NCBI RefSeq assembly: GCF_014652235.1
Contig: NZ_BMYK01000001.1
Coordinates: forward strand, 186,001 to 250,000
DNA length: 64,000 nt
Direction of reading: 5' to 3'
Source: Pseudorhodoferax aquiterrae
GTDB taxonomy: Bacteria; Pseudomonadota; Gammaproteobacteria; Burkholderiales; Burkholderiaceae_C
The position numbers and the translations under genes were made by a program. Within the stretch, counting starts at the first letter, position 1; each line of letters begins with the position of its first letter. Positions 1 to 64,000 of this stretch are shown one piece after another. The notes under the pieces are model-generated. The model was not told where the DNA came from, ran no database searches, and was given only the letters and a program-made list of their open reading frames with translations.

Positions 1-148
1 GCTCGTCGACGTAGTCGATCACCCGTTCGAACGATGCAAGCGTCAGGTCATTGACCAGTTCCGTGGTCGAGCGCGGTACCGCATGAAACAGCAGGACCGA
101 CAGTTTTTCCTGTGCAAGAATCTTGAGTGCCAAGTCGCCGAAATGCAT
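1..148 (-). CDS. Polysaccharide deacetylase family protein, N-terminal fragment (cut by window edge)
   Basis: Only the first 49 codons are in the window. They read MHFGDLALKILAQ, then a strand with LSVLLFHAV, then NDLTLASFERVIDYV. This is the usual opening of NodB-type polysaccharide deacetylases, where the first metal-site strand is followed by the segment that selects the substrate. A GGGAAGAAA ribosome site sits just before the ATG. The gene diverges from the ExoV-like gene with an 84-bp gap. A deacetylase of this type is a regular member of exosortase-A/PEP-CTERM polysaccharide loci, which fits the neighbours. The catalytic Asp and His motifs lie outside the window, so the family call rests on the N-terminal pattern and context only. 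Confidence 0.6.
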   Translation of the reverse strand, partial: MHFGDLALKILAQEKLSVLLFHAVPRSTTELVNDLTLASFERVIDYVDE

Positions 149-232
149 TTTCTTCCCTTTGCCCGGGGCGAGGATAGCATGCGCAGCCGTGGCTGCATGC
201 CGATGTTTCTTTTGACCATTTGCGAGGAATAA

Positions 233-1144
233 TTGCTGAAGCTGTTTTACTACCGGGATGGACGCGGTAATTTTGGCGACGATCTGAATCCATGGATCTG
301 GTATTCCTTGTATCCCGGGATGTTCGATGATCAGGCGCCGGACCACATGCTTGGTATTGGAACGCTGATCAATGACCGAGCGCCGCGCAACGGCAGAATC
401 TGGGTTTGCGGCTCAGGGGCTGGATACCATGGTGCTGCGCCCGTGAGCGAGAACTGGAATTTTGTGTTCGTGCGCGGCCCGAGAACCGCAGCCCGAATGC
501 AGTTGCCGCTCGACAAGGCAATCACAGATCCCGCAATTCTCGTCGCCGATTTGCTCGACCGGCGACCGCGGCAGGCATCGTCGATCTGCTACATGCCGCA
601 CCACGACAGCATTTGGCGCGCCGATTGGCGTGGAATATGCAAGAAGTTGGGCCTGGTTTATCTCGATCCGGCGGATGATATTCACGAAACCATTTTCAAG
701 ATGTGCCGGAGCAAGTTTGTGATTGCAGAGGCCATGCATGCTGCCATCGTTGCCGATGCGTTGCGGGTGCCTTGGGTTCCGGTCAAGGCGTACTCCCACA
801 TCCTCGATTTTAAGTGGCAGGATTGGGCGGAATCCCTGGCCCTGGATTACCAGCCGGAGACATTGCCGGAGGTTTGGGATGTCGAGCAGTTCCGCAGTCG
901 GGGGGAAATCTTCAAGAGCAATGTGAAGAAACGGCTCATGCGGATGGGAATGGACGCGTCGAATTGGACGCCGCCGTTGCCGGACAACAATGCCAGCCGG
1001 GCCATGGGCCCTTTGCTCGAGCGTCTGGCGGATTGTCGCGACAGGGCTTCCGTCGTGCTGAGTTCTGACCACGCCCACCACGAAGCCAGGCGGCGCATTC
1101 TTGCAACGATGGATGCGTTTGCGGCGAGCCGTGATGCCGCCTGA
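233..1144 (+). CDS. ExoV-like polysaccharide pyruvyl transferase family protein
   Basis: The 303-residue product begins LKLFYYRDGRGNFGDDLNPWIW, the signature N-terminus of ExoV-type polysaccharide pyruvyl transferases. These move pyruvate from phosphoenolpyruvate to a sugar as a ketal in exopolysaccharides. A later segment, FVFVRGPRTA followed by AITDPAILVADL, matches the conserved RG(P)xT and DPA(I/L)L motifs of the PF04230 fold. No signal peptide or membrane segment is seen, so it should act in the cytoplasm on lipid-linked units. The start is a TTG with GAGGA about six bases upstream; no in-frame ATG lies before the conserved motif. The FemAB-like gene follows 12 bp later, probably in the same transcript. 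The exact sugar acceptor cannot be read from sequence. Confidence 0.82.
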   Translation: MLKLFYYRDGRGNFGDDLNPWIWYSLYPGMFDDQAPDHMLGIGTLINDRAPRNGRIWVCGSGAGYHGAAPVSENWNFVFVRGPRTAARMQLPLDKAITDPAILVADLLDRRPRQASSICYMPHHDSIWRADWRGICKKLGLVYLDPADDIHETIFKMCRSKFVIAEAMHAAIVADALRVPWVPVKAYSHILDFKWQDWAESLALDYQPETLPEVWDVEQFRSRGEIFKSNVKKRLMRMGMDASNWTPPLPDNNASRAMGPLLERLADCRDRASVVLSSDHAHHEARRRILATMDAFAASRDAA

Positions 1145-1156
1145 ACGTGGCCGCCG

Positions 1157-2275
1157 ATGCAGGTTCGGCTAATGCCGCCCTCCGCCGCACCGGAACGGAT
1201 GGTGCCGCGACCCGGCGGGCCGCGACTGGAGGTTCTGGCCGATTTTTCCCAGATGCAGGCGTTCCTCGCGCTGGCCTCGCCGGAGGCGGGGCCGAATGCC
1301 GAGGTGTTCCAGACCGTCGAGTGGCTGCGGCATCTGGCGCAGCATGGTTTCGAGGCAGCGCCCCGCTGTTGGCTGGTCGGACTGGTGTTCGGCCCGCAGC
1401 AGCCCCGGTGTGCGTTGGCGCTGTCCTTGGCCGACGGCCGAGTGCGTGCGCTGAGCAACTACTACAGCAGCGTGTTCGGCCCGGTGGGCGAGAGCGAAGC
1501 GTCGGTCGCTTGGACCTTGCTGGCCGAAGCCCTGCACGGTCATTCCTCCGGCGCTGTCGTTGATCTCCAGCCGCTCGATGCCCAAGCGCCTTGGGTGGCG
1601 TCCATGGTGGCGGCGCTGCGCGTGGCGGGCTACCGGGTCGATCGCTATTTCTGCTTCGGCAACTGGTACCTGCCCGTGGTGCACGCCAGCTTCGCCGAGT
1701 ACCTGCGCGAGCGGCCGTCCCCCTTGCGCAACAGCATCGAGCGTGGCCGTCGGCGACTGCAGCGGGCGGGCCATGGAGTGCGCATTCAGGCCGATGCCGG
1801 ACCGGGACTGGAGGGGGAGATCGCTGCCTTCGAGAGCGTTTACCGGCGCAGCTGGAAAGCCCCCGAGCCGTGTCCCACGTTCATGCCGGGACTGATCCGC
1901 CTGGCAGCCGCGCAGGGCTGGCTGCGCCTCGGCGTGTTGCGGGTGCAGGGCGAGCCGGTCGCCGCCCAGCTCTGGCTGGTCCATGCCGGCAAGGCGAACA
2001 TTTACAAGTTGGCCTACGTCGAAGGATTCGAGCGCTTCTCGCCTGGATCGGTGTTGACGGCCGCGCTGATGGCCCACGTCATGGAAGTCGACCGCGTGCG
2101 GGAGGTGGACTATTTGACCGGCGACGACGCCTACAAGAAGGATTGGATGAGCCATCGGCGCGAGCGCATCGGCCTGATTGCCTTCCATCCGAGGCGCCTG
2201 CGCGGCTGGCTGGAAGCGGCACGCCATTTCGGTGGGAAGGGATGGCGCCGTCTGCGGTCGCGGGCAGTGCCGTAG
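1157..2275 (+). CDS. FemAB/BioF2-like GNAT family acyltransferase of the glycan locus
   Basis: The 372-residue protein carries the BioF2-like double-GNAT fold. The N-terminal half contains the segment AEVFQTVEWLRHLAQ (about residues 50-65). The C-terminal half has QGEPVAAQLWLVHAGKANIYKLAY followed by a LTGDDAYKKDWMS signature. This last pattern is typical of the FemAB-related acyltransferases recurring in exosortase-A/PEP-CTERM polysaccharide loci, where they are thought to acylate an amino sugar or an aminoacyl group. No transmembrane segment is visible. ATG 1157 has no clear ribosome site; ATG 1199, preceded by GGAACGG, is an alternative. The gene ends 10 bp from the convergent hydrolase gene. 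It fits a role in loading the acyl group made by the ligase/ACP pair nearby, but that is inference. Confidence 0.8.
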   Translation: MQVRLMPPSAAPERMVPRPGGPRLEVLADFSQMQAFLALASPEAGPNAEVFQTVEWLRHLAQHGFEAAPRCWLVGLVFGPQQPRCALALSLADGRVRALSNYYSSVFGPVGESEASVAWTLLAEALHGHSSGAVVDLQPLDAQAPWVASMVAALRVAGYRVDRYFCFGNWYLPVVHASFAEYLRERPSPLRNSIERGRRRLQRAGHGVRIQADAGPGLEGEIAAFESVYRRSWKAPEPCPTFMPGLIRLAAAQGWLRLGVLRVQGEPVAAQLWLVHAGKANIYKLAYVEGFERFSPGSVLTAALMAHVMEVDRVREVDYLTGDDAYKKDWMSHRRERIGLIAFHPRRLRGWLEAARHFGGKGWRRLRSRAVP

Positions 2276-2285
2276 CGCGGGTCCT

Positions 2286-3140
2286 TCAGCCCAGTTCGCG
2301 CAGCCAGGCGAGCGTCGCTTGCTCGGCTGCCATGCGGGCCGGTGCCGCAGACAAAGTGTGGTCGGCGCCGGTGATATGCCGCCACACGACATCTTGCCGC
2401 CCGCGCGCGCCGGCCCACATCTTGTCGCTTCGGTACTGCTCTTCGAATTCGCGGGCCGTCCAGTCGGTGTCGCTCAGAAGAACCAGCAGGCCGCCACCGA
2501 AACTCTGCCATCCGCTGGCCATGCACTCTTGAAAGCTGCGCTGCTTCTGCCTCGGCTGTCGGCGCAGGCGCCTCAGATTGCGCAGAAGGTCTTGGATGGC
2601 CCGCAGGCCGATACCTCCGCGCAACAGCTTGTTCCAGAAGGCACGCTGCAGCAAGCGCTGCCGGTAGTAATGCTTGACATGCGTGTGCGCCAGGCTCTCT
2701 TCCGAACGGACCCATGGGTTGAGCAAAGCCAGGCCCGCGATGCGGGCATCGCGCGCGGTATCCACATACAGCAGGCACGCGGAGGCGCCATCGCACAAAC
2801 CCCATAAAGCGACGCGCTCGACCCCAGGCGTTGTCAACAGGGCATCGATTCCTGCGGCGATATCGTCGTGCAACTCGTCGAAGCTGCGTGGCGTCCCCGT
2901 GCTGTCGCCCATGCCACGGACGTCGAAACGCAGCGTGGCGTGGCCGTGCATTGCCAGCCAGCGCGCCAGCGCCACGAATTGCCGATGGCTGCCGATGCGC
3001 ACCTGCGGCCCGCCGACCACGATGAGCACGCCCAGGGCCCGAACGGGCGCATCGGTCGGCATGGCGAGCACGCCCTGCAGGGTTTCACCGGCACAGTCGA
3101 ACGACAGCGCTGCTTCGCGACACAGGGCCGCCGGTGTCAT
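2286..3140 (-). CDS. Alpha/beta hydrolase, exosortase-A-associated hydrolase 1 family
   Basis: The 284-residue product is an alpha/beta hydrolase. Visible motifs are VVGGPQVRIGSHRQF (about 41-55, oxyanion region), LRFDVRGMGDSTG (70-82) and a nucleophile elbow GLCDG (114-118) with Cys116 where most relatives have Ser. This combination matches the hydrolase-1 family (TIGR03100) tied to exosortase-A polysaccharide loci. The open frame runs further upstream, but ATG 3140 forms a 4-bp ATGA overlap with the stop of hydrolase 2 and begins right at the conserved region, so I chose it. ACP, hydrolase 2 and hydrolase 1 overlap in series and must be one transcript. Its substrate is unknown; release or editing of acyl chains from the ACP is a reasonable guess. 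Confidence 0.85.
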   Translation of the reverse strand: MTPAALCREAALSFDCAGETLQGVLAMPTDAPVRALGVLIVVGGPQVRIGSHRQFVALARWLAMHGHATLRFDVRGMGDSTGTPRSFDELHDDIAAGIDALLTTPGVERVALWGLCDGASACLLYVDTARDARIAGLALLNPWVRSEESLAHTHVKHYYRQRLLQRAFWNKLLRGGIGLRAIQDLLRNLRRLRRQPRQKQRSFQECMASGWQSFGGGLLVLLSDTDWTAREFEEQYRSDKMWAGARGRQDVVWRHITGADHTLSAAPARMAAEQATLAWLRELG

Positions 3141-4000
3141 GGTGTAGAGGCCCCTGACAATGCCGCGGTCGTCGCGCTCAACAACAAGGGTGCTTCTTCC
3201 ATTTCTGCGGACTGCCAGAACGCAGGGCCGTGCACCGCCTCGCCGTGCGTCTGCCAACCGGCCTGTTTCCAGCGTTCCAACGTCCGCGTGCAGAGAGGAC
3301 TCAGGGCGCAGGCGGCGGCCGTCGTCGTCTCCAGCCAGACGAGCCGGCGGTCGGCACCGGCGGCGACGGGCGGGATCAACTTGCTCGCCTCAAGGCCGGC
3401 GGCCAGCGTGGGGTGGAGGGAATAGCCTGCGATCTGCAGCGTCTCGCCCTGCGTCAGTTGCCGTCGCAAAGCTTCCATGGCGCCATTGCCACGGCCTGCA
3501 GCGCCCGGTGCCGCCAGCATGTCCGCCGCCAGCCGCAGCCGCAGGAACTGCTGCAACTGCGCTGCCCCGTCGGCAAAAGCCGGCTGCCACAGCAGCAGGT
3601 GGCAAGGGCGGTCCATGGCACGGGCGGCATCCGCGGCGAGCAAGCTGCCCGCACGCACCCCCCAAAGCCACAGCGGCAGCGCTGCGTGCCGCGGGTCGGC
3701 GTCGACGAGCCAGCTGCAGGCTTGTAGCAAATCCTCGACCCAGATGTCCCAGCGGGCATCGCCGAAGTCGCCGTCGCTGTCACCACAGCCAAGCAGGTCG
3801 ATCTGCAATACCGCGAACCCGGCAGTTGCCAGGCCGCGCGCCTGCAGCGCCGCCATGCGACGTGTCTTGTTCAGCTCTTCAGCAAAGGCATGCACATGCA
3901 GTACGAGGCCGTGCGGCATGCCGTGCGCCGCATGAAAGATGCAATAGCGCTGGCCATGGCGAGCCGACAGAAAGAAGGCCGCAGGACCGCGCGCCGTCAT
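3137..4000 (-). CDS. Alpha/beta hydrolase-like protein, exosortase-A-associated hydrolase 2 family
   Basis: The 287-residue product shows the hydrolase-2 (TIGR03101) pattern: GLVLHVHAFAEELNKTRRM (about 31-49), then LQIDLLGCGDSDGDF (65-79), then WLWGVRAGSLLA (111-122). At the point where a canonical alpha/beta hydrolase has its GxSxG elbow, this protein has G-V-R-A-G with Arg116, so it lacks the usual nucleophile. As I recall the family, this position is often not Ser, so it may be a non-catalytic partner or use another residue. It overlaps the ACP upstream and hydrolase 1 downstream by 4 bp each (ATGA junctions), showing tight translational coupling. No export signal is seen. Confidence 0.83.
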   Translation of the reverse strand: MTARGPAAFFLSARHGQRYCIFHAAHGMPHGLVLHVHAFAEELNKTRRMAALQARGLATAGFAVLQIDLLGCGDSDGDFGDARWDIWVEDLLQACSWLVDADPRHAALPLWLWGVRAGSLLAADAARAMDRPCHLLLWQPAFADGAAQLQQFLRLRLAADMLAAPGAAGRGNGAMEALRRQLTQGETLQIAGYSLHPTLAAGLEASKLIPPVAAGADRRLVWLETTTAAACALSPLCTRTLERWKQAGWQTHGEAVHGPAFWQSAEMEEAPLLLSATTAALSGASTP

Positions 4001-4254
4001 GCGTCGCGCTGCAGCACGTCGTCGATGAACGCGGCCAGCGAGCCGACCGTGGCAAACACGCTGCCGTCAAGTTCGTCGTCGGGCAGCATCACGCCGAAAT
4101 GCTGCTCCAACGCAGCGATCAGCGACACGACTGCCATCGAGTCGAGTTCAGGCAGAGCACCAAGCAAGGGGGTGGACGCATCGAAGTCCTCGCTGCGACC
4201 TGCGAGGCCCAGGGCTTCGTCCAGCACATGCAGTACGTCGGGCAATACAGACAT
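3997..4254 (-). CDS. Acyl carrier protein of the exosortase-A-associated set
   Basis: This is an 85-residue acidic protein of acyl carrier size. The carrier motif is LDSMAVVSLI, with Ser39 as the expected 4'-phosphopantetheine attachment site. A hydrophobic helix II follows, and the tail FATVGSLAAFIDDVL is typical of dedicated carrier proteins. The gene starts 61 bp from the divergent acyl-CoA ligase and overlaps hydrolase 2 by 4 bp. The most economical reading is that the ligase activates an acid and loads it on this carrier, and the two hydrolases and the FemAB-like protein process it. No phosphopantetheinyl transferase is in the window. Confidence 0.9.
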   Translation of the reverse strand: MSVLPDVLHVLDEALGLAGRSEDFDASTPLLGALPELDSMAVVSLIAALEQHFGVMLPDDELDGSVFATVGSLAAFIDDVLQRDA

Positions 4255-4315
4255 CGTGACGGGAGAGAGAGAAGGAGGGCCATTCTAGGGTTGGGGGGCA
4301 TGCGATACTTTTTCG

Positions 4316-5908
4316 ATGCCCACCCCCGTGCTGCTCCCGGACCTGTTGGCGCAGTCCGCCGAACGCTGGCCCCATGCCGACGCGCTGCGCAGCGATGGCT
4401 GCGCCATTGCCTACGAGACCTTGCAGGCAGCCGTGACAGCCCACCGGGACGGATTGCTGGGCCTGGAAATCGGCCGCGCCGACCGCGTCGCCGTCTGGCT
4501 CGACAAGTCTCCCGAAACCGTCGTGGCCTGCTTCGGCGCTGCGGCAGCAGGTGCGGTGTTCGTGCCGGTCAACCCAGTGCTCAAGCCCATGCAGGTTGCG
4601 CATGTTCTGGCCGACAGCGGTGCGAAGGTGCTCGTGACGTCGCGCCAGCGCCTGGCCTTGCTCGCGTCCATGCTGGGCAACTGCGCAGCCCTGCGGCATA
4701 TCGTGCTGACGGGCTCGGCAGACGGCATGCCCGAGGTGTGTCGCGATGGGCTGGCACTGCACAGCTGGCATGCCCTGGCGCGGAGCCCGGCGCGCGTGTC
4801 CCACCGCGTGATCGACACCGACATGGCGGCCATTCTCTACACGTCGGGCAGTACCGGTTTGCCCAAGGGCGTGGTGTTGTCGCACCGCAATCTCGTGGCT
4901 GGGGCGACAAGCGTTTCTTCCTATCTCGAGAACCATCCCGGCGATACCTTGCTGGCTGCACTGCCGCTGTCCTTCGATGCCGGCTTCAGCCAGTTGACGA
5001 CCGGCTTCCACAGCGGTGCCAGCGTGGTGCTGTTGAATTACCTGTTGCCACGCGATGTGCTTCGCAGCATGGACCGAGAGCGTGTGACCGGCATCACGGC
5101 AGTCCCTCCGCTGTACATCCAACTGGCAACGCTCGATTGGCCACCGGCCATCGCGCAGCATCTGCGCTACTTCGCCAATACGGGCGGCCACATGCCACGC
5201 GAAACCCTCGCCGCGTTGCGCAGGCGGGTGCCGCAAGCCCGGCCGTTTCTGATGTACGGCTTGACGGAGGCCTTTCGATCGACCTATTTGCCGCCGCACG
5301 AGGTCGACCGCCGGCCCGATTCGATCGGCAAGGCCATCCCCAATGCGGAAATCCTCGTCTTGCGAGAGGACGGCACGCCCTGCGCACCGAACGAACCCGG
5401 TGAACTCGTGCACCGCGGGGCGCTGGTCAGCATGGGCTACTGGAACGATCCGGAGCGGACGGCCGAGCGCTTTCGGCTGCTGCCCGCCAGGGCAGCCGGC
5501 TTGCCGCTGCCCGAAACCGCGGTGTTCTCCGGCGACACCGTGCGCATGGACAGCGAAGGCTTCCTGTACTTCATCGGTCGGCGCGACGAGATGATCAAGT
5601 CGTCGGGTTACCGCATCAGCCCGACCGAAGTGGAGGAATTGCTCTACGACACCGGGCTCGTGGGGGAATGCGCTGCTTGGGGTGTCGCGCACCCGACGCT
5701 GGGGCAGGTCGTCCACGTCGTCGTCACGCCAGCGCCGGACGGAGCACTGGACGTGGAGCGGTTGATGACCATTTGTCGCTCACGCATGCCGGCCTACATG
5801 GTGCCCGCGCATGTCGATGTGAAGACAGGGCCGTTGCCGCGCAATGCCAACGGCAAGATCGACCGCAAGGCGCTCGCGGCTTCCACGGAGCAATCCCATG
5901 GCCATTGA
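4316..5908 (+). CDS. Acyl-CoA/acyl-ACP ligase (AMP-forming), exosortase-A-associated
   Basis: This 530-residue adenylate-forming enzyme has all the core ANL motifs: the phosphate loop TSGSTGLPKG (176-185), YGLTE (314-318), GDTVRMD (406-412), GRRDEMIKSSGYRISP for the hinge and A8 loop (421-436), and the C-terminal lysine in NGKIDRK (Lys514). It therefore should adenylate a carboxylic acid and pass it to CoA or to the neighbouring carrier protein. Length and context match the ligase family (TIGR03098) of exosortase-A loci. It has no membrane segments. It is divergent from the ACP gene and overlaps the PLP decarboxylase by 11 bp. The substrate acid is not predictable here; an amino acid is possible given the decarboxylase partner. 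Confidence 0.88.
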   Translation: MPTPVLLPDLLAQSAERWPHADALRSDGCAIAYETLQAAVTAHRDGLLGLEIGRADRVAVWLDKSPETVVACFGAAAAGAVFVPVNPVLKPMQVAHVLADSGAKVLVTSRQRLALLASMLGNCAALRHIVLTGSADGMPEVCRDGLALHSWHALARSPARVSHRVIDTDMAAILYTSGSTGLPKGVVLSHRNLVAGATSVSSYLENHPGDTLLAALPLSFDAGFSQLTTGFHSGASVVLLNYLLPRDVLRSMDRERVTGITAVPPLYIQLATLDWPPAIAQHLRYFANTGGHMPRETLAALRRRVPQARPFLMYGLTEAFRSTYLPPHEVDRRPDSIGKAIPNAEILVLREDGTPCAPNEPGELVHRGALVSMGYWNDPERTAERFRLLPARAAGLPLPETAVFSGDTVRMDSEGFLYFIGRRDEMIKSSGYRISPTEVEELLYDTGLVGECAAWGVAHPTLGQVVHVVVTPAPDGALDVERLMTICRSRMPAYMVPAHVDVKTGPLPRNANGKIDRKALAASTEQSHGH

Positions 5909-7154
5909 ACGCCGCCCACCTGCGCGGCCACTGCTCCAGCATGTGGCGATGTCGCAATTCCCCGTACGCGCCGGCGAACTCATCGTCGGAGGCATGTCGC
6001 TCACGCGGCTGGCCGCCAGGGTCGGACAGACTCCGTTCTATGCATACGACCGAGGGCTGCTCCGCGACCGCGTTGCACAGTTGCGTTCCGCGCTGCCGGC
6101 GGCGGTGAAGCTGCATTACGCAATGAAGGCCAACCCCATGCCGGCGCTGGTGTGCTTCATGGCGACCCTTGTGGATGGCGTCGACGTCGCCTCTGCAGGG
6201 GAACTGCAGGTGGCCCTGGACGGCGGCGCAGATCCCCAGGAAATCAGCTTTGCGGGGCCCGGCAAGCGCGATGCGGAACTGCGCCAAGCCGTTGCGGCCG
6301 GCGTTCTGGTGAACCTGGAGTCGGCGCGCGAGATCAGGCCGCTGGCGGCGGCCTCGCAAGAGCTCGGTCTGCCGGCGCGGGTCGCTGTACGCGTGAACCC
6401 CGACTTCGAGCTCAAGGGCTCCGGCATGAAGATGGGCGGCGGCCCGAAGCCATTCGGCGTCGACGCCGAGGCCGTGCCCGCACTGCTGCGCCACATCGCC
6501 GCGGCGGGGCTGCAGTTCGAGGGCTTCCATCTGTTTGCGGGCTCGCAGAACCTCAGGGCCGAGGCGATCTGTGAGGCGCAACGGCAGTCTTATGCGTTGG
6601 CCGTACGCTTGGCCGCTAACGCGCCCGCGCCAGTCCGATCTGTGAACCTCGGGGGCGGATTCGGCATACCGTACTTTCCCGGCGAGAGCCGATTGGATCT
6701 GGCTCCGATCGGCGACAACCTCGCCGTGCTTGTCGAGCGAGCAGCGCGGGAAGTGCCGGCGGCAACTCTGGTACTCGAGCTAGGGCGCTTTCTGGTCGGT
6801 GAAGCGGGAATCTATGTGTGTCGTGTGATCGACAGCAAGATCTCTCGAGGCGAACGGTTCGTCGTAACTGACGGGGGGCTGCACCACCATCTTGCGGCGA
6901 CCGGAAACTTTGGCCAGGTTGTCCGGCGAAACTACCCGGTAGGACTGGGTTCCCAGATGACCACGCCCCCGAGCGGGCTCGCCACCGTAACTGGGCCTTT
7001 GTGTACACCACTCGACAAATTGGCGGAGCAAGTGCCTCTTGCAGATGCCCTCATTGGCGAACTGGTCGTGATCTTCCAGTCGGGCGCTTACGGCGCCAGC
7101 GCCAGCCCTGAGCGCTTTCTACTGCACCCTGCTTGTGCACAGGTGCTGATTTAG
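5898..7154 (+). CDS. PLP-dependent decarboxylase (ornithine/DAP/arginine family 2), exosortase-A-associated
   Basis: This 418-residue fold-type III PLP enzyme is related to diaminopimelate and ornithine decarboxylases. The Schiff-base lysine lies in HYAMKANP (Lys77). The phosphate-binding Gly stretch is LGGGFGIPYFPGE, the substrate region is ELGRFLVGEAGIY, and the C-terminal active-site segment from the partner subunit is SGAYGASASPERF. This matches the decarboxylase family (TIGR03099) of exosortase-A polysaccharide loci. I chose ATG 5898 because GGAG precedes it by seven bases; an earlier in-frame ATG at 5844 lies deep in the ligase gene. Together with the ligase it may make an amine or decarboxylated amino acid that decorates the polysaccharide. 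That role is inference. Confidence 0.86.
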   Translation: MAIERRPPARPLLQHVAMSQFPVRAGELIVGGMSLTRLAARVGQTPFYAYDRGLLRDRVAQLRSALPAAVKLHYAMKANPMPALVCFMATLVDGVDVASAGELQVALDGGADPQEISFAGPGKRDAELRQAVAAGVLVNLESAREIRPLAAASQELGLPARVAVRVNPDFELKGSGMKMGGGPKPFGVDAEAVPALLRHIAAAGLQFEGFHLFAGSQNLRAEAICEAQRQSYALAVRLAANAPAPVRSVNLGGGFGIPYFPGESRLDLAPIGDNLAVLVERAAREVPAATLVLELGRFLVGEAGIYVCRVIDSKISRGERFVVTDGGLHHHLAATGNFGQVVRRNYPVGLGSQMTTPPSGLATVTGPLCTPLDKLAEQVPLADALIGELVVIFQSGAYGASASPERFLLHPACAQVLI

Positions 7155-7179
7155 CCTAATGTGTGATGGCCGTAAGCTC

Positions 7180-7195
7180 CGCCGTCGACTGATCA
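7180..7195. repeat. 16-bp direct repeat, copy 1
   Basis: CGCCGTCGACTGATCA occurs here and again at 7361-7376, in the same orientation, 181 bp apart. The bases on either side differ, so the match is exactly 16 bp. Copy 2 ends immediately before the flippase ATG. This could be a regulator site or a recombination scar where the variable glycan genes join the conserved accessory genes. Confidence 0.6.
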
Positions 7196-7228
7196 TAGTG
7201 CGTGCGTATGATGCGGCTCTGCCATTTG

Positions 7229-7238
7229 CCCCCCCCCC
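7229..7238. repeat. Poly-C tract (10 C) in the flippase upstream region
   Basis: Ten consecutive C residues sit between the two 16-bp repeats, in a 222-bp intergenic stretch without a credible gene. Homopolymers of this length can slip during replication, so the tract could alter promoter spacing. It is the only such run I noticed in the window. Its effect is unproven. Confidence 0.55.
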
Positions 7239-7360
7239 GATCTCATGAGTTGCCAGTCTCCGGTTTTGCATGCTTGCGGGCAGAGCAACGTGTGCCCTTC
7301 ACTTCCAACATGCATGAAGTTGCTGTTGGCGATCAAGCCAGCGGCTGGCGTTGCAGCCCA

Positions 7361-7376
7361 CGCCGTCGACTGATCA
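7361..7376. repeat. 16-bp direct repeat, copy 2
   Basis: Second exact copy of CGCCGTCGACTGATCA (first at 7180-7195). Its last base is directly adjacent to the ATG of the flippase gene, so the repeat occupies the place where a ribosome site would be expected. No good Shine-Dalgarno sequence is visible for that gene. Confidence 0.6.
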
Positions 7377-8876
7377 ATGCCTTCTTCTAGAAGTCGTTCC
7401 CTGTCCGGCGCGCTAATCCAGGGATCTGTTTGGGCAATTGCTATCCGCTGGGGGGCCAAGTTCTTGGGCCTGATCAGCCTAGGCATCTGCGCCCGCATCC
7501 TCACACCCGCGGACTACGGTCTGGTCAACATGGCGATGGTCGTTGTGGGATTTTCCCAAGTGTTGGTGGAGTTCGGGATGGACTCGGCACTGATCCGCAA
7601 CCGCGATGCAACTTCCGGACATTACGACACGGCTTGGTCTATCAAAGTGATGCAGACGTTGCTGATTTCCGTGATCGTCTTCTCTGCAGCGCCGTTGGCC
7701 GCGAAGGCCTATGACGATAGCCGAGTCATGCCGATCATGTTTGCTGTAGGAGCTGCAGGCTTGGTGGGCGGTCTCCAGAACATTTATGTGGTCAACTTTC
7801 GCAAGGAACTTGATTTCCGGCGCGACTTCCTGTTCTCGTTCGCACCTCGGCTGGTTTCCTTCGTCGTGAGTGTCAGTGCCGTCTTGGCGCTGCGCACCTA
7901 TTGGGGCCTCGTGCTGGGCATCTGCTCCGCAGAAGTTACTCGAAGCCTGCTTAGCTACCGGCTGGTGACGCAACGCCCGCGTTGGTCCTTGCAGCACTGG
8001 CGAGAACTCACCGGCTTCTCGGTCTGGTATTTCTTAGATGGCCTGGCGCAGTACGCCGTCAACCACTTGGACCGGGCCTACATCGGAAAGGCCGGCGGCT
8101 CGGAGCAGGTCGGACTTTATGCGGTGGGGCGTGAGGTAGCCACGCTGCCTAGCACTGAACTGGTGATGCCAATCGGGCGTGCGCTCATGCCGACGCTGGC
8201 TAGCCTCAACAATCAGAAGGATCGGCAGATCGCTGCCATCCAGAAGGCAATAGCTGGGGTCAACCTGATTGCTGTGCCACTGGCTGTTGGCTTCGCGTTG
8301 GTGGCTTCCGAGTTCGTCCGTTTGCTGTTTGGTGACAAATGGATGGGTGCCACTCCCATCGTGGCGATCTTCAGCCTGACGGCAATGACCTCTGGGTTTC
8401 GCTACACAGCGCAGCAGACCCTAGTGGTGCTGGGTTTCGTCCGGGTCAACGCCGCTCTTTCCTGGGGATACGCGGTTACTGTTTTGGCGCTGATCATTCC
8501 CGCATTTTCTTGGCAGGGCGTGATGGGCGTCGCCTGGCTCTACTGCTCGTGGACCTTTGTGAGCACCGCAGCGTTCGGCTTTTATTTGATCCGGCTCAAA
8601 GTGTTGCAGGGACGCGAGGTATGGATAGCGCTGCTGCGTGTTGTTGTGTCGGCCGCTGTCATGTTCGTCGCTGTATCAGCTGTCGCGAAGTACTTGGACG
8701 GTCCCGTTGTTCTGGTCCTTATTGTCAAAGTCCTGTTGAGCATCTTGGTGTATGGCGGATTGGTATATCTATTTTGGGTGCTGGCGGGGCGACCCGATTC
8801 CAGCGAAAGAATCATCCTTGAGCACGCTGCTGCCGCGTGGAAGAAGATCTCCAAGCCCCTCAAGAGGTTCTCTTGA
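7377..8876 (+). CDS. Wzx-like lipopolysaccharide/exopolysaccharide flippase (MOP superfamily)
   Basis: This 499-residue integral membrane protein has about 12-14 hydrophobic segments. It opens with SLSGALIQGSVWAIAIRWGAKFLGLISLGICARILTPADYGLVNMAM, the hallmark of Wzx/WzxC-type flippases of the MOP superfamily. The segment FGMDSALIRNRDA and the later FLDGLAQYAVNHLDRAYIGK also fit. It would flip the undecaprenyl-linked repeat unit across the inner membrane before polymerisation. The base composition is visibly less GC-rich than flanking core genes. ATG 7377 directly follows the second 16-bp repeat and has no good ribosome site. The glycosyltransferase begins right after its stop. Confidence 0.88.
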   Translation: MPSSRSRSLSGALIQGSVWAIAIRWGAKFLGLISLGICARILTPADYGLVNMAMVVVGFSQVLVEFGMDSALIRNRDATSGHYDTAWSIKVMQTLLISVIVFSAAPLAAKAYDDSRVMPIMFAVGAAGLVGGLQNIYVVNFRKELDFRRDFLFSFAPRLVSFVVSVSAVLALRTYWGLVLGICSAEVTRSLLSYRLVTQRPRWSLQHWRELTGFSVWYFLDGLAQYAVNHLDRAYIGKAGGSEQVGLYAVGREVATLPSTELVMPIGRALMPTLASLNNQKDRQIAAIQKAIAGVNLIAVPLAVGFALVASEFVRLLFGDKWMGATPIVAIFSLTAMTSGFRYTAQQTLVVLGFVRVNAALSWGYAVTVLALIIPAFSWQGVMGVAWLYCSWTFVSTAAFGFYLIRLKVLQGREVWIALLRVVVSAAVMFVAVSAVAKYLDGPVVLVLIVKVLLSILVYGGLVYLFWVLAGRPDSSERIILEHAAAAWKKISKPLKRFS

Positions 8877-8878
8877 AC

Positions 8879-10213
8879 ATGACGCGCTCTGCATCCCGAC
8901 CACGGATCCTATTCATCACACCTTACCTGCCCTCCGTCTCTGGAGGCGGGGCGCAGTTGCGGATCCGCACGTCACTTGAAGCCCTGGCGGCCGTAGGCGA
9001 CGTGCATCTTCTGTTGTGCAATGCCGCCCCGGACGCACAAGCGCTGATCGAACTTGAAACTCCGTTCAGGTCGCTGATCTGCAGCGTGACGGTGTTGGGC
9101 GCGGTCATGCAGGCCAAACCGATCGTCTGGGCCAGTCAGCTACAGCCGTCGGCGCTGCGCAAACTGCTTTTCTTGGCATGGGTGACCACCGGCAGAATTA
9201 ATCCCGCGACGCGGAAACAGGCGACGGAGCTTGTTGCCGCAATTCGCGCAAACGCGCGTGCTGAGCGTTTTGACCTAGTGTTCGCCATGCAGGCGCACTG
9301 GGCAGCCCTCGTGTCGCCCGCACTTGGCCAGTTGCTACTACCAGGTGGCGTCAGCATGCTTGACTGGGATGCTGCTGAGGCGCCGGCAATGCGTGCGATT
9401 GCCGCACGCTTTCAATTGGCCCGCCAACCGCTCCAGTTCGTGTCGGCTTGGGTCAATGTGCTCAAGCTGCGCTTCCACGAACAGGCCTTGTTCCGCCGCT
9501 GGGAGTACGCGCTCTACGCATCGCCACTGGACGTCGACTACTTCCGTCAGCGCTTACCAAGCGGCAAGCTCTATTGCTTGGTTAACACCGTAGACATGCC
9601 CGAGCCGGCGCCGCTGGTCAGCAGGCCAGGCAATGCTCCTCAGGTTGTGTTTGTCGCGAGCATGAGCTATTGGCCCAACAACCAGGGGATTTTGATGTTT
9701 CTACGCGATATTTGGCCAGCAGTGCGAACCGCGCTGCCTCGCGCGGAGCTCAAAGTGGTCGGCCGTGGGCCCTCACCCGAACTGAGAGGCTTCGATGGCT
9801 GCGATGGCGTGGTAGTCGTGGGTGAGGTGGCATCGGTGGAACCCTTTTACCGATGTGCAGATGTGGCGATAGCGCCCATGCAGTTCAGTGTCGGCTCCGC
9901 TATCAAGATTTTGGAGGCCTTGGCGTACGGGACGCCGCTCGTTGGATTCGAGGTGTCCACCGTGCGCCATGGCTTGCGCGATGGCGTCCATGCCGCTGTG
10001 GCGAAGAACAAGGTCGACTTTGAACAGAAGTTGATTGAACTCTTGCAGGATTCAGTTGGCCGCAGACGGTTGTCGCAGGAGGGCCGCACTTACGTGCAGC
10101 AGCGGTTCGCCCGCGACAGCGTTGTGCGCGACTTTCGGGCCTATGTAGATGGCGTCCTGAATCGTTCCGAGCCTGGTGCGCACGCCGCTTCGGCAAAGGG
10201 TGAATTGCAATGA
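8879..10213 (+). CDS. Glycosyltransferase, GT-B fold, group 1 (GT4-like)
   Basis: This is a GT-B glycosyltransferase of about 444 residues. The N-terminal acceptor domain starts RILFITPYLPSVSGGGAQLRIRTSLEAL. The C-terminal donor domain has VVFVASMSYWPNNQGILMF, then ELKVVGRGP, then the nucleotide-sugar region FSVGSAIKILEALAYGTPLVGFE, where the usual E-x7-E pattern is partly kept. It should add one sugar to the lipid-linked repeat unit at the cytoplasmic membrane face. ATG 8879 lies 2 bp after the flippase stop. A TTG at 8873 (TTGA overlap, AGAGG five bases upstream) is an equally plausible start. It overlaps the following FrhB-like gene by 4 bp. Donor and linkage are not predictable. Confidence 0.85.
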   Translation: MTRSASRPRILFITPYLPSVSGGGAQLRIRTSLEALAAVGDVHLLLCNAAPDAQALIELETPFRSLICSVTVLGAVMQAKPIVWASQLQPSALRKLLFLAWVTTGRINPATRKQATELVAAIRANARAERFDLVFAMQAHWAALVSPALGQLLLPGGVSMLDWDAAEAPAMRAIAARFQLARQPLQFVSAWVNVLKLRFHEQALFRRWEYALYASPLDVDYFRQRLPSGKLYCLVNTVDMPEPAPLVSRPGNAPQVVFVASMSYWPNNQGILMFLRDIWPAVRTALPRAELKVVGRGPSPELRGFDGCDGVVVVGEVASVEPFYRCADVAIAPMQFSVGSAIKILEALAYGTPLVGFEVSTVRHGLRDGVHAAVAKNKVDFEQKLIELLQDSVGRRRLSQEGRTYVQQRFARDSVVRDFRAYVDGVLNRSEPGAHAASAKGELQ

Positions 10214-11592
10214 AGTCAGTTCCGTTGAATCGCGGTGTAACCGACGGTTCTCTGGCCGATGTAGTCGACGGTGGCTACTGCGTGGGCTGTGGCGCTTGCG
10301 CTGCAGTGACCGATGCTCCGGTCGCAATGAGATTTGATCGGTTCGCGAAGTACCGACCTGACCATGTCGCTGCGGCGCGGGCCACTGTGTCCGAGCAAGT
10401 GTGTCCCTTCCTGGACGGGCCGGATGAGGACGCGCTCGCCGCGCAGGCGTACTCAAGTCTCGGTGGCGGTCACGATGCTAGGCTCGGTTGGTATCAGGGA
10501 CTCTATGCGGGCCATGCGATTGAGCGAGGTCATCGGAACGAGGGCAGCTCCGGTGGCCTGACCAGCTGGCTCCTGGCGGAGTTGCTGAATCGAAAGATGG
10601 TGACCGGCGTCATCCATGTACGGCCGATCGTTGAGAGCGGCAAGCCGCGTTTCGCCTATACCGTATCCACGTCAACGGACATGGTGACGGCGAACGCGAA
10701 GACGAGGTATTACCCGGTCGAGATGTCGCAGGTGATGGCCCAGGTGCGTGCCACGCCCGGGCGCTACGTTTTCGTCGGCGTGCCGTGTTACGTCAAAGCT
10801 GTCCGGCGGCTGATGCGCGCCGACCCCATCCTCAAGGAGCGGATCGTCTATGCCGTGAGTCTGTTCTGCGGCCACATGAAAAGCGGGCGATTCGCTGAAA
10901 GCCTGGCCTGGCAGATGGGATCTCAACCTGACGACTGGAAGACGGTTGATTTCCGCAGGAAACTGGCCGACCGGCCGGCAAGCTCTTATGGTTTTGCTGT
11001 GCAGCCGCACGGTGGCGGCGCCGAAGTGGTGATGCCTATGGGTCAGCTGGAGGGCTACGATTGGGGCATGGGCGTCTTTCGGCTCTCGGCCTGCGATTAC
11101 TGCGACGATGTAGTCGGCGAAACCGCCGATGCGAGTTTCGGCGATGCTTGGTTGCCGGCTTACGTGAACGATAGCGCGGGCACCAGCCTTGTGATCGTTC
11201 GTCACCCTGAACTGCAGCAGTTGTTCGTCGAAGCGAGGCACGAGGGCCGCATTTCCCTCGACGACAGCAACGTGGACGATATGGTCAAGTCGCAGGATGC
11301 GAGCTTTCGCCACCGTCGTATCGGGCTTGCCTACCGCCTGTGGTTGAAGGACAAGAGGGGGCAATGGCGACCGACCAAGCGTGTGCAGGCCGAAGCAAGT
11401 CACGTCGTCGCAGTCTACCGCCTGATCTTTCGATACCGGATGTTCATGAGCTGGAGCAGTCACCTAGTATTCGGTGTCGCCCGCAACATGAAGATGCTGT
11501 GGGTCTATACGGTATATGTGCGTGTGTTGGCGCGCCTTAACAAGAGCTTGGTGAGATTGAGCAGGTCACCGCGCTTCTCGCGTCGAGCTTGA
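10210..11592 (+). CDS. Coenzyme F420 hydrogenase/dehydrogenase beta subunit (FrhB)-like protein
   Basis: The 460-residue product begins with a short ferredoxin-like element CVGCGAC (about residues 23-29) and a further Cys in EQVCPFL, followed by the FrhB N- and C-terminal domains (PF04422/PF04432). Visible pieces are NEGSSGGLTSWLL, VGVPCYVKAVRRL, YAVSLFCGHMKS, and ACDYCDDVVGETADASFGDAW with another Cys pair. FrhB relatives bind FAD and 4Fe-4S clusters. In bacteria lacking F420 they recur in polysaccharide loci next to pyruvyl transferases, with unclear chemistry. It overlaps genes on both sides, 4 bp with the glycosyltransferase. A redox step on a sugar is the natural guess, but I cannot assign it. 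Confidence 0.85.
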   Translation: MKSVPLNRGVTDGSLADVVDGGYCVGCGACAAVTDAPVAMRFDRFAKYRPDHVAAARATVSEQVCPFLDGPDEDALAAQAYSSLGGGHDARLGWYQGLYAGHAIERGHRNEGSSGGLTSWLLAELLNRKMVTGVIHVRPIVESGKPRFAYTVSTSTDMVTANAKTRYYPVEMSQVMAQVRATPGRYVFVGVPCYVKAVRRLMRADPILKERIVYAVSLFCGHMKSGRFAESLAWQMGSQPDDWKTVDFRRKLADRPASSYGFAVQPHGGGAEVVMPMGQLEGYDWGMGVFRLSACDYCDDVVGETADASFGDAWLPAYVNDSAGTSLVIVRHPELQQLFVEARHEGRISLDDSNVDDMVKSQDASFRHRRIGLAYRLWLKDKRGQWRPTKRVQAEASHVVAVYRLIFRYRMFMSWSSHLVFGVARNMKMLWVYTVYVRVLARLNKSLVRLSRSPRFSRRA

Positions 11593-11621
11593 AGGCCTGT
11601 GGCAGGAAGCGGAGAAATATT

Positions 11622-12893
11622 TTGAATGCATTGCAAGGTCGGGTGGGGCGCCTGCGGCGTCGTGTGCAGGCGCAGTTGCGTCAGGCGCTGCGCGGTATGT
11701 CGGGCGGGTCCGCCCGCCGCGACGATGCGCTCGTGGTGATGAGCGCTGCGGCAGGCAGCCTGGGCGACCAAGCCATGCTCCAATCGGTTGCGGACAACCT
11801 GCAACTCATGGAACTTCGGTATGTGCGCCAAGTGTTGATGCCCAACTGGGGCGAGTTCGCGGTTAATGGCCCCATGCTCCCCAGCCTGCGCTTTAGTGTT
11901 GAAGAAGTGGAGGCCAAGTCCGCGCGCGTTGTAACCGCCGTACGGGATGCAGGAGCCGTGCTTGCAGTAGGCGCCGATATCATCGATGGCTACTACGGCT
12001 TGCATCCAGTACGCTACCAGATCGGCATGCTTCGCATTGCTGCCGAACAGGGCCGGCCTGCGATTCTGCTTGGCCACAGCATCAGCGAGCAGCCGCATCC
12101 CGAAGCAGTGCAAATGATTGCTTCGCTGCCTCCGTCGGTGGCCGTCTATGTGCGTGATCCCATCAGCCATGCCCGTTTTGAGCGATTTATGGGGCGTACG
12201 GCAACGCTGGTTGCTGACGTAGCCTTCTTGGTGCAGCCTGACCGTACGTCGGGCGATAGTCGCCAAGCTGCGCAGTGGATCGCTGCTCGACGGGCCGCTG
12301 GCGACCTCGTGTTATGCCTGAACGTCAGCGGCTTAAACGCTGAAAAGCAGTCGGCCGGTCTCGGGGTGCAGGAGTACTGGAGTGCCTTCGTCAAGGGCTT
12401 CCTGAGCCTCCATCCACACACGAGCTTCCTGTTTCTCTCGCACGACAACCGCAGCAACAGCTCCGACGCATTGATGCAGCGTGAAGTCATCGCCTCCTTG
12501 CCCGCCGCGGTGCGTCAGCGCGTTTACGCGGTCGATACCCCTGAGACAGCCGCGATTGCGAAGTCCATTTCTGGCATGACCGACATGGTGTTCGCTGGCC
12601 GCATGCATCTGGCGATCGGGGCTCTGTCCCAGGCTGTGCCGACGTTCTGCATAGCGTACGTTGGCAAGTACGAAGGTTTGGCGGAACATCTGCGAATTCC
12701 GGATTTCATCCCGGAGGCACATGTGCTGGAGCAGCCGGATACTTTGGCTGCCTGGCTCGCCGCCAAAGTTCCAGACCTCCAACAGCGCCGCAAGGCTTTG
12801 CAGGACCGTCTGCCCGCGGTTAAGGCGATGTCCAAGATGAACTATGCCTCGGTGAGCCAGCGTTCGGGCGCCGCTTCAGGTGCGGCTGGTTAG
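11622..12893 (+). CDS. Polysaccharide pyruvyl transferase family protein (CsaB/WcaK-like)
   Basis: The 423-residue PF04230-type protein opens its core with ALVVMSAAAGSLGDQAMLQSVADNL, the glycine-rich start of the family (compare GNxGD motifs). It continues with GADIIDGYYG, PAILLGHSISEQ, VYVRDPISHARF, LVADVAFLV, and near the C-terminus FAGRMHLAIGALSQAVPTFCIAY, which holds the conserved RMH and substrate residues. It would transfer pyruvate, or in some relatives another group, onto a sugar. The frame is open from TTG 11589 (overlapping the previous stop), but TTG 11622 has GGAG seven bases upstream and is the better start. Its 3' end overlaps the convergent unknown gene by 18 bp. It is the second pyruvyl transferase in the locus. 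Confidence 0.84.
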   Translation: MNALQGRVGRLRRRVQAQLRQALRGMSGGSARRDDALVVMSAAAGSLGDQAMLQSVADNLQLMELRYVRQVLMPNWGEFAVNGPMLPSLRFSVEEVEAKSARVVTAVRDAGAVLAVGADIIDGYYGLHPVRYQIGMLRIAAEQGRPAILLGHSISEQPHPEAVQMIASLPPSVAVYVRDPISHARFERFMGRTATLVADVAFLVQPDRTSGDSRQAAQWIAARRAAGDLVLCLNVSGLNAEKQSAGLGVQEYWSAFVKGFLSLHPHTSFLFLSHDNRSNSSDALMQREVIASLPAAVRQRVYAVDTPETAAIAKSISGMTDMVFAGRMHLAIGALSQAVPTFCIAYVGKYEGLAEHLRIPDFIPEAHVLEQPDTLAAWLAAKVPDLQQRRKALQDRLPAVKAMSKMNYASVSQRSGAASGAAG

Positions 12894-15464
12894 CGTGCGG
12901 TACTTTGGCCTGTCCTTGAAGTTGATGCGCTGGCCCTTGACGATCCTGTCCAGTTGCTCCATGGCATCGCTGACATAGTCTCCACATGCAAGGTGGTAGG
13001 CTACGGCGCCGCGAATGTTGGCGGAGTACCCCGAGGGGCTATTGGGCGGACTGAAGGCTAGGTCAGGCCGAAAGTCCTTGAGTTGCGCGAAACAGTCCGT
13101 GATTACCACGCTTTCCGGAAAACGAATCGGGGGGCCATTAGGCTTGAGCGCGAGCTGAAATGTCTGACCTTCGCACCCTACCGCGAAGAACACGCGATAA
13201 GGCTTCATCTCCGCAAAGCTCTTGAGCAGGTCCATCGGCTTTCCTGCAAAGGAAAAGCGATCACCGGGATGGGGGCTCCAGGCGCCATTTGTCTTGTCCT
13301 TGGCCGGTGCGATCGTGATGCGTGAGGATGCAGCATCGAAATTCAGATTGCAGCGCAAGCTGCCCAACACCCCATTCATGTTGTCGACCAGATTGCCGTC
13401 CTCGTCGCGGTAGCTGCAAGCCATGGCTACTAAGCAGGCCATGTCAGCTTGTCTGGCGAAGCCGTTCCAAAAGCGCCCGAGGTGGGCTCGCACATAGGCC
13501 GCTTCAGGGGTGCCTAGGATATCGGCCTGGTGGCATACCGACCAAGACATGTAAGCGATCTGCCAAGGTAGGCCGTTGCCCTTGTCTTGCATGAACAGGC
13601 CCGCCTCACGAAAACTCGCCGGGACCTTTGACATATAGTCTTTGAATGCCGCATATGAGGAAGCGAGCACGTCATTCAGGTACTGACGTACGGCGGCGCC
13701 ATCGGGCGCCACATCCGGCGCTAGCGCCGCGGCTTGCGCAACGTCGCGCGAACGCCAAGCTGCCATGCGCTGGCCACCAATGCCGTAGAGCAGCACGCCG
13801 CTACCTTTGTAAAGCGTTCCTCCCGAGCCGACGCGGACACCGCGCTCTCCGCCCCATGCGCCCTCGAGCAATTGCTGCCGCGGAAACGTGGTGCCCCAGA
13901 CAGTTCCGTTGCCCTGGTTGAGTTCCAGAACATGCGCGAAGGCATGTTCGGTTAGCAGATCCAGGTACTGTGGCTCTCCGGTGAAGAGGTAGGGCCAATA
14001 GGTACAACCAGGCCGGTGCGCTGTGTCTTCACGCCATAGCGATTCGTTGGGGGCGGGTTTGGTCATGCCGCTCATATAGATGTAGCCGCGCCAGTTGGTC
14101 TCAGCGTTGCCAAGCCCTGGATATTGCGCGCGGATGTCAACGCATGGCACTGGTTGCAGCGTCGCGCGCTTGCGAAAAGTCAGCCGGAATCCCGCGGCGG
14201 ACAGCCCGTTCACGCGCATCACCCGCTCGTGGTCTTCGGACTGTTTGAGCAGGTGGCGCACGTTCCATTCGGGCAGTAGTCCGACGTCGCTGCGCTCGCC
14301 GGTGGTGCCCATTGCGCGGGTGATGCTTCCCTTTCCCATGGGGTGGTAGTCGATGCGTTCTGCGTCGTTAATGGGGACCTCAGGATCAAACGGAGGTACA
14401 AGACCGCTGCGCCGCAAATTTTCGCCATCGAGCGTTACGCGCACATGGGCGTCGGCAGGGCTTTTACCGATGCCCTGCACATAATCCCATCGACCGTCGT
14501 GCCCGGCGGAGAAGAAGGACGCGTAGTGCGGCAAACGGATGGCGTCACCGGGCGTCTCGGTCGTCGTATGGCCCTGCAGCTTGCGCAGCACTTGCGCCCT
14601 TGCGCGCACGCTGGCGGCGAACTCACGGTGTTCTGCCTTGGGTTGCTCCACGTCGGTCCAGGGCTGCGCAATGCGCGCAAGGTAGCGCAAACCTGCGAAC
14701 TCGTCATTGGCGCCGGTAAGCGCCATGACATAGTGCCAGCAGTACAGCTGCCCATGGGCCTTGCCTGCACGATTGCGAAACTCGGAGCCAATGCGCCAGA
14801 GTGTGCCGGCAGGTCCGCTAGCCAGCTGGACGATATCGGCACGGCTGTGGATTCCGTCGTTCAGTGCGGCTGTCCAAGTGCCTTCCAGGCCGACAAGCCC
14901 TTCGAGCATGACCGACAGCTCTGCCGATTCCAGATCGGCGGTGGTGCGCTTACCGACTTGGCGTTCGGCGCTGCCGCCAGCCCGCACCTCTAGCTCGAGG
15001 CTGGCGCCGGCAGCAACGGGAGCCGGAACCCGGACGACGGCGCCGCAGAACTTCATGGATCCATCGGGCCAACTCGTGATGCCCCACAGCGTTGCCGGGC
15101 AGTCTGTGCCATCGGCCAGCACGAACCGCGGGCGCTCGCCAGCGGGCATGTCGCCCTGCCTGAAGGCTTGGCCGAACATGGGCGTCACGAAATGCGCGAC
15201 CTGTGGTCTCTCGGCATGCGTGTTATGTAGCCGCACGACGCACAGACGCTTTCCGGTAGACGTCGCGGCCTTCGGTGAACCGGGTGCCGCTACGGCGCGG
15301 CCAAGCCAGGCTGGCAGCAACAGCCATAGCATCAAACCGCGCCGCCTGTCCGCAGGCGCTACGGAGGACGTGCGGCGAGACCCGACCACAACCAGCAAGA
15401 CGCCAATGCCGATGACCGCAGAGAAGCCCAGTACTAGACCGAAGCCCCAACCAAAAAGATCCAT
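12876..15464 (-). CDS. Unrecognised large membrane-anchored exported protein of the polysaccharide locus
   Basis: I do not recognise this 862-residue protein. The first 30 residues (MDLFGWGFGLVLGFSAVIGIG and on) form one clear membrane helix. A second hydrophobic stretch (RRGLMLWLLLPAW, ending AVAAPGS) looks like a signal or second helix. The remaining roughly 800 residues are soluble and rich in Trp, Gly and aromatic patches such as WGTTFPRQQLLEGAWGGERG, resembling catalytic domains of carbohydrate lyases or hydrolases in general character only. ATG 15464 is chosen because GGGAG lies six bases upstream; the frame extends further upstream. It is last in the minus-strand run after the DxD glycosyltransferase. 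A periplasmic polysaccharide-processing enzyme is the likeliest role. Confidence 0.75.
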   Translation of the reverse strand: MDLFGWGFGLVLGFSAVIGIGVLLVVVGSRRTSSVAPADRRRGLMLWLLLPAWLGRAVAAPGSPKAATSTGKRLCVVRLHNTHAERPQVAHFVTPMFGQAFRQGDMPAGERPRFVLADGTDCPATLWGITSWPDGSMKFCGAVVRVPAPVAAGASLELEVRAGGSAERQVGKRTTADLESAELSVMLEGLVGLEGTWTAALNDGIHSRADIVQLASGPAGTLWRIGSEFRNRAGKAHGQLYCWHYVMALTGANDEFAGLRYLARIAQPWTDVEQPKAEHREFAASVRARAQVLRKLQGHTTTETPGDAIRLPHYASFFSAGHDGRWDYVQGIGKSPADAHVRVTLDGENLRRSGLVPPFDPEVPINDAERIDYHPMGKGSITRAMGTTGERSDVGLLPEWNVRHLLKQSEDHERVMRVNGLSAAGFRLTFRKRATLQPVPCVDIRAQYPGLGNAETNWRGYIYMSGMTKPAPNESLWREDTAHRPGCTYWPYLFTGEPQYLDLLTEHAFAHVLELNQGNGTVWGTTFPRQQLLEGAWGGERGVRVGSGGTLYKGSGVLLYGIGGQRMAAWRSRDVAQAAALAPDVAPDGAAVRQYLNDVLASSYAAFKDYMSKVPASFREAGLFMQDKGNGLPWQIAYMSWSVCHQADILGTPEAAYVRAHLGRFWNGFARQADMACLVAMACSYRDEDGNLVDNMNGVLGSLRCNLNFDAASSRITIAPAKDKTNGAWSPHPGDRFSFAGKPMDLLKSFAEMKPYRVFFAVGCEGQTFQLALKPNGPPIRFPESVVITDCFAQLKDFRPDLAFSPPNSPSGYSANIRGAVAYHLACGDYVSDAMEQLDRIVKGQRINFKDRPKYRTLTSRT

Positions 15465-15571
15465 CGCCATCTCCCAGAAAGGACGGAGCGCCCGCAGACC
15501 GCGGGGAGCACTTCGGCCTGGAACAAGAAGCTTGGTGTCCAGCACCGTGCGGGGGTTCAACCCTGCTGATT

Positions 15572-16483
15572 TCAGCCTGTACCCAGACTACGCAAGAACG
15601 CTGCGGTCTCGCGTTCGTAACGGCGATTGCGAAAGCGCACCGAGCCGATGAAGTGAAAGAACACCGAACCGACATCCGTTTGATGGGCCGAAGCGTATTT
15701 CGGAAACGGCAGCACGCGCGCGCCGGCCTGGTTGGCGACCACGAAGTTGGAGGTGACCTGCTCCGTTCCCCAGTCCCGCCAACGTTCACCGAGCTTGCGG
15801 CGCATTCTTTCCGAAAAATCGAGGAGGCAGCCACGCATGTCCGCACCCGTACGGAATCCGGTGAAACCAGAGCAGCCTCGGACATAGAGCGTCTCGGGCG
15901 GCAGGCCGATCCCGTCCAGCGATGCCTCTGCCAGGGCCTGTACATGTCCGCTGGTCCAGGTGCGCGCAGTGGCTGCAAACACTGCCAGCGGATCGATGCG
16001 CTGCGCCAGCACCTCGCCGATCACGAACGGGCGATTGGCAACGATGCTGTCGCAGACTTCTGGCAGTGGTCCCGTCGTCAGCGTGTCGGCGTCGAGCTGG
16101 ACGGTGAATTCGCGCGTCGCGTACTCCGAGATGGCGAACAGGCGTTCCCAGGTGCCCCCCCGTGGAATGGACGGATGCGTGAACTCCTCCGCGTCGCGCA
16201 ACTCCAGGTGCGGGATGTGCGCACGCAGTGTGCCTCGATCGGCGGGCGTGATGCTGGGGTCACAAACCACGACGGCCCGCTGCCCGGCGGCCTGACGGTG
16301 GAACGACTTGAATGCGACCAGGTACGGGACCACATCGCGCGTGTGCACCATTGACAGCGTGGTCAGCGGCAAGGCGCCGGGCCGCACTGGAGGCGTACGC
16401 AACACGGCCTTGGCCTGCTGCATGTAGAGCGCTTTGTAGTAGGTTCTGGCGCAGCGCTCGCGAATGGCTTTGAGTGTCGGCAT
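15572..16483 (-). CDS. Putative nucleotide-sugar glycosyltransferase (GT-A-like, DxD)
   Basis: The 303-residue protein has no signal peptide. It contains the pattern FTVQLDADTLTTGPLP with a DAD metal-binding motif at 131-133, preceded by a Rossmann-like start LTTLSMVHTRDVVPYLVAFKSF. A later segment WGTEQVTSNFVVANQAG resembles the acceptor/metal region of GT8-type enzymes. Together these suggest a retaining or inverting GT-A glycosyltransferase, though I cannot place it in a CAZy family. It lies between the SGNH-type acetylation gene (92 bp upstream) and the unknown membrane-anchored protein (107 bp downstream), on the same strand. Sequence similarity is weak, so the glycosyltransferase call is moderate. 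Confidence 0.65.
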   Translation of the reverse strand: MPTLKAIRERCARTYYKALYMQQAKAVLRTPPVRPGALPLTTLSMVHTRDVVPYLVAFKSFHRQAAGQRAVVVCDPSITPADRGTLRAHIPHLELRDAEEFTHPSIPRGGTWERLFAISEYATREFTVQLDADTLTTGPLPEVCDSIVANRPFVIGEVLAQRIDPLAVFAATARTWTSGHVQALAEASLDGIGLPPETLYVRGCSGFTGFRTGADMRGCLLDFSERMRRKLGERWRDWGTEQVTSNFVVANQAGARVLPFPKYASAHQTDVGSVFFHFIGSVRFRNRRYERETAAFLRSLGTG

Positions 16484-16575
16484 GCGGATCTTCGTTTGAC
16501 GTGTGCGTGGCGCAGGGTTTCAGGGCGCTGGCTCGCACCCCGAAACCGGATCGTAACGGCTCGCCAGGGTTGCCA

Positions 16576-17628
16576 TCACTGCGGCAGAGACTGCGCAGCC
16601 GCTGCCATGGCCAGGTGCAATCCAATGGAGTTCAGGTGGCCGTCGTATGGGCCGACCGCGAGCGAACGCTGCGACTCAGCCGCGTGCGCTGCATAAATTG
16701 GTTCCAGGTCATGCACGGTTACGCCCTGTTCGCGCAAGCGCAGGATCAGGTACGCGCGCTCCAGCTCCGCCAGTGTCCGGGGGGCAGCCTGGCTGGTGCG
16801 GCGACCGTCGACGAGAAAGACGAGCTGCCGGATCTGCGCGCGTGGAACGGTGGCGAAGAACTGCTGGACGACGGCGTCGACCATGGCTTGCGCGCGTGCC
16901 AGCTGCTCCGGGTCGGGCGCGACCGGTGCGACCTTGCCGGCCCCGGCGCCGGCCTCTTCAGGTGGCTTGCGGGTGAACATGGCCTTGGTCACCGTGGCAA
17001 GCTTGAACCGCAGCTGACTCATAAGGTACTGCGCAAGCGCCGAATGCCGGGCCAGGTCGGTCCACGCCGAAGCGCGCGGGTGCCTGGAGATCCGGGGTTC
17101 CAGGGTCGACGGGTCGAGGCAGCGGCTCACGACGTTGCCGCTGCCGCACAGCGCCTGGCGGGCGTCCGCTCCCTCCATCAGCACGACGAAATCGCGGATC
17201 TGGAAGCGTTCGCTAGCGAAGCGGATGCGCTGTGCGTAATCGAGCATCGCGGTCCCCGGCGTTCCCATGGCGTAGACCTTACGCCGGCCCTGGAGCAATG
17301 CTTCCAGCTGCGCGGCCGGTCGATCGCGCGGCGCCAGCATGGAGGCCTCGACGTAACTGTCGCCGATCAGTGCAACGGCCTGCGAATCGACGGAAAACTC
17401 ATGCTCTGCCGCGAAGCCCCAGTTGTTGGCCCGCAGTGTGTGCGGATTGCGCAGGTCCCAGCCCGTGGCCATGGTCCACGTATGGTGCGCCGGATAGGCC
17501 AGGATGTCGGGATCGTGGTAGTAGCCCGTCATCGTGGCCGTGGACACGGGCAAACCGCGAAGCACGATTTCCGCGCAGACGACGGCGGCGGCGATGCCGC
17601 CAAGGAACAGGAGCGCTGCGCGGCCCAT
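16576..17628 (-). CDS. SGNH/GDSL-like O-acetylation protein (AlgJ/AlgX/PatB-type partner of MBOAT)
   Basis: The 350-residue product has one N-terminal membrane or signal helix (about residues 4-24) followed by a periplasmic SGNH-type domain. Block I is ALIGDSYVEAS with Ser91. A glycine block (MGTPGTAMLD) follows, and near the end the Asp-His pair appears in GPYDGHLNSIGLHL. The usual block III GxND reads EGAD, so the domain is somewhat divergent. Its ATG overlaps the MBOAT stop in an ATGA junction, so the two are coupled. Such MBOAT/SGNH pairs carry acetyl groups across the inner membrane and attach them to polysaccharides (alginate, cellulose and peptidoglycan systems). Here the acceptor should be the exopolysaccharide of this locus. 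Confidence 0.78.
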   Translation of the reverse strand: MGRAALLFLGGIAAAVVCAEIVLRGLPVSTATMTGYYHDPDILAYPAHHTWTMATGWDLRNPHTLRANNWGFAAEHEFSVDSQAVALIGDSYVEASMLAPRDRPAAQLEALLQGRRKVYAMGTPGTAMLDYAQRIRFASERFQIRDFVVLMEGADARQALCGSGNVVSRCLDPSTLEPRISRHPRASAWTDLARHSALAQYLMSQLRFKLATVTKAMFTRKPPEEAGAGAGKVAPVAPDPEQLARAQAMVDAVVQQFFATVPRAQIRQLVFLVDGRRTSQAAPRTLAELERAYLILRLREQGVTVHDLEPIYAAHAAESQRSLAVGPYDGHLNSIGLHLAMAAAAQSLPQ

Positions 17629-19106
17629 CAGAAGTTGAAGTAGATGAACGCGCTGGACGAGCTGCGCGTGGTGTTCACGATGACGAGGGCGACAGCGCAG
17701 GCCAGCGCGGCGCCGGCCAGAGGGGGCCGCCAGGCCGGTCGGGCCTGCATGGTGGCGAGCAGCCGCTCCCCGAGCGTGTTGCTGTTGCGCGAGAACACGG
17801 CGACCGCACCCAGCACCGCGCACCAGCCAATCGCCACCGACGGCTGCAGACCGGCGTTCCACCACAGCAGGCCGTGGTCGGTGCCTCGCGGAACCCATCC
17901 TGCCATGGACTGCAGCATGCGCCATGCGCCTTGCAGCGTCTCTGCCCGGAACAGCACCCAGGCTGCCACCACGGACACGAAAGTGAACACCCAGGCCGAC
18001 AGCCGGAATACCACATTGGCATCCAACGCGGCGCGCCAGCCGAGCTTCGCCGTCAGTGCGCGAAACGCGTGGTTGACCATGAGGTAAGCACCATGCATGG
18101 CTCCCCACAACACGAATGACCAGCTAGCCCCATGCCAGAGCCCGCCTAACACCATGGTTGCGCCCAGGTTCACGTAGCGTCGTATGCGGCCCTTGCGGTT
18201 GCCGCCCAGTGGCACGTAGAGGTAGTCCCGCAGGAAGGTGGAGAGCGAGATGTGCCAGCGGCGCCAGAAGTCGCTGATGCTCAGTGCCTTGTAGGGAGAG
18301 TCGAAGTTGAATGGCAGGCGGATGTTGAACATCCAGGACAGGCCGATGGCCATGTCCGAATAGCCCGAGAAGTCGAAATACAACTGGAACGTGTATGCGA
18401 GGGCACCGATCCAGGCTTCGGCCATGTCCGGATGCGCGCCCGCATCGACCGGCACGAACACGGCGTCGGCGTAGGGGGCGATGCCGTCGGCCAGGACGAC
18501 CTTCTTGAACAGGCCAATGCAGAAGATCGCCAGGCCGGCGCTGCAGTGGGCGGCGTTGAAGCGGTAGACGGCGCGGTTGGCGAACTGCGGCATCATCTGC
18601 GCGTGGTGCAGCACCGGGCCCGCGATCAGGTGGGGAAAGAAGGTGACGAAGAGCCCGTAGTGCACTGGCCGCGCCTCCCGCACCTTGCCCTGCCACGTAT
18701 CCACCAGGTAGGCGATCTGGGTGAAGGTGTAGAACGAGATGCCGATTGGCAGGATGATGCGCCCGACGCCGAAGTTGGTCCCCAATAGCGCTTCCAGGTT
18801 GTCGATGAAGAAGTTGGCGTACTTGAAGTACGCCAGGGTGGCCAGGTTCAGAACGATGCCTGTTACCAGCCAAGTGCGGCGCACAGGGCCCTGACGGGCC
18901 GCAATGCGCTCGCCAATCCAAAAGTTGACACCGATCGAGCCCAGCAAGAGCAGCGTGAACTCCGGCATCCAGTAGCCATAGAAGAACACGGAGGCGGCAA
19001 ACAGCCATGCGGCCGCGAGCGCGGGTGCGCGCCTGCCGAACGCAAAAAAGCCGATCAGAACGATCGGCAGGTACAGGAAGCTGAACGTCGCGGTGGTGAA
19101 CAGCAT
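17628..19106 (-). CDS. MBOAT family O-acyltransferase (AlgI-like)
   Basis: This is a 492-residue multi-pass membrane protein of the MBOAT family. It shows the AlgI-type landmarks: GISFYTFTQIAYLVDTW (about 122-138), FFPHLIAGPVLHH (156-168), LYFDFSGYSDMAIG (242-255), DFWRRWHISLSTFLRDYLY (279-297) and the catalytic-His segment GGLWHGASWS with His325. It would accept an acetyl group from a cytoplasmic donor and move it across the inner membrane for polysaccharide O-acetylation. The SGNH protein encoded directly downstream with a 4-bp overlap is its expected periplasmic partner. It begins 50 bp after the ugd stop, so ugd-MBOAT-SGNH may form one transcript. Confidence 0.92.
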   Translation of the reverse strand: MLFTTATFSFLYLPIVLIGFFAFGRRAPALAAAWLFAASVFFYGYWMPEFTLLLLGSIGVNFWIGERIAARQGPVRRTWLVTGIVLNLATLAYFKYANFFIDNLEALLGTNFGVGRIILPIGISFYTFTQIAYLVDTWQGKVREARPVHYGLFVTFFPHLIAGPVLHHAQMMPQFANRAVYRFNAAHCSAGLAIFCIGLFKKVVLADGIAPYADAVFVPVDAGAHPDMAEAWIGALAYTFQLYFDFSGYSDMAIGLSWMFNIRLPFNFDSPYKALSISDFWRRWHISLSTFLRDYLYVPLGGNRKGRIRRYVNLGATMVLGGLWHGASWSFVLWGAMHGAYLMVNHAFRALTAKLGWRAALDANVVFRLSAWVFTFVSVVAAWVLFRAETLQGAWRMLQSMAGWVPRGTDHGLLWWNAGLQPSVAIGWCAVLGAVAVFSRNSNTLGERLLATMQARPAWRPPLAGAALACAVALVIVNTTRSSSSAFIYFNF

Positions 19107-19156
19107 GACTGATCAGGCAGCACGCGGGGCACTGCCTGCTGGTGATCGCGGTGCTT

Positions 19157-20476
19157 TCAGCGCCCGATCGGCAGATAGGTCAGCCCGGCCGCGCGCACGA
19201 ATTTCGGGTCGTACAAGTTGCGCCCGTCGAACACCACGGGGGCCTTGAGCTTGGCCTTGATGCCGTCGAAGTCCGGGCTGCGGAATTCCTTCCACTCCGT
19301 GACGATGACGAGCGCGTCGGCATCGTCCAGGCAGCCCATCGGGCTGTCGCCGTAGCGCAGGCCGTCCTGGTCGCCGAAGATGCGCTTGGCCTCGTGCATC
19401 GCCACCGGGTCGTAAGCCGTGACCGAGGCGCCCGCGGCCAGCAGGTCGGCGATCAGCGTGCGGCTGGGCGCGTCGCGCATGTCGTCGGTGTTGGGCTTGA
19501 ACGCCAGGCCCCATAGCGCGAAGTGCTTGCCGCGCAGGTCACCGAAGTGGGCCTTGATCTTGCCGGTCAGCACGTGCTTCTGCAGGTCGTTGGCTTCCTC
19601 CACGGCCGTCAGCACCTTGAGCTCGATGTTCGCCTTGTCCGCAGCGGTCTTGATCAGCGCCTTGACGTCCTTGGGGAAACAGGAGCCGCCGTAGCCGCAG
19701 CCCGGGTAGAGGAAGTGGTAGCCGATGCGCGGATCCGAGCCGATGCCCTGGCGCACCATCTCGATGTCGGCGCCCAGCTTTTCGGCCAGGTTGGCCAGCT
19801 CGTTCATGAAGCTGATGCGCGTGGCCAGCATGGCGTTGGCGGCGTACTTGGTCAGCTCGGCACTCTTCACGTCGGTGACGATCAGGCGCTCGTGGTTGCG
19901 CTGGAACGGGGCGTACAAGGCCTTCATGAGCAGGATGGCCTGCTCGTCCTCGGCGCCGACGACGATGCGGTCCGGGCGCATGAAGTCCTCGACCGCCGCC
20001 CCTTCCTTGAGGAACTCGGGGTTGGACACCACGCTGAAAGGCACTTCGGTGCCGCGCTTCTTGAGCTCTTCCGCCACGGTGGCGCGCACCAGGTCGGCCG
20101 TGCCCACGGGCACCGTGCTCTTGTCGACGACGATCTTGTAGTCCGTCATCAGGCGACCGATGTTGCGCGCGGCGGCCAGCACGTACTTCATGTCGGCCGA
20201 GCCGTCCTCGTCCGGCGGCGTGCCGACGGCGATGAACTGGATGGTGCCGTGGTCCACTGCCTTCTCGATGCTGGTGGTGAAGTGCAGACGGCCGGCCGCC
20301 ACATTGCGCCGCACCATCTCCTGCAGGCCTGGCTCGTAGATCGGGATGCCACCTTCTTCCAGGATGCGGATCTTCTCCGGGTCCACGTCCAGGCAAAGCA
20401 CGTCGTTGCCGACTTCGGCCAGGCAGGTTCCACTCACGAGGCCGACATAGCCAGTTCCAACGACGGTGATTTTCAT
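19157..20476 (-). CDS. ugd: UDP-glucose 6-dehydrogenase
   Basis: The 439-residue protein starts [21 protein letters not shown], the NAD-binding Rossmann start of UDP-glucose/GDP-mannose dehydrogenases. Other landmarks are [27 protein letters not shown], the central helix [21 protein letters not shown], and the catalytic Cys266 in [10 protein letters not shown]. The UDP-binding domain is also intact, with [15 protein letters not shown]. It oxidises UDP-glucose twice to UDP-glucuronate with NAD, supplying an acidic sugar for the polysaccharide. The ATG at 20476 is set by the conserved N-terminus; the open frame continues upstream but is not coding there. It heads the minus-strand run, opposite the polymerase gene 180 bp away. 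Confidence 0.96.
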
Positions 20477-20656
20477 GGTGTGCAGAGATTGGGCGAGGAC
20501 AATGCCGCCCCCATGGCGGCAAAGTCGCGATCTTAACGAGCAGATGCGGCAATGTTGCGGCGCAGCAACCTCTCTTTCCGTTCCGGCCCCAATTTGTCCG
20601 CAAAGTTCGATGCAATTTCTCCTGCGCCCTTGGGCCGGTGTGGCGGTTTGCGCGCG

Positions 20657-22579
20657 ATGGCCCGGCGCGGGACCCACGCCCTGACGGGCCTGGCCTGTGC
20701 AGCATTGGCCCTGTGGCTGGCTGGCCGGCATCCGCTGGCACCTGCCCTGGCGTCCGCGCTGTGCCTGCTCTGGCTGGCCGTGGCCAGCCGGTGGCCGCGC
20801 TTGTGGCTGATCGTCGTGCCGGCGGGCATGCCGTGCTTGAGCCTGGCACCCTGGACGGGCTGGATCGCTGCGGATGAAACCGATCTGCTCGTCCTGGCGG
20901 CGCTCGCCGCCGGCCACGTGCGCCTGGCCATGCGGAGCACGCCGAGCCTGGACGACGCCGGTTGGCGGTGGCGCGACGCCTTGTGGCTCGCGCTCGGCCT
21001 GTCGCTGCTGGCCGGGCTGTGGCTGGCCTGGACCGACCTGCAGCGTCTGCCGCCGCATGCCTCCGGCCCCTACACCTCGTTCGAGAACAGCCTGCGCGTT
21101 GGCAAATCGCTGGGCTATGCCCTGCTGGCCGTGCCCTTGCTGCGCGACGCCCTGCAGCGCTCGACCGTGTGGTCGCAGCGCTGGCTGGCCTGCGGCCTGG
21201 TGGCCGGCCTGGCCGCGTTCGCACTGGGCGTGTTGTGGGAGCGCGGGGCGCTGCCCGGCCTGCTGAACTTCGCCTCGGACTACCGGACAGCGGGGCTGTT
21301 CTGGGAGATGCACGTCGGCGGTGCGGCCATCGATGGCTACCTGGCGCTGGCCGTGCCGTTCGCGGTATGGGCGGTGGTGTCGGCGCGGCGCCCCCTGGCA
21401 TGGGCCGCCGCCGCGGTGCTGGCGTTGGTGCTGGCCTATGTCTGCCTGACCACCTTCGCGCGCGGCGTCTACGGCGCGGTTGCCGGCGGCCTGGCGGTGG
21501 TGGGACTGCTGCTGCACCGGCAGCCGCGCCGTGCCCTGGCCGATGCGGGGCCGCCGTGGCGCCGGCGCGCCAATGCGGTGCTGCGGGTGCTGCTGGTGAC
21601 CCAGGTGCTGTTGATGGCGCTGGCCAGCAGCTTCCTGTTCGACCGCCTGGGCGATACCAAGGAGGATTTCGGCAGCCGTTTGTCGCACTGGATGCGGGGC
21701 GTGTCGGTGTTGCAGACGCCGACCGCATGGCTCGCTGGCGTCGGCCTGGGCCGCCTGCCCGAGCACTACGCCGACATCGACCGCGCCGGCGAATTCCCGG
21801 GCGCCGCCGTGGCGCTGGCCGATACCGCGCGCCCTGGCGGACATTTCCTGCGCCTGTATGGCCCGCCCACACGCCCGCAACTCGCCGGCCGGTATGCGCT
21901 CACGCAGCAGGTCACGCTGCTGCCGGGCGCGCGCTACCGCGTGGGGCTGGACGTGCGCATGGCGCAGCCGACGCGGCTGCGCATCCTGGTCTGCGAGCGG
22001 CATCTGCTCTACGAGGGCGATTGCCAGGTTCGCCATCTGACCCTGCGCGGCGCCAGCGGCGCCTGGCAGCATGTGGAGATGGACCTGGCCGGACCGCCGC
22101 TCGCAGCCGGCGCTGCGTGGGCGCCGCGCCGCGTGAGCCTGGAGCTGGCCGTGACGCGGCCCGGCGGCGCCGTGGATCTGGACAACCTGTCCCTCACGGC
22201 CGGCGCTCGGCCGGTCGCGCTGCGCAACCCCGGCTTCGAGCAGGGGCTGGCGCAGTGGTTTCCGGTGGTCGACAGCTACTTCCTCCCATGGCACATCGAC
22301 AACCTGTACCTGGAATGGCTGATCGAACGCGGCTTGCTCGCCCTGCTGGTGTTCGCCGTCCTCGTGGCGGCGGCGCTGTGGCGGGTGTCGTTCGGCGTGG
22401 CGCGTGGCCAGCCGCTGGCGCCATATCTGGCGGCGGCGCTGTCAGGTGTCTGCGCGCTGGGCCTGGTGAGCAGCGTCATGGACATGCCGCGGGTGGCATT
22501 CCTGTTCCTGTTGCTGCTGTTCTTCGCCTTGCACCTGCCGCAGATGCCGGCCGAGCCCGGTTCCGGCGCCCACGTATAG
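20657..22579 (+). CDS. O-antigen ligase/polymerase-like membrane protein with extra periplasmic beta-rich domain
   Basis: The protein has about 640 residues. The first 390 residues contain around ten hydrophobic helices with a WzyC-like layout, including [14 protein letters not shown], a typical arginine-bearing loop of polymerases and ligases. A soluble stretch follows, from [11 protein letters not shown] to [24 protein letters not shown]. It looks like a jelly-roll carbohydrate-binding or galactose-binding-like domain and contains the NPGFEQG signature often seen at the start of such domains. Two more helices close the protein. The start is uncertain: ATG 20657 precedes the first helix, while ATG 20552 would add 35 residues read from promoter-like sequence. 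It lies upstream of the co-polymerase, so chain polymerisation is the likely role. Confidence 0.75.
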
Positions 22580-22657
22580 TGGCGGCCCAGCCCGCAGGCC
22601 GCGCCGTACCCCGGGTGGCGGCAACGGGTGCGCTTTGCACTGTCCGTGAGGTATTTC

Positions 22658-24715
22658 GTGCCCCTTGACGACGACACAGCCCGACGCCTGCACGCGCCCG
22701 CCTTCCAGGCCTACGCGGCCGGCACACCCTTGATCGATGCGCTGCCTGCGCGCCGCAGTGCGGCCATGCGCCGACGCGTGCTGGTGTTCTTCAGCGTGTT
22801 CCTGCTGTCGGCCATCGCCGGCCTCACGTACAACTATCTGCGGCCGGCGGTGTACCTGGCCAACGCGCGCGTGCAGTTGACCCCCTCGGTGCTGGGCGCG
22901 TCGATCGCGGCTTCGGCACCGCGCGATGCGTCGCAGGATTTCCTGACGGAGCTGCAGAACCTGGGCAGCCGGCCGGTGCTCGAGAAGGTCGCCCAGCGCC
23001 TGGCTGGCGGGCCACTGCAGGGTGCGGGACTGGACGAGCGCGTCCAGCAGCTGCAGGAGATGCTGAGCCTGCGGCCTGTGGACGGCACGAACGTGGTGCG
23101 CATCGAGGCGCGCGGGCCGGACCGCCAGGGCGTGGCGCGCCTGGTCAACACGCTGGTGGAGGTCTACCGCGACGAACAGGCCGCCCAGGGCGACAACGCG
23201 CTGCAGCAGCAACTGGCGCAGGCGCGCGAGACAGCGCGCGAGATGGACGAGCGGGTGCGGGCGCGCCAGCGCGAGGTGGAAACGTTCCGCATCAATTCCG
23301 CCATCGTGTCGGCCGAACGCAGCGAGAACCAGACGCTGGCGCGGCTCAAGGGCCTGGGCGATGCCGTGGCCAAGAACGACGAGCGCGCCGCCGCGGCCGA
23401 AGGCCGGGTGCGTGCGCTGGAGGAGGCGGTGGCACAGGGCCGGCGCCTGCCTTCGGCCAAGGAGAACCCCACCGTCGCCAGCATCGAGGCACGGCTGTCC
23501 CAGCTGCGCGAGGACTACAAGGCGATGGAGCGTCAGTTCACGCCGCAGTACCTGGACATGGACCCGACCGCCCGGGCGGCGCGCAACCGCATTGCCGACC
23601 TGCAACAGCAACTGGACAACGAGCGGCGCAAGGGCGTGCAGAACGCGTTGACCGAGGCGCGCGAGGAACTGGCCGGTGCCAAGGCCACGGCGCAGCGCCT
23701 GCAGCAGCAGTTCGGCGAGGACCGGCAGAAGGCACAGAACTTCACGCGCCGCTTTGCCGAGTTCGAGGCCATGAAGGACGACCTCAAGGGCCTGGAGCAG
23801 GTCCGCCAGGGCGCGCGCCAGCGCTTGCTGGCGCTCGAGGCCACGGCGCGGGAACGCAAGCCGCGGCTGCTGGTCGTCGAGCCTGCCACGGTGCCGGAGA
23901 CGGCCTGGCGTCCGCTGTACACGCGCGATGCCGCAATCGCTGTGGGAGCTTCCTTGCTGCTGGGCTTCCTGGCCGTGTGGTTCGTCGAGTTCTTCAACCG
24001 CACCGAACCCGTGGCGCCGGGGCCGTCCACGGTCATCGTGCCGCAGCCCTGGCTGCAGCCCCATCCGACCGGTCCCGTGCTCGGCGCAGCGCCCGCCATG
24101 CCGGCCGTAGCGCACCAACCGGAAACGCCACCTGCGCCAATGGCGACCCCGCTGCTGGCGCAGGCCTTGCCGCGCGAACTGGAGCAATACGAGGTCGGGC
24201 AGTTGCTGGCTGCGACCGCACCAGAGCACCTGCCTTTGCTGGTGTGCCTGCTCTGTGGGCTGTCGGCCGAAGAGGCGGCAGCCCTGCGCGTCGGCGACCT
24301 GGATGCGGCCGCGTGCCGTTTGACGGTGCCGGGCGATGCACCGCGTGCGCTGGCGCTGTCCGAGCCGCTGCTGACCCTGCTGGTCGCCAGTGCGGGCGCC
24401 GGCGCGCCGCCGCCGCAGCCCTTGCTGTCGGCCTCCGGCCAGGCGCTCGCGGCTGCGGATGTCGCCAGCGTCGTGACGTCCAGTGCCTTCGACGCGGGCC
24501 TGGAGCAACCGCAGTCGGTGACGCCCGAGAGCCTGCGCCACACCTACGTGGCCTTTCTGGTGCGCCAGGGTCTGCGGTTCGGCGATCTGGGGCGCCTGGT
24601 CGGCCGGTTGTCGTCCGAGCAACTCAACGCGCTGGGGCCACTGGCGCCGCCCGGTGAGCGCAAGCCGTTGGCGGAAATCGAAACCCTGATGCCCGCCGTG
24701 CTGGCGCTGCGCTGA
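22658..24715 (+). CDS. Wzz/GumC-type polysaccharide co-polymerase fused to a degenerate tyrosine-recombinase-like domain
   Basis: The 685-residue protein is a PCP-type chain-length regulator. A membrane helix lies near residues 40-60 (VLVFFSVFLLSAIAGLTYNYL), followed by the Wzz start (YLANARVQLTPSVL), about 300 residues of coiled coil, and a second helix (AIAVGASLLLGFLAVWFVEFF). No Walker A kinase domain follows. Instead, after a Pro-rich linker, about 170 residues align by eye with XerD-type tyrosine recombinases: LLVCLLCGLSAEEAAALRVG, then TPESLRHTYVAFLVRQGL. Only one catalytic Arg (Arg627) is kept; the first Arg is Ser536, the first His is Glu624, and the second His and the Tyr are lost. 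The start is GTG 22658, with GAGG six bases upstream; GTG 22628 is possible. It ends 3 bp from convergent nicB. Confidence 0.85.
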   Translation: MPLDDDTARRLHAPAFQAYAAGTPLIDALPARRSAAMRRRVLVFFSVFLLSAIAGLTYNYLRPAVYLANARVQLTPSVLGASIAASAPRDASQDFLTELQNLGSRPVLEKVAQRLAGGPLQGAGLDERVQQLQEMLSLRPVDGTNVVRIEARGPDRQGVARLVNTLVEVYRDEQAAQGDNALQQQLAQARETAREMDERVRARQREVETFRINSAIVSAERSENQTLARLKGLGDAVAKNDERAAAAEGRVRALEEAVAQGRRLPSAKENPTVASIEARLSQLREDYKAMERQFTPQYLDMDPTARAARNRIADLQQQLDNERRKGVQNALTEAREELAGAKATAQRLQQQFGEDRQKAQNFTRRFAEFEAMKDDLKGLEQVRQGARQRLLALEATARERKPRLLVVEPATVPETAWRPLYTRDAAIAVGASLLLGFLAVWFVEFFNRTEPVAPGPSTVIVPQPWLQPHPTGPVLGAAPAMPAVAHQPETPPAPMATPLLAQALPRELEQYEVGQLLAATAPEHLPLLVCLLCGLSAEEAAALRVGDLDAAACRLTVPGDAPRALALSEPLLTLLVASAGAGAPPPQPLLSASGQALAAADVASVVTSSAFDAGLEQPQSVTPESLRHTYVAFLVRQGLRFGDLGRLVGRLSSEQLNALGPLAPPGERKPLAEIETLMPAVLALR

Positions 24716-24718
24716 AGC

Positions 24719-27700
24719 TCAGCGTGCAGCGCGCAGGGCGGCCGCTCGTCCCGCCAGGTCCTGCCACGCCGGCTTGTCCGGCGCATACCGCTGCCGCAAG
24801 TAGCCCGCCAGCGCCGCGATCTGCGCGTCCGACAGGTTGTCGGCAAATCCCGGCATGAAGCCGACCTGCGGCCCTGCCGTCTCGCGCACGCCTTCCAGGA
24901 TCACGCGCAGCAGATTGTCCGGGCGCGCGCTGTGCAGCTTGGTCGACAGCGAAAGCGGCAGGTTCAGGCCCAGCAGCCGGGGACCGTCGCCATCGTGGTG
25001 GCAGGCGCCGCAGGCGTTCTCGAAGAGGCGCTGTGCCGGGCCGGGCAGCGTGTCCGTGCGTGCGGCCACGGCAGGCGCCGGAGCGGCCTTTGCCTGGAAC
25101 GAGGCCAGGTAGCTGGCCATCGCGCGGATGTCGGCATCGGGCAGCGCCCCGAGTTCCTGCACCACGGGCGCCATGGGGCCCGTGGCCGCGCCGTGTTCGC
25201 GGCTGTGGCCATGGCGCAGGTAGTCGTAGAAGCTCTGGGCCGTCCACGGCACGGGCGCCTTGGACAGCGCGGTCAGCGCCGGCGCCTCCCAGCCGTCGAT
25301 CAGTGCGCCCGACAGGAAGGCCGCACCGCCGCGCTCCGCGCCCAGCGCATCGCGCGGCGTGTGGCAGGCGCCGCAATGGCCCACGCCGTTGACGAGGTAG
25401 GCGCCGCGGTTCCATTCCGGCGTCTGGCCGGGGTCGGGCTTCCAGGCGCCGGCGTCCAGGTTCAGCGCGTTCCAGCCGGCCAGCAGCGGGCGCAACCCGA
25501 ACGGGAAGCGCAGTTGCGTGGCGGGCGGCTGGTGCGCCACGGCCGGTTGCGCCATCAGGTAGGCGTACAGGGCCGTCAGGTCCTCGTCCGTCATCTTCGT
25601 GAAGGCCGTGTACGGAAAGGCCGGATACAGGTGGCGGCCGTCGCGCGAGATGCCCTCGCGCATGGCGCGCTGGAAGGCGGCCAGCGACCAGGCACCGATG
25701 CCGGTGGTCGGGTCGGGCGTGAGGTTGGTGGTGTAGACCGTGCCGAAGGGCGTGTCCATGGCGCGGCCGCCCGTGTTGGGCTGGCCGCCCGGCGCGGTGT
25801 GGCAGACCACGCAGTCACCGGCGGCCGCGAGCAGGCGGCCGCGCTCGATGGTGGCGGCGCTGTAGGTGTCCAGGGCCGGGCGTGCCACGGGCGCGATGGC
25901 GCTGCGCCAGCCGGCCAGCCCGGCCACGGTGGCGATGCCGCCGACCACCAGGGCCAGCGCCACGGCCCATACGGGCTTGCGGCGCGGCAGGCGGGCGTCG
26001 GGCGGCAGCCCCCCCGCAGGCGCGGGCACCGCGGCTTCGGCCTGAGGGGCGGGTGCGGGCGGGAGCGGCAACTGGCCCTGGTGCAGCGCCGCGCGCACCA
26101 CCTCGGGCGTGAACGGCGGCGCGCGCAGGCGCACGCCGGTGGCGTCGAAGATGGCGTTGGCGATGGCCGCCGTGCCCGGCACCGAGGCCGATTCGCCGGC
26201 CCCCAGGGGTGCCTCGCCGGGCCGCGGCATGAGCATGACCTCGACGACCGGCACCTCGCGGAAGGACAGCAGCGGGTAGCTGCCCCATTCGCGGTTCAGC
26301 GTGATGCCCGTCGCCGGCTCGACCTCCACGCGCTCCTTGAGCGCGCGGCTCGTGGTCTGCAGCACGTTGCCGTGCACCTGGTGCTGCACGCCGGCCGGGT
26401 TGACCATGAGGCCCGCGTCATGGCCCACGACCACGCGGCTCACGTGCACCTCGCCCGTGCGCCGGTTGACCTCCACGTCGGCCACCCAGGCCGCCCAGGC
26501 GGCCCCGAAGCCCGGGAACTTGCTGTGGATGTAGCGCGCGTAGGCGAAGCCCTGGCCCTTGAGGATGTCGCCTTCGGCCGGTTGCTGCTGCGGCGCGGTG
26601 TGCGGCTTCCAGCCGGCCTTGGCGGCCGTGGCGCGCACGAGCTCGGCCGCGCGCGCATCGGGCAGGTGGCGCAGCCGGTAGTCCACCGGGTCGACGCCAG
26701 CGGCCGTGGCCAACTCGTCGATGTAGCTTTCGTGCGCGAAGGAATTGGGCAGGGCCGACACGCCGCGCAGCCAGGAGGCCCGCAGCATGGGCGCCATGTC
26801 GTTGGCCGCCACGCGCAGGTGGGTGTAGGCATAGGGCGGCACGGCTGTGCGGTCGCCCATCTCGAAAGCCTTGGCCACGGGCTCCACCGTGCGCGTGAGC
26901 AGCAGCGCCAGCGTGGGCGCGCCGTTGCTCGGGTAGGAGGTCTGGAAGTCGTAGGCGGCCGGCGTGCCGTCGGCATTGAGGCCGCCGTCGATCTGCATGA
27001 GCTGGGCCGCGCCCTTGGGTTCCCAGGCCGTCTCCTGCGCGCGCGTGAGCTGCACACGCACGGGCCGGCCCACCGCGCGCGACAGCAGCAGCGCGTCGGC
27101 GGCCACGTCGTCGGCGCCGTTGCGGCCGTAGCAGCCGGCCGCCTCCATGCGCACCACGTCGATGCGGGCATCGGCGACGCCGGTCAGCAGGGCCAGGTCG
27201 GCGCGCAACACATGCGGGTTCTGGGTCCCGGCCCAGACCGTGGCCACCGTCTCGGCCGCCTCGCCGTGCCAGTGCGCGAGCGCGCAGGACGGGCCGATGG
27301 ACGCATGCAATTGGTAGGGCCACACGTAGGTGCGCGGCATGTGGGCGGCAGCGCCCGCGATGGCGGCGTCCACCTGGCCCTGCTCGAGCAGCAGCCGGCG
27401 CGTGGAGGGGTTGGCACGCAGCGCCTGCTCGGTCTGGTCGATGCCGGGCATGCCGGGCCAGGGCTTCCAGCGCACCTGCAGCGCGGCCATGGCGGCCTCG
27501 GCCATCTCCTCGCGTTCGGCGACCACGCCGACGAAGTCGCGCTGCACCACGACCGCGATGACGCCCGGGATGTGGGCGACGGAGCTTTCGTCCACCCCTT
27601 CCAGCGTGTTGCCGACGAAGTCGCCAGCGTCGAGGCCGGCATAGGGCGGGCGCACCACGCGGCCATGCAGCATGCCGGGCACGCGCATGTCGTGCACGAA

Positions 27701-28249
27701 GATCTGTTCGCCGTGGACCTTGGCCGGGATGTCCACGCGCGGCAGGGACTGGCCGACCAGGCGGTAGTCCTCCACGGCCTTGGTCGGCGCCTGGGTGTCG
27801 AGCCGCAGCTCCACACGCCGGCCCGCGAGTGTGGCGGCGCCGCCGTTGGCCTGCAGCCAGGCCCGTGCCTGGGCCGCGGCCAGGCGCAGCGGCCCGGCGT
27901 GGATCTGGATCGACGCACTGGCGATGGTGGCGCCCTGGTTGGGCACGCTGGCCGTGCTGCCCATGACCATGGTCACCCGCGCGGGCGCGAGATCCAGCTC
28001 CTCGGCCACGATCTGCGTGAGCGCGGTGCGCAGGCCGGTGCCCAGGTCCACGTGGCCCGCGAAGCCCGTGGCGCTGCCGTCGTCCCAGCAAGCCAGCAGC
28101 ACCTCCGGGCCCTCGGCCGGATTGCCGGCCACGGCGGGTGGCTGCCCTGGCGCGGGCGGCGGCGGCGCCGGCACCTCGCGCAGCACCAGCAGCACACCTT
28201 CAGCGCCGCGCATGGCCGCACGCGACAGGCCCGCCTTGTCGGCACGCAT
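24719..28249 (-). CDS. nicB: Nicotinate dehydrogenase large subunit NicB-like: molybdopterin domain fused to tri-haem cytochrome c
   Basis: The 1176-residue product is an IorB/NicB-type molybdenum hydroxylase subunit. Its N-terminal 740 residues have the xanthine-dehydrogenase-family fold, with DLGTGLRTALTQIVAEELD, GSTASVPNQGATIASASIQ and a C-terminal GAGESASVPGTAAIANAI. A membrane helix follows (about 760-781). The last 390 residues then carry three haem c sites: CVVCH (near 811), CGACH (near 957) and CGACH (near 1078). Size and layout match NicB of Pseudomonas putida (close to 1190 residues), which hydroxylates nicotinate at C6 and passes electrons to the chain through its cytochromes. The ATG overlaps the nicA stop by one base. 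The helix suggests the haems face the periplasm. Substrate assignment rests on the cluster. Confidence 0.85.
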   Translation of the reverse strand: MRADKAGLSRAAMRGAEGVLLVLREVPAPPPPAPGQPPAVAGNPAEGPEVLLACWDDGSATGFAGHVDLGTGLRTALTQIVAEELDLAPARVTMVMGSTASVPNQGATIASASIQIHAGPLRLAAAQARAWLQANGGAATLAGRRVELRLDTQAPTKAVEDYRLVGQSLPRVDIPAKVHGEQIFVHDMRVPGMLHGRVVRPPYAGLDAGDFVGNTLEGVDESSVAHIPGVIAVVVQRDFVGVVAEREEMAEAAMAALQVRWKPWPGMPGIDQTEQALRANPSTRRLLLEQGQVDAAIAGAAAHMPRTYVWPYQLHASIGPSCALAHWHGEAAETVATVWAGTQNPHVLRADLALLTGVADARIDVVRMEAAGCYGRNGADDVAADALLLSRAVGRPVRVQLTRAQETAWEPKGAAQLMQIDGGLNADGTPAAYDFQTSYPSNGAPTLALLLTRTVEPVAKAFEMGDRTAVPPYAYTHLRVAANDMAPMLRASWLRGVSALPNSFAHESYIDELATAAGVDPVDYRLRHLPDARAAELVRATAAKAGWKPHTAPQQQPAEGDILKGQGFAYARYIHSKFPGFGAAWAAWVADVEVNRRTGEVHVSRVVVGHDAGLMVNPAGVQHQVHGNVLQTTSRALKERVEVEPATGITLNREWGSYPLLSFREVPVVEVMLMPRPGEAPLGAGESASVPGTAAIANAIFDATGVRLRAPPFTPEVVRAALHQGQLPLPPAPAPQAEAAVPAPAGGLPPDARLPRRKPVWAVALALVVGGIATVAGLAGWRSAIAPVARPALDTYSAATIERGRLLAAAGDCVVCHTAPGGQPNTGGRAMDTPFGTVYTTNLTPDPTTGIGAWSLAAFQRAMREGISRDGRHLYPAFPYTAFTKMTDEDLTALYAYLMAQPAVAHQPPATQLRFPFGLRPLLAGWNALNLDAGAWKPDPGQTPEWNRGAYLVNGVGHCGACHTPRDALGAERGGAAFLSGALIDGWEAPALTALSKAPVPWTAQSFYDYLRHGHSREHGAATGPMAPVVQELGALPDADIRAMASYLASFQAKAAPAPAVAARTDTLPGPAQRLFENACGACHHDGDGPRLLGLNLPLSLSTKLHSARPDNLLRVILEGVRETAGPQVGFMPGFADNLSDAQIAALAGYLRQRYAPDKPAWQDLAGRAAALRAAR

Positions 28250-28725
28250 CAAGGGCGGCCCTCCGCGCAGCGCCGTGCCGCGCGCTGCACGGCGTCGAGA
28301 ACTTCCAGGTGCGTGCCGCAGCGGCACAGGTTGTGCGAGAGCTCGGCGCGCACCTGCTGCTGCGTCGGAGCGGGCACGCGCGCGAGCAGCGCGACGGTGG
28401 CCATGACCATGCCGTTCAGGCAGTAGCCGCACTGCGCGGCCTGCGCATCGATGAAGGCCTGCTGCACCGGGTGCGGCGCCTCGCGCGTACCCAGGCCTTC
28501 CAGCGTGGTGATGTGGCGGCCCGCCACGCCGTGCGCAGGCACCACGCAGCTGCGCGCAGCCACGCCATCGACCAGCACCGTGCAGCTGCCGCACTGGCCC
28601 AGGCCGCAGCCGTACTTGGGACCGTTCAGGCCGCAGTCGTTGCGCAGCAGGTGCAGCAGCGAGGTCTCGCGCGGCGTGTCGAAGTGCCGTTCGCTGCCGT
28701 TGACGTGCAGGGTGTAGGCCGTCAC
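28249..28725 (-). CDS. nicA: Nicotinate dehydrogenase small subunit NicA-like ([2Fe-2S] x2)
   Basis: The 158-residue small subunit of a molybdenum hydroxylase has both iron-sulphur motifs. The plant-type site is Cys40, Cys45, Cys48 and Cys60 (in KYGCGLGQCGSC and SCVV). The second site, Cys99, Cys102, Cys134 and Cys136, lies in QCGYCLNGM and CRCGTH. It carries electrons from the molybdenum centre to the NicB cytochrome domain. The start is a GTG at 28725 that overlaps the stop of the nicotinamidase gene in a GTGA junction, and the stop overlaps nicB. There is no export signal. It could serve another heterocycle hydroxylase, but the enzymes encoded around it point to nicotinate. Confidence 0.88.
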   Translation of the reverse strand: MTAYTLHVNGSERHFDTPRETSLLHLLRNDCGLNGPKYGCGLGQCGSCTVLVDGVAARSCVVPAHGVAGRHITTLEGLGTREAPHPVQQAFIDAQAAQCGYCLNGMVMATVALLARVPAPTQQQVRAELSHNLCRCGTHLEVLDAVQRAARRCAEGRP

Positions 28726-29435
28726 GCGCCTTCCACGTCGCCGGACTGGATGCGCTTGACGCCCTTGGCCGCCATCTGCTTCCAGGCCGCGGCCAGCGAG
28801 CCGTTGAGGTCGATGGCGCGCGTGGCGTCCTCGACCACGTAGGCCTCGAAGCCCGCGGCGCGCGCGTCCAGTGCGGTCCAGGCCACGCAGAAGTCGGTCG
28901 CCAAGCCGGTGATGTAGACGGTCTTGATGCCGCGCGCCTTGAGGTAGCCGGCCAGGCCGGTCACGGTCTTGCGGTCGGCTTCCTGGAAGGCCGAGTAGCT
29001 GTCCACGCCCTTGTTGTAGCCCTTGCGGATGATGAGCTGCGTGGTGGGCAGTTGGAGGTCCTTGTGCAGCGCGGCGTCCTCCGTGCCCTGTACGCAGTGG
29101 TCGGGCCACAGCACCTGGTTGCCGTAATTGAGCTTGATGCTGTCGAAGGGCTTCTTGCCGCCGTGCGCACTGGCGAACGAGGCATGGCCCTGCGTGTGCC
29201 AGTCCTGCGTGACCACGATGTTCTGGAACGCGAGCGAGAGCTTGTTGATGACGGGCACGACCTCGGCCCCGCCCTTGACGGGCAGCGTGCCGCCATCGAT
29301 GAAGCAGTTCTGCACGTCGACCACGATCAGCGCGGCGTTGGCGCCGGGCTTCAACTTCGCGGCGGCGAACAGCGGCGGCGCCAGGGCGACGAGGCCCAGT
29401 GCGGCGGCGGAGCGGAGGACGGTTCTGCGTTGCAT
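28722..29435 (-). CDS. Nicotinamidase (isochorismatase family) with N-terminal export signal
   Basis: The 237-residue protein has a nicotinamidase core: catalytic Asp40 (VVDVQNCF), metal ligands Asp78, His80 and His84 (DWHTQGHASF), Lys138 (IRKGYNKGVDSYSAF), the WPDHCVQGT signature, and nucleophile Cys183 (TDFCVAW). It should hydrolyse nicotinamide to nicotinate and ammonia. Before the core there are 26 extra residues, MQRRTVLRSAAALGLVALAPPLFAAA, which look like a signal peptide with a twin-arginine-like pair and an AAA cleavage region. E. coli PncA is cytosolic, so export is unusual and would suit salvage of external nicotinamide for NicAB. The ATG has GGGAG six bases upstream. It overlaps nicA by 4 bp and follows livF by 25 bp. 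Confidence 0.88.
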   Translation of the reverse strand: MQRRTVLRSAAALGLVALAPPLFAAAKLKPGANAALIVVDVQNCFIDGGTLPVKGGAEVVPVINKLSLAFQNIVVTQDWHTQGHASFASAHGGKKPFDSIKLNYGNQVLWPDHCVQGTEDAALHKDLQLPTTQLIIRKGYNKGVDSYSAFQEADRKTVTGLAGYLKARGIKTVYITGLATDFCVAWTALDARAAGFEAYVVEDATRAIDLNGSLAAAWKQMAAKGVKRIQSGDVEGA

Positions 29436-29460
29436 GGAAAGCTCCCGGTGGTGGAAGAAA

Positions 29461-30182
29461 TCAGACGCTGAGGTAGGCGCGGCGCACCTCTTCGTTGGCG
29501 GCCAGTTCGGCCATGCTGCCTTCGAAGCGGATCTGCCCCTTCTCGAGCACGTAGGCGCGGTCGCTCACGAGCTCGGCGAAATGCATGTTCTGCTCGGACA
29601 GCAGGATGGACACGCCCTGGCCCTTGAGCTCCAGGATCATGTGGGCCATCTGCTCGACGATGACGGGCGCCACGCCCTCGGAGGGCTCGTCCAGCAGCAC
29701 CAGGTAGGGGTTGCCCATCAGCGTGCGCGCCACGGTCAGCATCTGCTGCTCGCCGCCGCTCATGCGCCCGCCCGGGCGGTTGGGCATCTCGCCCAGGTTG
29801 GGGAAGAGCTTGAACAATTTCTCGGGCGTCCACAGCGGCGCGTCCGTGCCGTCCGCCCAGCGGCGTGCGGGCTGCCTGCCGACTTCCAGGTTCTCCATCA
29901 CCGTGAGGTCGGTGAACACGCGCCGGTCTTCGGGCACGAAGCCCAGGCCCAGGCGTGACGCATGGTGCGGCTCGGTGCGCGAGATGTCGTGGTCCAGGAA
30001 GCGGATGCTGCCGGCGCGCTTGGCCAGCATGCCCATGATGGCCTTGAGCGTGGTGGACTTGCCCGCGCCGTTGCGGCCCATCAGCGCGACGACCTCGCCG
30101 CGGCGGACCGACAGGTCCACGTCGTAGAGGATCTGGGCGGCACCGTACCAGGCGCGCAGGGCCTTGGTTTCGAGCAGAGCTG

Positions 30183-30186
<4 letters not shown>
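29461..30186 (-). CDS. livF: ABC transporter ATP-binding protein, branched-chain amino acid (HAAT) type, LivF
   Basis: This is a 241-residue ATPase. Walker A is GRNGAGKST, the Q-loop region is GFVPEDRRVF (family-typical), the signature is MSGGEQQML, and Walker B with the catalytic Glu is LVLLDEPSEG. This is the standard LivF form. Its ATG overlaps the LivG stop in an ATGA junction, and the nicotinamidase gene follows 25 bp later. The transporter genes lie between the reductase genes and the hydroxylase genes of the nicotinate cluster, so the transported compound is probably nicotinate, nicotinamide or a hydroxylated relative rather than leucine. That is inference from position only. Confidence 0.93.
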
Positions 30187-30955
<769 letters not shown>

Positions 30956-30959
<4 letters not shown>

Positions 30960-32839
30960 GGCTTGGCCCTGCGGTCGAACAGCTGCTTGAGCGAGCCCGC
31001 GATGCCCTGCGGGAACAGCAGCACCAGCAACAAGATGATGCCGCCCAGCATGGCGCGCCAGTAGTCGGTGTTGCGCGCCACGGTGTCGTGCAGCCAGGTG
31101 AAGCTGACCGCGCCTACCACCGGGCCGGCCAGGGTCTGGATGCCGCCCAGCAGCACCATGACCAGCCCGTCGATGGACTTGGTGACGTTGAGCGACTCGG
31201 GCGAGATGCTGCCCTTGGAGAATGCGTACAGCGCACCCGCCAGGCCGCCCACGGCGCCGGCCACGACGAATGCGGCCCACTGCATGCGCTTGACGTCGAT
31301 GCCGATGGCGTCGGCGCGCAGCACCGAGTCGCGCCCCGCCCGCAGCGCGTAGCCGAAGGGCGAGAACAGCACGCGGCGCAGCCACCAGATGCCCAGGGCC
31401 ACGAGCACCAGCGTGAGCCAGTAGTACATGCGCTTGTCGGCGAATGCGGCCGAGGGCCACACGCCCGTCAGCCCGTTGCTGCCGCCCGTGAAGCTGTCCC
31501 ACTGGTAGGTGACGGCCCAGGTGATCTGCGCGAAGGCCAGCGTGAGCATGGCCAGGTAGACGCCCGACAGCCGCACCGCGAACCAGCCGTAGACCACGGC
31601 GCCCAGCGCCGCCACGAGCGGCGCCAGCACCAGCGCCGCCTCCATCGGCAGGCCACCGGCGCGCACGAACAGCGCCGCCGCATAGGCGCCCAGGCCGAAG
31701 TAGGCCGCGTGGCCGAAGGAGTGCATGCCCGCCGGCCCCATGATGAAGTGCAGGCTGGTGGCGAACAGCGCGGCGATCAGCAGGTCGATCAGCAGCACCG
31801 TGGTGTAGGAGGACGCATCCGTCAGCAGCGGCACGGCCGCCAGGGCCAGCGCCAGCACCGCCGCACAGGCGAGGTAGGCGCGGCCGGGTTGGCGCAACGG
31901 CTCTTCCGCCATGCCCACGTAGCGGCTCGGCGCCTGCGGGCGTCCCAGCAGGCCCCAGGGCCGCCAGACCAGCACCGCGGCCATGACCAGGAAATCGACC
32001 ATCAGCGTGAGCTTGGAGAAGGACACGCTCACGCCCAGGATGTCGACCACGCCGAGCCAGATGCACAGGGCCTTGAGCTCGGCCACCAGCAGGGCGGCCA
32101 GGTAGGCCCCCGGCAGCGAGCCCATGCCGCCCACCACGACGACCACGAAGGCCGCGCCGATGGTGTGCAGGTCCATCTCCAGCGTGGCCGGCTCGCGCGG
32201 CAGCTGCAGGGCGCCGCCCAGGCCGGCCAGCAGCGCACCCAGCGCGAACACGGCCGTGAACAGCCAGGCCTGGTTCACGCCGAGCGCGCTCACCATCTCG
32301 CGGTCCTGCGTGGCCGCGCGCACCAGCGTGCCGAAGCGCGTGCGCGTCAGCAGCAGCCAGACCAGGCCCAGCACCACCGGGCCGACGGCGATCAGGAACA
32401 GGTCGTAGGACGGGAACTGCCGTCCCAGGATCTCGACGGCGCCGCGCAGGCCGGGCGCGCGCGGGCCGAGCAGTTCGTCCGGGCCCCAGATCCACAGCGC
32501 GGCATCCTTGATGACCAGCACCAGCGCGAAGGTGGCGAGCAGCTGGAACAGCTCGGGCGCCTTGTAGATGCGGCGCAGCAGGACGATCTCGACGATGGCG
32601 CCGAGCAGACCCACCGCCAGCGCCGCCAGCACCAGCGCGGGCCAGAAGCCCAGGCTGCCGCCGAGCCGGTCGACCAGGGTGTAGGCCAGGTACACGCCCA
32701 CCATGAAGAACGAGCCGTGCGCGAAGTTCACGATGCGCGTGACGCCGAAGATCAGCGACAGCCCGGCCGCGACCAGGAACAACGAGGACGCCGCGGCGAG
32801 CCCGTTGAGGAGTTGGACGATGAGTCCCGAGAAGCTCAT
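30956..32839 (-). CDS. Fused LivH-LivM permease of an HAAT-type ABC transporter
   Basis: This 627-residue membrane protein joins the two permease types that are usually separate. Residues 1-300 are LivH-like (LLNGLAAASSLFLVAAGLSLIFGVTRIVNFAHGSFFMVG). From about residue 335 onward the sequence is LivM-like (LLIDLLIAALFATSLHFIMGPAGMHSFGHAAYFGLGAYAAALF). The linker around RYVGMAEEPLRQPG is short. I count roughly 16-18 hydrophobic segments. Such LivHM fusions are known in betaproteobacteria. It lies 95 bp after the binding protein gene and overlaps livG by 4 bp. The ATG at 32839 gives the canonical start; the frame is open for 13 more codons upstream without a better start. Confidence 0.92.
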
Positions 32840-32934
32840 GGGAAATTCTCTGCAGGCCGCCGCGGCCGGGCGGCGCATGGGTGCATCGGGGGCATGGGCG
32901 CCGGCTCGCCGGCGCCCGCCTCAGGGTGGAGCGG

Positions 32935-34143
32935 TCAGTCCTGCGCGCGCGACTTCTTGATCTCGGCCGCAGGCGGCTGGAAGCGTGCGTCGGCGCCGTC
33001 CAGGTAGACGTAGTCGACCATCACGCCCTTGCCGCCGTCGTTCTTGGTCCGGCCGACGAAGGCGCCCATGGTGGACTGGTGGTCTTCGGCGCGGTAGGTG
33101 ATCTTGCCGAAGGGGCTGGGCACCTGCAGGCCCTTGAAGGCGGCAACCAGCTTGTCGGCCTCGGTGCCGCCGGCCTTGGCGATGCCCGCGGCGGCCGAGT
33201 GGATCATGCTGTAGCCCACCACCGAGCCCAGGCGCGGGTAGTCCTTGAACTTGGCCTGGTAGGCCTTGAGGAAGGCATCGTGGTCGGCCGTCTTGACCGA
33301 GTACCAGGGGTAGCCCGTCACGATCCAGCCGTCGGGGGCCTCGTCCTTGAGCGGATCGAGGTATTCGGGCTCGCCGGTCAGCACGGAGACGACGGTGCGG
33401 TCCTTGAACAGGCCACGCGTGTTGCCTTCGCGCACGAACTTGGTCAGGTCGGCGCCGAACAGCACGTTGAAGATGGCATCGGGCTTGGCGTCGGCCAGTG
33501 CCTGCACCACGCTGCCGGCATCGACCTTGCCCAGCGGCGTGGCCTGCTCGGCGACGAACTCCACGTCCGGCTGCGCGGCCTTGAGCAGGTTCTTGAACGC
33601 TGCCGTGGCCGACTGGCCGTACTCGTAGTTGGGGTAGACGATGGCCCAGCGCTTCTTCTTGAGCTTGGCCGCCTCGGGCACCAGCATGGCGGCCTGCATG
33701 TAGGTGCCCGGGCGCAGCCGGAAGGTGTACTGGTTGCCGCCCTGCCAGGTCATCTTGTCGGTCAGCGGTTCGCCGGCCAGGTAGAAGAACTTCTTCTGCT
33801 TGGCGAAGTCGGCCAGCGCCATGCCGGTGTTGGACAGGAAGGCGCCGGCGAGCAGATCGACCTTTTCGCGCGAGACCAGTTCCTCGGCCATGCGCACGGT
33901 GTCGCCCGGGCTGCCGTTGTCGTCGCGCGTGATGAGCTCGATCTTCCTGCCGTTGATGCCGCCCTTGGCGTTGATCTCCTCGACGGCCAGGTCCATGCCC
34001 TTCTTGTAGGGCTCCAGGAAGGCGGGCTGGGCCTTGTAGCTGTTGATCTCGCCGATCTTGATCACGCCCTGGGCATGGGCCGGGACGAGCGAGGCGAGCG
34101 CGAGGACCGATGCGGCGCTGAACACATGACGCAGGGATTTCAT
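32935..34143 (-). CDS. Periplasmic binding protein of an HAAT-type ABC transporter
   Basis: The 402-residue protein begins with a clear Sec signal peptide (MKSLRHVFSAASVLALASLVPAHAQG) followed by VIKIGEINSYKAQPAFLEPYKKGMDLAVEEINAKGGINGRKI, the type-I periplasmic binding fold of Leu/Ile/Val-type receptors (PF13458). The ligand pocket cannot be read by eye. It belongs with the fused permease and two ATPases downstream. Because the four transporter genes are inserted between nicotinate catabolic genes on one strand, the ligand is most likely a pyridine carboxylate or amide. The PF06684 gene ends 50 bp upstream. Confidence 0.92.
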   Translation of the reverse strand: MKSLRHVFSAASVLALASLVPAHAQGVIKIGEINSYKAQPAFLEPYKKGMDLAVEEINAKGGINGRKIELITRDDNGSPGDTVRMAEELVSREKVDLLAGAFLSNTGMALADFAKQKKFFYLAGEPLTDKMTWQGGNQYTFRLRPGTYMQAAMLVPEAAKLKKKRWAIVYPNYEYGQSATAAFKNLLKAAQPDVEFVAEQATPLGKVDAGSVVQALADAKPDAIFNVLFGADLTKFVREGNTRGLFKDRTVVSVLTGEPEYLDPLKDEAPDGWIVTGYPWYSVKTADHDAFLKAYQAKFKDYPRLGSVVGYSMIHSAAAGIAKAGGTEADKLVAAFKGLQVPSPFGKITYRAEDHQSTMGAFVGRTKNDGGKGVMVDYVYLDGADARFQPPAAEIKKSRAQD

Positions 34144-34193
34144 CGAGAGACTCCTAGGGAACGATGGAAACATGCTGGTGGGCGGCCGGCGGC

Positions 34194-34778
34194 TCAGCGC
34201 AGGCCGTCCTTGCCTTCGATCTCGCTGGCCTGCAGGCCGCCGACGCGCGGCAGCGGCCGGCCGCCGGCGGTGACGGACACGGCCACGACGATCTCGTTGG
34301 CACGCGGTGCATCGGGCACGCGCGCCTCAATCGCGTCGAAGTGGCTGCGCACGAAGGCGGCGTCCTTGTGGCCCAGCGGCACGTCGATGGCACAACCCAT
34401 GCCGCCCATCTTCTTGGCCGAGGGCACCAGGGCCGCGCCCTTTTCGACGGCCCGGCGCAGCGGCGCGCCGAGCTTGGGGTGCAGGATGGCGGCCGCGTGC
34501 TCCAGCTCCCCGGCCTCGCCGACGATGGCGGCCTTGCCGTAGCCCTCGGCCTGCGCGGGGGTGATGCCCAGCGCAGCCACGCACTTGTCGCCGAGCAGGC
34601 CGCCGAGTTCCTCGCCGATGGCGACCAGCGCGTCGAGGTTGTCCTCGTAGCGGCCCGCGAAGGGGTTGGTGATCACGGCCATGGCCAGTGCGCGGCGCAC
34701 CGGAGGCGTGACCGCACGCCCCATTTCGAGGCGGGTCTCATCGACTTGGACGATCAGTTTGCGGATCTCTGCAGGCAT
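34194..34778 (-). CDS. PF06684 'amino acid synthesis' family protein, function unknown, in the nicotinate cluster
   Basis: This 194-residue cytoplasmic protein belongs, by its pattern, to PF06684 (DUF1185, labelled amino acid synthesis). Visible parts are MPAEIRKLIVQVDETRLEMGR at the N-terminus, VITNPFAGRYEDNLDALVAIGEELG, YGKAAIVGEAGELEHAAAILHPKLG, and ALVPSAKKMGGMGCAIDVPLGHKDAAFVRSHFD. No experimentally firm function for the family is known to me. It lies between the UPF0280 gene (80-bp gap holding a possible promoter) and the transporter. Its steady place beside 6-hydroxynicotinate reductase suggests a role in the same pathway, for example on the open-chain product or in protecting an intermediate. 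That is inference. Confidence 0.82.
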   Translation of the reverse strand: MPAEIRKLIVQVDETRLEMGRAVTPPVRRALAMAVITNPFAGRYEDNLDALVAIGEELGGLLGDKCVAALGITPAQAEGYGKAAIVGEAGELEHAAAILHPKLGAPLRRAVEKGAALVPSAKKMGGMGCAIDVPLGHKDAAFVRSHFDAIEARVPDAPRANEIVVAVSVTAGGRPLPRVGGLQASEIEGKDGLR

Positions 34779-34857
34779 GGCGGCGGTTCAGGTGGCAAAG
34801 AGGAGGGCATTGTGCGATCGGCGAGGGCGCTTGCGCTTAGGTACTTTCATTAAGCAA

Positions 34858-35727
34858 TTACTGCACCAACTGGTGTTCGAGGGCGGCGCCGGTGCTGCGC
34901 CAGCGGTCCTGGCAAACCAGCGCAGCATGCCAGATCAGCCCCTGGGCGCGCAAAGCCTCGGCGCGGGCCAGGCCGGCCTGCAGCGCCTGGTCGACGAGCG
35001 GCGTCGGCAGGGGTGGAACATCGACCGTGACGAGGCGCTCACCGAGGTCGCTGTCGTCTTTGATCTGGCAGGCCGGCAGGCGCGCGATGCGCGCGTCGGA
35101 CACGTCGACGGCGTTGGCGATCACGGTGGCGGCGGCGTCCGCCGCCGCCGCGTCGCGCGCCAGCACGGTCACGCTGTCGGCGATGCCCAGCGAGAAACTG
35201 CGGCCGCGCCAGCCGCTGGTGGCCACGCCCCGCACGGGCAGATCGGCCGTGAGCGTGAACTGTGCGTCGGTGTGGAGCTTGCTGCTCTGGCCCGGCCGAA
35301 AGCGGGCCAGATCGGCCCACAGGCCCACGCGCACCTGCTGGCCCGCGGTCAGGTGGATGGCGATGTCGCCGCCGTTGTTGACCCAGGCACGCGCGATGCC
35401 GGCGCCGGTGTAGTGCGCGAGGATGTCCTGGGCGACGGCACCGGCCACGGCGGCCATGGGCGTGATGAAGCCGCTGCGGTACGGCGCACAGGCCTGCCAC
35501 ATGCGGCGCGCAACGCCGCCATGCAGCGGGCAGTCGGCACCGACCGGTGCGCGCAGCAGCGGCAGCTCGGCCACGAGTTCCGGCAGCACCGTCGTGAAGC
35601 GCTGCCAGGCCGCGTCGTGGGCGGCCTGCACGGCATCGGCGTCGCCGTCCGCCGCGATCACGAGGTCGATGGGCCCGTGCTGGAAATGGGCCCGACCGCT
35701 GGGCAGTGTGCTGCGGTTCGGGCCCAT
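34858..35727 (-). CDS. UPF0280 family protein (ApbE-like fold), possibly a flavin transferase for Hnr
   Basis: The 289-residue protein fits UPF0280, an ApbE-like family. The segment AWVNNGGDIAIHLTAGQQVRVGLW (about residues 110-133) mirrors the ApbE element in which an Asn/Asp-x-GGD is followed by G...W.VGI and which holds FAD and Mg. The later segment IADSVTVLARDAAAADAAATVIANAVD resembles ApbE's GLADALATALFV region. ApbE proteins attach FMN covalently to Thr or Ser of partner proteins. Here the neighbour is the flavin and Fe-S enzyme Hnr, whose stop lies 8 bp upstream of this ATG; a TTG at 35739 would overlap it. A cofactor-loading role for Hnr is a testable idea, not shown. Confidence 0.8.
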   Translation of the reverse strand: MGPNRSTLPSGRAHFQHGPIDLVIAADGDADAVQAAHDAAWQRFTTVLPELVAELPLLRAPVGADCPLHGGVARRMWQACAPYRSGFITPMAAVAGAVAQDILAHYTGAGIARAWVNNGGDIAIHLTAGQQVRVGLWADLARFRPGQSSKLHTDAQFTLTADLPVRGVATSGWRGRSFSLGIADSVTVLARDAAAADAAATVIANAVDVSDARIARLPACQIKDDSDLGERLVTVDVPPLPTPLVDQALQAGLARAEALRAQGLIWHAALVCQDRWRSTGAALEHQLVQ

Positions 35728-35735
35728 GGTGGCGA

Positions 35736-37316
35736 TCAACCCAGCAGCGGTGCTTGTCCGATCGGCCAGCCGTTGCCGGCCGCAGGCGCCAGCATGCGGC
35801 GCGCGCGCGGTGCGCCGTCGTTGTGCCAGGCGCCGTGTTGCAGCGTGTCGGGCAGCGAGCGCACCTGCTCCATGTGGCCGCCCAGGCGTTCGTAGTCCGA
35901 CAGCCGCATCGTGAACTCCAGCGGCGCGACGATCGCCGGCGTGGGCACGGTGCCGAAGCTGTTGTCGGGCATGCGCATCACATCGACCATGACCGTGATG
36001 CCGCCGCCGGGCCAGACGTAGCCCGGCGCGCCGCCCAGCGTGACGTTCACGATGGACTGCTTGATGGCCTGCGTGAGCAGCACCGGGTTCTCGCTGACGC
36101 CCGCGCGCAGGCTGCCGCCCGCGCCACCCAGGAACAGCACCGTGGTCAGCGAGGGCTCGCAGTTCTCGCCGATGCGCGCGACCACGCGCGCGACCTCTTC
36201 GGGCATGGGGCAGGGCTGCGGCACCAGTTGCGCGTCCAGCACGTACCAGGCCGCGTGCTCCCCGGTCGTGGAGACCATCAGCAGCCGCAGACCGGGCCAG
36301 GCCACACCGGCCTCGCATTCCTCGATGATGGACAACGGGTCGGCGATGTCGGTGCCGCCCCAGCCCGTGCCCGGGTTGGCCACTTGGAAATAGCGGCCGG
36401 GCGTGGACTTGCGGCCCCGCACCTTGATGCCGGCCGCGCGCATGCCCAGGCAGCGGCCGGCCTGGTGCTCGGTCAGAACGCCCGTGATGTGGTCGTCCAC
36501 GACGACGACCTCGTCGCAGATGCCGAAGAACTGCCGCGCGAAGATGCCCACCGTGGCCGAGCCGCAGCCCACGCGCATGCGCTGCTCGCGCACGCCATTG
36601 ACGATGGGCGCCTGGCCGGCTTGTACCGTGAGCTGGGCGCCGCCGTCGATGGTCAGTTCCACAGCGTTCTTGTTGCCCAGGGCCTGCATGGCGTCCAGCG
36701 TCACGCGGCCTTCCTTCTTGCTGCCGCCCGTGAGATGGTGCACGCCGCCCAGCGACAGCATCTGCGAGCCGTACTCCGCCGTCGTCACGTGGCCGATCAC
36801 CTCGCCCTTGCAGCGCACGTTGGCCTGCTCGGGGCCGAGCCAGCGGTCGGTGTCGATCTTGAGCTTCAGGCTGCAGTAGCTGAAGATGCCCTCGGTCACG
36901 ACCGTGACCATGTCCACGCCATCGGCCTCGGACGCGACGATGAAGGGCGCGGGCTTGTAGTCGGGGTAGGTGGTGGAGGCGCCGATGCCGGTCACGAAGA
37001 CCTGCGGGGCGGGGGCCAGAGGCGCGGCCTCGTCGGCGTCGCGCGCCGTGAAAGGCACCAGCGGCTGCTCCGCATCCACCGTCCTTTGCAGCAGCACCAC
37101 GGGATCCACGCGCACCAGCACGCCGTCCTCGTTGGCGTAGCGATCGCAGGCGCCGGTGCGGCCGCGGCCGATCTGGCACAGCACGGGGCAGGCGTTGCAC
37201 TCGACCTTGTCGCTGGCCATGCGCTCGTTGCGCGGCCTGGCGCGCTCCAGGCCCTGGGGCAACAAGGCCTCCGGCATGTCGGGAAGGCCGTCGGTCTTGG
37301 TGTGCTCGTTCAACAT
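35736..37316 (-). CDS. hnr: 6-hydroxynicotinate reductase (Hnr-like, iron-sulphur flavoprotein)
   Basis: The 526-residue protein matches the 6-hydroxynicotinate reductase family described from Eubacterium barkeri (EC 1.3.7.1), a ferredoxin-dependent enzyme making 1,4,5,6-tetrahydro-6-oxonicotinate. Near the N-terminus is a cysteine cluster Cys40, Cys43, Cys47 and Cys57 (ECNACPVLCQIGRGRTGACDRY) suited to an Fe-S centre. Further Gly/Cys segments are MRVGCGSATVGIFARQFFGICDE, VANPGTGWGGTDIADPL and VLFLGGAGGSLRAGV. GGAG lies seven bases before ATG 37316. It diverges from a ferredoxin-NADP reductase gene, the natural electron source, and the enamidase-like gene lies beyond that. E. barkeri is an anaerobe, so finding this set beside haem c genes is notable. 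Confidence 0.83.
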   Translation of the reverse strand: MLNEHTKTDGLPDMPEALLPQGLERARPRNERMASDKVECNACPVLCQIGRGRTGACDRYANEDGVLVRVDPVVLLQRTVDAEQPLVPFTARDADEAAPLAPAPQVFVTGIGASTTYPDYKPAPFIVASEADGVDMVTVVTEGIFSYCSLKLKIDTDRWLGPEQANVRCKGEVIGHVTTAEYGSQMLSLGGVHHLTGGSKKEGRVTLDAMQALGNKNAVELTIDGGAQLTVQAGQAPIVNGVREQRMRVGCGSATVGIFARQFFGICDEVVVVDDHITGVLTEHQAGRCLGMRAAGIKVRGRKSTPGRYFQVANPGTGWGGTDIADPLSIIEECEAGVAWPGLRLLMVSTTGEHAAWYVLDAQLVPQPCPMPEEVARVVARIGENCEPSLTTVLFLGGAGGSLRAGVSENPVLLTQAIKQSIVNVTLGGAPGYVWPGGGITVMVDVMRMPDNSFGTVPTPAIVAPLEFTMRLSDYERLGGHMEQVRSLPDTLQHGAWHNDGAPRARRMLAPAAGNGWPIGQAPLLG

Positions 37317-37368
37317 CGTGGGGCTCCGGGTTCCGCTGCCGCGGCTTGTCGCAGCTCGGCGTTTCATG

Positions 37369-37402
37369 TAGCATTCACTTAACGTGAGTGCGGCAGATGC
37401 TA
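37369..37402. promoter_or_regulatory. Possible operator between hnr and the ferredoxin reductase gene
   Basis: TAGCAT (37369-37374) and ATGCTA (37397-37402) form a perfect 6-bp inverted repeat. Inside it, CACTTAACGTGAGTG (37376-37390) is an imperfect palindrome with matching CACT/AGTG ends. This lies in the 219-bp divergent region controlled by no other visible element, so it is the best candidate site for the TetR-type protein encoded downstream. Evidence is the symmetry only. Confidence 0.4.
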
Positions 37403-37535
37403 AACACAATTGCACGGGGCCGCAAGCATTCGGACAGGCAATAGCCATGCCGTTCGCATGCCGGAGACACCAGTGGCCGCAGCGGCATGTGAAAAAATCA
37501 GCCGTTTCACCTTTGCATCCAACCGCCCGAACGTC

Positions 37536-38312
37536 ATGAGCGCATTCAACGAAGAGAAGGTCCTCTCCGTCCACCACTGGACAGACCGCTTGTTCAGTTT
37601 CACCACGACGCGCGACCCGTCGCTGCGCTTCTCGAACGGGCACTTCACGATGATCGGCCTGCGCGGCGACAACGGCAAACCGCTGCTGCGCGCCTACAGC
37701 ATCGCCAGCGCCAACTACGAAGACCACCTCGAGTTCCTGTCGATCAAGGTGCCGGACGGCCCGCTGACTTCCAAGCTGCAGCACATCCAGGTCGGCGACT
37801 CCATCATCGTGGGCAAGAAGCCCACCGGCACGCTGGTGACCGACTACCTGCTGCCCGGCAAGCGCCTGTACCTGTTCGGCACCGGCACCGGCCTCGCACC
37901 GTTCCTGAGCATCGTGCGCGATCCGGACACGTATGACCGCTACGAGCAGGTTATCGTGGTGCATGGCGTGCGCCAGGTCGACGAGCTGGCCTACCACGAC
38001 CTGCTGACCGAGCACCTGCCCGCGCACGAGGTGCTGGGCGAGCTGGTCAGCAGCAAGCTGCGCTACTACCCGACGGTCACCCGCGAGTCCTACCGCAACA
38101 TGGGCCGCATCACCGACCTCATCGAGAACGGCAAGATGTGCAACGACCTGGGCCTGCCCCAGATCAATGCCGCCGAAGACCGTGTGATGCTGTGCGGCAG
38201 CCCGGCCATGCTGCGCGACCTCAAGGTCATGCTGGAGCACCGCGGCTTCAAGGAAGGCAACACCACGACGCCGGGCGACTTCGTCGTCGAGCGCGCCTTC
38301 GTCGAGCAATAA
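37536..38312 (+). CDS. Ferredoxin-NADP reductase (Fpr family)
   Basis: The 258-residue enzyme is a bacterial-type ferredoxin-NADP+ reductase. FAD is held by RAYSIASANYEDHLEF (about residues 50-65). The NADP domain has GTGTGLAPFLSIVRDPDTYDRYEQVIVVHGVR, and near the end MLCGSPAMLRDLKVMLEHRGF. The C-terminus is VERAFVEQ. It would pass electrons from NADPH to a ferredoxin that feeds the divergently encoded 6-hydroxynicotinate reductase. ATG 37536 gives the normal family length; the open frame begins earlier. The ribosome site is weak. The TetR gene follows 16 bp downstream. A housekeeping Fpr role cannot be excluded, but the position argues for a pathway-specific copy. Confidence 0.88.
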   Translation: MSAFNEEKVLSVHHWTDRLFSFTTTRDPSLRFSNGHFTMIGLRGDNGKPLLRAYSIASANYEDHLEFLSIKVPDGPLTSKLQHIQVGDSIIVGKKPTGTLVTDYLLPGKRLYLFGTGTGLAPFLSIVRDPDTYDRYEQVIVVHGVRQVDELAYHDLLTEHLPAHEVLGELVSSKLRYYPTVTRESYRNMGRITDLIENGKMCNDLGLPQINAAEDRVMLCGSPAMLRDLKVMLEHRGFKEGNTTTPGDFVVERAFVEQ

Positions 38313-38328
38313 GACCGGCACCCTGCCC

Positions 38329-39099
38329 ATGCCCCGGCCCGCCAAGACAGCCGACGGCCAGCGCAAGCCGGGGGTGCGGGAACAGGCGGTCATCGCCTCG
38401 CGCGCCAATCTGCTGCGCGCGGCCACGCGCATCTTCGCCAAGCACGGCTTCGCCGGCGGGCGCGTGGGCCAGATCTCCAAGGCGGCCAAGTCCTACGATC
38501 GCATGATCTACTACTACTTCGGTAGCAAGGAAGGTCTGTACATCGCGGTCATCGAGGACATCTACCGGCGCATGAACGAGGCCGAGGAGGCCTTGGCGCT
38601 GGACGAGCACCAGCCCGTGGAATCGCTCGAGACCGTGGTGCGCTTCGTCTGCGGCTACTACCGCAAGCATCCCGAGTTCGTCACGCTGCTCAACAACGAG
38701 AACCTGCTGCAAGGGCGCCACATCGCCAAGATGCAGTCGGCCCAGCAGTATTCCTCGCCGGCGATCTCGGTGCTGCAGCTGCTGCTCGCCGCAGGCAGCG
38801 CGCAGGGCGTGTTTCGCGACGACATCGCGGTGCAGGACGTCTACATGATGATCGCCGCGCTGGGCTACTTCCCGCAGTCCAACCGCTTCACGCTGTCCGA
38901 ATTCCTGGGCCAGCGCATCGACGATCCGGCGGCGTCTGCGCGCTGGGAAGCCTTCGTCGTCGATGCCGTGCTGCGCACCGTGATGCGCGAGCCCGTGCCG
39001 CACAACGAATCCCCCAGCCCCCACGGAGAACCCCCCACATGGCAGAAGCCGCCGCCACCGCCGCCTCGGGCAAAGTCGTCATCCGCAACATCGGCCTGA
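38329..39099 (+). CDS. TetR/AcrR family transcriptional regulator
   Basis: The 256-residue protein has a TetR helix-turn-helix at residues 27-70: SRANLLRAATRIFAKHGFAGGRVGQISKAA followed by YDRMIYYYFGSKEGLY, which is the canonical recognition-helix ending. The ligand domain follows. The C-terminus ends in a long Pro/Ser-rich tail (about 35 residues) whose last 20 codons overlap the start of the amidohydrolase gene in another frame. It sits inside the nicotinate cluster and most likely controls the divergent hnr and reductase promoters in response to a pyridine intermediate. The RutR-like look of the N-terminus is suggestive, but the ligand is unknown. Confidence 0.9.
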   Translation: MPRPAKTADGQRKPGVREQAVIASRANLLRAATRIFAKHGFAGGRVGQISKAAKSYDRMIYYYFGSKEGLYIAVIEDIYRRMNEAEEALALDEHQPVESLETVVRFVCGYYRKHPEFVTLLNNENLLQGRHIAKMQSAQQYSSPAISVLQLLLAAGSAQGVFRDDIAVQDVYMMIAALGYFPQSNRFTLSEFLGQRIDDPAASARWEAFVVDAVLRTVMREPVPHNESPSPHGEPPTWQKPPPPPPRAKSSSATSA

Positions 39100-40238
39100 T
39101 GCTGTCGGGCGACATCGACCAGCCCATCCTCCAAGCCGACACCATCGTCGTCCACGACGGTCTGATCACCGCCGTCGGCAAGCTCAAGGATTGCGATGTC
39201 GATGGCGCCACCACCGTCATCGACGCCAAGCAGACCTGCGTGGCGCCCGGCCTCATCGACAGCCATGTGCATCCGGTGTTCGGCGACTGGACGCCGCGCC
39301 AGAACCAGCTCGGCTGGATCGAATCCACGCTCAACGGCGGCGTGACCACCATGATCTCGGCCGGCGAGGTGCACCTGCCGGGCCGGCCCAAGGACATCGT
39401 GGGCCTGAAGGCGCTGGCCATCACGGCGCAGCGCGCCTTCGACAACTTCCGCCCCGGCGGCGTGAAGGTGCTGGCCGGCGCGCCCGTGATCGAGAAGGGC
39501 ATGGTCGAGAGCGACTTCAAGGAGCTGGCCGCCGCTGGCGTGGGCCTGCTCGGCGAGATCGGCCTGGGCTCGGTCAAGGGCGGCACCGAGGCTGCGACCA
39601 TGGTGAAGTGGGCGCGCGCGGCCGGCATCCAGAGCACCATCCACACGGGCGGCCCCTCGATCCCGGGCTCCGGCCTGATCGACAAGGATGTGGTGCTCGA
39701 GGCCGATGCCGACGTGATCGGCCACATCAACGGCGGCCACACGTCGCTGCCGGAGGCCCATGTCTGCGAGCTCTGCGAAAAATCCAGCCGCGCGATCGAG
39801 ATCGTGCACAACGGCAACGAAAAGGTGGCCATCGCGGCCGCGCAGATGGCGCTGCAGCTCAAGTGCCCGCACCGCGTGATCCTGGGCACCGATGGGCCGG
39901 CCGGGTCTGGTGTGCAGCCGCTGGGCATCCTGCGCATGGTGGCCATGCTCTCCAGCCTAGCCAACATTCCGGCCGAGCTGGTGTTCTGCTTCGCCACCGG
40001 CAACACGGCCAAGATCCGCAAGCTCAACTGCGGCCTCATCGAAGTCGGCCGCGCGGCCGACTTCGTGTTCATGGACCGGGCCCAGCACACGGCGGGCCGC
40101 ACGCTGCTCGAAAGCGTGCAACTGGGCGACGTACCGGGCGTTGGCATGGTCATGATCGACGGCATCGTGCGCTGCGGCCGCAGCCGCAACACGCCGCCGG
40201 CGACCGAAATTCCTGTGGTTGTTTCAGGCGCGCATTGA
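39039..40238 (+). CDS. ena: Amidohydrolase, enamidase-like (1,4,5,6-tetrahydro-6-oxonicotinate ring opening)
   Basis: The 399-residue enzyme belongs to the amidohydrolase superfamily. The metal pair His76 and His78 is in GLIDSHVHPVFGDW. Later ligands are plausible in GLLGEIGLGSVKGG, IHTGGPSIPG and GHINGGHTSL, and the catalytic Asp is in ILGTDGPAGSGVQPLG. This is the pattern I associate with enamidase of E. barkeri (EC 3.5.2.18), which hydrolyses 1,4,5,6-tetrahydro-6-oxonicotinate to 2-formylglutarate and ammonia, the step after Hnr. The ATG lies 61 bp inside the end of the TetR gene, in another frame, with GGAG upstream. It is the last gene of the plus-strand run. A different cyclic-amide substrate is possible. 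Confidence 0.82.
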   Translation: MAEAAATAASGKVVIRNIGLMLSGDIDQPILQADTIVVHDGLITAVGKLKDCDVDGATTVIDAKQTCVAPGLIDSHVHPVFGDWTPRQNQLGWIESTLNGGVTTMISAGEVHLPGRPKDIVGLKALAITAQRAFDNFRPGGVKVLAGAPVIEKGMVESDFKELAAAGVGLLGEIGLGSVKGGTEAATMVKWARAAGIQSTIHTGGPSIPGSGLIDKDVVLEADADVIGHINGGHTSLPEAHVCELCEKSSRAIEIVHNGNEKVAIAAAQMALQLKCPHRVILGTDGPAGSGVQPLGILRMVAMLSSLANIPAELVFCFATGNTAKIRKLNCGLIEVGRAADFVFMDRAQHTAGRTLLESVQLGDVPGVGMVMIDGIVRCGRSRNTPPATEIPVVVSGAH

Positions 40239-40247
40239 AAACTGCGC

Positions 40248-40253
40248 TATACT
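40248..40253 (+). promoter_or_regulatory. Candidate -10 box for the first tRNA-Arg
   Basis: TATACT ends 10 bases before the tRNA 5' end, the usual spacing for a short tRNA leader. No convincing -35 box lies 16-18 bases upstream, so the call rests on the hexamer and its position. Confidence 0.45.
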
Positions 40254-40263
40254 TTATGGCTTC

Positions 40264-40340
40264 GCGGCTGTAGCTCAGCTGGATAGAGTACTTGGCTACG
40301 AACCAAGGGGTCGTGGGTTCGATTCCTGCCAGCCGCACCA
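40264..40340 (+). tRNA. tRNA-Arg (anticodon ACG), copy 1
   Basis: The 77-nt sequence folds as a complete tRNA with CCA encoded. The acceptor stem GCGGCTG pairs with CAGCCGC, the D arm contains AGCTCAGCTGGATAGAG, and the anticodon arm CTTGG/CCAAG carries loop CTACGAA, giving anticodon ACG (A34 read as inosine). The T arm is GTGGG TTCGATT CCTGC. It starts 25 bp after the enamidase-like gene and is followed by its own terminator. An identical copy lies 102 bp downstream. Confidence 0.97.
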
Positions 40341-40346
40341 AACCGA

Positions 40347-40386
40347 ATGGGTCGGTCCTCACAAGGGACCGGCCCATTTTCTTTTT
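40347..40386 (+). terminator. Rho-independent terminator after tRNA-Arg copy 1
   Basis: ATGGGTCGGTCC (40347-40358) pairs with GGACCGGCCCAT (40366-40377) around a 7-nt loop, with one G-U pair, and is followed by TTTTCTTTTTT. It begins 6 bases after the CCA of the tRNA. Confidence 0.85.
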
Positions 40387-40426
40387 TGAGATTTCAAATC
40401 TTCTTCAGAGTCGCCGAAATTCGGTG

Positions 40427-40432
40427 TATGAT
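40427..40432 (+). promoter_or_regulatory. Candidate -10 box for the second tRNA-Arg
   Basis: TATGAT ends 10 bases before the second tRNA, the same spacing as TATACT before copy 1. A weak -35-like TTCAGA lies 17 bases upstream. Each tRNA therefore seems to have its own promoter and terminator. Confidence 0.45.
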
Positions 40433-40442
40433 CTAAGGCTTC

Positions 40443-40519
40443 GCGGCTGTAGCTCAGCTGGATAGAGTACTTGGCTACGAACCAAGGGGTCGTGGGTTCG
40501 ATTCCTGCCAGCCGCACCA
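40443..40519 (+). tRNA. tRNA-Arg (anticodon ACG), copy 2
   Basis: All 77 bases are identical to copy 1 at 40264-40340, including the encoded CCA and the CTACGAA anticodon loop. The flanks also resemble each other (GGCTTC just before, an ATGGGYCGGTCC hairpin just after), while the DNA between has diverged. This points to duplication of a whole promoter-tRNA-terminator unit of about 179 bp. Confidence 0.97.
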
Positions 40520-40524
40520 AATGG

Positions 40525-40563
40525 ATGGGCCGGTCCTTGCAAGAGGACCGGCCCATTTTCTTT
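40525..40563 (+). terminator. Rho-independent terminator after tRNA-Arg copy 2
   Basis: ATGGGCCGGTCCT (40525-40537) pairs perfectly with AGGACCGGCCCAT (40544-40556) around a 6-nt loop, followed by TTTTCTTT. It is nearly the same hairpin as after copy 1. Confidence 0.88.
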
Positions 40564-40665
40564 GGGCCGCGCTGTCGGTCATCGACTACAGCGGCACGGG
40601 CCTTCCGACGATGCAGCGGCGCTGCGGATGCCCCGAAGATGTGGGTTCCTTTGAACGGGAGACGC

Positions 40666-40920
40666 ATGCTCGACACCCTTTCCCCGTCGCTCCGGTCGCG
40701 ACGGCGCCTGGCCTCAGTGCCGACACCGCACCCGGTGCCGCCCGTGCCGCCGCCGGTCGGCCCGTTCGACGACGAAGATCCGGTGAACCCGGAGCCCGGC
40801 ACGCCTGTGCAGGAACCGCCGGACGAGGGCGACGTGCCCACGCGCCTGCCCGGCCATCCTGGCCGGCCCGTGCATGTGCAACGCCGCCACAGCGCGCGCC
40901 ATGAACACCCGGGTGCCTGA
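40666..40920 (+). CDS. Small proline-rich acidic hypothetical protein
   Basis: The 84-residue protein begins MLDTLSPSLRSRRRLASVPTPH, then becomes a Pro/Asp/Glu-rich, probably disordered chain (PPVPPPVGPFDDEDPVNPEPG and on), and ends basic and His-rich. I do not recognise the family. GGGAG lies five bases before ATG 40666, the strongest ribosome site in this stretch, which is the main reason to accept it. It follows the tRNA terminator by about 100 bp, so it probably has its own promoter, and its end overlaps the next small gene by 20 bp. It has no membrane segment. The biased composition means it could still be a chance frame. Confidence 0.55.
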   Translation: MLDTLSPSLRSRRRLASVPTPHPVPPVPPPVGPFDDEDPVNPEPGTPVQEPPDEGDVPTRLPGHPGRPVHVQRRHSARHEHPGA

Positions 40921-41245
40921 GGGCCCGGCCCATGTGGTGACGGGCGTCGAACTCGACGCCCGCGGCGAGGTGCGCCGCGTGCGCTGGTACCTGGCCGACG
41001 GCAGCGAAGTCGGCCTGGCAGCCGGCGCCGCGCCGCGCCCCTTGTCGGGGGAGAGCGTGGTCGACACGCTGGAGGTGGTGGACAAATTGCTCGAGGCCGA
41101 GCCCGTCGTCCCCCTGTTCCCGGGCCGCGGCGCCGGGGCGACGCCACAGCTCGTCAAAGTCCATGTCCAGGCCGATGGCACGGAGCGGATCGAGGTCGAT
41201 CCCTCGCTGCCCGGACGCACGTTGCGCGACCTGCCCAGGCTGTAG
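40901..41245 (+). CDS. Conserved-looking hypothetical protein upstream of greB
   Basis: The product has 114 residues from ATG 40901, or 123 from ATG 40874. It reads as a compact beta-rich protein (HVVTGVELDARGEVRRVRWYLADGSE, then KVHVQADGTERIEVDPSLPG). I cannot assign a family. Codon use is typical of the surrounding genes, and the composition looks like a folded protein rather than a shadow frame. It overlaps the proline-rich protein gene by 20 bp and ends 42 bp before greB, so the three could share a transcript. Neither candidate start has a strong ribosome site; translational coupling to the upstream gene would explain that. Confidence 0.65.
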   Translation: MNTRVPEGPAHVVTGVELDARGEVRRVRWYLADGSEVGLAAGAAPRPLSGESVVDTLEVVDKLLEAEPVVPLFPGRGAGATPQLVKVHVQADGTERIEVDPSLPGRTLRDLPRL

Positions 41246-41287
41246 CGCGCCGGCCGGGCGCTTGCCCTTTTGCCGCACACTAGGCCC

Positions 41288-41848
41288 ATGAGCAAAGCCT
41301 TCACCAAGGAAAGCGACAGCGACGACGAGGACGAACTGGCGCTCCCCGCACTTCCCACCGGCGGCAAGAACTACATCACACCGCAGGGCTACGCCCGCCT
41401 GCGCAACGAGTTGCTGGACCTGATCGACAACGAACGCCCCAAAGTCGTCGAGGTCGTCCATTGGGCGGCCAGCAACGGCGACCGCTCCGAGAACGGCGAT
41501 TACCTCTACGGCAAGAAGCGGCTGCGCGAAATCGACCGCCGCATCCGCTTCCTGACGCGCCGGCTGGAGATCGCCGAGGTTACCGATCCAAGCGTGCACC
41601 ACGGCAGCGACCAGGTGTTCTTCGGCGCCACCGTGACCTATGCGGACGCCGACGGCGAGGAGCAGACCATCACGATCCGCGGCATCGACGAGGCCAACAG
41701 CGCGGCGGGGGAAGTGAGCTGGATCGCGCCGATCGCGCGCGCCCTGCTGCGCGCGCGCGTGGGGGACGAGGTCCGCCTGCCCACGCCCGCCGGTGTGCGC
41801 GACCTGGAGGTGCTGGAGGTGCGCTACCCGGCCCCGGCCGCAGCCTGA
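41288..41848 (+). CDS. greB: Transcription elongation factor GreB
   Basis: The 186-residue protein has the GreA/GreB architecture. The N-terminal coiled coil begins NYITPQGYARLRNELLDL and carries the tip region VVHWAASNGDRSENGDYLYGKKRLREIDRRIRFLTRRLE, with the acidic D/E tip residues that stimulate transcript cleavage in stalled RNA polymerase. The C-terminal FKBP-like half contains VFFGATVTYADADGEEQTITIRGIDE. The KKRLREIDRR signature is the GreB rather than the GreA form. ATG 41288 gives the normal start MSKAFTKES; the frame is open for six codons before it. Its end overlaps the convergent spoT by 25 bp. Confidence 0.95.
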   Translation: MSKAFTKESDSDDEDELALPALPTGGKNYITPQGYARLRNELLDLIDNERPKVVEVVHWAASNGDRSENGDYLYGKKRLREIDRRIRFLTRRLEIAEVTDPSVHHGSDQVFFGATVTYADADGEEQTITIRGIDEANSAAGEVSWIAPIARALLRARVGDEVRLPTPAGVRDLEVLEVRYPAPAAA

Positions 41849-44112
41849 TAGGGCGCCGGGGCGGCGCGCACGGCACGCAGCACCGCTGGCATGCGCTTCA
41901 AGTTGCGCAAGGCCGTTTCCAGGTGCGCGCGATCGCGCACGGCCACGACGAAGCGCAGGTCCGAGGCGTCCTGCGCCTCCTCCTGGCCCATGTCCATGTG
42001 CGTGATGTCGACCTCGGACGATGCCAGCGTCGCTGCCACACGGGCCAGCACGCCCTTGCCGTTGTTGACGGTCACGACGATGCCGGTCTCGAAGGTGCGC
42101 ACGGGCTCGTCCGACCAGGCCACGGCGATGAAGCGCTCGCTGTCCTTGTACTGCAGACGCTTGGCGGTCGCGCAGTCGGCCGTGTGCACGAACAGGCCTT
42201 CGCCGCGGCCCAGGTAGCCGACGATCTCGTCGCCCGGCACGGGCCGGCAGCAGCGCGCGAACTGCACCGAGGCGTTCTCGCTGCCGTCGATGACCACGCC
42301 GCCCTGCGACACCGTCTCGTGCGCTGTGTAGCGCTCGCGCGTCATGAGCAGCGGATCGGTCTTCACGCCGCCGCCTTCGGTCATGAGCACCTTGAGCCGC
42401 TTGGCGACGATGCTGGCGATGCGTTTTCCGAGGCCGATGTCGGTCATGAGCTCGGCGCGCGTGCGGTTGCCCGAGAAGCGCAGCAGCTTGTCCCAGATCG
42501 GCTGGCCGTCGCTGTCGTGGTCGGGCAGGGCTTCGATGCCCTCGGCGCGCACGGCCTGGGTCAACAGCTTCTCGCCCAGGTCCTCCGACTCGGTGATGGC
42601 CCGGCTCTTGAGGTGGTGGCGGATCTTGGAGCGCGCCCGGCCCGTGCGCACGAAGCCCAGCCAGGCCGGGTTGGGCGCGGAGATGGGCGCGGTGATGACC
42701 TCGATCACGTCGCCGTTGTGCAACTCGGTGCGCAGCGGTGCCTGGTCGCCGTTGATGCGGGCCGCCACCGTGCGGTCGCCCACGTTGCTGTGGATCGCGT
42801 AGGCGAAGTCGACCACCGTGGCGCCGCGCGGCAGCGCCATGATCTGGCCCTTGGGCGTGAACACGTAGACCGCGTCGGGGAACAGATCGACCTTGACGTG
42901 GTCCCAGAACTCCGAGGCGTCGCGCGTTTCCTGCTGGATGTCCAGCAGCGACTGCAGCCACTGCGTGCCCATGCGGTCGGTGGTGGCGCTGTCGGGGTGG
43001 TTGGCCTTGTAGAGCCAGTGCGCCGCCACGCCGGATTCGGCCACCACGTGCATGGCGTCCGTGCGCATCTGGAATTCGATGTTGATGTTGGAGGGCCCCA
43101 CCAGCGTGGTGTGCAGCGACTGGTAGCCGTTGGCCTTGGCGATCGCGATGTGGTCCTTGAAGCGTCCCGGCACCGGCTTGTACAGCTGGTGGAGCACGCC
43201 CAGCGCCGTGTAGCAGTCGGTCACGCTGGGCACGATCACGCGAAAGCCGTAGATGTCGTTGACCTGGGCGAACGAGAGGTGCTTGTCGTCCATCTTGCGG
43301 AAGATGGAGTAGAGCGTCTTCTCGCGCCCGGCGATGCGCACCTTCATGCCGGCATTGGCGAAGGCGGTCTCCACCTCCTGCTGCACCTTTTGCACGAGGT
43401 CGCGGCGCCGGCTGCGCGCCTTGGCCACCGCCTTGGCCAGCACGCCGTGGCGCCAGGGCATCAGGTGCTGGAAGGCCAGTTCCTGCAGCTCGCGGTAGGT
43501 CACGTTCAGGCCCAGCCGGTGGGCGATGGGCGCGTAGATGTCCAGCGTTTCCTTGGAGATGCGGCCCCACTTGCTGCGCGGCATGTCGCCCATGGTGCGC
43601 ATGTTGTGGGTGCGGTCTGCCAGCTTGATCAGGATCACGCGCACGTCGCGCGCCATGGCCAGCAGCATCTTGCGGAAGGATTCGGCCTGGTTCTCCTCGC
43701 GCGTGTTGAACTGCAGCTTGTCGAGCTTGGTCAGTCCGTCCACGAGCTCGGCCACCGGCGCGCCGAAGCGCTCGATGAGCTCGGGCTTGGTCACGCCGCA
43801 GTCCTCCATCGCGTCGTGCAGCAACGCGGCCATGAGCGCCTGGGCGTCGAGCTTCCAGGCCGCGCACTGCGCGGCCACGGCGATCGGGTGCGTGATGTAG
43901 GGCTCGCCGCTGGAGCGCAGCTGGCCCAGGTGGGCCTCGTCGGCGAAGCGGTAGGCCTGGCGCACCTGCTCGATGCCCTGGGCATCCAGGTAGTCCAGGC
44001 TGGCGGTTAGGGCGGCGAAGCTGGCCGCGGCAGCGTTCGCCGCGGCAGGGGTGGCGGGCGGGGAAGCCGGGGGCGGTGTCCTGTCTGCAGTGGTGGGCAA
44101 CGCGGCGTTCAT
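41824..44112 (-). CDS. spoT: Bifunctional (p)ppGpp synthetase/hydrolase, RelA/SpoT family
   Basis: The protein has 762 residues with every RSH domain in order. The HD hydrolase contains ALLHDAMEDCG, keeping the HDxxED motif, so hydrolase activity is expected. The synthetase runs from KVRIAGREKTLYSIFRKM through DIYGFRVIV to NGYQSLHTTLVG. The TGS domain is DLFPDAVYVFTPKGQIMALPRGATVVDFAYAIH, and the C-terminal ACT domain has IVVTVNNGKGVLARVAATLASSEVDITHM. It makes and degrades (p)ppGpp in the stringent response. ATG 44112 is followed by an Ala/Pro-rich lead of about 35 residues. It follows rpoZ with a terminator-like hairpin in the 92-bp gap. Its end overlaps greB by 25 bp, tail to tail. Confidence 0.95.
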   Translation of the reverse strand: MNAALPTTADRTPPPASPPATPAAANAAAASFAALTASLDYLDAQGIEQVRQAYRFADEAHLGQLRSSGEPYITHPIAVAAQCAAWKLDAQALMAALLHDAMEDCGVTKPELIERFGAPVAELVDGLTKLDKLQFNTREENQAESFRKMLLAMARDVRVILIKLADRTHNMRTMGDMPRSKWGRISKETLDIYAPIAHRLGLNVTYRELQELAFQHLMPWRHGVLAKAVAKARSRRRDLVQKVQQEVETAFANAGMKVRIAGREKTLYSIFRKMDDKHLSFAQVNDIYGFRVIVPSVTDCYTALGVLHQLYKPVPGRFKDHIAIAKANGYQSLHTTLVGPSNINIEFQMRTDAMHVVAESGVAAHWLYKANHPDSATTDRMGTQWLQSLLDIQQETRDASEFWDHVKVDLFPDAVYVFTPKGQIMALPRGATVVDFAYAIHSNVGDRTVAARINGDQAPLRTELHNGDVIEVITAPISAPNPAWLGFVRTGRARSKIRHHLKSRAITESEDLGEKLLTQAVRAEGIEALPDHDSDGQPIWDKLLRFSGNRTRAELMTDIGLGKRIASIVAKRLKVLMTEGGGVKTDPLLMTRERYTAHETVSQGGVVIDGSENASVQFARCCRPVPGDEIVGYLGRGEGLFVHTADCATAKRLQYKDSERFIAVAWSDEPVRTFETGIVVTVNNGKGVLARVAATLASSEVDITHMDMGQEEAQDASDLRFVVAVRDRAHLETALRNLKRMPAVLRAVRAAPAPYQAAAGAG

Positions 44113-44156
44113 GCGCTTACTGTAGCGTGCAGCCCTGCGCCGACGGGCCGCCAAAC

Positions 44157-44184
44157 GAAAAAGGCACCGCGGTGCGGTGCCTTT
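44157..44184 (-). terminator. Terminator-like hairpin between rpoZ and spoT
   Basis: Read on the minus strand, GGCACCGC pairs with GCGGTGCC across an ACC loop and is followed by TTTTTCGTTT. On the plus strand the stem is also flanked by TTTT. It lies 20 bp after the rpoZ stop and 45 bp before the spoT start, so it may end or attenuate rpoZ transcripts. Confidence 0.8.
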
Positions 44185-44204
44185 TCAGCCGGGGCGGATG
44201 CCGC

Positions 44205-44408
44205 TCAGGTCGGCACTTTCTTGAGCATTTCCAGGCCGACCTTGCCGGCGGCGATCTCGCGCAGCGCGGTCACGCCGGGCTTGTTCTTGCTCTCGATCTT
44301 GGGGGCGTGGCCCTGGCTCAGCATGCGGGCGCGGTAGGTCGCGGCCAGCACCAGCTGGAAGCGGTTGGGGACCTGCTCGAGGCAGTCTTCGACGGTGATG
44401 CGGGCCAT
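44205..44408 (-). CDS. rpoZ: DNA-directed RNA polymerase subunit omega
   Basis: This is a 67-residue omega subunit. The N-terminus [30 protein letters not shown] and the central [18 protein letters not shown] are the highly conserved omega pattern. It binds beta-prime and helps assemble RNA polymerase. The gene lies 18 bp after gmk and in the conserved order gmk-rpoZ-spoT. Length is normal for betaproteobacteria, and the stop is followed by the hairpin at 44157-44184. Confidence 0.97.
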
Positions 44409-44426
44409 GGTGGACTCCAGTCCTCT

Positions 44427-45047
44427 TCAGAGGATGTGCAGGGATTTGAAGGTGTCGGCCCTGGCGCGCACCTGCGCCAGGTATTTGAGTCGCTGGGCAT
44501 GCACGATGGTTTTCAAGTCGAAAACGGCCCGGTCGAACAACTCGTTGATTATAACGAAGTCGAAGTTTCTGGCCTGGGCCATCTCGATGGCGGCATTCTT
44601 GAGCCGCAACTCGATCACCTCGGGGGCGTCCTCGCCACGGCGTTCCAGGCGCGAACGCAGTTCCTCCCAGCTCGGCGGCAGGATGAAGATCAGCACCGCG
44701 TTGGCGAAGGTCTTCTTGATCTGCATGGCGCCCTGGAAGTCGATCTCGAGGATCACGTCGGCGCCCTGGGCGATGCGGTCCTCGATCGCCTTCTTGGAGG
44801 TGCCATAACGGCGGCCGTGCACATGCGCCCATTCGACGAAGCCGTTGGCAGCCACCATGGCGTCGAAATCGGCATCGGGCACGAAGAAGTATTCGCGGCC
44901 GTGCTTTTCCTGGCCGCGCGGCGCACGTGTGGTGTGCGAGACCGAGGGCTGGATCTGCGCGTCGAGCTCCAGCAGCGCCTTGACCAGGCTGGACTTGCCG
45001 GCCCCACTCGGGGCTGCGACGACGATCAGGTTGCCGGGATAGTCCAT
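44427..45047 (-). CDS. gmk: Guanylate kinase
   Basis: This is a 206-residue P-loop kinase. The Walker A loop is [18 protein letters not shown], followed by [23 protein letters not shown] for GMP binding, [13 protein letters not shown], and [15 protein letters not shown]. It converts GMP and ATP to GDP and ADP, and so also shapes the GTP pool used by SpoT. It overlaps nothing; rpoZ follows 18 bp later and a ferredoxin gene lies 43 bp upstream on the same strand. The usual upstream partner yicC is absent here. Confidence 0.97.
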
Positions 45048-45090
45048 GGCGAACGGGAGCTGAAAAGGCGCCAGAGTTTAGCAGCGCGTC

Positions 45091-45378
45091 CTACAGCGGG
45101 CATGTGAGCTGCAGGTCGGCCGTGGCATGGGCCACGCAGGGCAGGATCCAGCCCTCGCGCTTCTCGTCCAGCGACAGGCCGGGCCAGGCGATGCGGTAGG
45201 CCACGCTGCCGGCGTCCATCAAGCAGATGCAGCTGCGGCAGGTGCCGTTGCGGCAGGAGCTTTCCATGGCGATGCCGGCCCGCTCGGCTGCGAGCAGCAC
45301 CGGCAGGTCGGGCGGCGCCTCGAATTGCACAGGGTCCGCGCCGGGCCGCTGCAGTCGCACGGTGAAGGTGGCAGACAT
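45091..45378 (-). CDS. Plant-type [2Fe-2S] ferredoxin
   Basis: This 95-residue single-domain ferredoxin has the cluster motif CRNGTCRSCIC and a fourth Cys in ILPCVAHAT, the C-x4-C-x2-C...C arrangement of plant-type ferredoxins. The start MSATFTVRLQRPG is chosen from the domain boundary; the open frame extends 22 codons upstream without conservation. It transfers single electrons in the cytoplasm. It lies upstream of gmk on the same strand and is divergent from the GNAT gene (64-bp gap). A specific partner cannot be named. It is one possible electron carrier between the Fpr-like reductase and Hnr, although it is 8 kb away. Confidence 0.9.
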   Translation of the reverse strand: MSATFTVRLQRPGADPVQFEAPPDLPVLLAAERAGIAMESSCRNGTCRSCICLMDAGSVAYRIAWPGLSLDEKREGWILPCVAHATADLQLTCPL

Positions 45379-45442
45379 GGGCCGGGAGTGTAGGGCGCGG
45401 CTTGCAGCGACAATGGAAGGCTTTTCTGTCTGTTCACGCCCC

Positions 45443-45961
45443 ATGTCGTTCTACGAAGTCCGTCCCGCCGAGAAGCGCGACGCCCAAGCCATCGTCGATG
45501 TCCACGCCGCTGCCACGCAGGCAGCCTATGCCGGCATCGTGCCGCAAGAGCTGCTGAACGCCCAGCCGGTCGCCAAGCGGCTGCAGCAGTGGCGCGAGGC
45601 GATCGAGTTCGGCGACCCGCAGGTCTACGTGGCCCGGCTGGAGGGCAAGGTGGTGGGCTTCGTCGCCTTCGACCGCTCGCGCGACAAGGGCACCAAGCCC
45701 ACCGTGGGCGAGGTCTGGGCGATCCACGTGCTGCCCGAACACTGGGGCAAGGGCGCCGGCCTGGCGCTGTGGGACGCCGCGCGCGAGGGCTTGGGCGACG
45801 AGGGCTGCACGAGCGTGACCGTCTGGGTCCCGCTGCGCAACGAGCGCGCGCTGCGCTTCTTCGATCTCGCCGGCTTCAAGCGCGAGCTCAACACGGCGCG
45901 CACCACGCCCTTCGGCGACATCCGCATCGAGGAGATGCGGCTCAAGCGCGCCGTCGATTGA
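45443..45961 (+). CDS. GNAT family N-acetyltransferase
   Basis: The 172-residue protein has the GNAT fold. The beta-bulge and acetyl-CoA loop reads VGEVWAIHVLPEHWGKGAGLALWDAA, equivalent to the Q/R-x-x-G-x-G/A motif. The C-terminal motif B is VWVPLRNERALRFFDLAGFKRE. The N-terminus (RPAEKRDAQAIVDVHAAATQAAYAGIVPQELL) resembles enzymes acting on small molecules or antibiotics. The acceptor is unknown. It is divergent from the ferredoxin and convergent with the PhoX gene, with only 4 bp between stops, so it is probably a single-gene unit. Confidence 0.88.
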   Translation: MSFYEVRPAEKRDAQAIVDVHAAATQAAYAGIVPQELLNAQPVAKRLQQWREAIEFGDPQVYVARLEGKVVGFVAFDRSRDKGTKPTVGEVWAIHVLPEHWGKGAGLALWDAAREGLGDEGCTSVTVWVPLRNERALRFFDLAGFKRELNTARTTPFGDIRIEEMRLKRAVD

Positions 45962-45965
45962 GCGC

Positions 45966-47873
45966 CTAAGTTCCGACCCACCCGCCGTCCGCGCGGCGGA
46001 TCGCCAGGGTCGCCGAGCGCGGCCGGCCGCCATCCGGCCAGGTCGAGTACTTCGTGACTTCGCCCGGTGCGCTGCGGTCCGATGGCGGCTCGCCCGGGTG
46101 CTGGATGTTCACGAACAGCGTGCGGCCGTCCGGCGCCATGGTGGCGCCCGTGATCTCGCAGTTCACGGGCCCGGTCAAAAAGCGCCGCACCTCGCCCGTG
46201 GCCGGATCGCAGGCCAGCATCTGGTTGTTGCCCAGCGCCTGCATCTCGCCACGGCGCATCTCGCCGGCCGCCGCGTCGGTCTGGATCCAGAGCAGGCCGC
46301 GCGCGTCCAGCAGCAGGCCGTCGGGGCAGGCGAACAGGTCACCGCGGATGTCACCGCGCGCCTCGGGCCGCGCGTTGGCCGGGTCGCCGGCCAGCAGCAG
46401 GTGGTCCCAGCGCATCCGCGTGGCGTCGAAATCGCCGTCCTCCTGCCAGCGGATGACCTGGCCCATCACGTTGTTGGCGCGCGGGTTGGCCGCGTCCACG
46501 CCGGGCTGGCCCGGGGCGCCGCGCGCGCTGTTGTTGGTCAGCGTGCAATACACGACGCGCTGCGCTTGGTCGATGGCCAGCCATTCGGGCCGGTCCATGC
46601 GCGTGGCGCCCAGCAGGTCCGCGGCCTGCCGCGTCTTGACCAGCACCGCGCCCTGGTCGGCGAACCCGGCCGCGGCCGTGAGCGGCCCCTCTCCGTGCAC
46701 GAGCGGCAGCCAGCGGCCCGTGCCGTCGGCGTCGAAACGGGCGACGTACAGCGTGCCGTGGTCCAGCAGCGCCCGGTTGGCCTGGGCCGCGCTCAGGCCG
46801 GCCGAGGCCGGCGCGATGCGGTCCCGGCTCACGAACTTGTAGATGTACTCGAAGCGCGCGTCCTCGCCCGAGTAGACGACGGCGCGGCCGTCCCGGGTGG
46901 TCGCCACCCAGGCGCCCTCGTGCGCGCCACGGCCCAGGGCCGTGCGCTTGACGGGCGCGGCGTTCGGGTCCATCGGGTCGACTTCCACGATCCAGCCGAA
47001 GCGGTGGAACTCGTTGGGATGCTGGCCTGCGTCGAAGCGCGCGTCGTGTTCTGGCCAGCGGAAGAAGGCCTGCTCCGTCATGCCCCAGCGCCGCTGGTCG
47101 GCGTCGCGCTCGCGGCTGCCCGCGAAGTAGAAGCGGAAGTTCTCCTCGCCCGCAAGGTAGGTGCCCCACGGCGTGGTGCTGCCGGCGCAGTTGTTGAGCG
47201 TGCCGCGCACCGTGCGGCCGGACGGGTCGGCGGCGGTGCGCAGCAGGGCGTGGCCGGCGGCCGGGCCCGCCACGGTGCAGGGCGTGTCGGCCGTGATGCG
47301 GCGCGCGAAGCGGCTGGGCCGTTGCAGCTGCCAGCGGCCACCCTCGAGCGCGACCTCGACCACCGACAGCCCATGCGCGGCCTGCGACTTGCGCACCTTC
47401 TCGGCCGTCCAGGGCGCCATGCCGCCCGGGTGCAGCATGCCGTCGTCGGTGTACTCGTGGTTGATGACCAGGAGCCCGCGCCCTGCGCCGTCCAGCGCGA
47501 AATAGCCCATGCCGTCATGGTGCATGCCCAGTTGCAGCGCCTGCTCCGCGGCGCTGTTCGAGAGGTCGTCGCGGAAGGCCGGCATGGCGCCCGCCACGCC
47601 CACCGGCTCGCCCCAGCGGGCCAGCACCTGGGCCACGTAGCCGGGCGGCACCACCACGCGATCGGCGGCCGAGGCCGGGATGCCTTCGAAGCCGATGCGC
47701 CCGCCGGCGCGACCGGAGGGCGTGGCGCAGCCCGCCAGCGGCGCCAGCAACGCGGCCGTGGCCGCGCCCAGGCCGCCCTGCAGCCAGCGCCGCCGCGCCG
47801 GGTCGGACACCGCGTCCAGGGCCGGATTGCCCGAGCGGTTGCTGTGTTCCATGCGGCTGAAGTCCTTGGCCAT
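45966..47873 (-). CDS. PhoX family phosphatase (DUF839), Tat-exported
   Basis: The 635-residue protein carries a twin-arginine signal (DPARRRWLQGGLGAATAALLAPLAGC) and the PhoX/DUF839 body. Family marks are GLLVINHEYTDDGMLHPGG, NNCAGSTTPWGTYLAGEENF, and WLAIDQAQRVVYCTLTNNS with PRANNVMGQVIRW near the C-terminus, plus MAPDGRTLFVNIQHPGE. PhoX enzymes are calcium/iron-dependent periplasmic alkaline phosphatases that release phosphate from monoesters under phosphate limitation. The Cys after the signal may be a lipidation site. AGGA sits six bases before the ATG. I cannot confirm all metal ligands, so activity is presumed rather than shown. Confidence 0.88.
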   Translation of the reverse strand: MAKDFSRMEHSNRSGNPALDAVSDPARRRWLQGGLGAATAALLAPLAGCATPSGRAGGRIGFEGIPASAADRVVVPPGYVAQVLARWGEPVGVAGAMPAFRDDLSNSAAEQALQLGMHHDGMGYFALDGAGRGLLVINHEYTDDGMLHPGGMAPWTAEKVRKSQAAHGLSVVEVALEGGRWQLQRPSRFARRITADTPCTVAGPAAGHALLRTAADPSGRTVRGTLNNCAGSTTPWGTYLAGEENFRFYFAGSRERDADQRRWGMTEQAFFRWPEHDARFDAGQHPNEFHRFGWIVEVDPMDPNAAPVKRTALGRGAHEGAWVATTRDGRAVVYSGEDARFEYIYKFVSRDRIAPASAGLSAAQANRALLDHGTLYVARFDADGTGRWLPLVHGEGPLTAAAGFADQGAVLVKTRQAADLLGATRMDRPEWLAIDQAQRVVYCTLTNNSARGAPGQPGVDAANPRANNVMGQVIRWQEDGDFDATRMRWDHLLLAGDPANARPEARGDIRGDLFACPDGLLLDARGLLWIQTDAAAGEMRRGEMQALGNNQMLACDPATGEVRRFLTGPVNCEITGATMAPDGRTLFVNIQHPGEPPSDRSAPGEVTKYSTWPDGGRPRSATLAIRRADGGWVGT

Positions 47874-47943
47874 CGTGTTCCTGCTGGTTCCTGCCCCTGT
47901 GGCATGCTGCGCGTCCGATTGTCACGCGCCCCCGTCCCGCCCG

Positions 47944-49335
47944 ATGTCTCCGCCCCCTTCCGATTCCGGCCGCAGCCCGCTTGGCGAGGCCGCCATCTGG
48001 CGCGCCGTGCAGCTGATCGAGGAGGAGGGCCGGCTCGAGGACGGCCAGGCCATGCGCCAGGCCTTCAGCGCCCGGCCCGACGGCGCCGGCCGCGTGCTGC
48101 AGCGCGCCTGGCTGCTCGGCGAGCGCCTGGGTCTGCAGCGTGAATGGCGGCGCTGGCGTCAGCTGGGCGGCGCGGTGCTGCTGCTGCTGGTGCTCGGCGT
48201 GGTCGGCAGCGCCTGGGCGCTGGCGCGCGCCGTGCTGGGCGATGCGCGCGAGATCAACGTGGTCGCCGCTTTCGTGTCCGTGCTGGGCCTGCACACGGTG
48301 ACGCTGCTGCTGTGGCTGGCCAGCCTGGTGCTGCCCTGGCGATCGGCCGCCGGTGGGGCGCTGGGCCGCTGGGCGCTGCAGCTCACGGCCCGGTTGCCGC
48401 TGGACCGCGGGCCGCATGCCGTGCAGCTGGCGCGCGCCACCACCGACGTGCTGGCCCGCGCCCGGCTGGCGCCCTGGGTCTTCGGCGGCATCAGCCATGC
48501 CGTCTGGTCGCTGGCCTTCGTGCTGCTGCTGGCCGCGCTGGCCCTGGGCCTGTCGCTGCGGGCCTACCGGCTGACCTGGGAGACCACGCTGCTGACGCCC
48601 GACTTCTTCGTCCGCTTCGTCCAGGCCACGGGCTGGCTGCCGCAACAGCTGGGTTTTGCCATGCCGGATACCGCCACGCTGCTGCAGCCTGCGCTGGCCG
48701 GTGCCGACGCGCAGCGTGCCTGGGCCTGGTGGCTGCTGGGCTGCGTGGCCGTCTACGGCCTGGCCGTGCGCCTGCTGTGCACGCTGTGGTGCTGGGCCGC
48801 CTGGCGGCGCGGCCAGGGCCGGCTGGCGCTGGACCTGGCCGACCCCGGCGTGCGCGCGCTGCTGTCGCGCTTCGAGGCCATGGAGCCCGTGCGGATCGTC
48901 GATGCCGAGCAGCCCGGCGCCATGCCGGCCACGGCGCCCGCAGCACCGGTGGCCGATGCCGGCACGCGGCTGCTGCTGGGCTTCGAGCTGCCGCCCGAGG
49001 CGCCCTGGCCGCCGTTCGCGCCGCCTGCCGCCGTGCAGGTGCAGCGCATGGACGGCAGCCAGCGCGAGCGTGCCGAGCTGCTGCAGCGCCTGACCGCCGC
49101 GCCGGCGCACCGCCTGCTGGTGGCCTGCCACGCAGCGTCCAGCCCCGACCGCGGCACCGAGCGCTTCCTGCGCGAAGCCTGCAGCGCGAGCGCCGCCTGT
49201 GCGGTGCTGCTGGGCGGCGCGCGGCAGGAGGCCGACACGGCGCGCTGGCGCGACTGGCTGCAGCGCAGCGGCCTCGTGCAGCTCACGGTACTGAGTGAAC
49301 CCGAGGCCGCGCGGGCCTGGCTGGAGGCGCCATGA
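47944..49335 (+). CDS. DUF2868 domain-containing membrane protein
   Basis: The 463-residue protein has an N-terminal soluble stretch (EAAIWRAVQLIEEEGRLEDGQAMRQAF) followed by four or five membrane helices (GGAVLLLLVLGVVGSAWALARA, LHTVTLLLWLASLVLPW, HAVWSLAFVLLLAALALGL, WWLLGCVAVYGLAVRLLC), then a cytoplasmic tail. This is the DUF2868 layout. Its stop overlaps the following GTPase gene in an ATGA junction. This DUF2868 and GTPase/DUF3482 pair is conserved across betaproteobacteria, so the two products probably form a membrane-bound complex. The molecular function is not known to me. ATG 47944 has a weak ribosome site, and the frame is open further upstream. Confidence 0.85.
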   Translation: MSPPPSDSGRSPLGEAAIWRAVQLIEEEGRLEDGQAMRQAFSARPDGAGRVLQRAWLLGERLGLQREWRRWRQLGGAVLLLLVLGVVGSAWALARAVLGDAREINVVAAFVSVLGLHTVTLLLWLASLVLPWRSAAGGALGRWALQLTARLPLDRGPHAVQLARATTDVLARARLAPWVFGGISHAVWSLAFVLLLAALALGLSLRAYRLTWETTLLTPDFFVRFVQATGWLPQQLGFAMPDTATLLQPALAGADAQRAWAWWLLGCVAVYGLAVRLLCTLWCWAAWRRGQGRLALDLADPGVRALLSRFEAMEPVRIVDAEQPGAMPATAPAAPVADAGTRLLLGFELPPEAPWPPFAPPAAVQVQRMDGSQRERAELLQRLTAAPAHRLLVACHAASSPDRGTERFLREACSASAACAVLLGGARQEADTARWRDWLQRSGLVQLTVLSEPEAARAWLEAP

Positions 49336-50756
49336 AGCTGCCCATCCCCGGCATGCAGACGGTCGACGAGGCCTTGGCCATCGCCGTGGTGGGCCACACC
49401 AATGCGGGCAAGACCTCGCTGCTGCGCACCCTCACACGCAAACGCCACTTCGGCGAGGTGTCGGACCGGCCCGGCACCACGCGCCACGTGGAGGTCGTGG
49501 AACTGCGCATCGGTGGCCGGCCCGCGCTGCGCTTCTTCGACACGCCGGGCCTGGAAGACTCCGTCGCGTTGTGGGACCACCTGCAAGGCGCCGGGAACGA
49601 TGCCGGCATGGACCGCCCGGCGCGCGTGCGCGCCTTCCTGCAGGGCCCGGAGGCGCGCGGCAGCTTCGAGCAGGAGGCCAAGGTGCTGCGCAAGATGCTG
49701 GAGGTGGACGCGGCCTTCTACGTGATCGACAGCCGCGAGCCCGTGCTGCCCAAGCACCGGGCCGAGATCGAGATCCTGAACTCCTGTGCGCGCCCCGTCA
49801 TGCCGGTGCTCAACTTCGTGCGCGACCCCGCCAGCCGCCTGGCCGACTGGCAGGCCGTGCTGGCCGGCGGCGGATTGCACGCACAGGTGCGCTTCGACGC
49901 GGTGGCGCCCTTCGTCGGCGCCGAGCAGCACCTCTACCAGGACCTGGCCACGCTGCTGCCGGGCCAGCGCGCGCGGCTGCAGCAGGTCGGCCAGCACCTG
50001 CACCAGGAAGCCAGCGGCCGGCGCGACGCGGCCAGCCGCGCCATTGCCGACGTGCTGCTGCGGCTGGCAGCGCTGCGCCGCGCCATCGGCGAGGTGGTCT
50101 ACGCCGAGCCGGCCGCGCGCGCCCGCGCCGAGCAGGACTTCCAGCAGCTGGCGCTCGCGCTCGTACGCGGCTGCGCCGACCAGTTGCTCGAGATCCAGGG
50201 CTTTGCCGAGGACGACGCGCGGCTCGCCACGCTGCCCTGGCAGGACGGCCGCTGGGACAACGACCTGTTCCACCCCGAGGCCCTGCGCCAGGCCGGCCGC
50301 CGGCTCGGCATGGGTGCGGCCGTGGGCGCCTCGGTCGGCGTGATCGCCGACCTGGCCGTGGGTGGCCTCTCGCTGGGCGCCGGTGCGGCACTGGGCGGTG
50401 CACTGGGCAGCATCGTCTCGCAGGGCTGGCGCCAGATCGGCGGCAAGCTGCTGAACCAGCTCAACGGCGTGCGCGAGCTCACGCTGGACAACGCCTTGCT
50501 GTTCCTCGTCGCGCTGCAGCTCGTGGGCCTGGCGCGTCAGCTCGACCGGCGCGGCCATGCGGCGCTGGCCCGGCTCGAGCAGGACGCCGCGCCCGACGCG
50601 GCACTCGACGCGCCGCTGCGCCGCGTCGTGCAGGCCGTGCAGCCGGCGCGCAGCCGGCCGGATTGGGAGAAGCCCGGCGGCAGCTCGGACCGGCGCCGGC
50701 GCGTGCAGGACGAGACCGCGGCCTTGCTGCGCCCCCTGCTGGAGCCGACGGACTGA
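49332..50756 (+). CDS. GTPase/DUF3482 domain-containing protein
   Basis: This 474-residue protein has an N-terminal Era-like GTPase: G1 GHTNAGKTS (about 21-29), switch [11 protein letters not shown]3 DTPGLED, and a G4-like LNFVRD where the usual NKxD is altered. The C-terminal DUF3482 half contains a glycine-rich hydrophobic pair ([36 protein letters not shown]) that likely inserts in or lies on the membrane, and a coiled region. It follows DUF2868 with a 4-bp overlap. The pair may sense or remodel the membrane in a GTP-dependent way. That is inference. Confidence 0.88.
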
Positions 50757-50829
50757 CGCGGCCTGCGCTGTCGCGCGCCCGTCACCGGCTCGCGCACAAT
50801 GGTCCGGTCATCCACTCCGCACCAGCCCC

Positions 50830-51759
50830 ATGGCCTCCAGCCTGCTCGCACTGCTCGACGACATCGCCTCCATCCTCGACGACGTCTCGGTCCTGAGCAA
50901 GGTCGCGGCCAAGAAGACGGCCGGCGTGCTCGGGGACGACCTGGCGCTCAACGCCCAGCAGGTCACGGGCGTCAAGGCCGACCGCGAACTCCCCGTGGTC
51001 TGGGCCGTGGCCAAGGGCTCCATGCTCAACAAGGCCATCCTGGTGCCGGCCGCGCTGGCCATCAGCGCGTTCGCACCCTGGGCCGTCACGCCGCTGTTGA
51101 TGCTGGGCGGCGCCTTCCTGTGCTACGAGGGCTTCGAGAAGCTGGCCCACAAGTTCCTGCACCGCCCGGAAGAAGACGCGGCGCACGCGGCCCAGCACAA
51201 GCAGGCCGTGGCCGACCCCGGCGTCGACCTCGTGGTGCTGGAGAAGGACAAGATCAAGGGCGCCGTGCGCACCGACTTCATCCTGTCGGCCGAGATCATC
51301 GCGATCACGCTGGGCACGGTGCAGCAGAGCCCGTTCCTGACCCAGCTGGTGGTGCTGGCCGGCATTGCCGTGGTCATGACCATCGGGGTCTACGGCCTGG
51401 TCGCCGGCATCGTGCGGCTCGACGACGCGGGCCTGCACCTGAGCCGCCTGGGCGGCGCGCGCGCCGCGCTGGGCCGTGCCATCCTGGCGGCGGCGCCCTG
51501 GCTCATGAAGGGCTTGTCGGTGGTCGGCACGGCTGCCATGTTCCTGGTCGGCGGCGGCATCCTCACGCACGGCGTCTCGGTGCTGCACCACGGCATCGAA
51601 GAGATGGCGCACGCCACGGCGATCTGGCCGGGCGGTCCGTTCTGGGAAGCGATCACGCCGGCCCTCGCGAACGCGGGCGTCGGCATCGTGGCCGGGGGCG
51701 TGGTGCTGGCGGCCGTCACGCTCGTGAAAAAGCTGCGCGGCCAGCCGGCGTCTTCCTAG
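50830..51759 (+). CDS. DUF808 domain-containing membrane protein (YedI-like)
   Basis: The 309-residue protein matches DUF808 (E. coli YedI). The N-terminus [45 protein letters not shown] is diagnostic, followed by six or so membrane helices and [18 protein letters not shown] in the middle. The function of the family is not established; it looks like an inner-membrane protein. It lies 73 bp after the GTPase gene and is convergent with the MocR-type regulator (48-bp gap with a weak GC hairpin), so it may have its own promoter. Confidence 0.9.
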
Positions 51760-51807
51760 CCCGGCAGCGCAAGCCGGCCTGGGCTGTGCCGGCGTCCGCC
51801 GTGGCGT

Positions 51808-53232
51808 TCACAGGGCTGCGTGGACGAGCCGGCCCAGCGTGGCCAGGGCGGCCTCGCTGCGCGCGTTCCAGGCATGGCCGTAGTTGAGCCGGATGCAGTG
51901 CGCGAACGCGCGGCTCGGCGAGAAGATCGGCCCCGGCGCGATGCTGATGCCCTGGGCCAGCGCCTGGCGGTGCAGCGCGAGCGCATCGACCTGCGGCGGC
52001 AGTTCCACCCACAGGAAGTAGCCGCCCGCGGGCCGCGTGGCGCGCGTGCCGGGCGGGAAATGCCGGCCCAGCGCCTGCATGAACTGCGCCTGCTGCGTCG
52101 CCAGGGTCTGGCGCAGCTTGCGCAGGTGCTTGTCGAAGCCGCCGCGTTCCAGGTAGCGCGCCAGCGCCAGCTGCGTAGGAACGGCCGTGGCCAGCGTGGA
52201 CATCAGCTTGGCGCGCGCCACCGCCCGGGCGTAGCGTCCCGGCGCGGCCCAGCCGATGCGCCAGCCCGGCGCCAGCGACTTGGAGAACGAGGAACAGTGC
52301 AGCACCAGGCCCTGATCGTCGAAGGCCTTGGCCGGCGGCGGGCGCTTGTCGCCGAAGTAGAGCTCGGCGTAGACGTCGTCCTCGATCAGCGGCAGCTGGT
52401 GGCGGGCCAGCAGCTCCACCAGCGCGCGCTTGCGCGGCTCGGGCATCAGGCTGCCCAGCGGGTTCTGGAAGTTGCTCATGAGCCAGCAGGCCTTGGGCCG
52501 GTGGCGCGCGATGGCCTGCTCCAGCGCCGCCAGGTCCATGCCTTCGCGTGGATGCGTCGGCACTTCGACCGCCGACAGGCCCTGCCGCTCGAGTGCCTGC
52601 AGCGCGCCGTAGAAGGCCGGCGCCTCCACGAGCACCGTGTCGCCGGGCTGCGTGAGGACCGACAGGCACAGGTTCAGCGCCTCCAGCGCGCCATTGGTGA
52701 CGACGATGTCGTCGCCCGACAGGGGTATGCCGGCCGCCAGGTAGCGCAGCGCGATCTGCCGGCGCAGCGCGGCATTGCCGGGCGTGAGGTCGTCCACCGT
52801 GCTCCACGGGTCCAGCGTCTGCGCGCTGGCGGCCAGCAACTGGCCCAGCCGCGCCAGCGGAAACAGCAGCGGGCTCGGGAAGGCCGAGCCGAAGGGCACG
52901 ACCTCGCGCGTCATGCTCGCGTCGAGGATCTCGAACACCAGCGCGCTGACGTCCACGGGCACCGAGCCTTCCTGCGGCTGCGAAGCCGCCTCGGGTTCGG
53001 GCGGCACCTCTTGCGCGTGCGTCGCATGCGGCGCCACGTAGTAGCCCGAGCGCTCGCGCGCCTGCACCAGGCCGCGCGCCTCGAGCAGGTAATAGGCCTG
53101 GAACACCGTGGACGGGCTCACGCCACGGCTGGCGCTGGTGTGGCGCACCGAAGCCAGCCGGTCGCCCGGGCGCAGCACGCCGGCGCGGATGGATTGCGCG
53201 ATGTCGTGGGCCAGGGCTTCGTAGCGCTTCAT
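51808..53232 (-). CDS. MocR-type (GntR HTH plus aminotransferase) PLP-dependent regulator
   Basis: The 474-residue protein joins a GntR winged helix at the N-terminus (MKRYEALAHDIAQSIRAGVLRPGDRLASVRHTSASRGVSPSTVFQAYYLLEARGLV) to an aminotransferase class I domain. The PLP lysine is in SSFSKSLAPGWRIGW, the ring-binding Asn in WLMSNFQNPLG and Asp in IEDDVYAELYF. MocR regulators use PLP as an effector and often control adjacent genes. Here the neighbours are the divergent LrgA/LrgB pair, 92 bp away, so those may be targets. A PdxR role (vitamin B6 synthesis) is less likely, as no pdx genes are nearby. Confidence 0.92.
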   Translation of the reverse strand: MKRYEALAHDIAQSIRAGVLRPGDRLASVRHTSASRGVSPSTVFQAYYLLEARGLVQARERSGYYVAPHATHAQEVPPEPEAASQPQEGSVPVDVSALVFEILDASMTREVVPFGSAFPSPLLFPLARLGQLLAASAQTLDPWSTVDDLTPGNAALRRQIALRYLAAGIPLSGDDIVVTNGALEALNLCLSVLTQPGDTVLVEAPAFYGALQALERQGLSAVEVPTHPREGMDLAALEQAIARHRPKACWLMSNFQNPLGSLMPEPRKRALVELLARHQLPLIEDDVYAELYFGDKRPPPAKAFDDQGLVLHCSSFSKSLAPGWRIGWAAPGRYARAVARAKLMSTLATAVPTQLALARYLERGGFDKHLRKLRQTLATQQAQFMQALGRHFPPGTRATRPAGGYFLWVELPPQVDALALHRQALAQGISIAPGPIFSPSRAFAHCIRLNYGHAWNARSEAALATLGRLVHAAL

Positions 53233-53324
53233 GGGGCGGCGGCATTGTCCTGCATCTGATCCGGTCTCCTGCGGCGCAACTGGTGGTGTTCGGCCCGTCC
53301 CGCATGCACTAGCATCGCCGCCCC

Positions 53325-53672
53325 ATGCTCTACGCCATCGCCACCCTGTTCCTGTTGCAAGCGCTGGGCGACGCCCTGGTGCGCCTGGCCGGCTGGCCGC
53401 TGCCGGGCTCGGTGGTCGGCATGCTGGCCCTGTTCGGCGGCCTGCTGGTGCTGCGCCGGGTGCCGGCCGGGCTGGACCAGGGCGCCCGTGCCCTGCTGCC
53501 GCACATGATGCTGCTGTTCATCCCCTCGGTGACCGGGGTGATGCTGCACTTCGAACGCGTGGCGCGCGAGTGGCGGCCGTTCCTCGTGGCCAGCGTGGCC
53601 GGGGCGGTGCTCACGCTGGTCGTCACGGCGCTGGTGCTCCAGTGGTTGCTGCGCCGGCAGGCGGCGGCATGA
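53325..53672 (+). CDS. CidA/LrgA family holin-like protein
   Basis: This small membrane protein of 115 residues has four predicted helices: ALGDALVRLAGWPLPGSVVGMLALFGGLLVLRR with the conserved PGSVxGM motif, then LLPHMMLLFIPSVTGVMLHFE, and a C-terminal helix. It matches the CidA/LrgA family, paired with LrgB-type proteins and linked to holin-like control of murein hydrolase activity or to export of small metabolites. Its stop overlaps an ATG that dead-ends at once; the real lrgB ATG lies 8 bp after the stop. It diverges from the MocR regulator. Confidence 0.88.
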   Translation: MLYAIATLFLLQALGDALVRLAGWPLPGSVVGMLALFGGLLVLRRVPAGLDQGARALLPHMMLLFIPSVTGVMLHFERVAREWRPFLVASVAGAVLTLVVTALVLQWLLRRQAAA

Positions 53673-53690
53673 CGGCGGCATGACGGCGGC
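53669..53690 (+). repeat. Tandem 11-bp repeat at the lrgA/lrgB junction
   Basis: ATGACGGCGGC occurs twice head to tail. The first copy holds the lrgA stop (ATGA) and a start that ends after four codons. The second copy provides the working lrgB start at 53680. A simple slip event would explain it. With one copy, lrgA and lrgB would overlap by 4 bp. Confidence 0.7.
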
Positions 53691-54387
53691 CTGGAGCGCC
53701 CTGGCCGGCTCGCCGGTCTGGTGGCTGGCGCTGACCGTGCTGGTCTATGCCGGCACGCTGGCGCTGTACCGGCGCAGCGGCGCGCACCCCGCGCTGATCC
53801 CGGTGCTGACCTCGGTGCTGGTGCTGGTCGGCCTGCTGCTGGCCAGCGGCACGCCCTATGCCGACTACGCGCGCGGCACCCAGCCGCTCACGTTGCTGAT
53901 CGGCCCGGCCACCGTGTTGCTGGCCGTGCCGCTGTTCCACCAGTGGCCGCGCGTGCGCGCGATCTGGCGGCCGCTGGCGATCGCGCTGCTCGTGGGCTCG
54001 AGCACGGCGATCGTCTCGGCCGTGGGCATCGCCTGGGCGCTGGGCGGCTCCTGGGAGACGCTGGCCTCGCTGGCGCCCAAGTCGGCCACCATGCCGATCG
54101 CCATGCCGGTGGCCGAGCGCATGGGCGGGCTCACGGCGCTGGCGGCCGTGGCCGTGGCGCTCACCGGCATCGCCGGCACCATGGTGTCGCAGCCGCTGCT
54201 GCGCTGGCTCGGCGCGGACCAGGACCCGGTCGTGCGCGGCGTGGCGCTGGGCCTCACCGCGCACGCCATCGGCATGGCGCGCGAACTGCAGCTCCATCCG
54301 GTCGCCGGCGCGTTCGCGGCCCTGGCCATGGGCCTGAACGGCATCCTGACCAGCCTGCTCGTGCCCTGGCTGCTGGCGTTTCGCTGA
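53680..54387 (+). CDS. LrgB/CidB family membrane protein
   Basis: The 235-residue protein has the LrgB layout of seven to eight helices. Marks are WWLALTVLVYAGTLALYRRS, LTSVLVLVGLLLASGTPYADYARGTQPLTLLIGPATVLLAVPLFHQWPRVR, the conserved LAPKSATMPIAMPVAERMGG, and ARGVALGLTAHAIGMARELQ-like C-terminal text. It partners LrgA/CidA. A plant relative (PLGG1) transports glycolate and glycerate, so metabolite export is possible. The start ATG 53680 follows lrgA closely; an earlier ATG at 53669 reads only four codons. Confidence 0.9.
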   Translation: MTAAWSALAGSPVWWLALTVLVYAGTLALYRRSGAHPALIPVLTSVLVLVGLLLASGTPYADYARGTQPLTLLIGPATVLLAVPLFHQWPRVRAIWRPLAIALLVGSSTAIVSAVGIAWALGGSWETLASLAPKSATMPIAMPVAERMGGLTALAAVAVALTGIAGTMVSQPLLRWLGADQDPVVRGVALGLTAHAIGMARELQLHPVAGAFAALAMGLNGILTSLLVPWLLAFR

Positions 54388-54455
54388 GTCTGCTCCGGTT
54401 GGGGGCGGCGCAACTGCTGCTGTCTGCCGATGCCGGACTGCGGCATAGTCCGGCC

Positions 54456-54644
54456 ATGAACAAGTTGCTGCGCACCGTGCGCGCCGTGCTCTGGAGCCTG
54501 ATCGGCCTGGGCGGCCGCCAATCCGAGGCCGAGAAGCGCACCGAGCAGGTGGGCTTTCTGCCACTCGTGCTCGTGGCCTTCGTGATCGTCGTGTTGCTGG
54601 TCGTGGGCCTGGTGGCGCTGGCCCGCTTCGCCGCGGGCGCATAG
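54456..54644 (+). CDS. DUF2970 domain-containing small membrane protein
   Basis: The 62-residue product MNKLLRTVRAVLWSLIGLGGRQSEAEKRTEQ, followed by one membrane helix (VLVAFVIVVLLVVGLVALARFA), matches DUF2970. This betaproteobacterial family has a conserved amphipathic N-terminus (the LWSLIGLGGR motif) and a single C-terminal helix. Its function is unknown. It follows lrgB by 68 bp on the same strand. Confidence 0.85.
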   Translation: MNKLLRTVRAVLWSLIGLGGRQSEAEKRTEQVGFLPLVLVAFVIVVLLVVGLVALARFAAGA

Positions 54645-54747
54645 GCCGTCGGGCCCGGCGCAGGCCTGCGGGAAGCTGTGCCGAATCTGTCTTCGTTGTG
54701 TTCCTGAAGGAATGGCGTAACCGCCCCATTCCAGGGGATTGCCTGGC

Positions 54748-54778
54748 TTCGCTGTTATATTCTTGGAAACACAGCGAA
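54748..54778. promoter_or_regulatory. Inverted repeat upstream of modA, possible ModE-type site
   Basis: TTCGCTGT (54748-54755) and ACAGCGAA (54771-54778) are perfect inverted arms around a 15-bp centre that begins TATATTC. E. coli ModE sites contain TATAT-rich half sites with dyad symmetry, so molybdate control of modA is plausible. A related stretch (CTTCGTTGTGTTCCTGAAGGA) lies about 65 bp upstream. Symmetry is seen directly; the regulator is inferred. Confidence 0.45.
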
Positions 54779-54814
54779 ACCATCTCCGACCCTCTTTCCT
54801 TTCAGGTGCCCTGC

Positions 54815-55564
54815 ATGCGGATCGTCGCCATCGCTTCCCTGCTGTCCGCCCTGGCCTGGCCCGCCGCATCCTGGGCCCAGCAGATCACCGTGTCCGCCGC
54901 CGCCAGCCTCTCCGACGCGTTCAAGGAACTGGCACCCCGGTTCGAGGCCGCCAAGCCCGGCACCACGGTGCGCTTCAACTTCGCCGCCTCGGGTGTCCTG
55001 CTCCAGCAGATCCGCCAGGGCGCGCCGGTGGACGTGTTCGCCAGCGCCGACCAGGAGACCATGGACCGCGCCGACGCGCAAAAGCGCATCGACGCGGCTT
55101 CGCGCAGGAACTTCGTGACCAACAGCCTGGTGCTGATCGAACCAGCCCAGGGCGGCACGGGCATCACCGGCCTGGCGGACCTCAACCGCCCGGCCGTCAG
55201 AAAGATCGCCGTGGGCAAGACGGCCACCGTGCCCGTGGGCCGCTACACCAAGGAGGTGCTGGACGCCATCAGCCTGTGGAAGGTGCTGGAGCCCAAGTTC
55301 GTGCAGGCCGACAGCGCGCGCCAGGTGCTGGACTACGTGAGCCGCGGCGAGGTCGAGGCCGGCTTCGTCTACCGCACGGACGCGACCGTCGCCGGCAACA
55401 AGGTCAAGGTGGTGGCCTCGCCGCAGGGCGCGACGCCCGTGTCCTACCCGATCGCGGTGGTGGCCGACAGCCCGCACAAGGCCGCGGCGGCCGATTTCAT
55501 CGCCTTCGTGCGGTCGGAGCCCGGCCAGCAGGTGCTGGCGCGCCACGGCTTCGGCAAGCCGTAG
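54815..55564 (+). CDS. modA: Molybdate ABC transporter substrate-binding protein
   Basis: The 249-residue periplasmic protein has a signal peptide (MRIVAIASLLSALAWPAASWAQQ) and the ModA start ITVSAAASLSDAFKELAPRFE. The binding residues are expected in AAASLSDAF (Ser), FAASGVLLQQIRQGAPVDVFASADQ, and VSRGEVEAGFVYRTDA (Tyr). It captures molybdate, which NicB and other molybdoenzymes need. No modB or modC follows; the next gene is convergent, so this is an orphan receptor within the window. ATG 54815 is set by the signal peptide, and an inverted repeat lies about 40 bp upstream. Confidence 0.93.
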   Translation: MRIVAIASLLSALAWPAASWAQQITVSAAASLSDAFKELAPRFEAAKPGTTVRFNFAASGVLLQQIRQGAPVDVFASADQETMDRADAQKRIDAASRRNFVTNSLVLIEPAQGGTGITGLADLNRPAVRKIAVGKTATVPVGRYTKEVLDAISLWKVLEPKFVQADSARQVLDYVSRGEVEAGFVYRTDATVAGNKVKVVASPQGATPVSYPIAVVADSPHKAAAADFIAFVRSEPGQQVLARHGFGKP

Positions 55565-55573
55565 CCCGCGCGT

Positions 55574-56665
<1,092 letters not shown>

Positions 56666-56700
56666 CGGGAAAGGTCTCCTTTGGTTGTGAAAATTCTTCT

Positions 56701-57489
56701 TCAGTAGCCGCTGCCGGGTTGGGCGGGGGCCTGGGCGCGCATGGCGGCGACGGTCTGCTGCGCGCCGGCCGCCATGAGCCGCGCATCGGAGCCCACCGTC
56801 AGGAACTGGAAGCCCAGGGCCTGGCGTTCCAGCGCCACGCGTGGGCTGCCGTTGTGGATGCCGGCCACCAGGCCATGCGCCTTGGCGCGCGCCAGGATGT
56901 GCTCGATGGCCTGCTGCGCGGTGGGGTCCACGTCGTCGAACACGGGCCGGCAGCCCAGCGACAGCGACAGGTCGGACGGGCCGATGTAGACCGCGTCCAG
57001 GCCTTCGACGGACAGGATGGCGTCCACGTTGTCCAGCGCCTGCGCGGTCTCGATCATCGCGAAGCGCACGACGAAGTCGTTGGCCTCTTCGGGGTAATCG
57101 GCGCCGTGCACGAGCAGCGCACGGATCGGCCCGAAGCTGCGCGTGCCGCGCGGCGCGTAGCTGGTCCAGGCCACGAGTTTTTGTGCGTCCTCGCGCGTGT
57201 TGACCATGGGGCAGATCACGGCCGCGGCGCCGGCGTCCAGCGTCTTCATGAGGATGCCGGGTTCCAGCCAGGGCACGCGCACGACCGGCACCGTCTCGGT
57301 CGTCTGGATGGCCTGCAGCATGGGCAGCATGGCCTGGTAGTCCACCACGCCGTGCTGGAGGTCGATGGTCAGGCTGTCCCAACCCTGGTGGGCCATGGTC
57401 TCGGCCGAGAAGCTGTTCGGGATGGCCAGCCAGCCGTTGACGGCGGCGCCGCCGGACTGCCACAGGGTGCGCAAGCGGTTGGGTGTCAT
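56701..57489 (-). CDS. garL: HpcH/HpaI family aldolase, 5-keto-4-deoxyglucarate aldolase type (GarL-like)
   Basis: The 262-residue class II aldolase opens with the typical GGAAVNGWLAIPNSFSAETMAHQGWDSLTIDLQHGVVDYQAM. The metal Glu/Asp are expected in FAMIETAQAL and VYIGPSDLSLSLG, and the substrate Arg in VVRVPWLEPG. Such enzymes split 5-keto-4-deoxy-D-glucarate into pyruvate and tartronate semialdehyde. The next gene is the tartronate semialdehyde reductase GarR (43 bp), which strongly supports the GarL role, though HpaI-like substrates cannot be ruled out. The ATG has no special oddity, and GGAG lies upstream. Confidence 0.85.
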   Translation of the reverse strand: MTPNRLRTLWQSGGAAVNGWLAIPNSFSAETMAHQGWDSLTIDLQHGVVDYQAMLPMLQAIQTTETVPVVRVPWLEPGILMKTLDAGAAAVICPMVNTREDAQKLVAWTSYAPRGTRSFGPIRALLVHGADYPEEANDFVVRFAMIETAQALDNVDAILSVEGLDAVYIGPSDLSLSLGCRPVFDDVDPTAQQAIEHILARAKAHGLVAGIHNGSPRVALERQALGFQFLTVGSDARLMAAGAQQTVAAMRAQAPAQPGSGY

Positions 57490-57532
57490 GTCGTCTCCTT
57501 GGTTGTGCCGCGTGCCGGGTGGGGGAGGGCGA

Positions 57533-58417
57533 TCAGTCCGGTGCCACCGGGTGGTGGGCCATGAGTTCGAGCGCCTTGACCAGGGCCGAATGGTCCAGCT
57601 GGTCCCAGCCCTGGGCCGCACAGGTCTGCATGAGCTGGGCCGCGCTGGCGGTCTGCGGCAGCGCCACGCCCATGGACTTGGCGCCGGCCAGCGCCAGACC
57701 CAGATCCTTCTGGTGCAGGCCGATGCGAAAGCCCGGGTTGAAGGTGCGCTTGATCATGCGCTCGCCGTGCACCTCGAGGATGCGGCTGGACGCGAAGCCG
57801 CCCATCAGCGCCTGGCGCACCTTGGCCGGGTCGGCGCCGGCCTTGCTCGCGAACAGCAGGGCCTCGCCCACGGCCGCGATGTTCAGCGCCACGATGATCT
57901 GGTTGGCCACCTTGGTGGTCTGGCCCGCACCGACCGCGCCCACATGGGTGATGTTCTTGCCCATCTTCTCGAACAGCGGCTGGGCGCGGGCGAAGGCCGC
58001 CTCGCTGCCGCCGACCATGATGGTCAGGCTGGCGGCCTTGGCGCCGACCTCGCCGCCGGAGACCGGCGCGTCCACGTAGTCGCAGCCCAGGGCTTCGATC
58101 TTGGCGGCGAAGGCCTTGGTCTCGATCGGCGAGATCGAGCTCATGTCGATGACCAGCTTGCCCTTGGACAGGCCCTCGGCCACGCCGTTCTCGCCGAACA
58201 GCACGGCCTGCACGTCGGGCGTGTCGGGCAGCATCAAGATGACGACGTCGGAAGCCTGCGCAACCTCCTTGGCCGTGGCCACACCCTTGGCGCTGCTGGC
58301 CGCGATGTCGGCATTGGTCTTGCTGCGCTTGACGTAGGTGAGTTCGTGCCCGGCGTTGATGAGGTGCAGGGCCATGGGCGCGCCCATGATGCCCAGGCCG
58401 ATGAATCCGATCTTCAT
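57533..58417 (-). CDS. garR: 2-hydroxy-3-oxopropionate (tartronate semialdehyde) reductase
   Basis: The 294-residue protein has the beta-hydroxyacid dehydrogenase fold. The NAD(P) loop is MKIGFIGLGIMGAPMALHLINAGHE. The substrate segment is YVDAPVSGGEVGAKAASLTIMVGG, and the catalytic lysine is Lys169 in GAGQTTKVANQIIVALN. It reduces tartronate semialdehyde to D-glycerate. It lies 16 bp after garD and 43 bp before the aldolase, completing dehydratase-aldolase-reductase in one operon. The close relative GlxR acts in glyoxylate metabolism on the same substrate. Confidence 0.93.
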   Translation of the reverse strand: MKIGFIGLGIMGAPMALHLINAGHELTYVKRSKTNADIAASSAKGVATAKEVAQASDVVILMLPDTPDVQAVLFGENGVAEGLSKGKLVIDMSSISPIETKAFAAKIEALGCDYVDAPVSGGEVGAKAASLTIMVGGSEAAFARAQPLFEKMGKNITHVGAVGAGQTTKVANQIIVALNIAAVGEALLFASKAGADPAKVRQALMGGFASSRILEVHGERMIKRTFNPGFRIGLHQKDLGLALAGAKSMGVALPQTASAAQLMQTCAAQGWDQLDHSALVKALELMAHHPVAPD

Positions 58418-58433
58418 GGTGTCTCTCCTTGTT

Positions 58434-60008
58434 TCAGGTCACGGGTGCGGGGTTGAACAGCACCAAGGCGTTGTGCAGCTTCCACTGCTCGGCCCAGGTT
58501 TTCTTGCGGCCGCTGGCCACGTCCAGCATGAGCTGGAACATCTCCCAGCCCACCTCGGCAATGGTCTTCTCGCCGGTCGCGATGGTGCCGGCGTTGACGT
58601 CCATGAGGTCGTGCCAGCGCCGCGCCAGGTCGTCGCGCGTGGCCACCTTGATCACGGGCACCTCGGCCAGGCCGTAGGGCGTGCCGCGGCCGGTCGTGAA
58701 CACGTGCAGGTTCATGCCGGCGGCCAGCTGCAGCGTGCCGCAGATGAAGTCCGATGCTGGCGTGGCGGCGTAGATCAGGCCTTTCTGCTTGAGCTTCTCG
58801 CCCGGCGAGATCACGCCCGTGATGGGCGCGCTGCCGCTCTTGACGATGGAGCCCATGGCCTTCTCGACGATATTGGACAGGCCGCCCTTCTTGTTGCCCG
58901 GCGTGGTGTTGGCGCTGCGGTCCACACGGCCCTTGTCCAGGTAGGCGTCGTACCAGGCCATCTCGCGGACCATGGCCTCGGCCACTTCGGGCGTGCTGGC
59001 GCGCGAGGTCAGCTGGTCGATGCCGTCGCGCACCTCGGTCACCTCGCTGAACATCACGGTGGCGCCCGCGCGCACCAAGAGGTCGGTGCAGTAGCCCACG
59101 GCCGGGTTGGCGGTCACGCCGCTGAAGGCATCGCTGCCGCCGCACTGCACGCCGACCACGAGTTCGCTGGCCGGCACGGTCTCGCGCCGGCGCGCATTCA
59201 GGCGCTCCAGGTGCTCCTCGGCCTGGCGCATGATGGACTGCACCATGGACATGAAGCCCACGTGGGCATCGTCCTGCAGGCAGACCACGTCGAGCTTGGC
59301 CTCGGCCGTGTCGCCCACGTCGGCGACGTTGCGTTCGTCCACGATGGGAATCGAACCCGGAGGGAGAAGCCGCTCGGGCTGCAGCTTCTCGCAGCCCAGG
59401 CTCACCACCATCACCTCGCCGCCGAAGTTCGGGTTCAGGCTGATGTTGCGCAGCGTGCGGATCGGCACGATGGCGTCCGGCGCGTCGATGGCCACGCCGC
59501 AGCCGTAGGTGTGCTCCAGCGCCACCACGTCGTCCACGTTGGGGTACCGCGGCAGCAGCTCGGCCTTGATGCGCTGCACCGCGAAGTCGGTCACGCCGGC
59601 CACGCACTGCACGGTCTGCGTGATGGCCAGGATGTTGCGCGTGCCGACCGAGCCGTCCGGGTTGCGGTAGCCCTCGAAGGTGTAGCCCTCCAGCGGCGGT
59701 GGGGGTTCGGGCTTGACGGTGGCGATGGGCAGGCCTTCCAGCGCGCGCGCCTCGGGCATGGTCAGCAGACGCTCGTGCACCCAGCTGCCGCGCGGCAGCG
59801 GCTTGTTGGCGTAGCCGATGGTCGCGTTGTAGCGGCGCACGGCCCCGCCCTCGGGGATGTCGACCAGCGCGACCTTGTGCGCCTGCGGCACCTTGTCGAC
59901 CAGGGTCAGGCCGTCGGGAAACACCGTGCCGGCCGGCAGGCCGCCGTCGTTGGCCACGATGGCCACGTTGTCGGCCGGGTGCATGGTGATGTAAAGAGGC
60001 GTGCTCAT
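58434..60008 (-). CDS. garD: Galactarate dehydratase (UxaA/GarD family)
   Basis: The 524-residue protein has the GarD/altronate dehydratase layout. An N-terminal SAF domain ([28 protein letters not shown]) is followed by the catalytic domain with [73 protein letters not shown] and TASD-like [32 protein letters not shown]. It dehydrates galactarate to 5-keto-4-deoxyglucarate with iron. The gene runs 17 bp after the enolase-type dehydratase gene. Having both dehydratase types in one operon suggests more than one substrate. ATG 60008 has a clean context. Confidence 0.92.
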
Positions 60009-60025
60009 CGTGGTGTGCTCGTTGT

Positions 60026-61156
60026 TCAGGCGCGTTGACCGATCTCCGCCGTTTCGCGCGTCCAGGCGCGCGCCTGCTCGCTCAGCGAGAGGCCCAGGCC
60101 CGGCCGCGTCGGCACCAGCATACGGCCGTCCCGGATTTCCAGGCGCTCGTTGAACAGCGGCTCCAGCCAGTCGAAGTGCTCGACCCAGGGCTCGGTGGCG
60201 TAGACCGCGCCCAGGTGCACGTGCAGCTCCATCGCGAAATGCGGGCCCAAGCTCAGGCCGGCATGCTCGGCCAGCGCGGCGATCTTGAGGAAGGGCGTGA
60301 TGCCGCCCACGCGCGGCGCGTCGGGCATCAGGTAGTCGGCCGCGCGGTGGCGGATCAGGTCGTAGTGCTCCGACAGGCTGGTCAGCATCTCGCCCGTGGC
60401 GATCGGCGTGTCGAAGGTGGCGGCCAGCGCGGCGTGGCCTTCGTGGTCGTAGGCGTCCAGCGGCTCCTCGATCCAGACCAGGTTGTACTGCTCGAAGATG
60501 CGGCACATGCGCTGGGCCGTGGGCCGGTCCCATTGCTGGTTGGCGTCCACCATCAGCGGCACCTGGTCGCCCAGGTGCTTGCGCACGGCCTCCACGCGGG
60601 CGATGTCGATCTTGCCGTCGGGCTGGCCGACCTTGAGCTTGATGCCGCCGATGCCGCGTGCGATCGAGGCCGCGGCGTTCACCTTGAGCTGGTCGATCGG
60701 CGTGTGCAGGAAGCCGCCCGAGGTGTTGTAGCAGCGCACCGAGTCGCGCTGCGAACCCAGCAGCTTGGAAAGCGACAGCCCGGCGCGGCGCGCCTTGAGG
60801 TCGTACAGCGCCACGTCGAAGGCGCCGTAGGCCTGCACGGCCAGGCCGCTGCGGCCGACCGAGGCGCCGGCCCAGCACAGCTTGGTCCAGAGCTTGGCGA
60901 TGTCGCTGGGGTCTTCGCCGATCAGCGCGGGCGCGACCTCCTTGGCGTGCGCGAACTGGCCGGGGCCGCCGGCGCGCTTGGAATAGGAGAAGCCCAGGCC
61001 CTTGTGCCCGTCTTTCGTTTCGATTTCGGCGAACAGCATTGCGATCTCGGTCATGGGCTTCTGGCGCCCGGTCAGCACCTTGGCATCGCTGATCGGGTTG
61101 GCCAGCGGCAGGTAGCAGGAGGAGAGACGGATGTGGGCGATGCTGTCGTGTGTCAT
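60026..61156 (-). CDS. Enolase-superfamily dehydratase, L-talarate/galactarate dehydratase-like
   Basis: The 376-residue protein is a mandelate racemase subgroup enolase. Active-site residues are Lys173/Lys175 (GIKLKVGQ), metal ligands Asp204 (MVDANQQW), Glu230 (WIEEP) and Glu256 (GEM), and His306 (GPHFAMELH). The spacing Lys-Asp-Glu-Glu-His equals that I recall for Salmonella L-talarate/galactarate dehydratase (197, 226, 252, 278, 328), shifted by a constant 22. It would dehydrate an aldarate to 5-keto-4-deoxyglucarate. ATG 61156 is chosen over an in-frame TTG 12 bases upstream; neither has a good ribosome site. garD follows 17 bp later. Substrate preference between talarate, galactarate and others is untested. 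Confidence 0.85.
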
Positions 61157-61263
61157 GGCGGTGTTCAAAGTACAGCGGCGGTTGCAAGCCGCGGTTCAGA
61201 CGGCCGCGGAGCAGGCCATCCAAGTGCACCCGCGGAACTGGCTCTGCCAGGCCGCTGGGTGCG

Positions 61264-61303
61264 CCCCCCTGGGGGGTATCGGACGGCTACACGCAGTGAG
61301 CCG
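61264..61303. other. GC-rich palindromic intergenic element
   Basis: CCCCCC T GGGGGG (61264-61276) is followed by CGGCT/AGCCG (61284-61288 and 61299-61303) in the 160-bp gap between the Bug receptor and the enolase gene. As I recall, CCCCCCTGGGGGG-type palindromes are common between genes in Comamonadaceae. It could reduce read-through from the receptor gene to the enzyme genes. Confidence 0.4.
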
Positions 61304-61316
61304 GCCAAACGGGGGG

Positions 61317-62273
61317 TTACTCAATACTGATTTTTCCGGTCTCGATGACCGTCTTCCACTTCGCGTATTCCTTTTGCTGGAAGGCGGCGAACTCGGCCGG
61401 CGTGTTGGCCACCATCTCGAAGCCGATGCTCGTGAACTGGTCCTTGACCTTGGGGCTGTTCAGCGCCTCGACGAAGGCGGCATGGGCCTTCTCGCGCACA
61501 TCGGCCGGCAGGCCCTTGGGCGCCACGATGGCCTGCCAGGAGGTCACTTCCACGTTGGCCACGCCGGCCTCGGCCATGGTCGGCACGTCAGGCAGCACCG
61601 GAGAGCGTTTGGTGCTCGTCACGGCCAGTGCGCGCATCTTGCCGCCCTTGATGTACTGCAGCACCGAGTTCACGTTCTGGAAGGAGGCGTCGACCTGCCC
61701 GCCCATGAGGTCGGTGTGGGCCGGCGCGCCGCCCTTGTAGGGCACGTGGATGCCCTTGACGCCGATCTGCTGCCAGAACAGCTCGGCCGTCAGGTGGTCG
61801 GACGAGCCGTTGCCGGCCGAGGCGAAGGTCATCTTGCCCGGGTTGGCCTTGTTGAAGGCCACCACGTCCGCGAGGCTCCTGAACGGCGAGTTCGGATGCA
61901 CCACCAGCACGTTGGGCGACTGCACGGCCACGGTGATGGGGTCGAAGTCCTTGAGCGGGTCGAACTGCATGCCCTTGAGCAAGTGCGGCACGATGACCAG
62001 CGGACCCAGCGAGGTGACCAGGAAGGTGCTGCCGTCGGCCGGCGCGCGCTTGACAAAGGTCGCGCCGATGGTGCCCGTGGCGCCGGCCTTGTTGTCCACG
62101 AGGAAGGACTGCTTGAGCTTGTCCGTCAGGAGCGGCCCGACCGCGCGCGCGACCTGGTCGGTCGAGCCGCCTGGCGGGAAGGGCACGACCAGGGTGACGG
62201 CCTTGCTGGGCCAGGTTTCGGCTGCGGCAGCGAATGCCAGCGTGGTCAGGGCGGCGGCGAGAAGTTTCTTCAT
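61317..62273 (-). CDS. Bug-family (TctC) tripartite tricarboxylate transporter substrate-binding protein
   Basis: The 318-residue periplasmic receptor has a signal peptide (MKKLLAAALTTLAFAAAAETW). The Bug fold follows with VTLVVPFPPGGSTDQVARAVGPLL, VDNKAGATGTIGATFVKRAPADGSTFLVTS, GNGSSDHLTAELFWQQIGVKGIHVPYKGGAPAHTDLMGGQVDASF and RALAVTSTKRSPVLPDVPTMAEAG. These are the recurring Bug motifs, including the two beta-strand loops that hold a carboxylate through water. It is first in the aldarate operon, so an aldarate ligand is likely. No TctA or TctB membrane genes are in the window, which is common for Bug receptors. Two LacI-type operators lie upstream. Confidence 0.93.
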   Translation of the reverse strand: MKKLLAAALTTLAFAAAAETWPSKAVTLVVPFPPGGSTDQVARAVGPLLTDKLKQSFLVDNKAGATGTIGATFVKRAPADGSTFLVTSLGPLVIVPHLLKGMQFDPLKDFDPITVAVQSPNVLVVHPNSPFRSLADVVAFNKANPGKMTFASAGNGSSDHLTAELFWQQIGVKGIHVPYKGGAPAHTDLMGGQVDASFQNVNSVLQYIKGGKMRALAVTSTKRSPVLPDVPTMAEAGVANVEVTSWQAIVAPKGLPADVREKAHAAFVEALNSPKVKDQFTSIGFEMVANTPAEFAAFQQKEYAKWKTVIETGKISIE

Positions 62274-62299
62274 GGAGTCTCCAAATCGGGCAGGGGTGA

Positions 62300-62315
62300 A
62301 TGACATCGTTGTCAT
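62300..62315. promoter_or_regulatory. LacI-type operator 1 (aldarate operon side)
   Basis: ATGACATCGTTGTCAT is a 16-bp palindrome (arms ATGACA/TGTCAT, centre TCGT) 27 bp upstream of the Bug gene start. A near-identical copy lies at 62391-62406, the natural binding pair for the divergently encoded LacI-family regulator. Confidence 0.75.
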
Positions 62316-62390
62316 TTCGGGCGATGTCGGACGTCTACGCTCGTTCTTGCGTGTTTGTTCGATGGTTGTACGACGACCTCGACGGGAGCG

Positions 62391-62406
62391 ATGATATCGT
62401 TGTCAT
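62391..62406. promoter_or_regulatory. LacI-type operator 2 (regulator side)
   Basis: ATGATATCGTTGTCAT differs from operator 1 in one base (C to T at position 5) and ends 42 bp before the regulator ATG. The centres are 91 bp apart, so looping or autoregulation is possible. Confidence 0.72.
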
Positions 62407-62448
62407 TTCTGCCGTCAAGCGGGATGTTTCCCGCAGTCGCCAGCCGCC

Positions 62449-63459
62449 ATGAACACCACGCCACCCGCCGCCAGGTCTGCCAAGCCCGCCACCTTGCACG
62501 ACGTCGCCCGTGCCGCGGGCGTGTCGCTGATCACGGCCTCGCGTGCGCTGGGCAATCCTGCCGTGGTCTCGCCCAAGACCATCGCGCGCGTGCAGCAAGC
62601 CGTGCAGGCCACGGGCTACATCCCCAACCTGCTGGCGGGCGGCCTCAAGTCCAAGCGCAGCCGCATGGTGGCCGGCATCGTGCCGGCGCTGGCCGTGGCG
62701 CAGTTCCTGCCCTCGGTGCAGACGCTGACCGAGACGCTGGCCGCCGAGGGCTACCAGCTGCTGCTGGGCCAGACCGGCTACGACCGCGCGCGCGAGGAGC
62801 TGGTGCTCAACACCATGATCAGCCGCCAGCCCGACGGCATCGTCTTCACCGGCCTGGTGCAGGACGGGGCCGTGCGCGAACGCCTGCGCCGCACCGGCAT
62901 CCCCGTCGTGGAGACCTGGGACCTGTCGGACGCGCCCGTGGACATGCTGGTCGGCTTCTCGCAGGACAGCGTGGGCCGCGCGGTGGGCGGCTACTTCCGC
63001 GCCAAGGGCTGGCAGCACGTGGGCATCGCCACGGCGGGCGATCCACGCGCGCAGCTGCGACGGGCAGGCTTCGAGGCCGCGTTCGGTCGGGCCGTGCCCA
63101 CCGCCACCGTGGACGCCCCCAGCACCCTGGAACGCGGCCGCCAGGCGCTGGCCGAGCTGCTGGCGCGCGAACCCGGCCTGCAGGCCGTGGCCTGCAGCTC
63201 CGACCAGCTGGCCCAGGGCGTGCTGGTCGAGGCGCAGGCGCGCGGCCGGCGCGTGCCGCAGGACCTGGCGGTCTGCGGCTTCGGCAATGCCGACTTCGCG
63301 GCCCACCTGTGGCCGTCGTTGAGCACGGTGCTGATCGACGGCCCGGCCATCGGCCGTCTGGCTGCGCAACTCGTGCTGGCGCGCTGCCGCGGCGAGACGG
63401 TCACCGCGCCCATCGTGGATGTGGGCTTTCGCATCGTCGAGCGCGGCTCCACCGCCTGA
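62449..63459 (+). CDS. LacI family transcriptional regulator (GntR/IdnR-like)
   Basis: The 336-residue protein has the LacI helix-turn-helix (TLHDVARAAGVSLITASRALGNPAVVSPKTIARVQQAVQATGYIPN, about residues 15-59) with the hinge LAGGLKSKRSRMVAGIVPAL. The sugar-binding domain follows with QPDGIVFTG, ETWDLSDAPVDMLVGFSQDSVGRAVGGYF and VCGFGNADFAAHLWPSLSTV, a pattern close to gluconate and idonate repressors. It faces the aldarate operon across a 175-bp divergent region holding two 16-bp operators. It probably represses that operon and itself until an aldarate or an intermediate is present. pgm follows 100 bp later. Confidence 0.93.
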   Translation: MNTTPPAARSAKPATLHDVARAAGVSLITASRALGNPAVVSPKTIARVQQAVQATGYIPNLLAGGLKSKRSRMVAGIVPALAVAQFLPSVQTLTETLAAEGYQLLLGQTGYDRAREELVLNTMISRQPDGIVFTGLVQDGAVRERLRRTGIPVVETWDLSDAPVDMLVGFSQDSVGRAVGGYFRAKGWQHVGIATAGDPRAQLRRAGFEAAFGRAVPTATVDAPSTLERGRQALAELLAREPGLQAVACSSDQLAQGVLVEAQARGRRVPQDLAVCGFGNADFAAHLWPSLSTVLIDGPAIGRLAAQLVLARCRGETVTAPIVDVGFRIVERGSTA

Positions 63460-63559
63460 AGCCCGAGGAAGCCAGCCCCCGTCCTACCGGCGGCGTCGCC
63501 ATGCGCCGCTATGCTGTGGCACGGCCCTTGCACCGGGCCGAACAGCCTTCGAGGATCCC

Positions 63560-64000
63560 ATGAGCGCCCATTTGCACCCTCTCGCCGGCAAGCCGGCTCC
63601 CGCCGATGCCCTGATCGACCTGGCCGCCCTGCGCGCCGCCTACGCCGACGACAAGCCGGACCCGGGTGTGCCGGCCCAGCGCGTGGCCTTCGGCACCTCG
63701 GGCCACCGCGGTTCATCGCTGGACCGTTCCTTCAACGACTGGCACGTGCTGGCCATCACCCAGGCCATCTGCGACCAGCGCAAGGCCCAGGGCATCACGG
63801 GCCCGCTGTTCCTGGGTGCGGACACGCATGCGCTGTCGGAGCCCGCGGTGGCCAGCGCCATGCAGGTGCTGGCGGCCAACGGCGTGCCGGTGCTGCTGTC
63901 CGCTGGCGACGAGCCCACGCCCACGCCGGCCGTCTCGCACGCCATCCTGGTCTACAACCGCGGCCGCACGCAGGGGCTGGCCGACGGCATCCTCGTCACG
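63560..64000 (+). CDS. pgm: Phosphoglucomutase (alpha-D-glucose phosphate-specific), N-terminal part, cut by window edge
   Basis: The first 147 codons are present and run off the window end in frame. The N-terminus MSAHLHPLAGKPAPADALIDLAALRAAYADDKPD leads to the active-site phosphoserine loop VAFGTSGHRGSSLDRSFNDWHVLAITQAI, which is diagnostic of Pgm, then LFLGADTHALSEPAVASAMQVLAANGV and GDEPTPTPAVSHAILVYNRGR. It interconverts glucose-1-phosphate and glucose-6-phosphate, supplying UDP-glucose synthesis, which also feeds Ugd of the polysaccharide locus. GAGGA precedes the ATG. The metal-binding and sugar-binding domains lie outside the window. Confidence 0.93.
   Translation, partial: MSAHLHPLAGKPAPADALIDLAALRAAYADDKPDPGVPAQRVAFGTSGHRGSSLDRSFNDWHVLAITQAICDQRKAQGITGPLFLGADTHALSEPAVASAMQVLAANGVPVLLSAGDEPTPTPAVSHAILVYNRGRTQGLADGILVT

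What the first reader, a model, noticed from the sequence alone, without database searches (positions are those of the whole stretch)
24719..40238. Divergent cluster for reductive nicotinamide/nicotinate catabolism in a haem-c-bearing betaproteobacterium
The window encodes, in two divergent runs, an exported nicotinamidase, NicA/NicB, an Hnr-like 6-hydroxynicotinate reductase, a ferredoxin-NADP reductase, an enamidase-like amidohydrolase, a TetR regulator and a private ABC transporter. The Hnr/enamidase route was worked out in an anaerobe, Eubacterium barkeri, and a reductive route was reported in Azorhizobium. Aerobic Pseudomonas instead uses NicC/NicX-type oxidative steps, and none of those genes is here. 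The pathway stops at 2-formylglutarate, so later steps lie outside the window or are among the two unassigned proteins.
Basis: partly seen in the sequence, partly recalled or inferred. Interest (0 to 1): 0.85.

Follow-up and report, generated by a model that had tools for sequence, protein, structure and literature searches.

The report
Reductive nicotinate breakdown gene cluster
This bacterium carries a known kind of gene cluster for breaking down vitamin B3 by a reductive route, ordinary among its relatives, but the comparison ties one nameless protein in it tightly to the key reductase.

Summary
Window 24719-40238 holds a divergent cluster: hnr-UPF0280-DUF1185-ABC transporter-nicotinamidase-nicA-nicB (minus) and fnr-tetR-ena (plus). 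The last protein is a clear enamidase (PDB 2VUN, E=1e-106). It resembles the ApbE flavin transferases in fold but lacks their H-x-I-D-x-R-T-G motif. (2) DUF1185 usually comes as two paralogues, A and B; this lineage keeps only B in the cluster. (3) A tandem palindromic operator lies between hnr and fnr. My leading inference is that UPF0280 matures Hnr, perhaps by attaching its flavin. Hnr's fold and the later pathway steps remain unresolved.

The parts
24719..28249 (-). nicB-like large subunit: molybdopterin domains, hydrophobic segment at about residue 760, three CxxCH c-type cytochrome sites after it
   Evidence: Pfam MoCoBD_1/2 and Cytochrom_C; CxxCH at residues 813, 959, 1080 and the most hydrophobic 19-residue window at 760; closest solved cytochrome part 8gy3 E=2e-97
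28249..28725 (-). nicA-like [2Fe-2S] subunit
   Evidence: Pfam Fer2 and Fer2_2
28722..29435 (-). nicotinamidase with an N-terminal signal-like segment (twin arginine read by eye)
   Evidence: PDB 2wt9 nicotinamidase E=8e-84; NCBIfam NF008623 179.7 bits, cut-off 174
29461..30186 (-). ABC transporter ATPase (LivF-like)
   Evidence: Pfam ABC_tran
30183..30959 (-). ABC transporter ATPase (LivG-like)
   Evidence: Pfam ABC_tran and BCA_ABC_TP_C; start codon inferred
30956..32878 (-). fused LivH-LivM-type permease
   Evidence: Pfam BPD_transp_2, two stretches; best NCBIfam matches UrtC and UrtB, both below cut-off
32935..34173 (-). periplasmic substrate-binding protein, presumed nicotinate/nicotinamide binder
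   Evidence: Pfam Peripla_BP_6 E=3e-73; ligand inferred
34194..34778 (-). DUF1185/AA_synth (PF06684), B-type paralogue
   Evidence: Pfam 241 bits, cut-off 27; PDB 2qtp E=8e-85; falls with the B sequences, A/B split support 1.0 in an 18-sequence tree
34858..35727 (-). UPF0280 (COG2122-like) protein with ApbE-like fold, proposed Hnr maturation factor
   Evidence: NCBIfam NF003322 401 bits, cut-off 290; 2o34 E=1e-5; model pLDDT 91.4, Foldseek matches 2o34 and ApbE/FmnB flavin transferases
35736..37316 (-). 6-hydroxynicotinate reductase (Hnr-like), Cx2Cx3Cx9C near the N terminus
   Evidence: 74-76% identical to the annotated 6-hydroxynicotinate reductase of CP099606; seven conserved cysteines
37362..37409 (.). 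tandem palindromic operator in the divergent hnr/fnr promoter region, presumed TetR site
   Evidence: profile from 52 relatives, window not in training, scores 39.2 bits here and nothing else in 64 kb exceeds 5
37536..38312 (+). ferredoxin-NADP reductase (another in-frame ATG at 37458)
   Evidence: Pfam FAD_binding_6 and NAD_binding_1; best NCBIfam PRK10926 154 bits, below its cut-off 390
38329..39099 (+). TetR-family regulator
   Evidence: Pfam TetR_N and TetR_C_29
39039..40238 (+). enamidase
   Evidence: PDB 2vun ENAMIDASE E=1e-106, residues 11-390 against 2-381

Best explanation
A complete uptake-and-upper-pathway cluster for nicotinamide/nicotinate breakdown by the reductive (6-hydroxynicotinate reductase/enamidase) route. 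Nicotinamide is hydrolysed by an exported nicotinamidase. Nicotinate is imported by the private Urt/Liv-type ABC transporter and hydroxylated at C6 by NicA plus the molybdenum domain of NicB, with electrons passed through NicB's haem-c tail to the respiratory chain. Hnr, fed by the ferredoxin-NADP reductase, reduces 6-hydroxynicotinate to 1,4,5,6-tetrahydro-6-oxonicotinate. Enamidase opens that ring to ammonia plus 2-formylglutarate. A TetR repressor acting on the tandem operator between hnr and fnr controls both arms. UPF0280 is most likely a maturation factor for Hnr (perhaps flavin attachment), and DUF1185-B an accessory step. Shown by sequence: family identities, gene order, operator, co-occurrence. 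Inferred: every reaction in this organism, export of the nicotinamidase, the TetR-operator pairing, and the UPF0280 and DUF1185 roles.
For: Enamidase match 1e-106 with the motifs HVH, HTGG, HINGG and DxPxG in register with 2VUN (their metal roles recalled). Nicotinamidase match. NicA/NicB domain layout. Annotated Hnr relatives. Conserved neighbourhood: UPF0280 next to hnr in 78 of 78 loci with room, DUF1185-B in 73 of 73; and in 51 loci with long flanks enamidase 49, nicA 49, tetR 48. Of 79 operator sites found in 85 loci, all lie near hnr or tetR; the profile was trained on 53 of those loci, so many hits are expected. PMC3511419: metabolite evidence for the route in SG-6C (abstract) and BLAST assignment of the cluster.
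Against: No experiment on this organism. E. barkeri Hnr was not compared directly. Pfam and NCBIfam gave no match above cut-off for Hnr, and its structure model is poor (pLDDT 57.8). NicAB-type enzymes are a broad family, so the first substrate rests on context. fnr is seen in only 35 of 51 long loci of relatives and the binding protein in 38, so the electron donor and the transporter are less fixed than the core. UPF0280 lacks the ApbE H-x-I-D-x-R-T-G motif; its profile alignment to ApbE is weak (HHalign probability 12.8), its Foldseek TM-scores to ApbE-type structures are modest (0.38-0.50 on the query in the rows with E <= 0.001), and PMC5764234 says the ApbE homology of COG2122 does not seem to reach the flavin-binding region.
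Confidence: 0.85

Rival explanations
1. The cluster degrades a different N-heterocycle (for example an N-methylated or ring-substituted pyridine carboxylate) that converges on 6-hydroxynicotinate or an analogue; the nicotinate label is borrowed.
For: NicAB-type enzymes are broad as a family; two roseobacter Hnr loci carry a Rieske oxygenase and a different molybdenum hydroxylase, so the Hnr core may serve more than one upper pathway.
Against: This window has nicotinamidase, nicA/nicB and an enamidase very close to 2VUN, the set expected for nicotinate.
Confidence: 0.1
2. UPF0280 is not a flavin transferase: it serves Hnr in another way (iron-sulfur or persulfide chemistry, or as a structural subunit), as was proposed for COG2122 with DUF39 in homocysteine synthesis.
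For: PMC5764234 (passages seen) reports that COG2122 is needed with DUF39 in Desulfovibrio vulgaris and cites a suggested persulfide role; the H-x-I-D-x-R-T-G motif of ApbE is missing.
Against: It keeps GGD/E, A-T-S-G and A-D-x3-T segments that align with ApbE, in a weak alignment, and a similar fold; E. barkeri Hnr is recalled to hold covalently bound flavin (Alhapel 2006, paper not held).
Confidence: 0.4
3. DUF1185-B catalyses a step after the enamidase, for example decarboxylation of 2-formylglutarate toward glutarate, rather than helping Hnr.
For: The Azorhizobium route runs through glutarate (PMC3511419) and no decarboxylase is otherwise apparent in the cluster; DUF1185 has a variant chorismate-mutase fold (PMC2954203).
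Against: DUF1185 stays beside hnr/UPF0280 in three plasmid loci without an enamidase match; in genome G357, which has Hnr, the PF06684 search found none; 21 of 299 genomes have it without Hnr.
Confidence: 0.3

Closest known systems
Proteobacterial nicotinate cluster of Azorhizobium caulinodans ORS571, Bradyrhizobium japonicum USDA110, Rhodopseudomonas palustris HaA2 and strain SG-6C (PMC3511419; Fig. 4 legend and passages seen)
   Same: [quoted passage not shown] route through tetrahydro-oxonicotinate
   Different: Here a betaproteobacterium with a divergent fnr-tetR-ena arm, a nicotinamidase gene and one DUF1185 gene; I did not fetch the four published loci, so their gene order was not compared
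Eubacterium barkeri nicotinate fermentation genes (Alhapel 2006, recalled; paper not held)
   Same: Hnr and enamidase steps; the enamidase matched PDB 2VUN directly (its organism recalled)
   Different: 3hrd, nicotinate dehydrogenase with separate medium and large molybdopterin subunits (organism and absence of haem c recalled), against the NicA/NicB type here; the later fermentation steps are not in this cluster
Comamonadaceae bacterium OTU4NAUVB1 plasmid CP099606 locus
   Same: Same two arms and same order, with overlapping ena and tetR
   Different: Two DUF1185 genes, no nicotinamidase match in the 31.6 kb read, plasmid-borne
COG2122 in homocysteine synthesis (PMC5764234, passages seen)
   Same: A UPF0280/COG2122 protein acting together with another enzyme system that includes a ferredoxin-domain protein
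   Different: Partner there is DUF39 (HcyBio, PF01837); no Hnr member of 16 matched HcyBio and the window genome gave no HcyBio match

Membership tests
Enamidase (2VUN type) | Full-length homology to 2VUN with conserved metal-binding motifs | tested here: met
   E=1e-106, 380 residues aligned, HVH/HTGG/HINGG/DxPxG in register; metal roles of the motifs recalled
6-hydroxynicotinate reductase (Hnr) | Homology to biochemically characterised E. barkeri Hnr | not testable with these tools
   Sequence not obtained; indirect: 74% identity to an annotated Hnr and published 42% between SG-6C Hnr and E. barkeri Hnr
6-hydroxynicotinate reductase (Hnr) | Conserved cysteine ligands for iron-sulfur clusters | tested here: met
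   Seven cysteines kept in every row that covers them, of 16: C40, C43 (15 of 15 each), C47, C57, C148, C251, C386 (16 of 16 each); clusters themselves not shown
6-hydroxynicotinate reductase (Hnr) | Covalently bound flavin (recalled for E. barkeri) | not testable with these tools
   Needs protein chemistry
NicA/NicB nicotinate dehydrogenase | Small [2Fe-2S] subunit plus molybdopterin subunit with three haem-c sites (definition recalled) | tested here: met
NicA/NicB nicotinate dehydrogenase | Acts on nicotinate | not testable with these tools
   Context only
Nicotinamidase (PncA) | NCBIfam NF008623 above its cut-off | tested here: met
   179.7 bits against 174; 2wt9 E=8e-84
UPF0280 (NF003322) | NCBIfam score above cut-off | tested here: met
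   401 bits against 290; that NF003322 corresponds to UPF0280 rests on the annotation of relatives
ApbE flavin transferase (PF02424) | Pfam gathering score | tested here: not met
   14.5 bits against 25.6
ApbE flavin transferase (PF02424) | H-x-I-D-x-R-T-G motif (catalytic role recalled) | tested here: not met
   Absent from the sequence; an 18-residue gap covers it in a low-probability alignment to two near-identical ApbE proteins, one of this genome and one of a congener
DUF39/HcyBio (PF01837), considered for Hnr | Pfam match | tested here: not met
   No HcyBio match listed for 16 Hnr members at E<=10; HMMER filters drop most weak matches
DUF1185/AA_synth (PF06684) | Pfam gathering score | tested here: met
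   241 bits against 27

The most novel reading that the evidence does not exclude
UPF0280 (NCBIfam NF003322, currently 'hypothetical protein') is the dedicated and obligatory maturation enzyme of 6-hydroxynicotinate reductase: an ApbE-fold protein that has lost the standard catalytic loop and installs Hnr's covalent flavin by a modified mechanism. The COG2122 proteins of homocysteine synthesis would then do an analogous job for another enzyme, giving this orphan family one common biochemical role.
Probability: 0.35. Interest if true: 0.65.

Novelty: new member of a known kind. Interest (0 to 1): 0.38.

Why it matters
The cluster itself extends a known pathway to one more betaproteobacterium and shows that it is frequent there. 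The useful part is that it makes an orphan family testable. UPF0280 and Hnr share the same genome distribution in the sample examined, so a simple co-expression experiment could decide what UPF0280 does, with bearing on the unexplained need for COG2122 in homocysteine synthesis. It also suggests that the Pfam name 'Amino acid synthesis' for PF06684, argued partly from branched-chain-type ABC genes nearby (PMC2954203), may be a misreading of nicotinate-type clusters for at least the B-type members.

Tried and rejected
Hnr as a homologue of DUF39/HcyBio: my own idea, because both keep company with COG2122-like proteins. Not supported: none of 16 Hnr members lists a HcyBio match, the window genome and 30 others gave none, and the Hnr fold model was too poor to test it.

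Fold of Hnr: AlphaFold model mean pLDDT 57.8 with 238 of 526 residues under 50; Foldseek found nothing with E <= 0.001. The one recurring sequence signal is a match below the curated cut-off to the glycine-cleavage T-protein C-terminal barrel in 15 of 16 members (best E=5.8e-4). Not built on.

A wider regulon: the pattern ATGTAG-N6-CTACAT with up to 2 mismatches gave 8 places (16 strand-hits) in the window genome against 112 strand-hits for the reversed control. That pattern misses the window's own, diverged operator, which has 3 mismatches, so the search says little about other targets. The bare pattern with 3 mismatches is not significant in the window (3 matches, 4.92 expected); only the 48-base profile is.

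Recent horizontal gain: not favoured. Five of five congeners examined have Hnr at 88-98% identity, and G+C of the cluster (0.701) is like the right flank (0.704), the left being 0.648.

Downstream genes: ORF families recurring around 85 loci were clustered. Unlabelled families recur in up to 18 loci, mostly Variovorax and near relatives; I did not annotate them, so later pathway genes among them are not excluded. Genome-wide tests for NicC/NicX and for the glutarate or methyleneglutarate branch were not run.

Query detail: (first protein), 17, 25 and 27 the Hnr query began 21 residues upstream of the ATG at 37316. In one search one of 19 chosen DUF1185 sequences (from L018) was dropped because the chosen stretch held a stop; one of three ApbE loci (L157) gave no sequence in my script.
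Full report
What is there. The region 24719-40238 of the window (contig C1:186001-250000 of a 7.1-Mb genome) holds two divergent gene runs. Minus strand: hnr, UPF0280, DUF1185, a Urt/Liv-type ABC transporter (binding protein, fused permease, two ATPases), nicotinamidase, nicA, nicB. Plus strand: ferredoxin-NADP reductase, TetR regulator, enamidase. The neighbours look unrelated: a protein with a sub-threshold Wzz match on the left (22628-24715), and two tRNA-Arg genes, a greA/greB-family gene and a RelA/SpoT gene on the right.

Identity of the enzymes. The amidohydrolase matches PDB 2VUN, an enamidase (of E. barkeri, organism recalled), at E=1e-106 over 380 residues, with the metal-site motifs in register (roles recalled). 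The isochorismatase-family protein matches nicotinamidase 2wt9 at 8e-84 and passes the NCBIfam nicotinamidase cut-off. NicA has Fer2 and Fer2_2 domains. NicB carries molybdopterin domains, its most hydrophobic 19-residue window at residue 760, and three CxxCH sites after it; I infer a cytoplasmic molybdenum domain and a periplasmic haem-c tail. Hnr has no match above cut-off in Pfam or NCBIfam. Its identity rests on 74% identity to a protein annotated as 6-hydroxynicotinate reductase and on the published 42% identity between SG-6C Hnr and E. barkeri Hnr (PMC3511419, passages seen). Seven cysteines are kept in every row that covers them in a 16-member alignment, four of them as Cx2Cx3Cx9C near the N terminus. 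That region weakly matches proteins in three genomes (E 4.5e-5 to 4.8e-4); the one I tested is an AmmeMemoRadiSam radical-SAM enzyme.

How ordinary it is. The best 80 loci were kept; 79 titles name what I recall as betaproteobacteria and one says only 'uncultured bacterium'. Five of five congeners and one of five other genomes of the family examined have Hnr. In a sample of 229 genomes of the class only the window genome and two others gave strong Hnr matches, so the gene is far from universal. [quoted passage not shown] Alhapel 2006 is recalled to have listed the first three genes in nine Proteobacteria; that paper is not held. The finding as stated is therefore a new member of a known kind.

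Neighbourhood statistics. Among the 80 loci, UPF0280 lies directly after hnr in 78 of 78 with enough sequence; DUF1185-B follows in 73 of 73 and DUF1185-A in 69 of 73 (the four without: L065, L076, L078, L110). In the 51 loci with at least 9 kb on both sides, counting any match of at least 45% identity in the locus: livHM 50, enamidase 49, nicA 49, livG 49, tetR 48, livF 48, nicB 44, binding protein 38, fnr 35, nicotinamidase 24; genes beyond the flank are missed. In 22 further genomes found by whole-genome search, UPF0280 is next to hnr in 21; in the exception, G190, it lies on another contig beside a molybdenum hydroxylase and both DUF1185 types. Five of the 26 plasmid records with Hnr were opened, and all five have UPF0280 and DUF1185 next to hnr.

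UPF0280 and Hnr go together. In samples of 299 genomes of the phylum, drawn alike (the listed handles coincide), Hnr (E <= 1e-20) is listed for 21 and UPF0280 (E < 1e-90) for the same 21, the window genome included. Two other genomes gave only weak UPF0280-profile hits (2.9e-5 and 3.7e-4). The 21 fall in 9 genera, so the number of independent events is smaller than 21. DUF1185 behaves differently: 41 of 299 genomes have it, including 20 of the 21 with Hnr (G357 lacks it) and 21 without Hnr.

What UPF0280 might do. It passes NCBIfam NF003322, named only 'hypothetical protein'. Its AlphaFold model is confident (pLDDT 91.4) and matches DVU1097 (2o34, E=2.2e-11, TM 0.57 on the query) and then ApbE/FmnB-type flavin transferases (E=1.4e-5 to 7.8e-4, TM 0.38-0.50). 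A profile alignment to two closely related ApbE proteins (HHalign probability only 12.8, E=0.0022) pairs the GGD/E, ATSG and A-D-x3-T segments and leaves a gap over the H-x-I-D-x-R-T-G loop, a motif that is also absent on reading the sequence. It fails the Pfam ApbE cut-off, so I do not file it as an ApbE. E. barkeri Hnr is recalled to carry a covalently bound flavin, which is why flavin attachment is my leading guess. [quoted passage not shown] The library holds no paper with 'UPF0280', none with 'hydroxynicotin' and 'ApbE', none with '6-hydroxynicotinate' and 'covalently bound flavin'; of four papers with 'COG2122' I opened one.

DUF1185. In an 18-sequence tree the B sequences separate from the rest with support 1.0; the A sequences group at 0.83 and the window genome's two other copies form their own branch beside them. 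The window cluster has only B, as do four of four congeners whose fetched sequence reaches that far. The single copy of the Pleomorphomonas plasmid groups with A, so either type can stand alone. The window genome's other two copies lie near genes of other functions (10 proteins scanned, the two copies among them). The window protein's best solved relative is 2qtp. The structure paper on BB2672 and SPO0826 linked the family to amino-acid metabolism partly through branched-chain-type ABC genes SPO0822-0825 next to SPO0826 (PMC2954203, passages seen). A similar layout here is in a nicotinate cluster, so that link looks weak; I did not fetch the SPO region.

Regulation. The hnr/fnr intergenic regions of 57 relatives share a tandem of sites close to ATGTAGTGTACACTACAT, the two best sites 22 bp apart in 50 of 57. 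A profile from 52 of them, without the window, finds one site in the 64-kb window, 37362-37409, at 39.2 bits, with nothing else above 5. Scanning 85 loci with a profile from 53 of them (so partly circular) gave 79 sites above 15 bits: 65 labelled fnr+hnr, 9 hnr+tetR, 3 hnr, 2 tetR. Of the last two, the L110 site lies within 60 bases of the estimated hnr start; only the L067 site is truly apart, at tetR and about 5.9 kb from hnr. That one case and the nine hnr/tetR regions point to TetR as the binder (inferred). The operator covers the upstream in-frame ATG at 37367, which favours the conserved ATG at 37316 as the hnr start.

Variants. Three of the five plasmid loci opened (Sagittula, Pleomorphomonas, Neorhizobium) have genes annotated as hydantoinase or acetophenone carboxylase subunits and no enamidase match within 15 kb; one of these subunits forms one sequence family across the three. 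Two roseobacter loci carry a Rieske oxygenase and an FAD/molybdenum hydroxylase. The hnr-UPF0280 core may therefore be joined to different upper and lower steps.

Verdict. Observation confirmed, interpretation supported, novelty modest. The most useful result is the Hnr-UPF0280 pairing and the experiment it suggests.

Noticed in passing
L038, L040, L041 (Sagittula, Pleomorphomonas, Neorhizobium plasmids): Hydantoinase-type genes (annotated as acetophenone carboxylase subunits in Pleomorphomonas) stand near hnr-UPF0280-DUF1185 and no enamidase match is found within 15 kb, suggesting an ATP-dependent ring-opening variant.
   Followed up: partly
L038 18565-19635 and L039 19097-20164: A Rieske ring-hydroxylating oxygenase alpha subunit sits inside two roseobacter Hnr clusters; a different entry substrate is possible.
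   Followed up: no
L035/L036 (genome G242): hnr is split over two overlapping reading frames: pseudogene, frameshift or sequencing error. Described only.
   Followed up: no
window 35736-37316: 15 of 16 Hnr relatives give a match below cut-off to the glycine-cleavage T-protein C-terminal barrel (best E=5.8e-4).
   Followed up: no
window about 37071-37277 (Hnr N terminus): The region around Cx2Cx3Cx9C of Hnr weakly resembles proteins of 355-400 residues in three genomes; the one tested, L013, is an AmmeMemoRadiSam radical-SAM enzyme.
   Followed up: partly
window 40264-40340 and 40443-40519: Two tRNA-Arg (acg) genes directly after the enamidase gene.
   Followed up: no
window 38329-39099 and 39039-40238: tetR and ena overlap by 61 bases; an overlap of 55 bases is annotated in CP099606, suggesting translational coupling.
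   Followed up: no
L163 (genome G357): A cluster of molybdenum hydroxylase, hnr, UPF0280 and ABC transporter without a DUF1185 or enamidase match in 19 kb.
   Followed up: partly
window 22628-24715: Protein with a sub-threshold Wzz chain-length-determinant match just left of the cluster.
   Followed up: no
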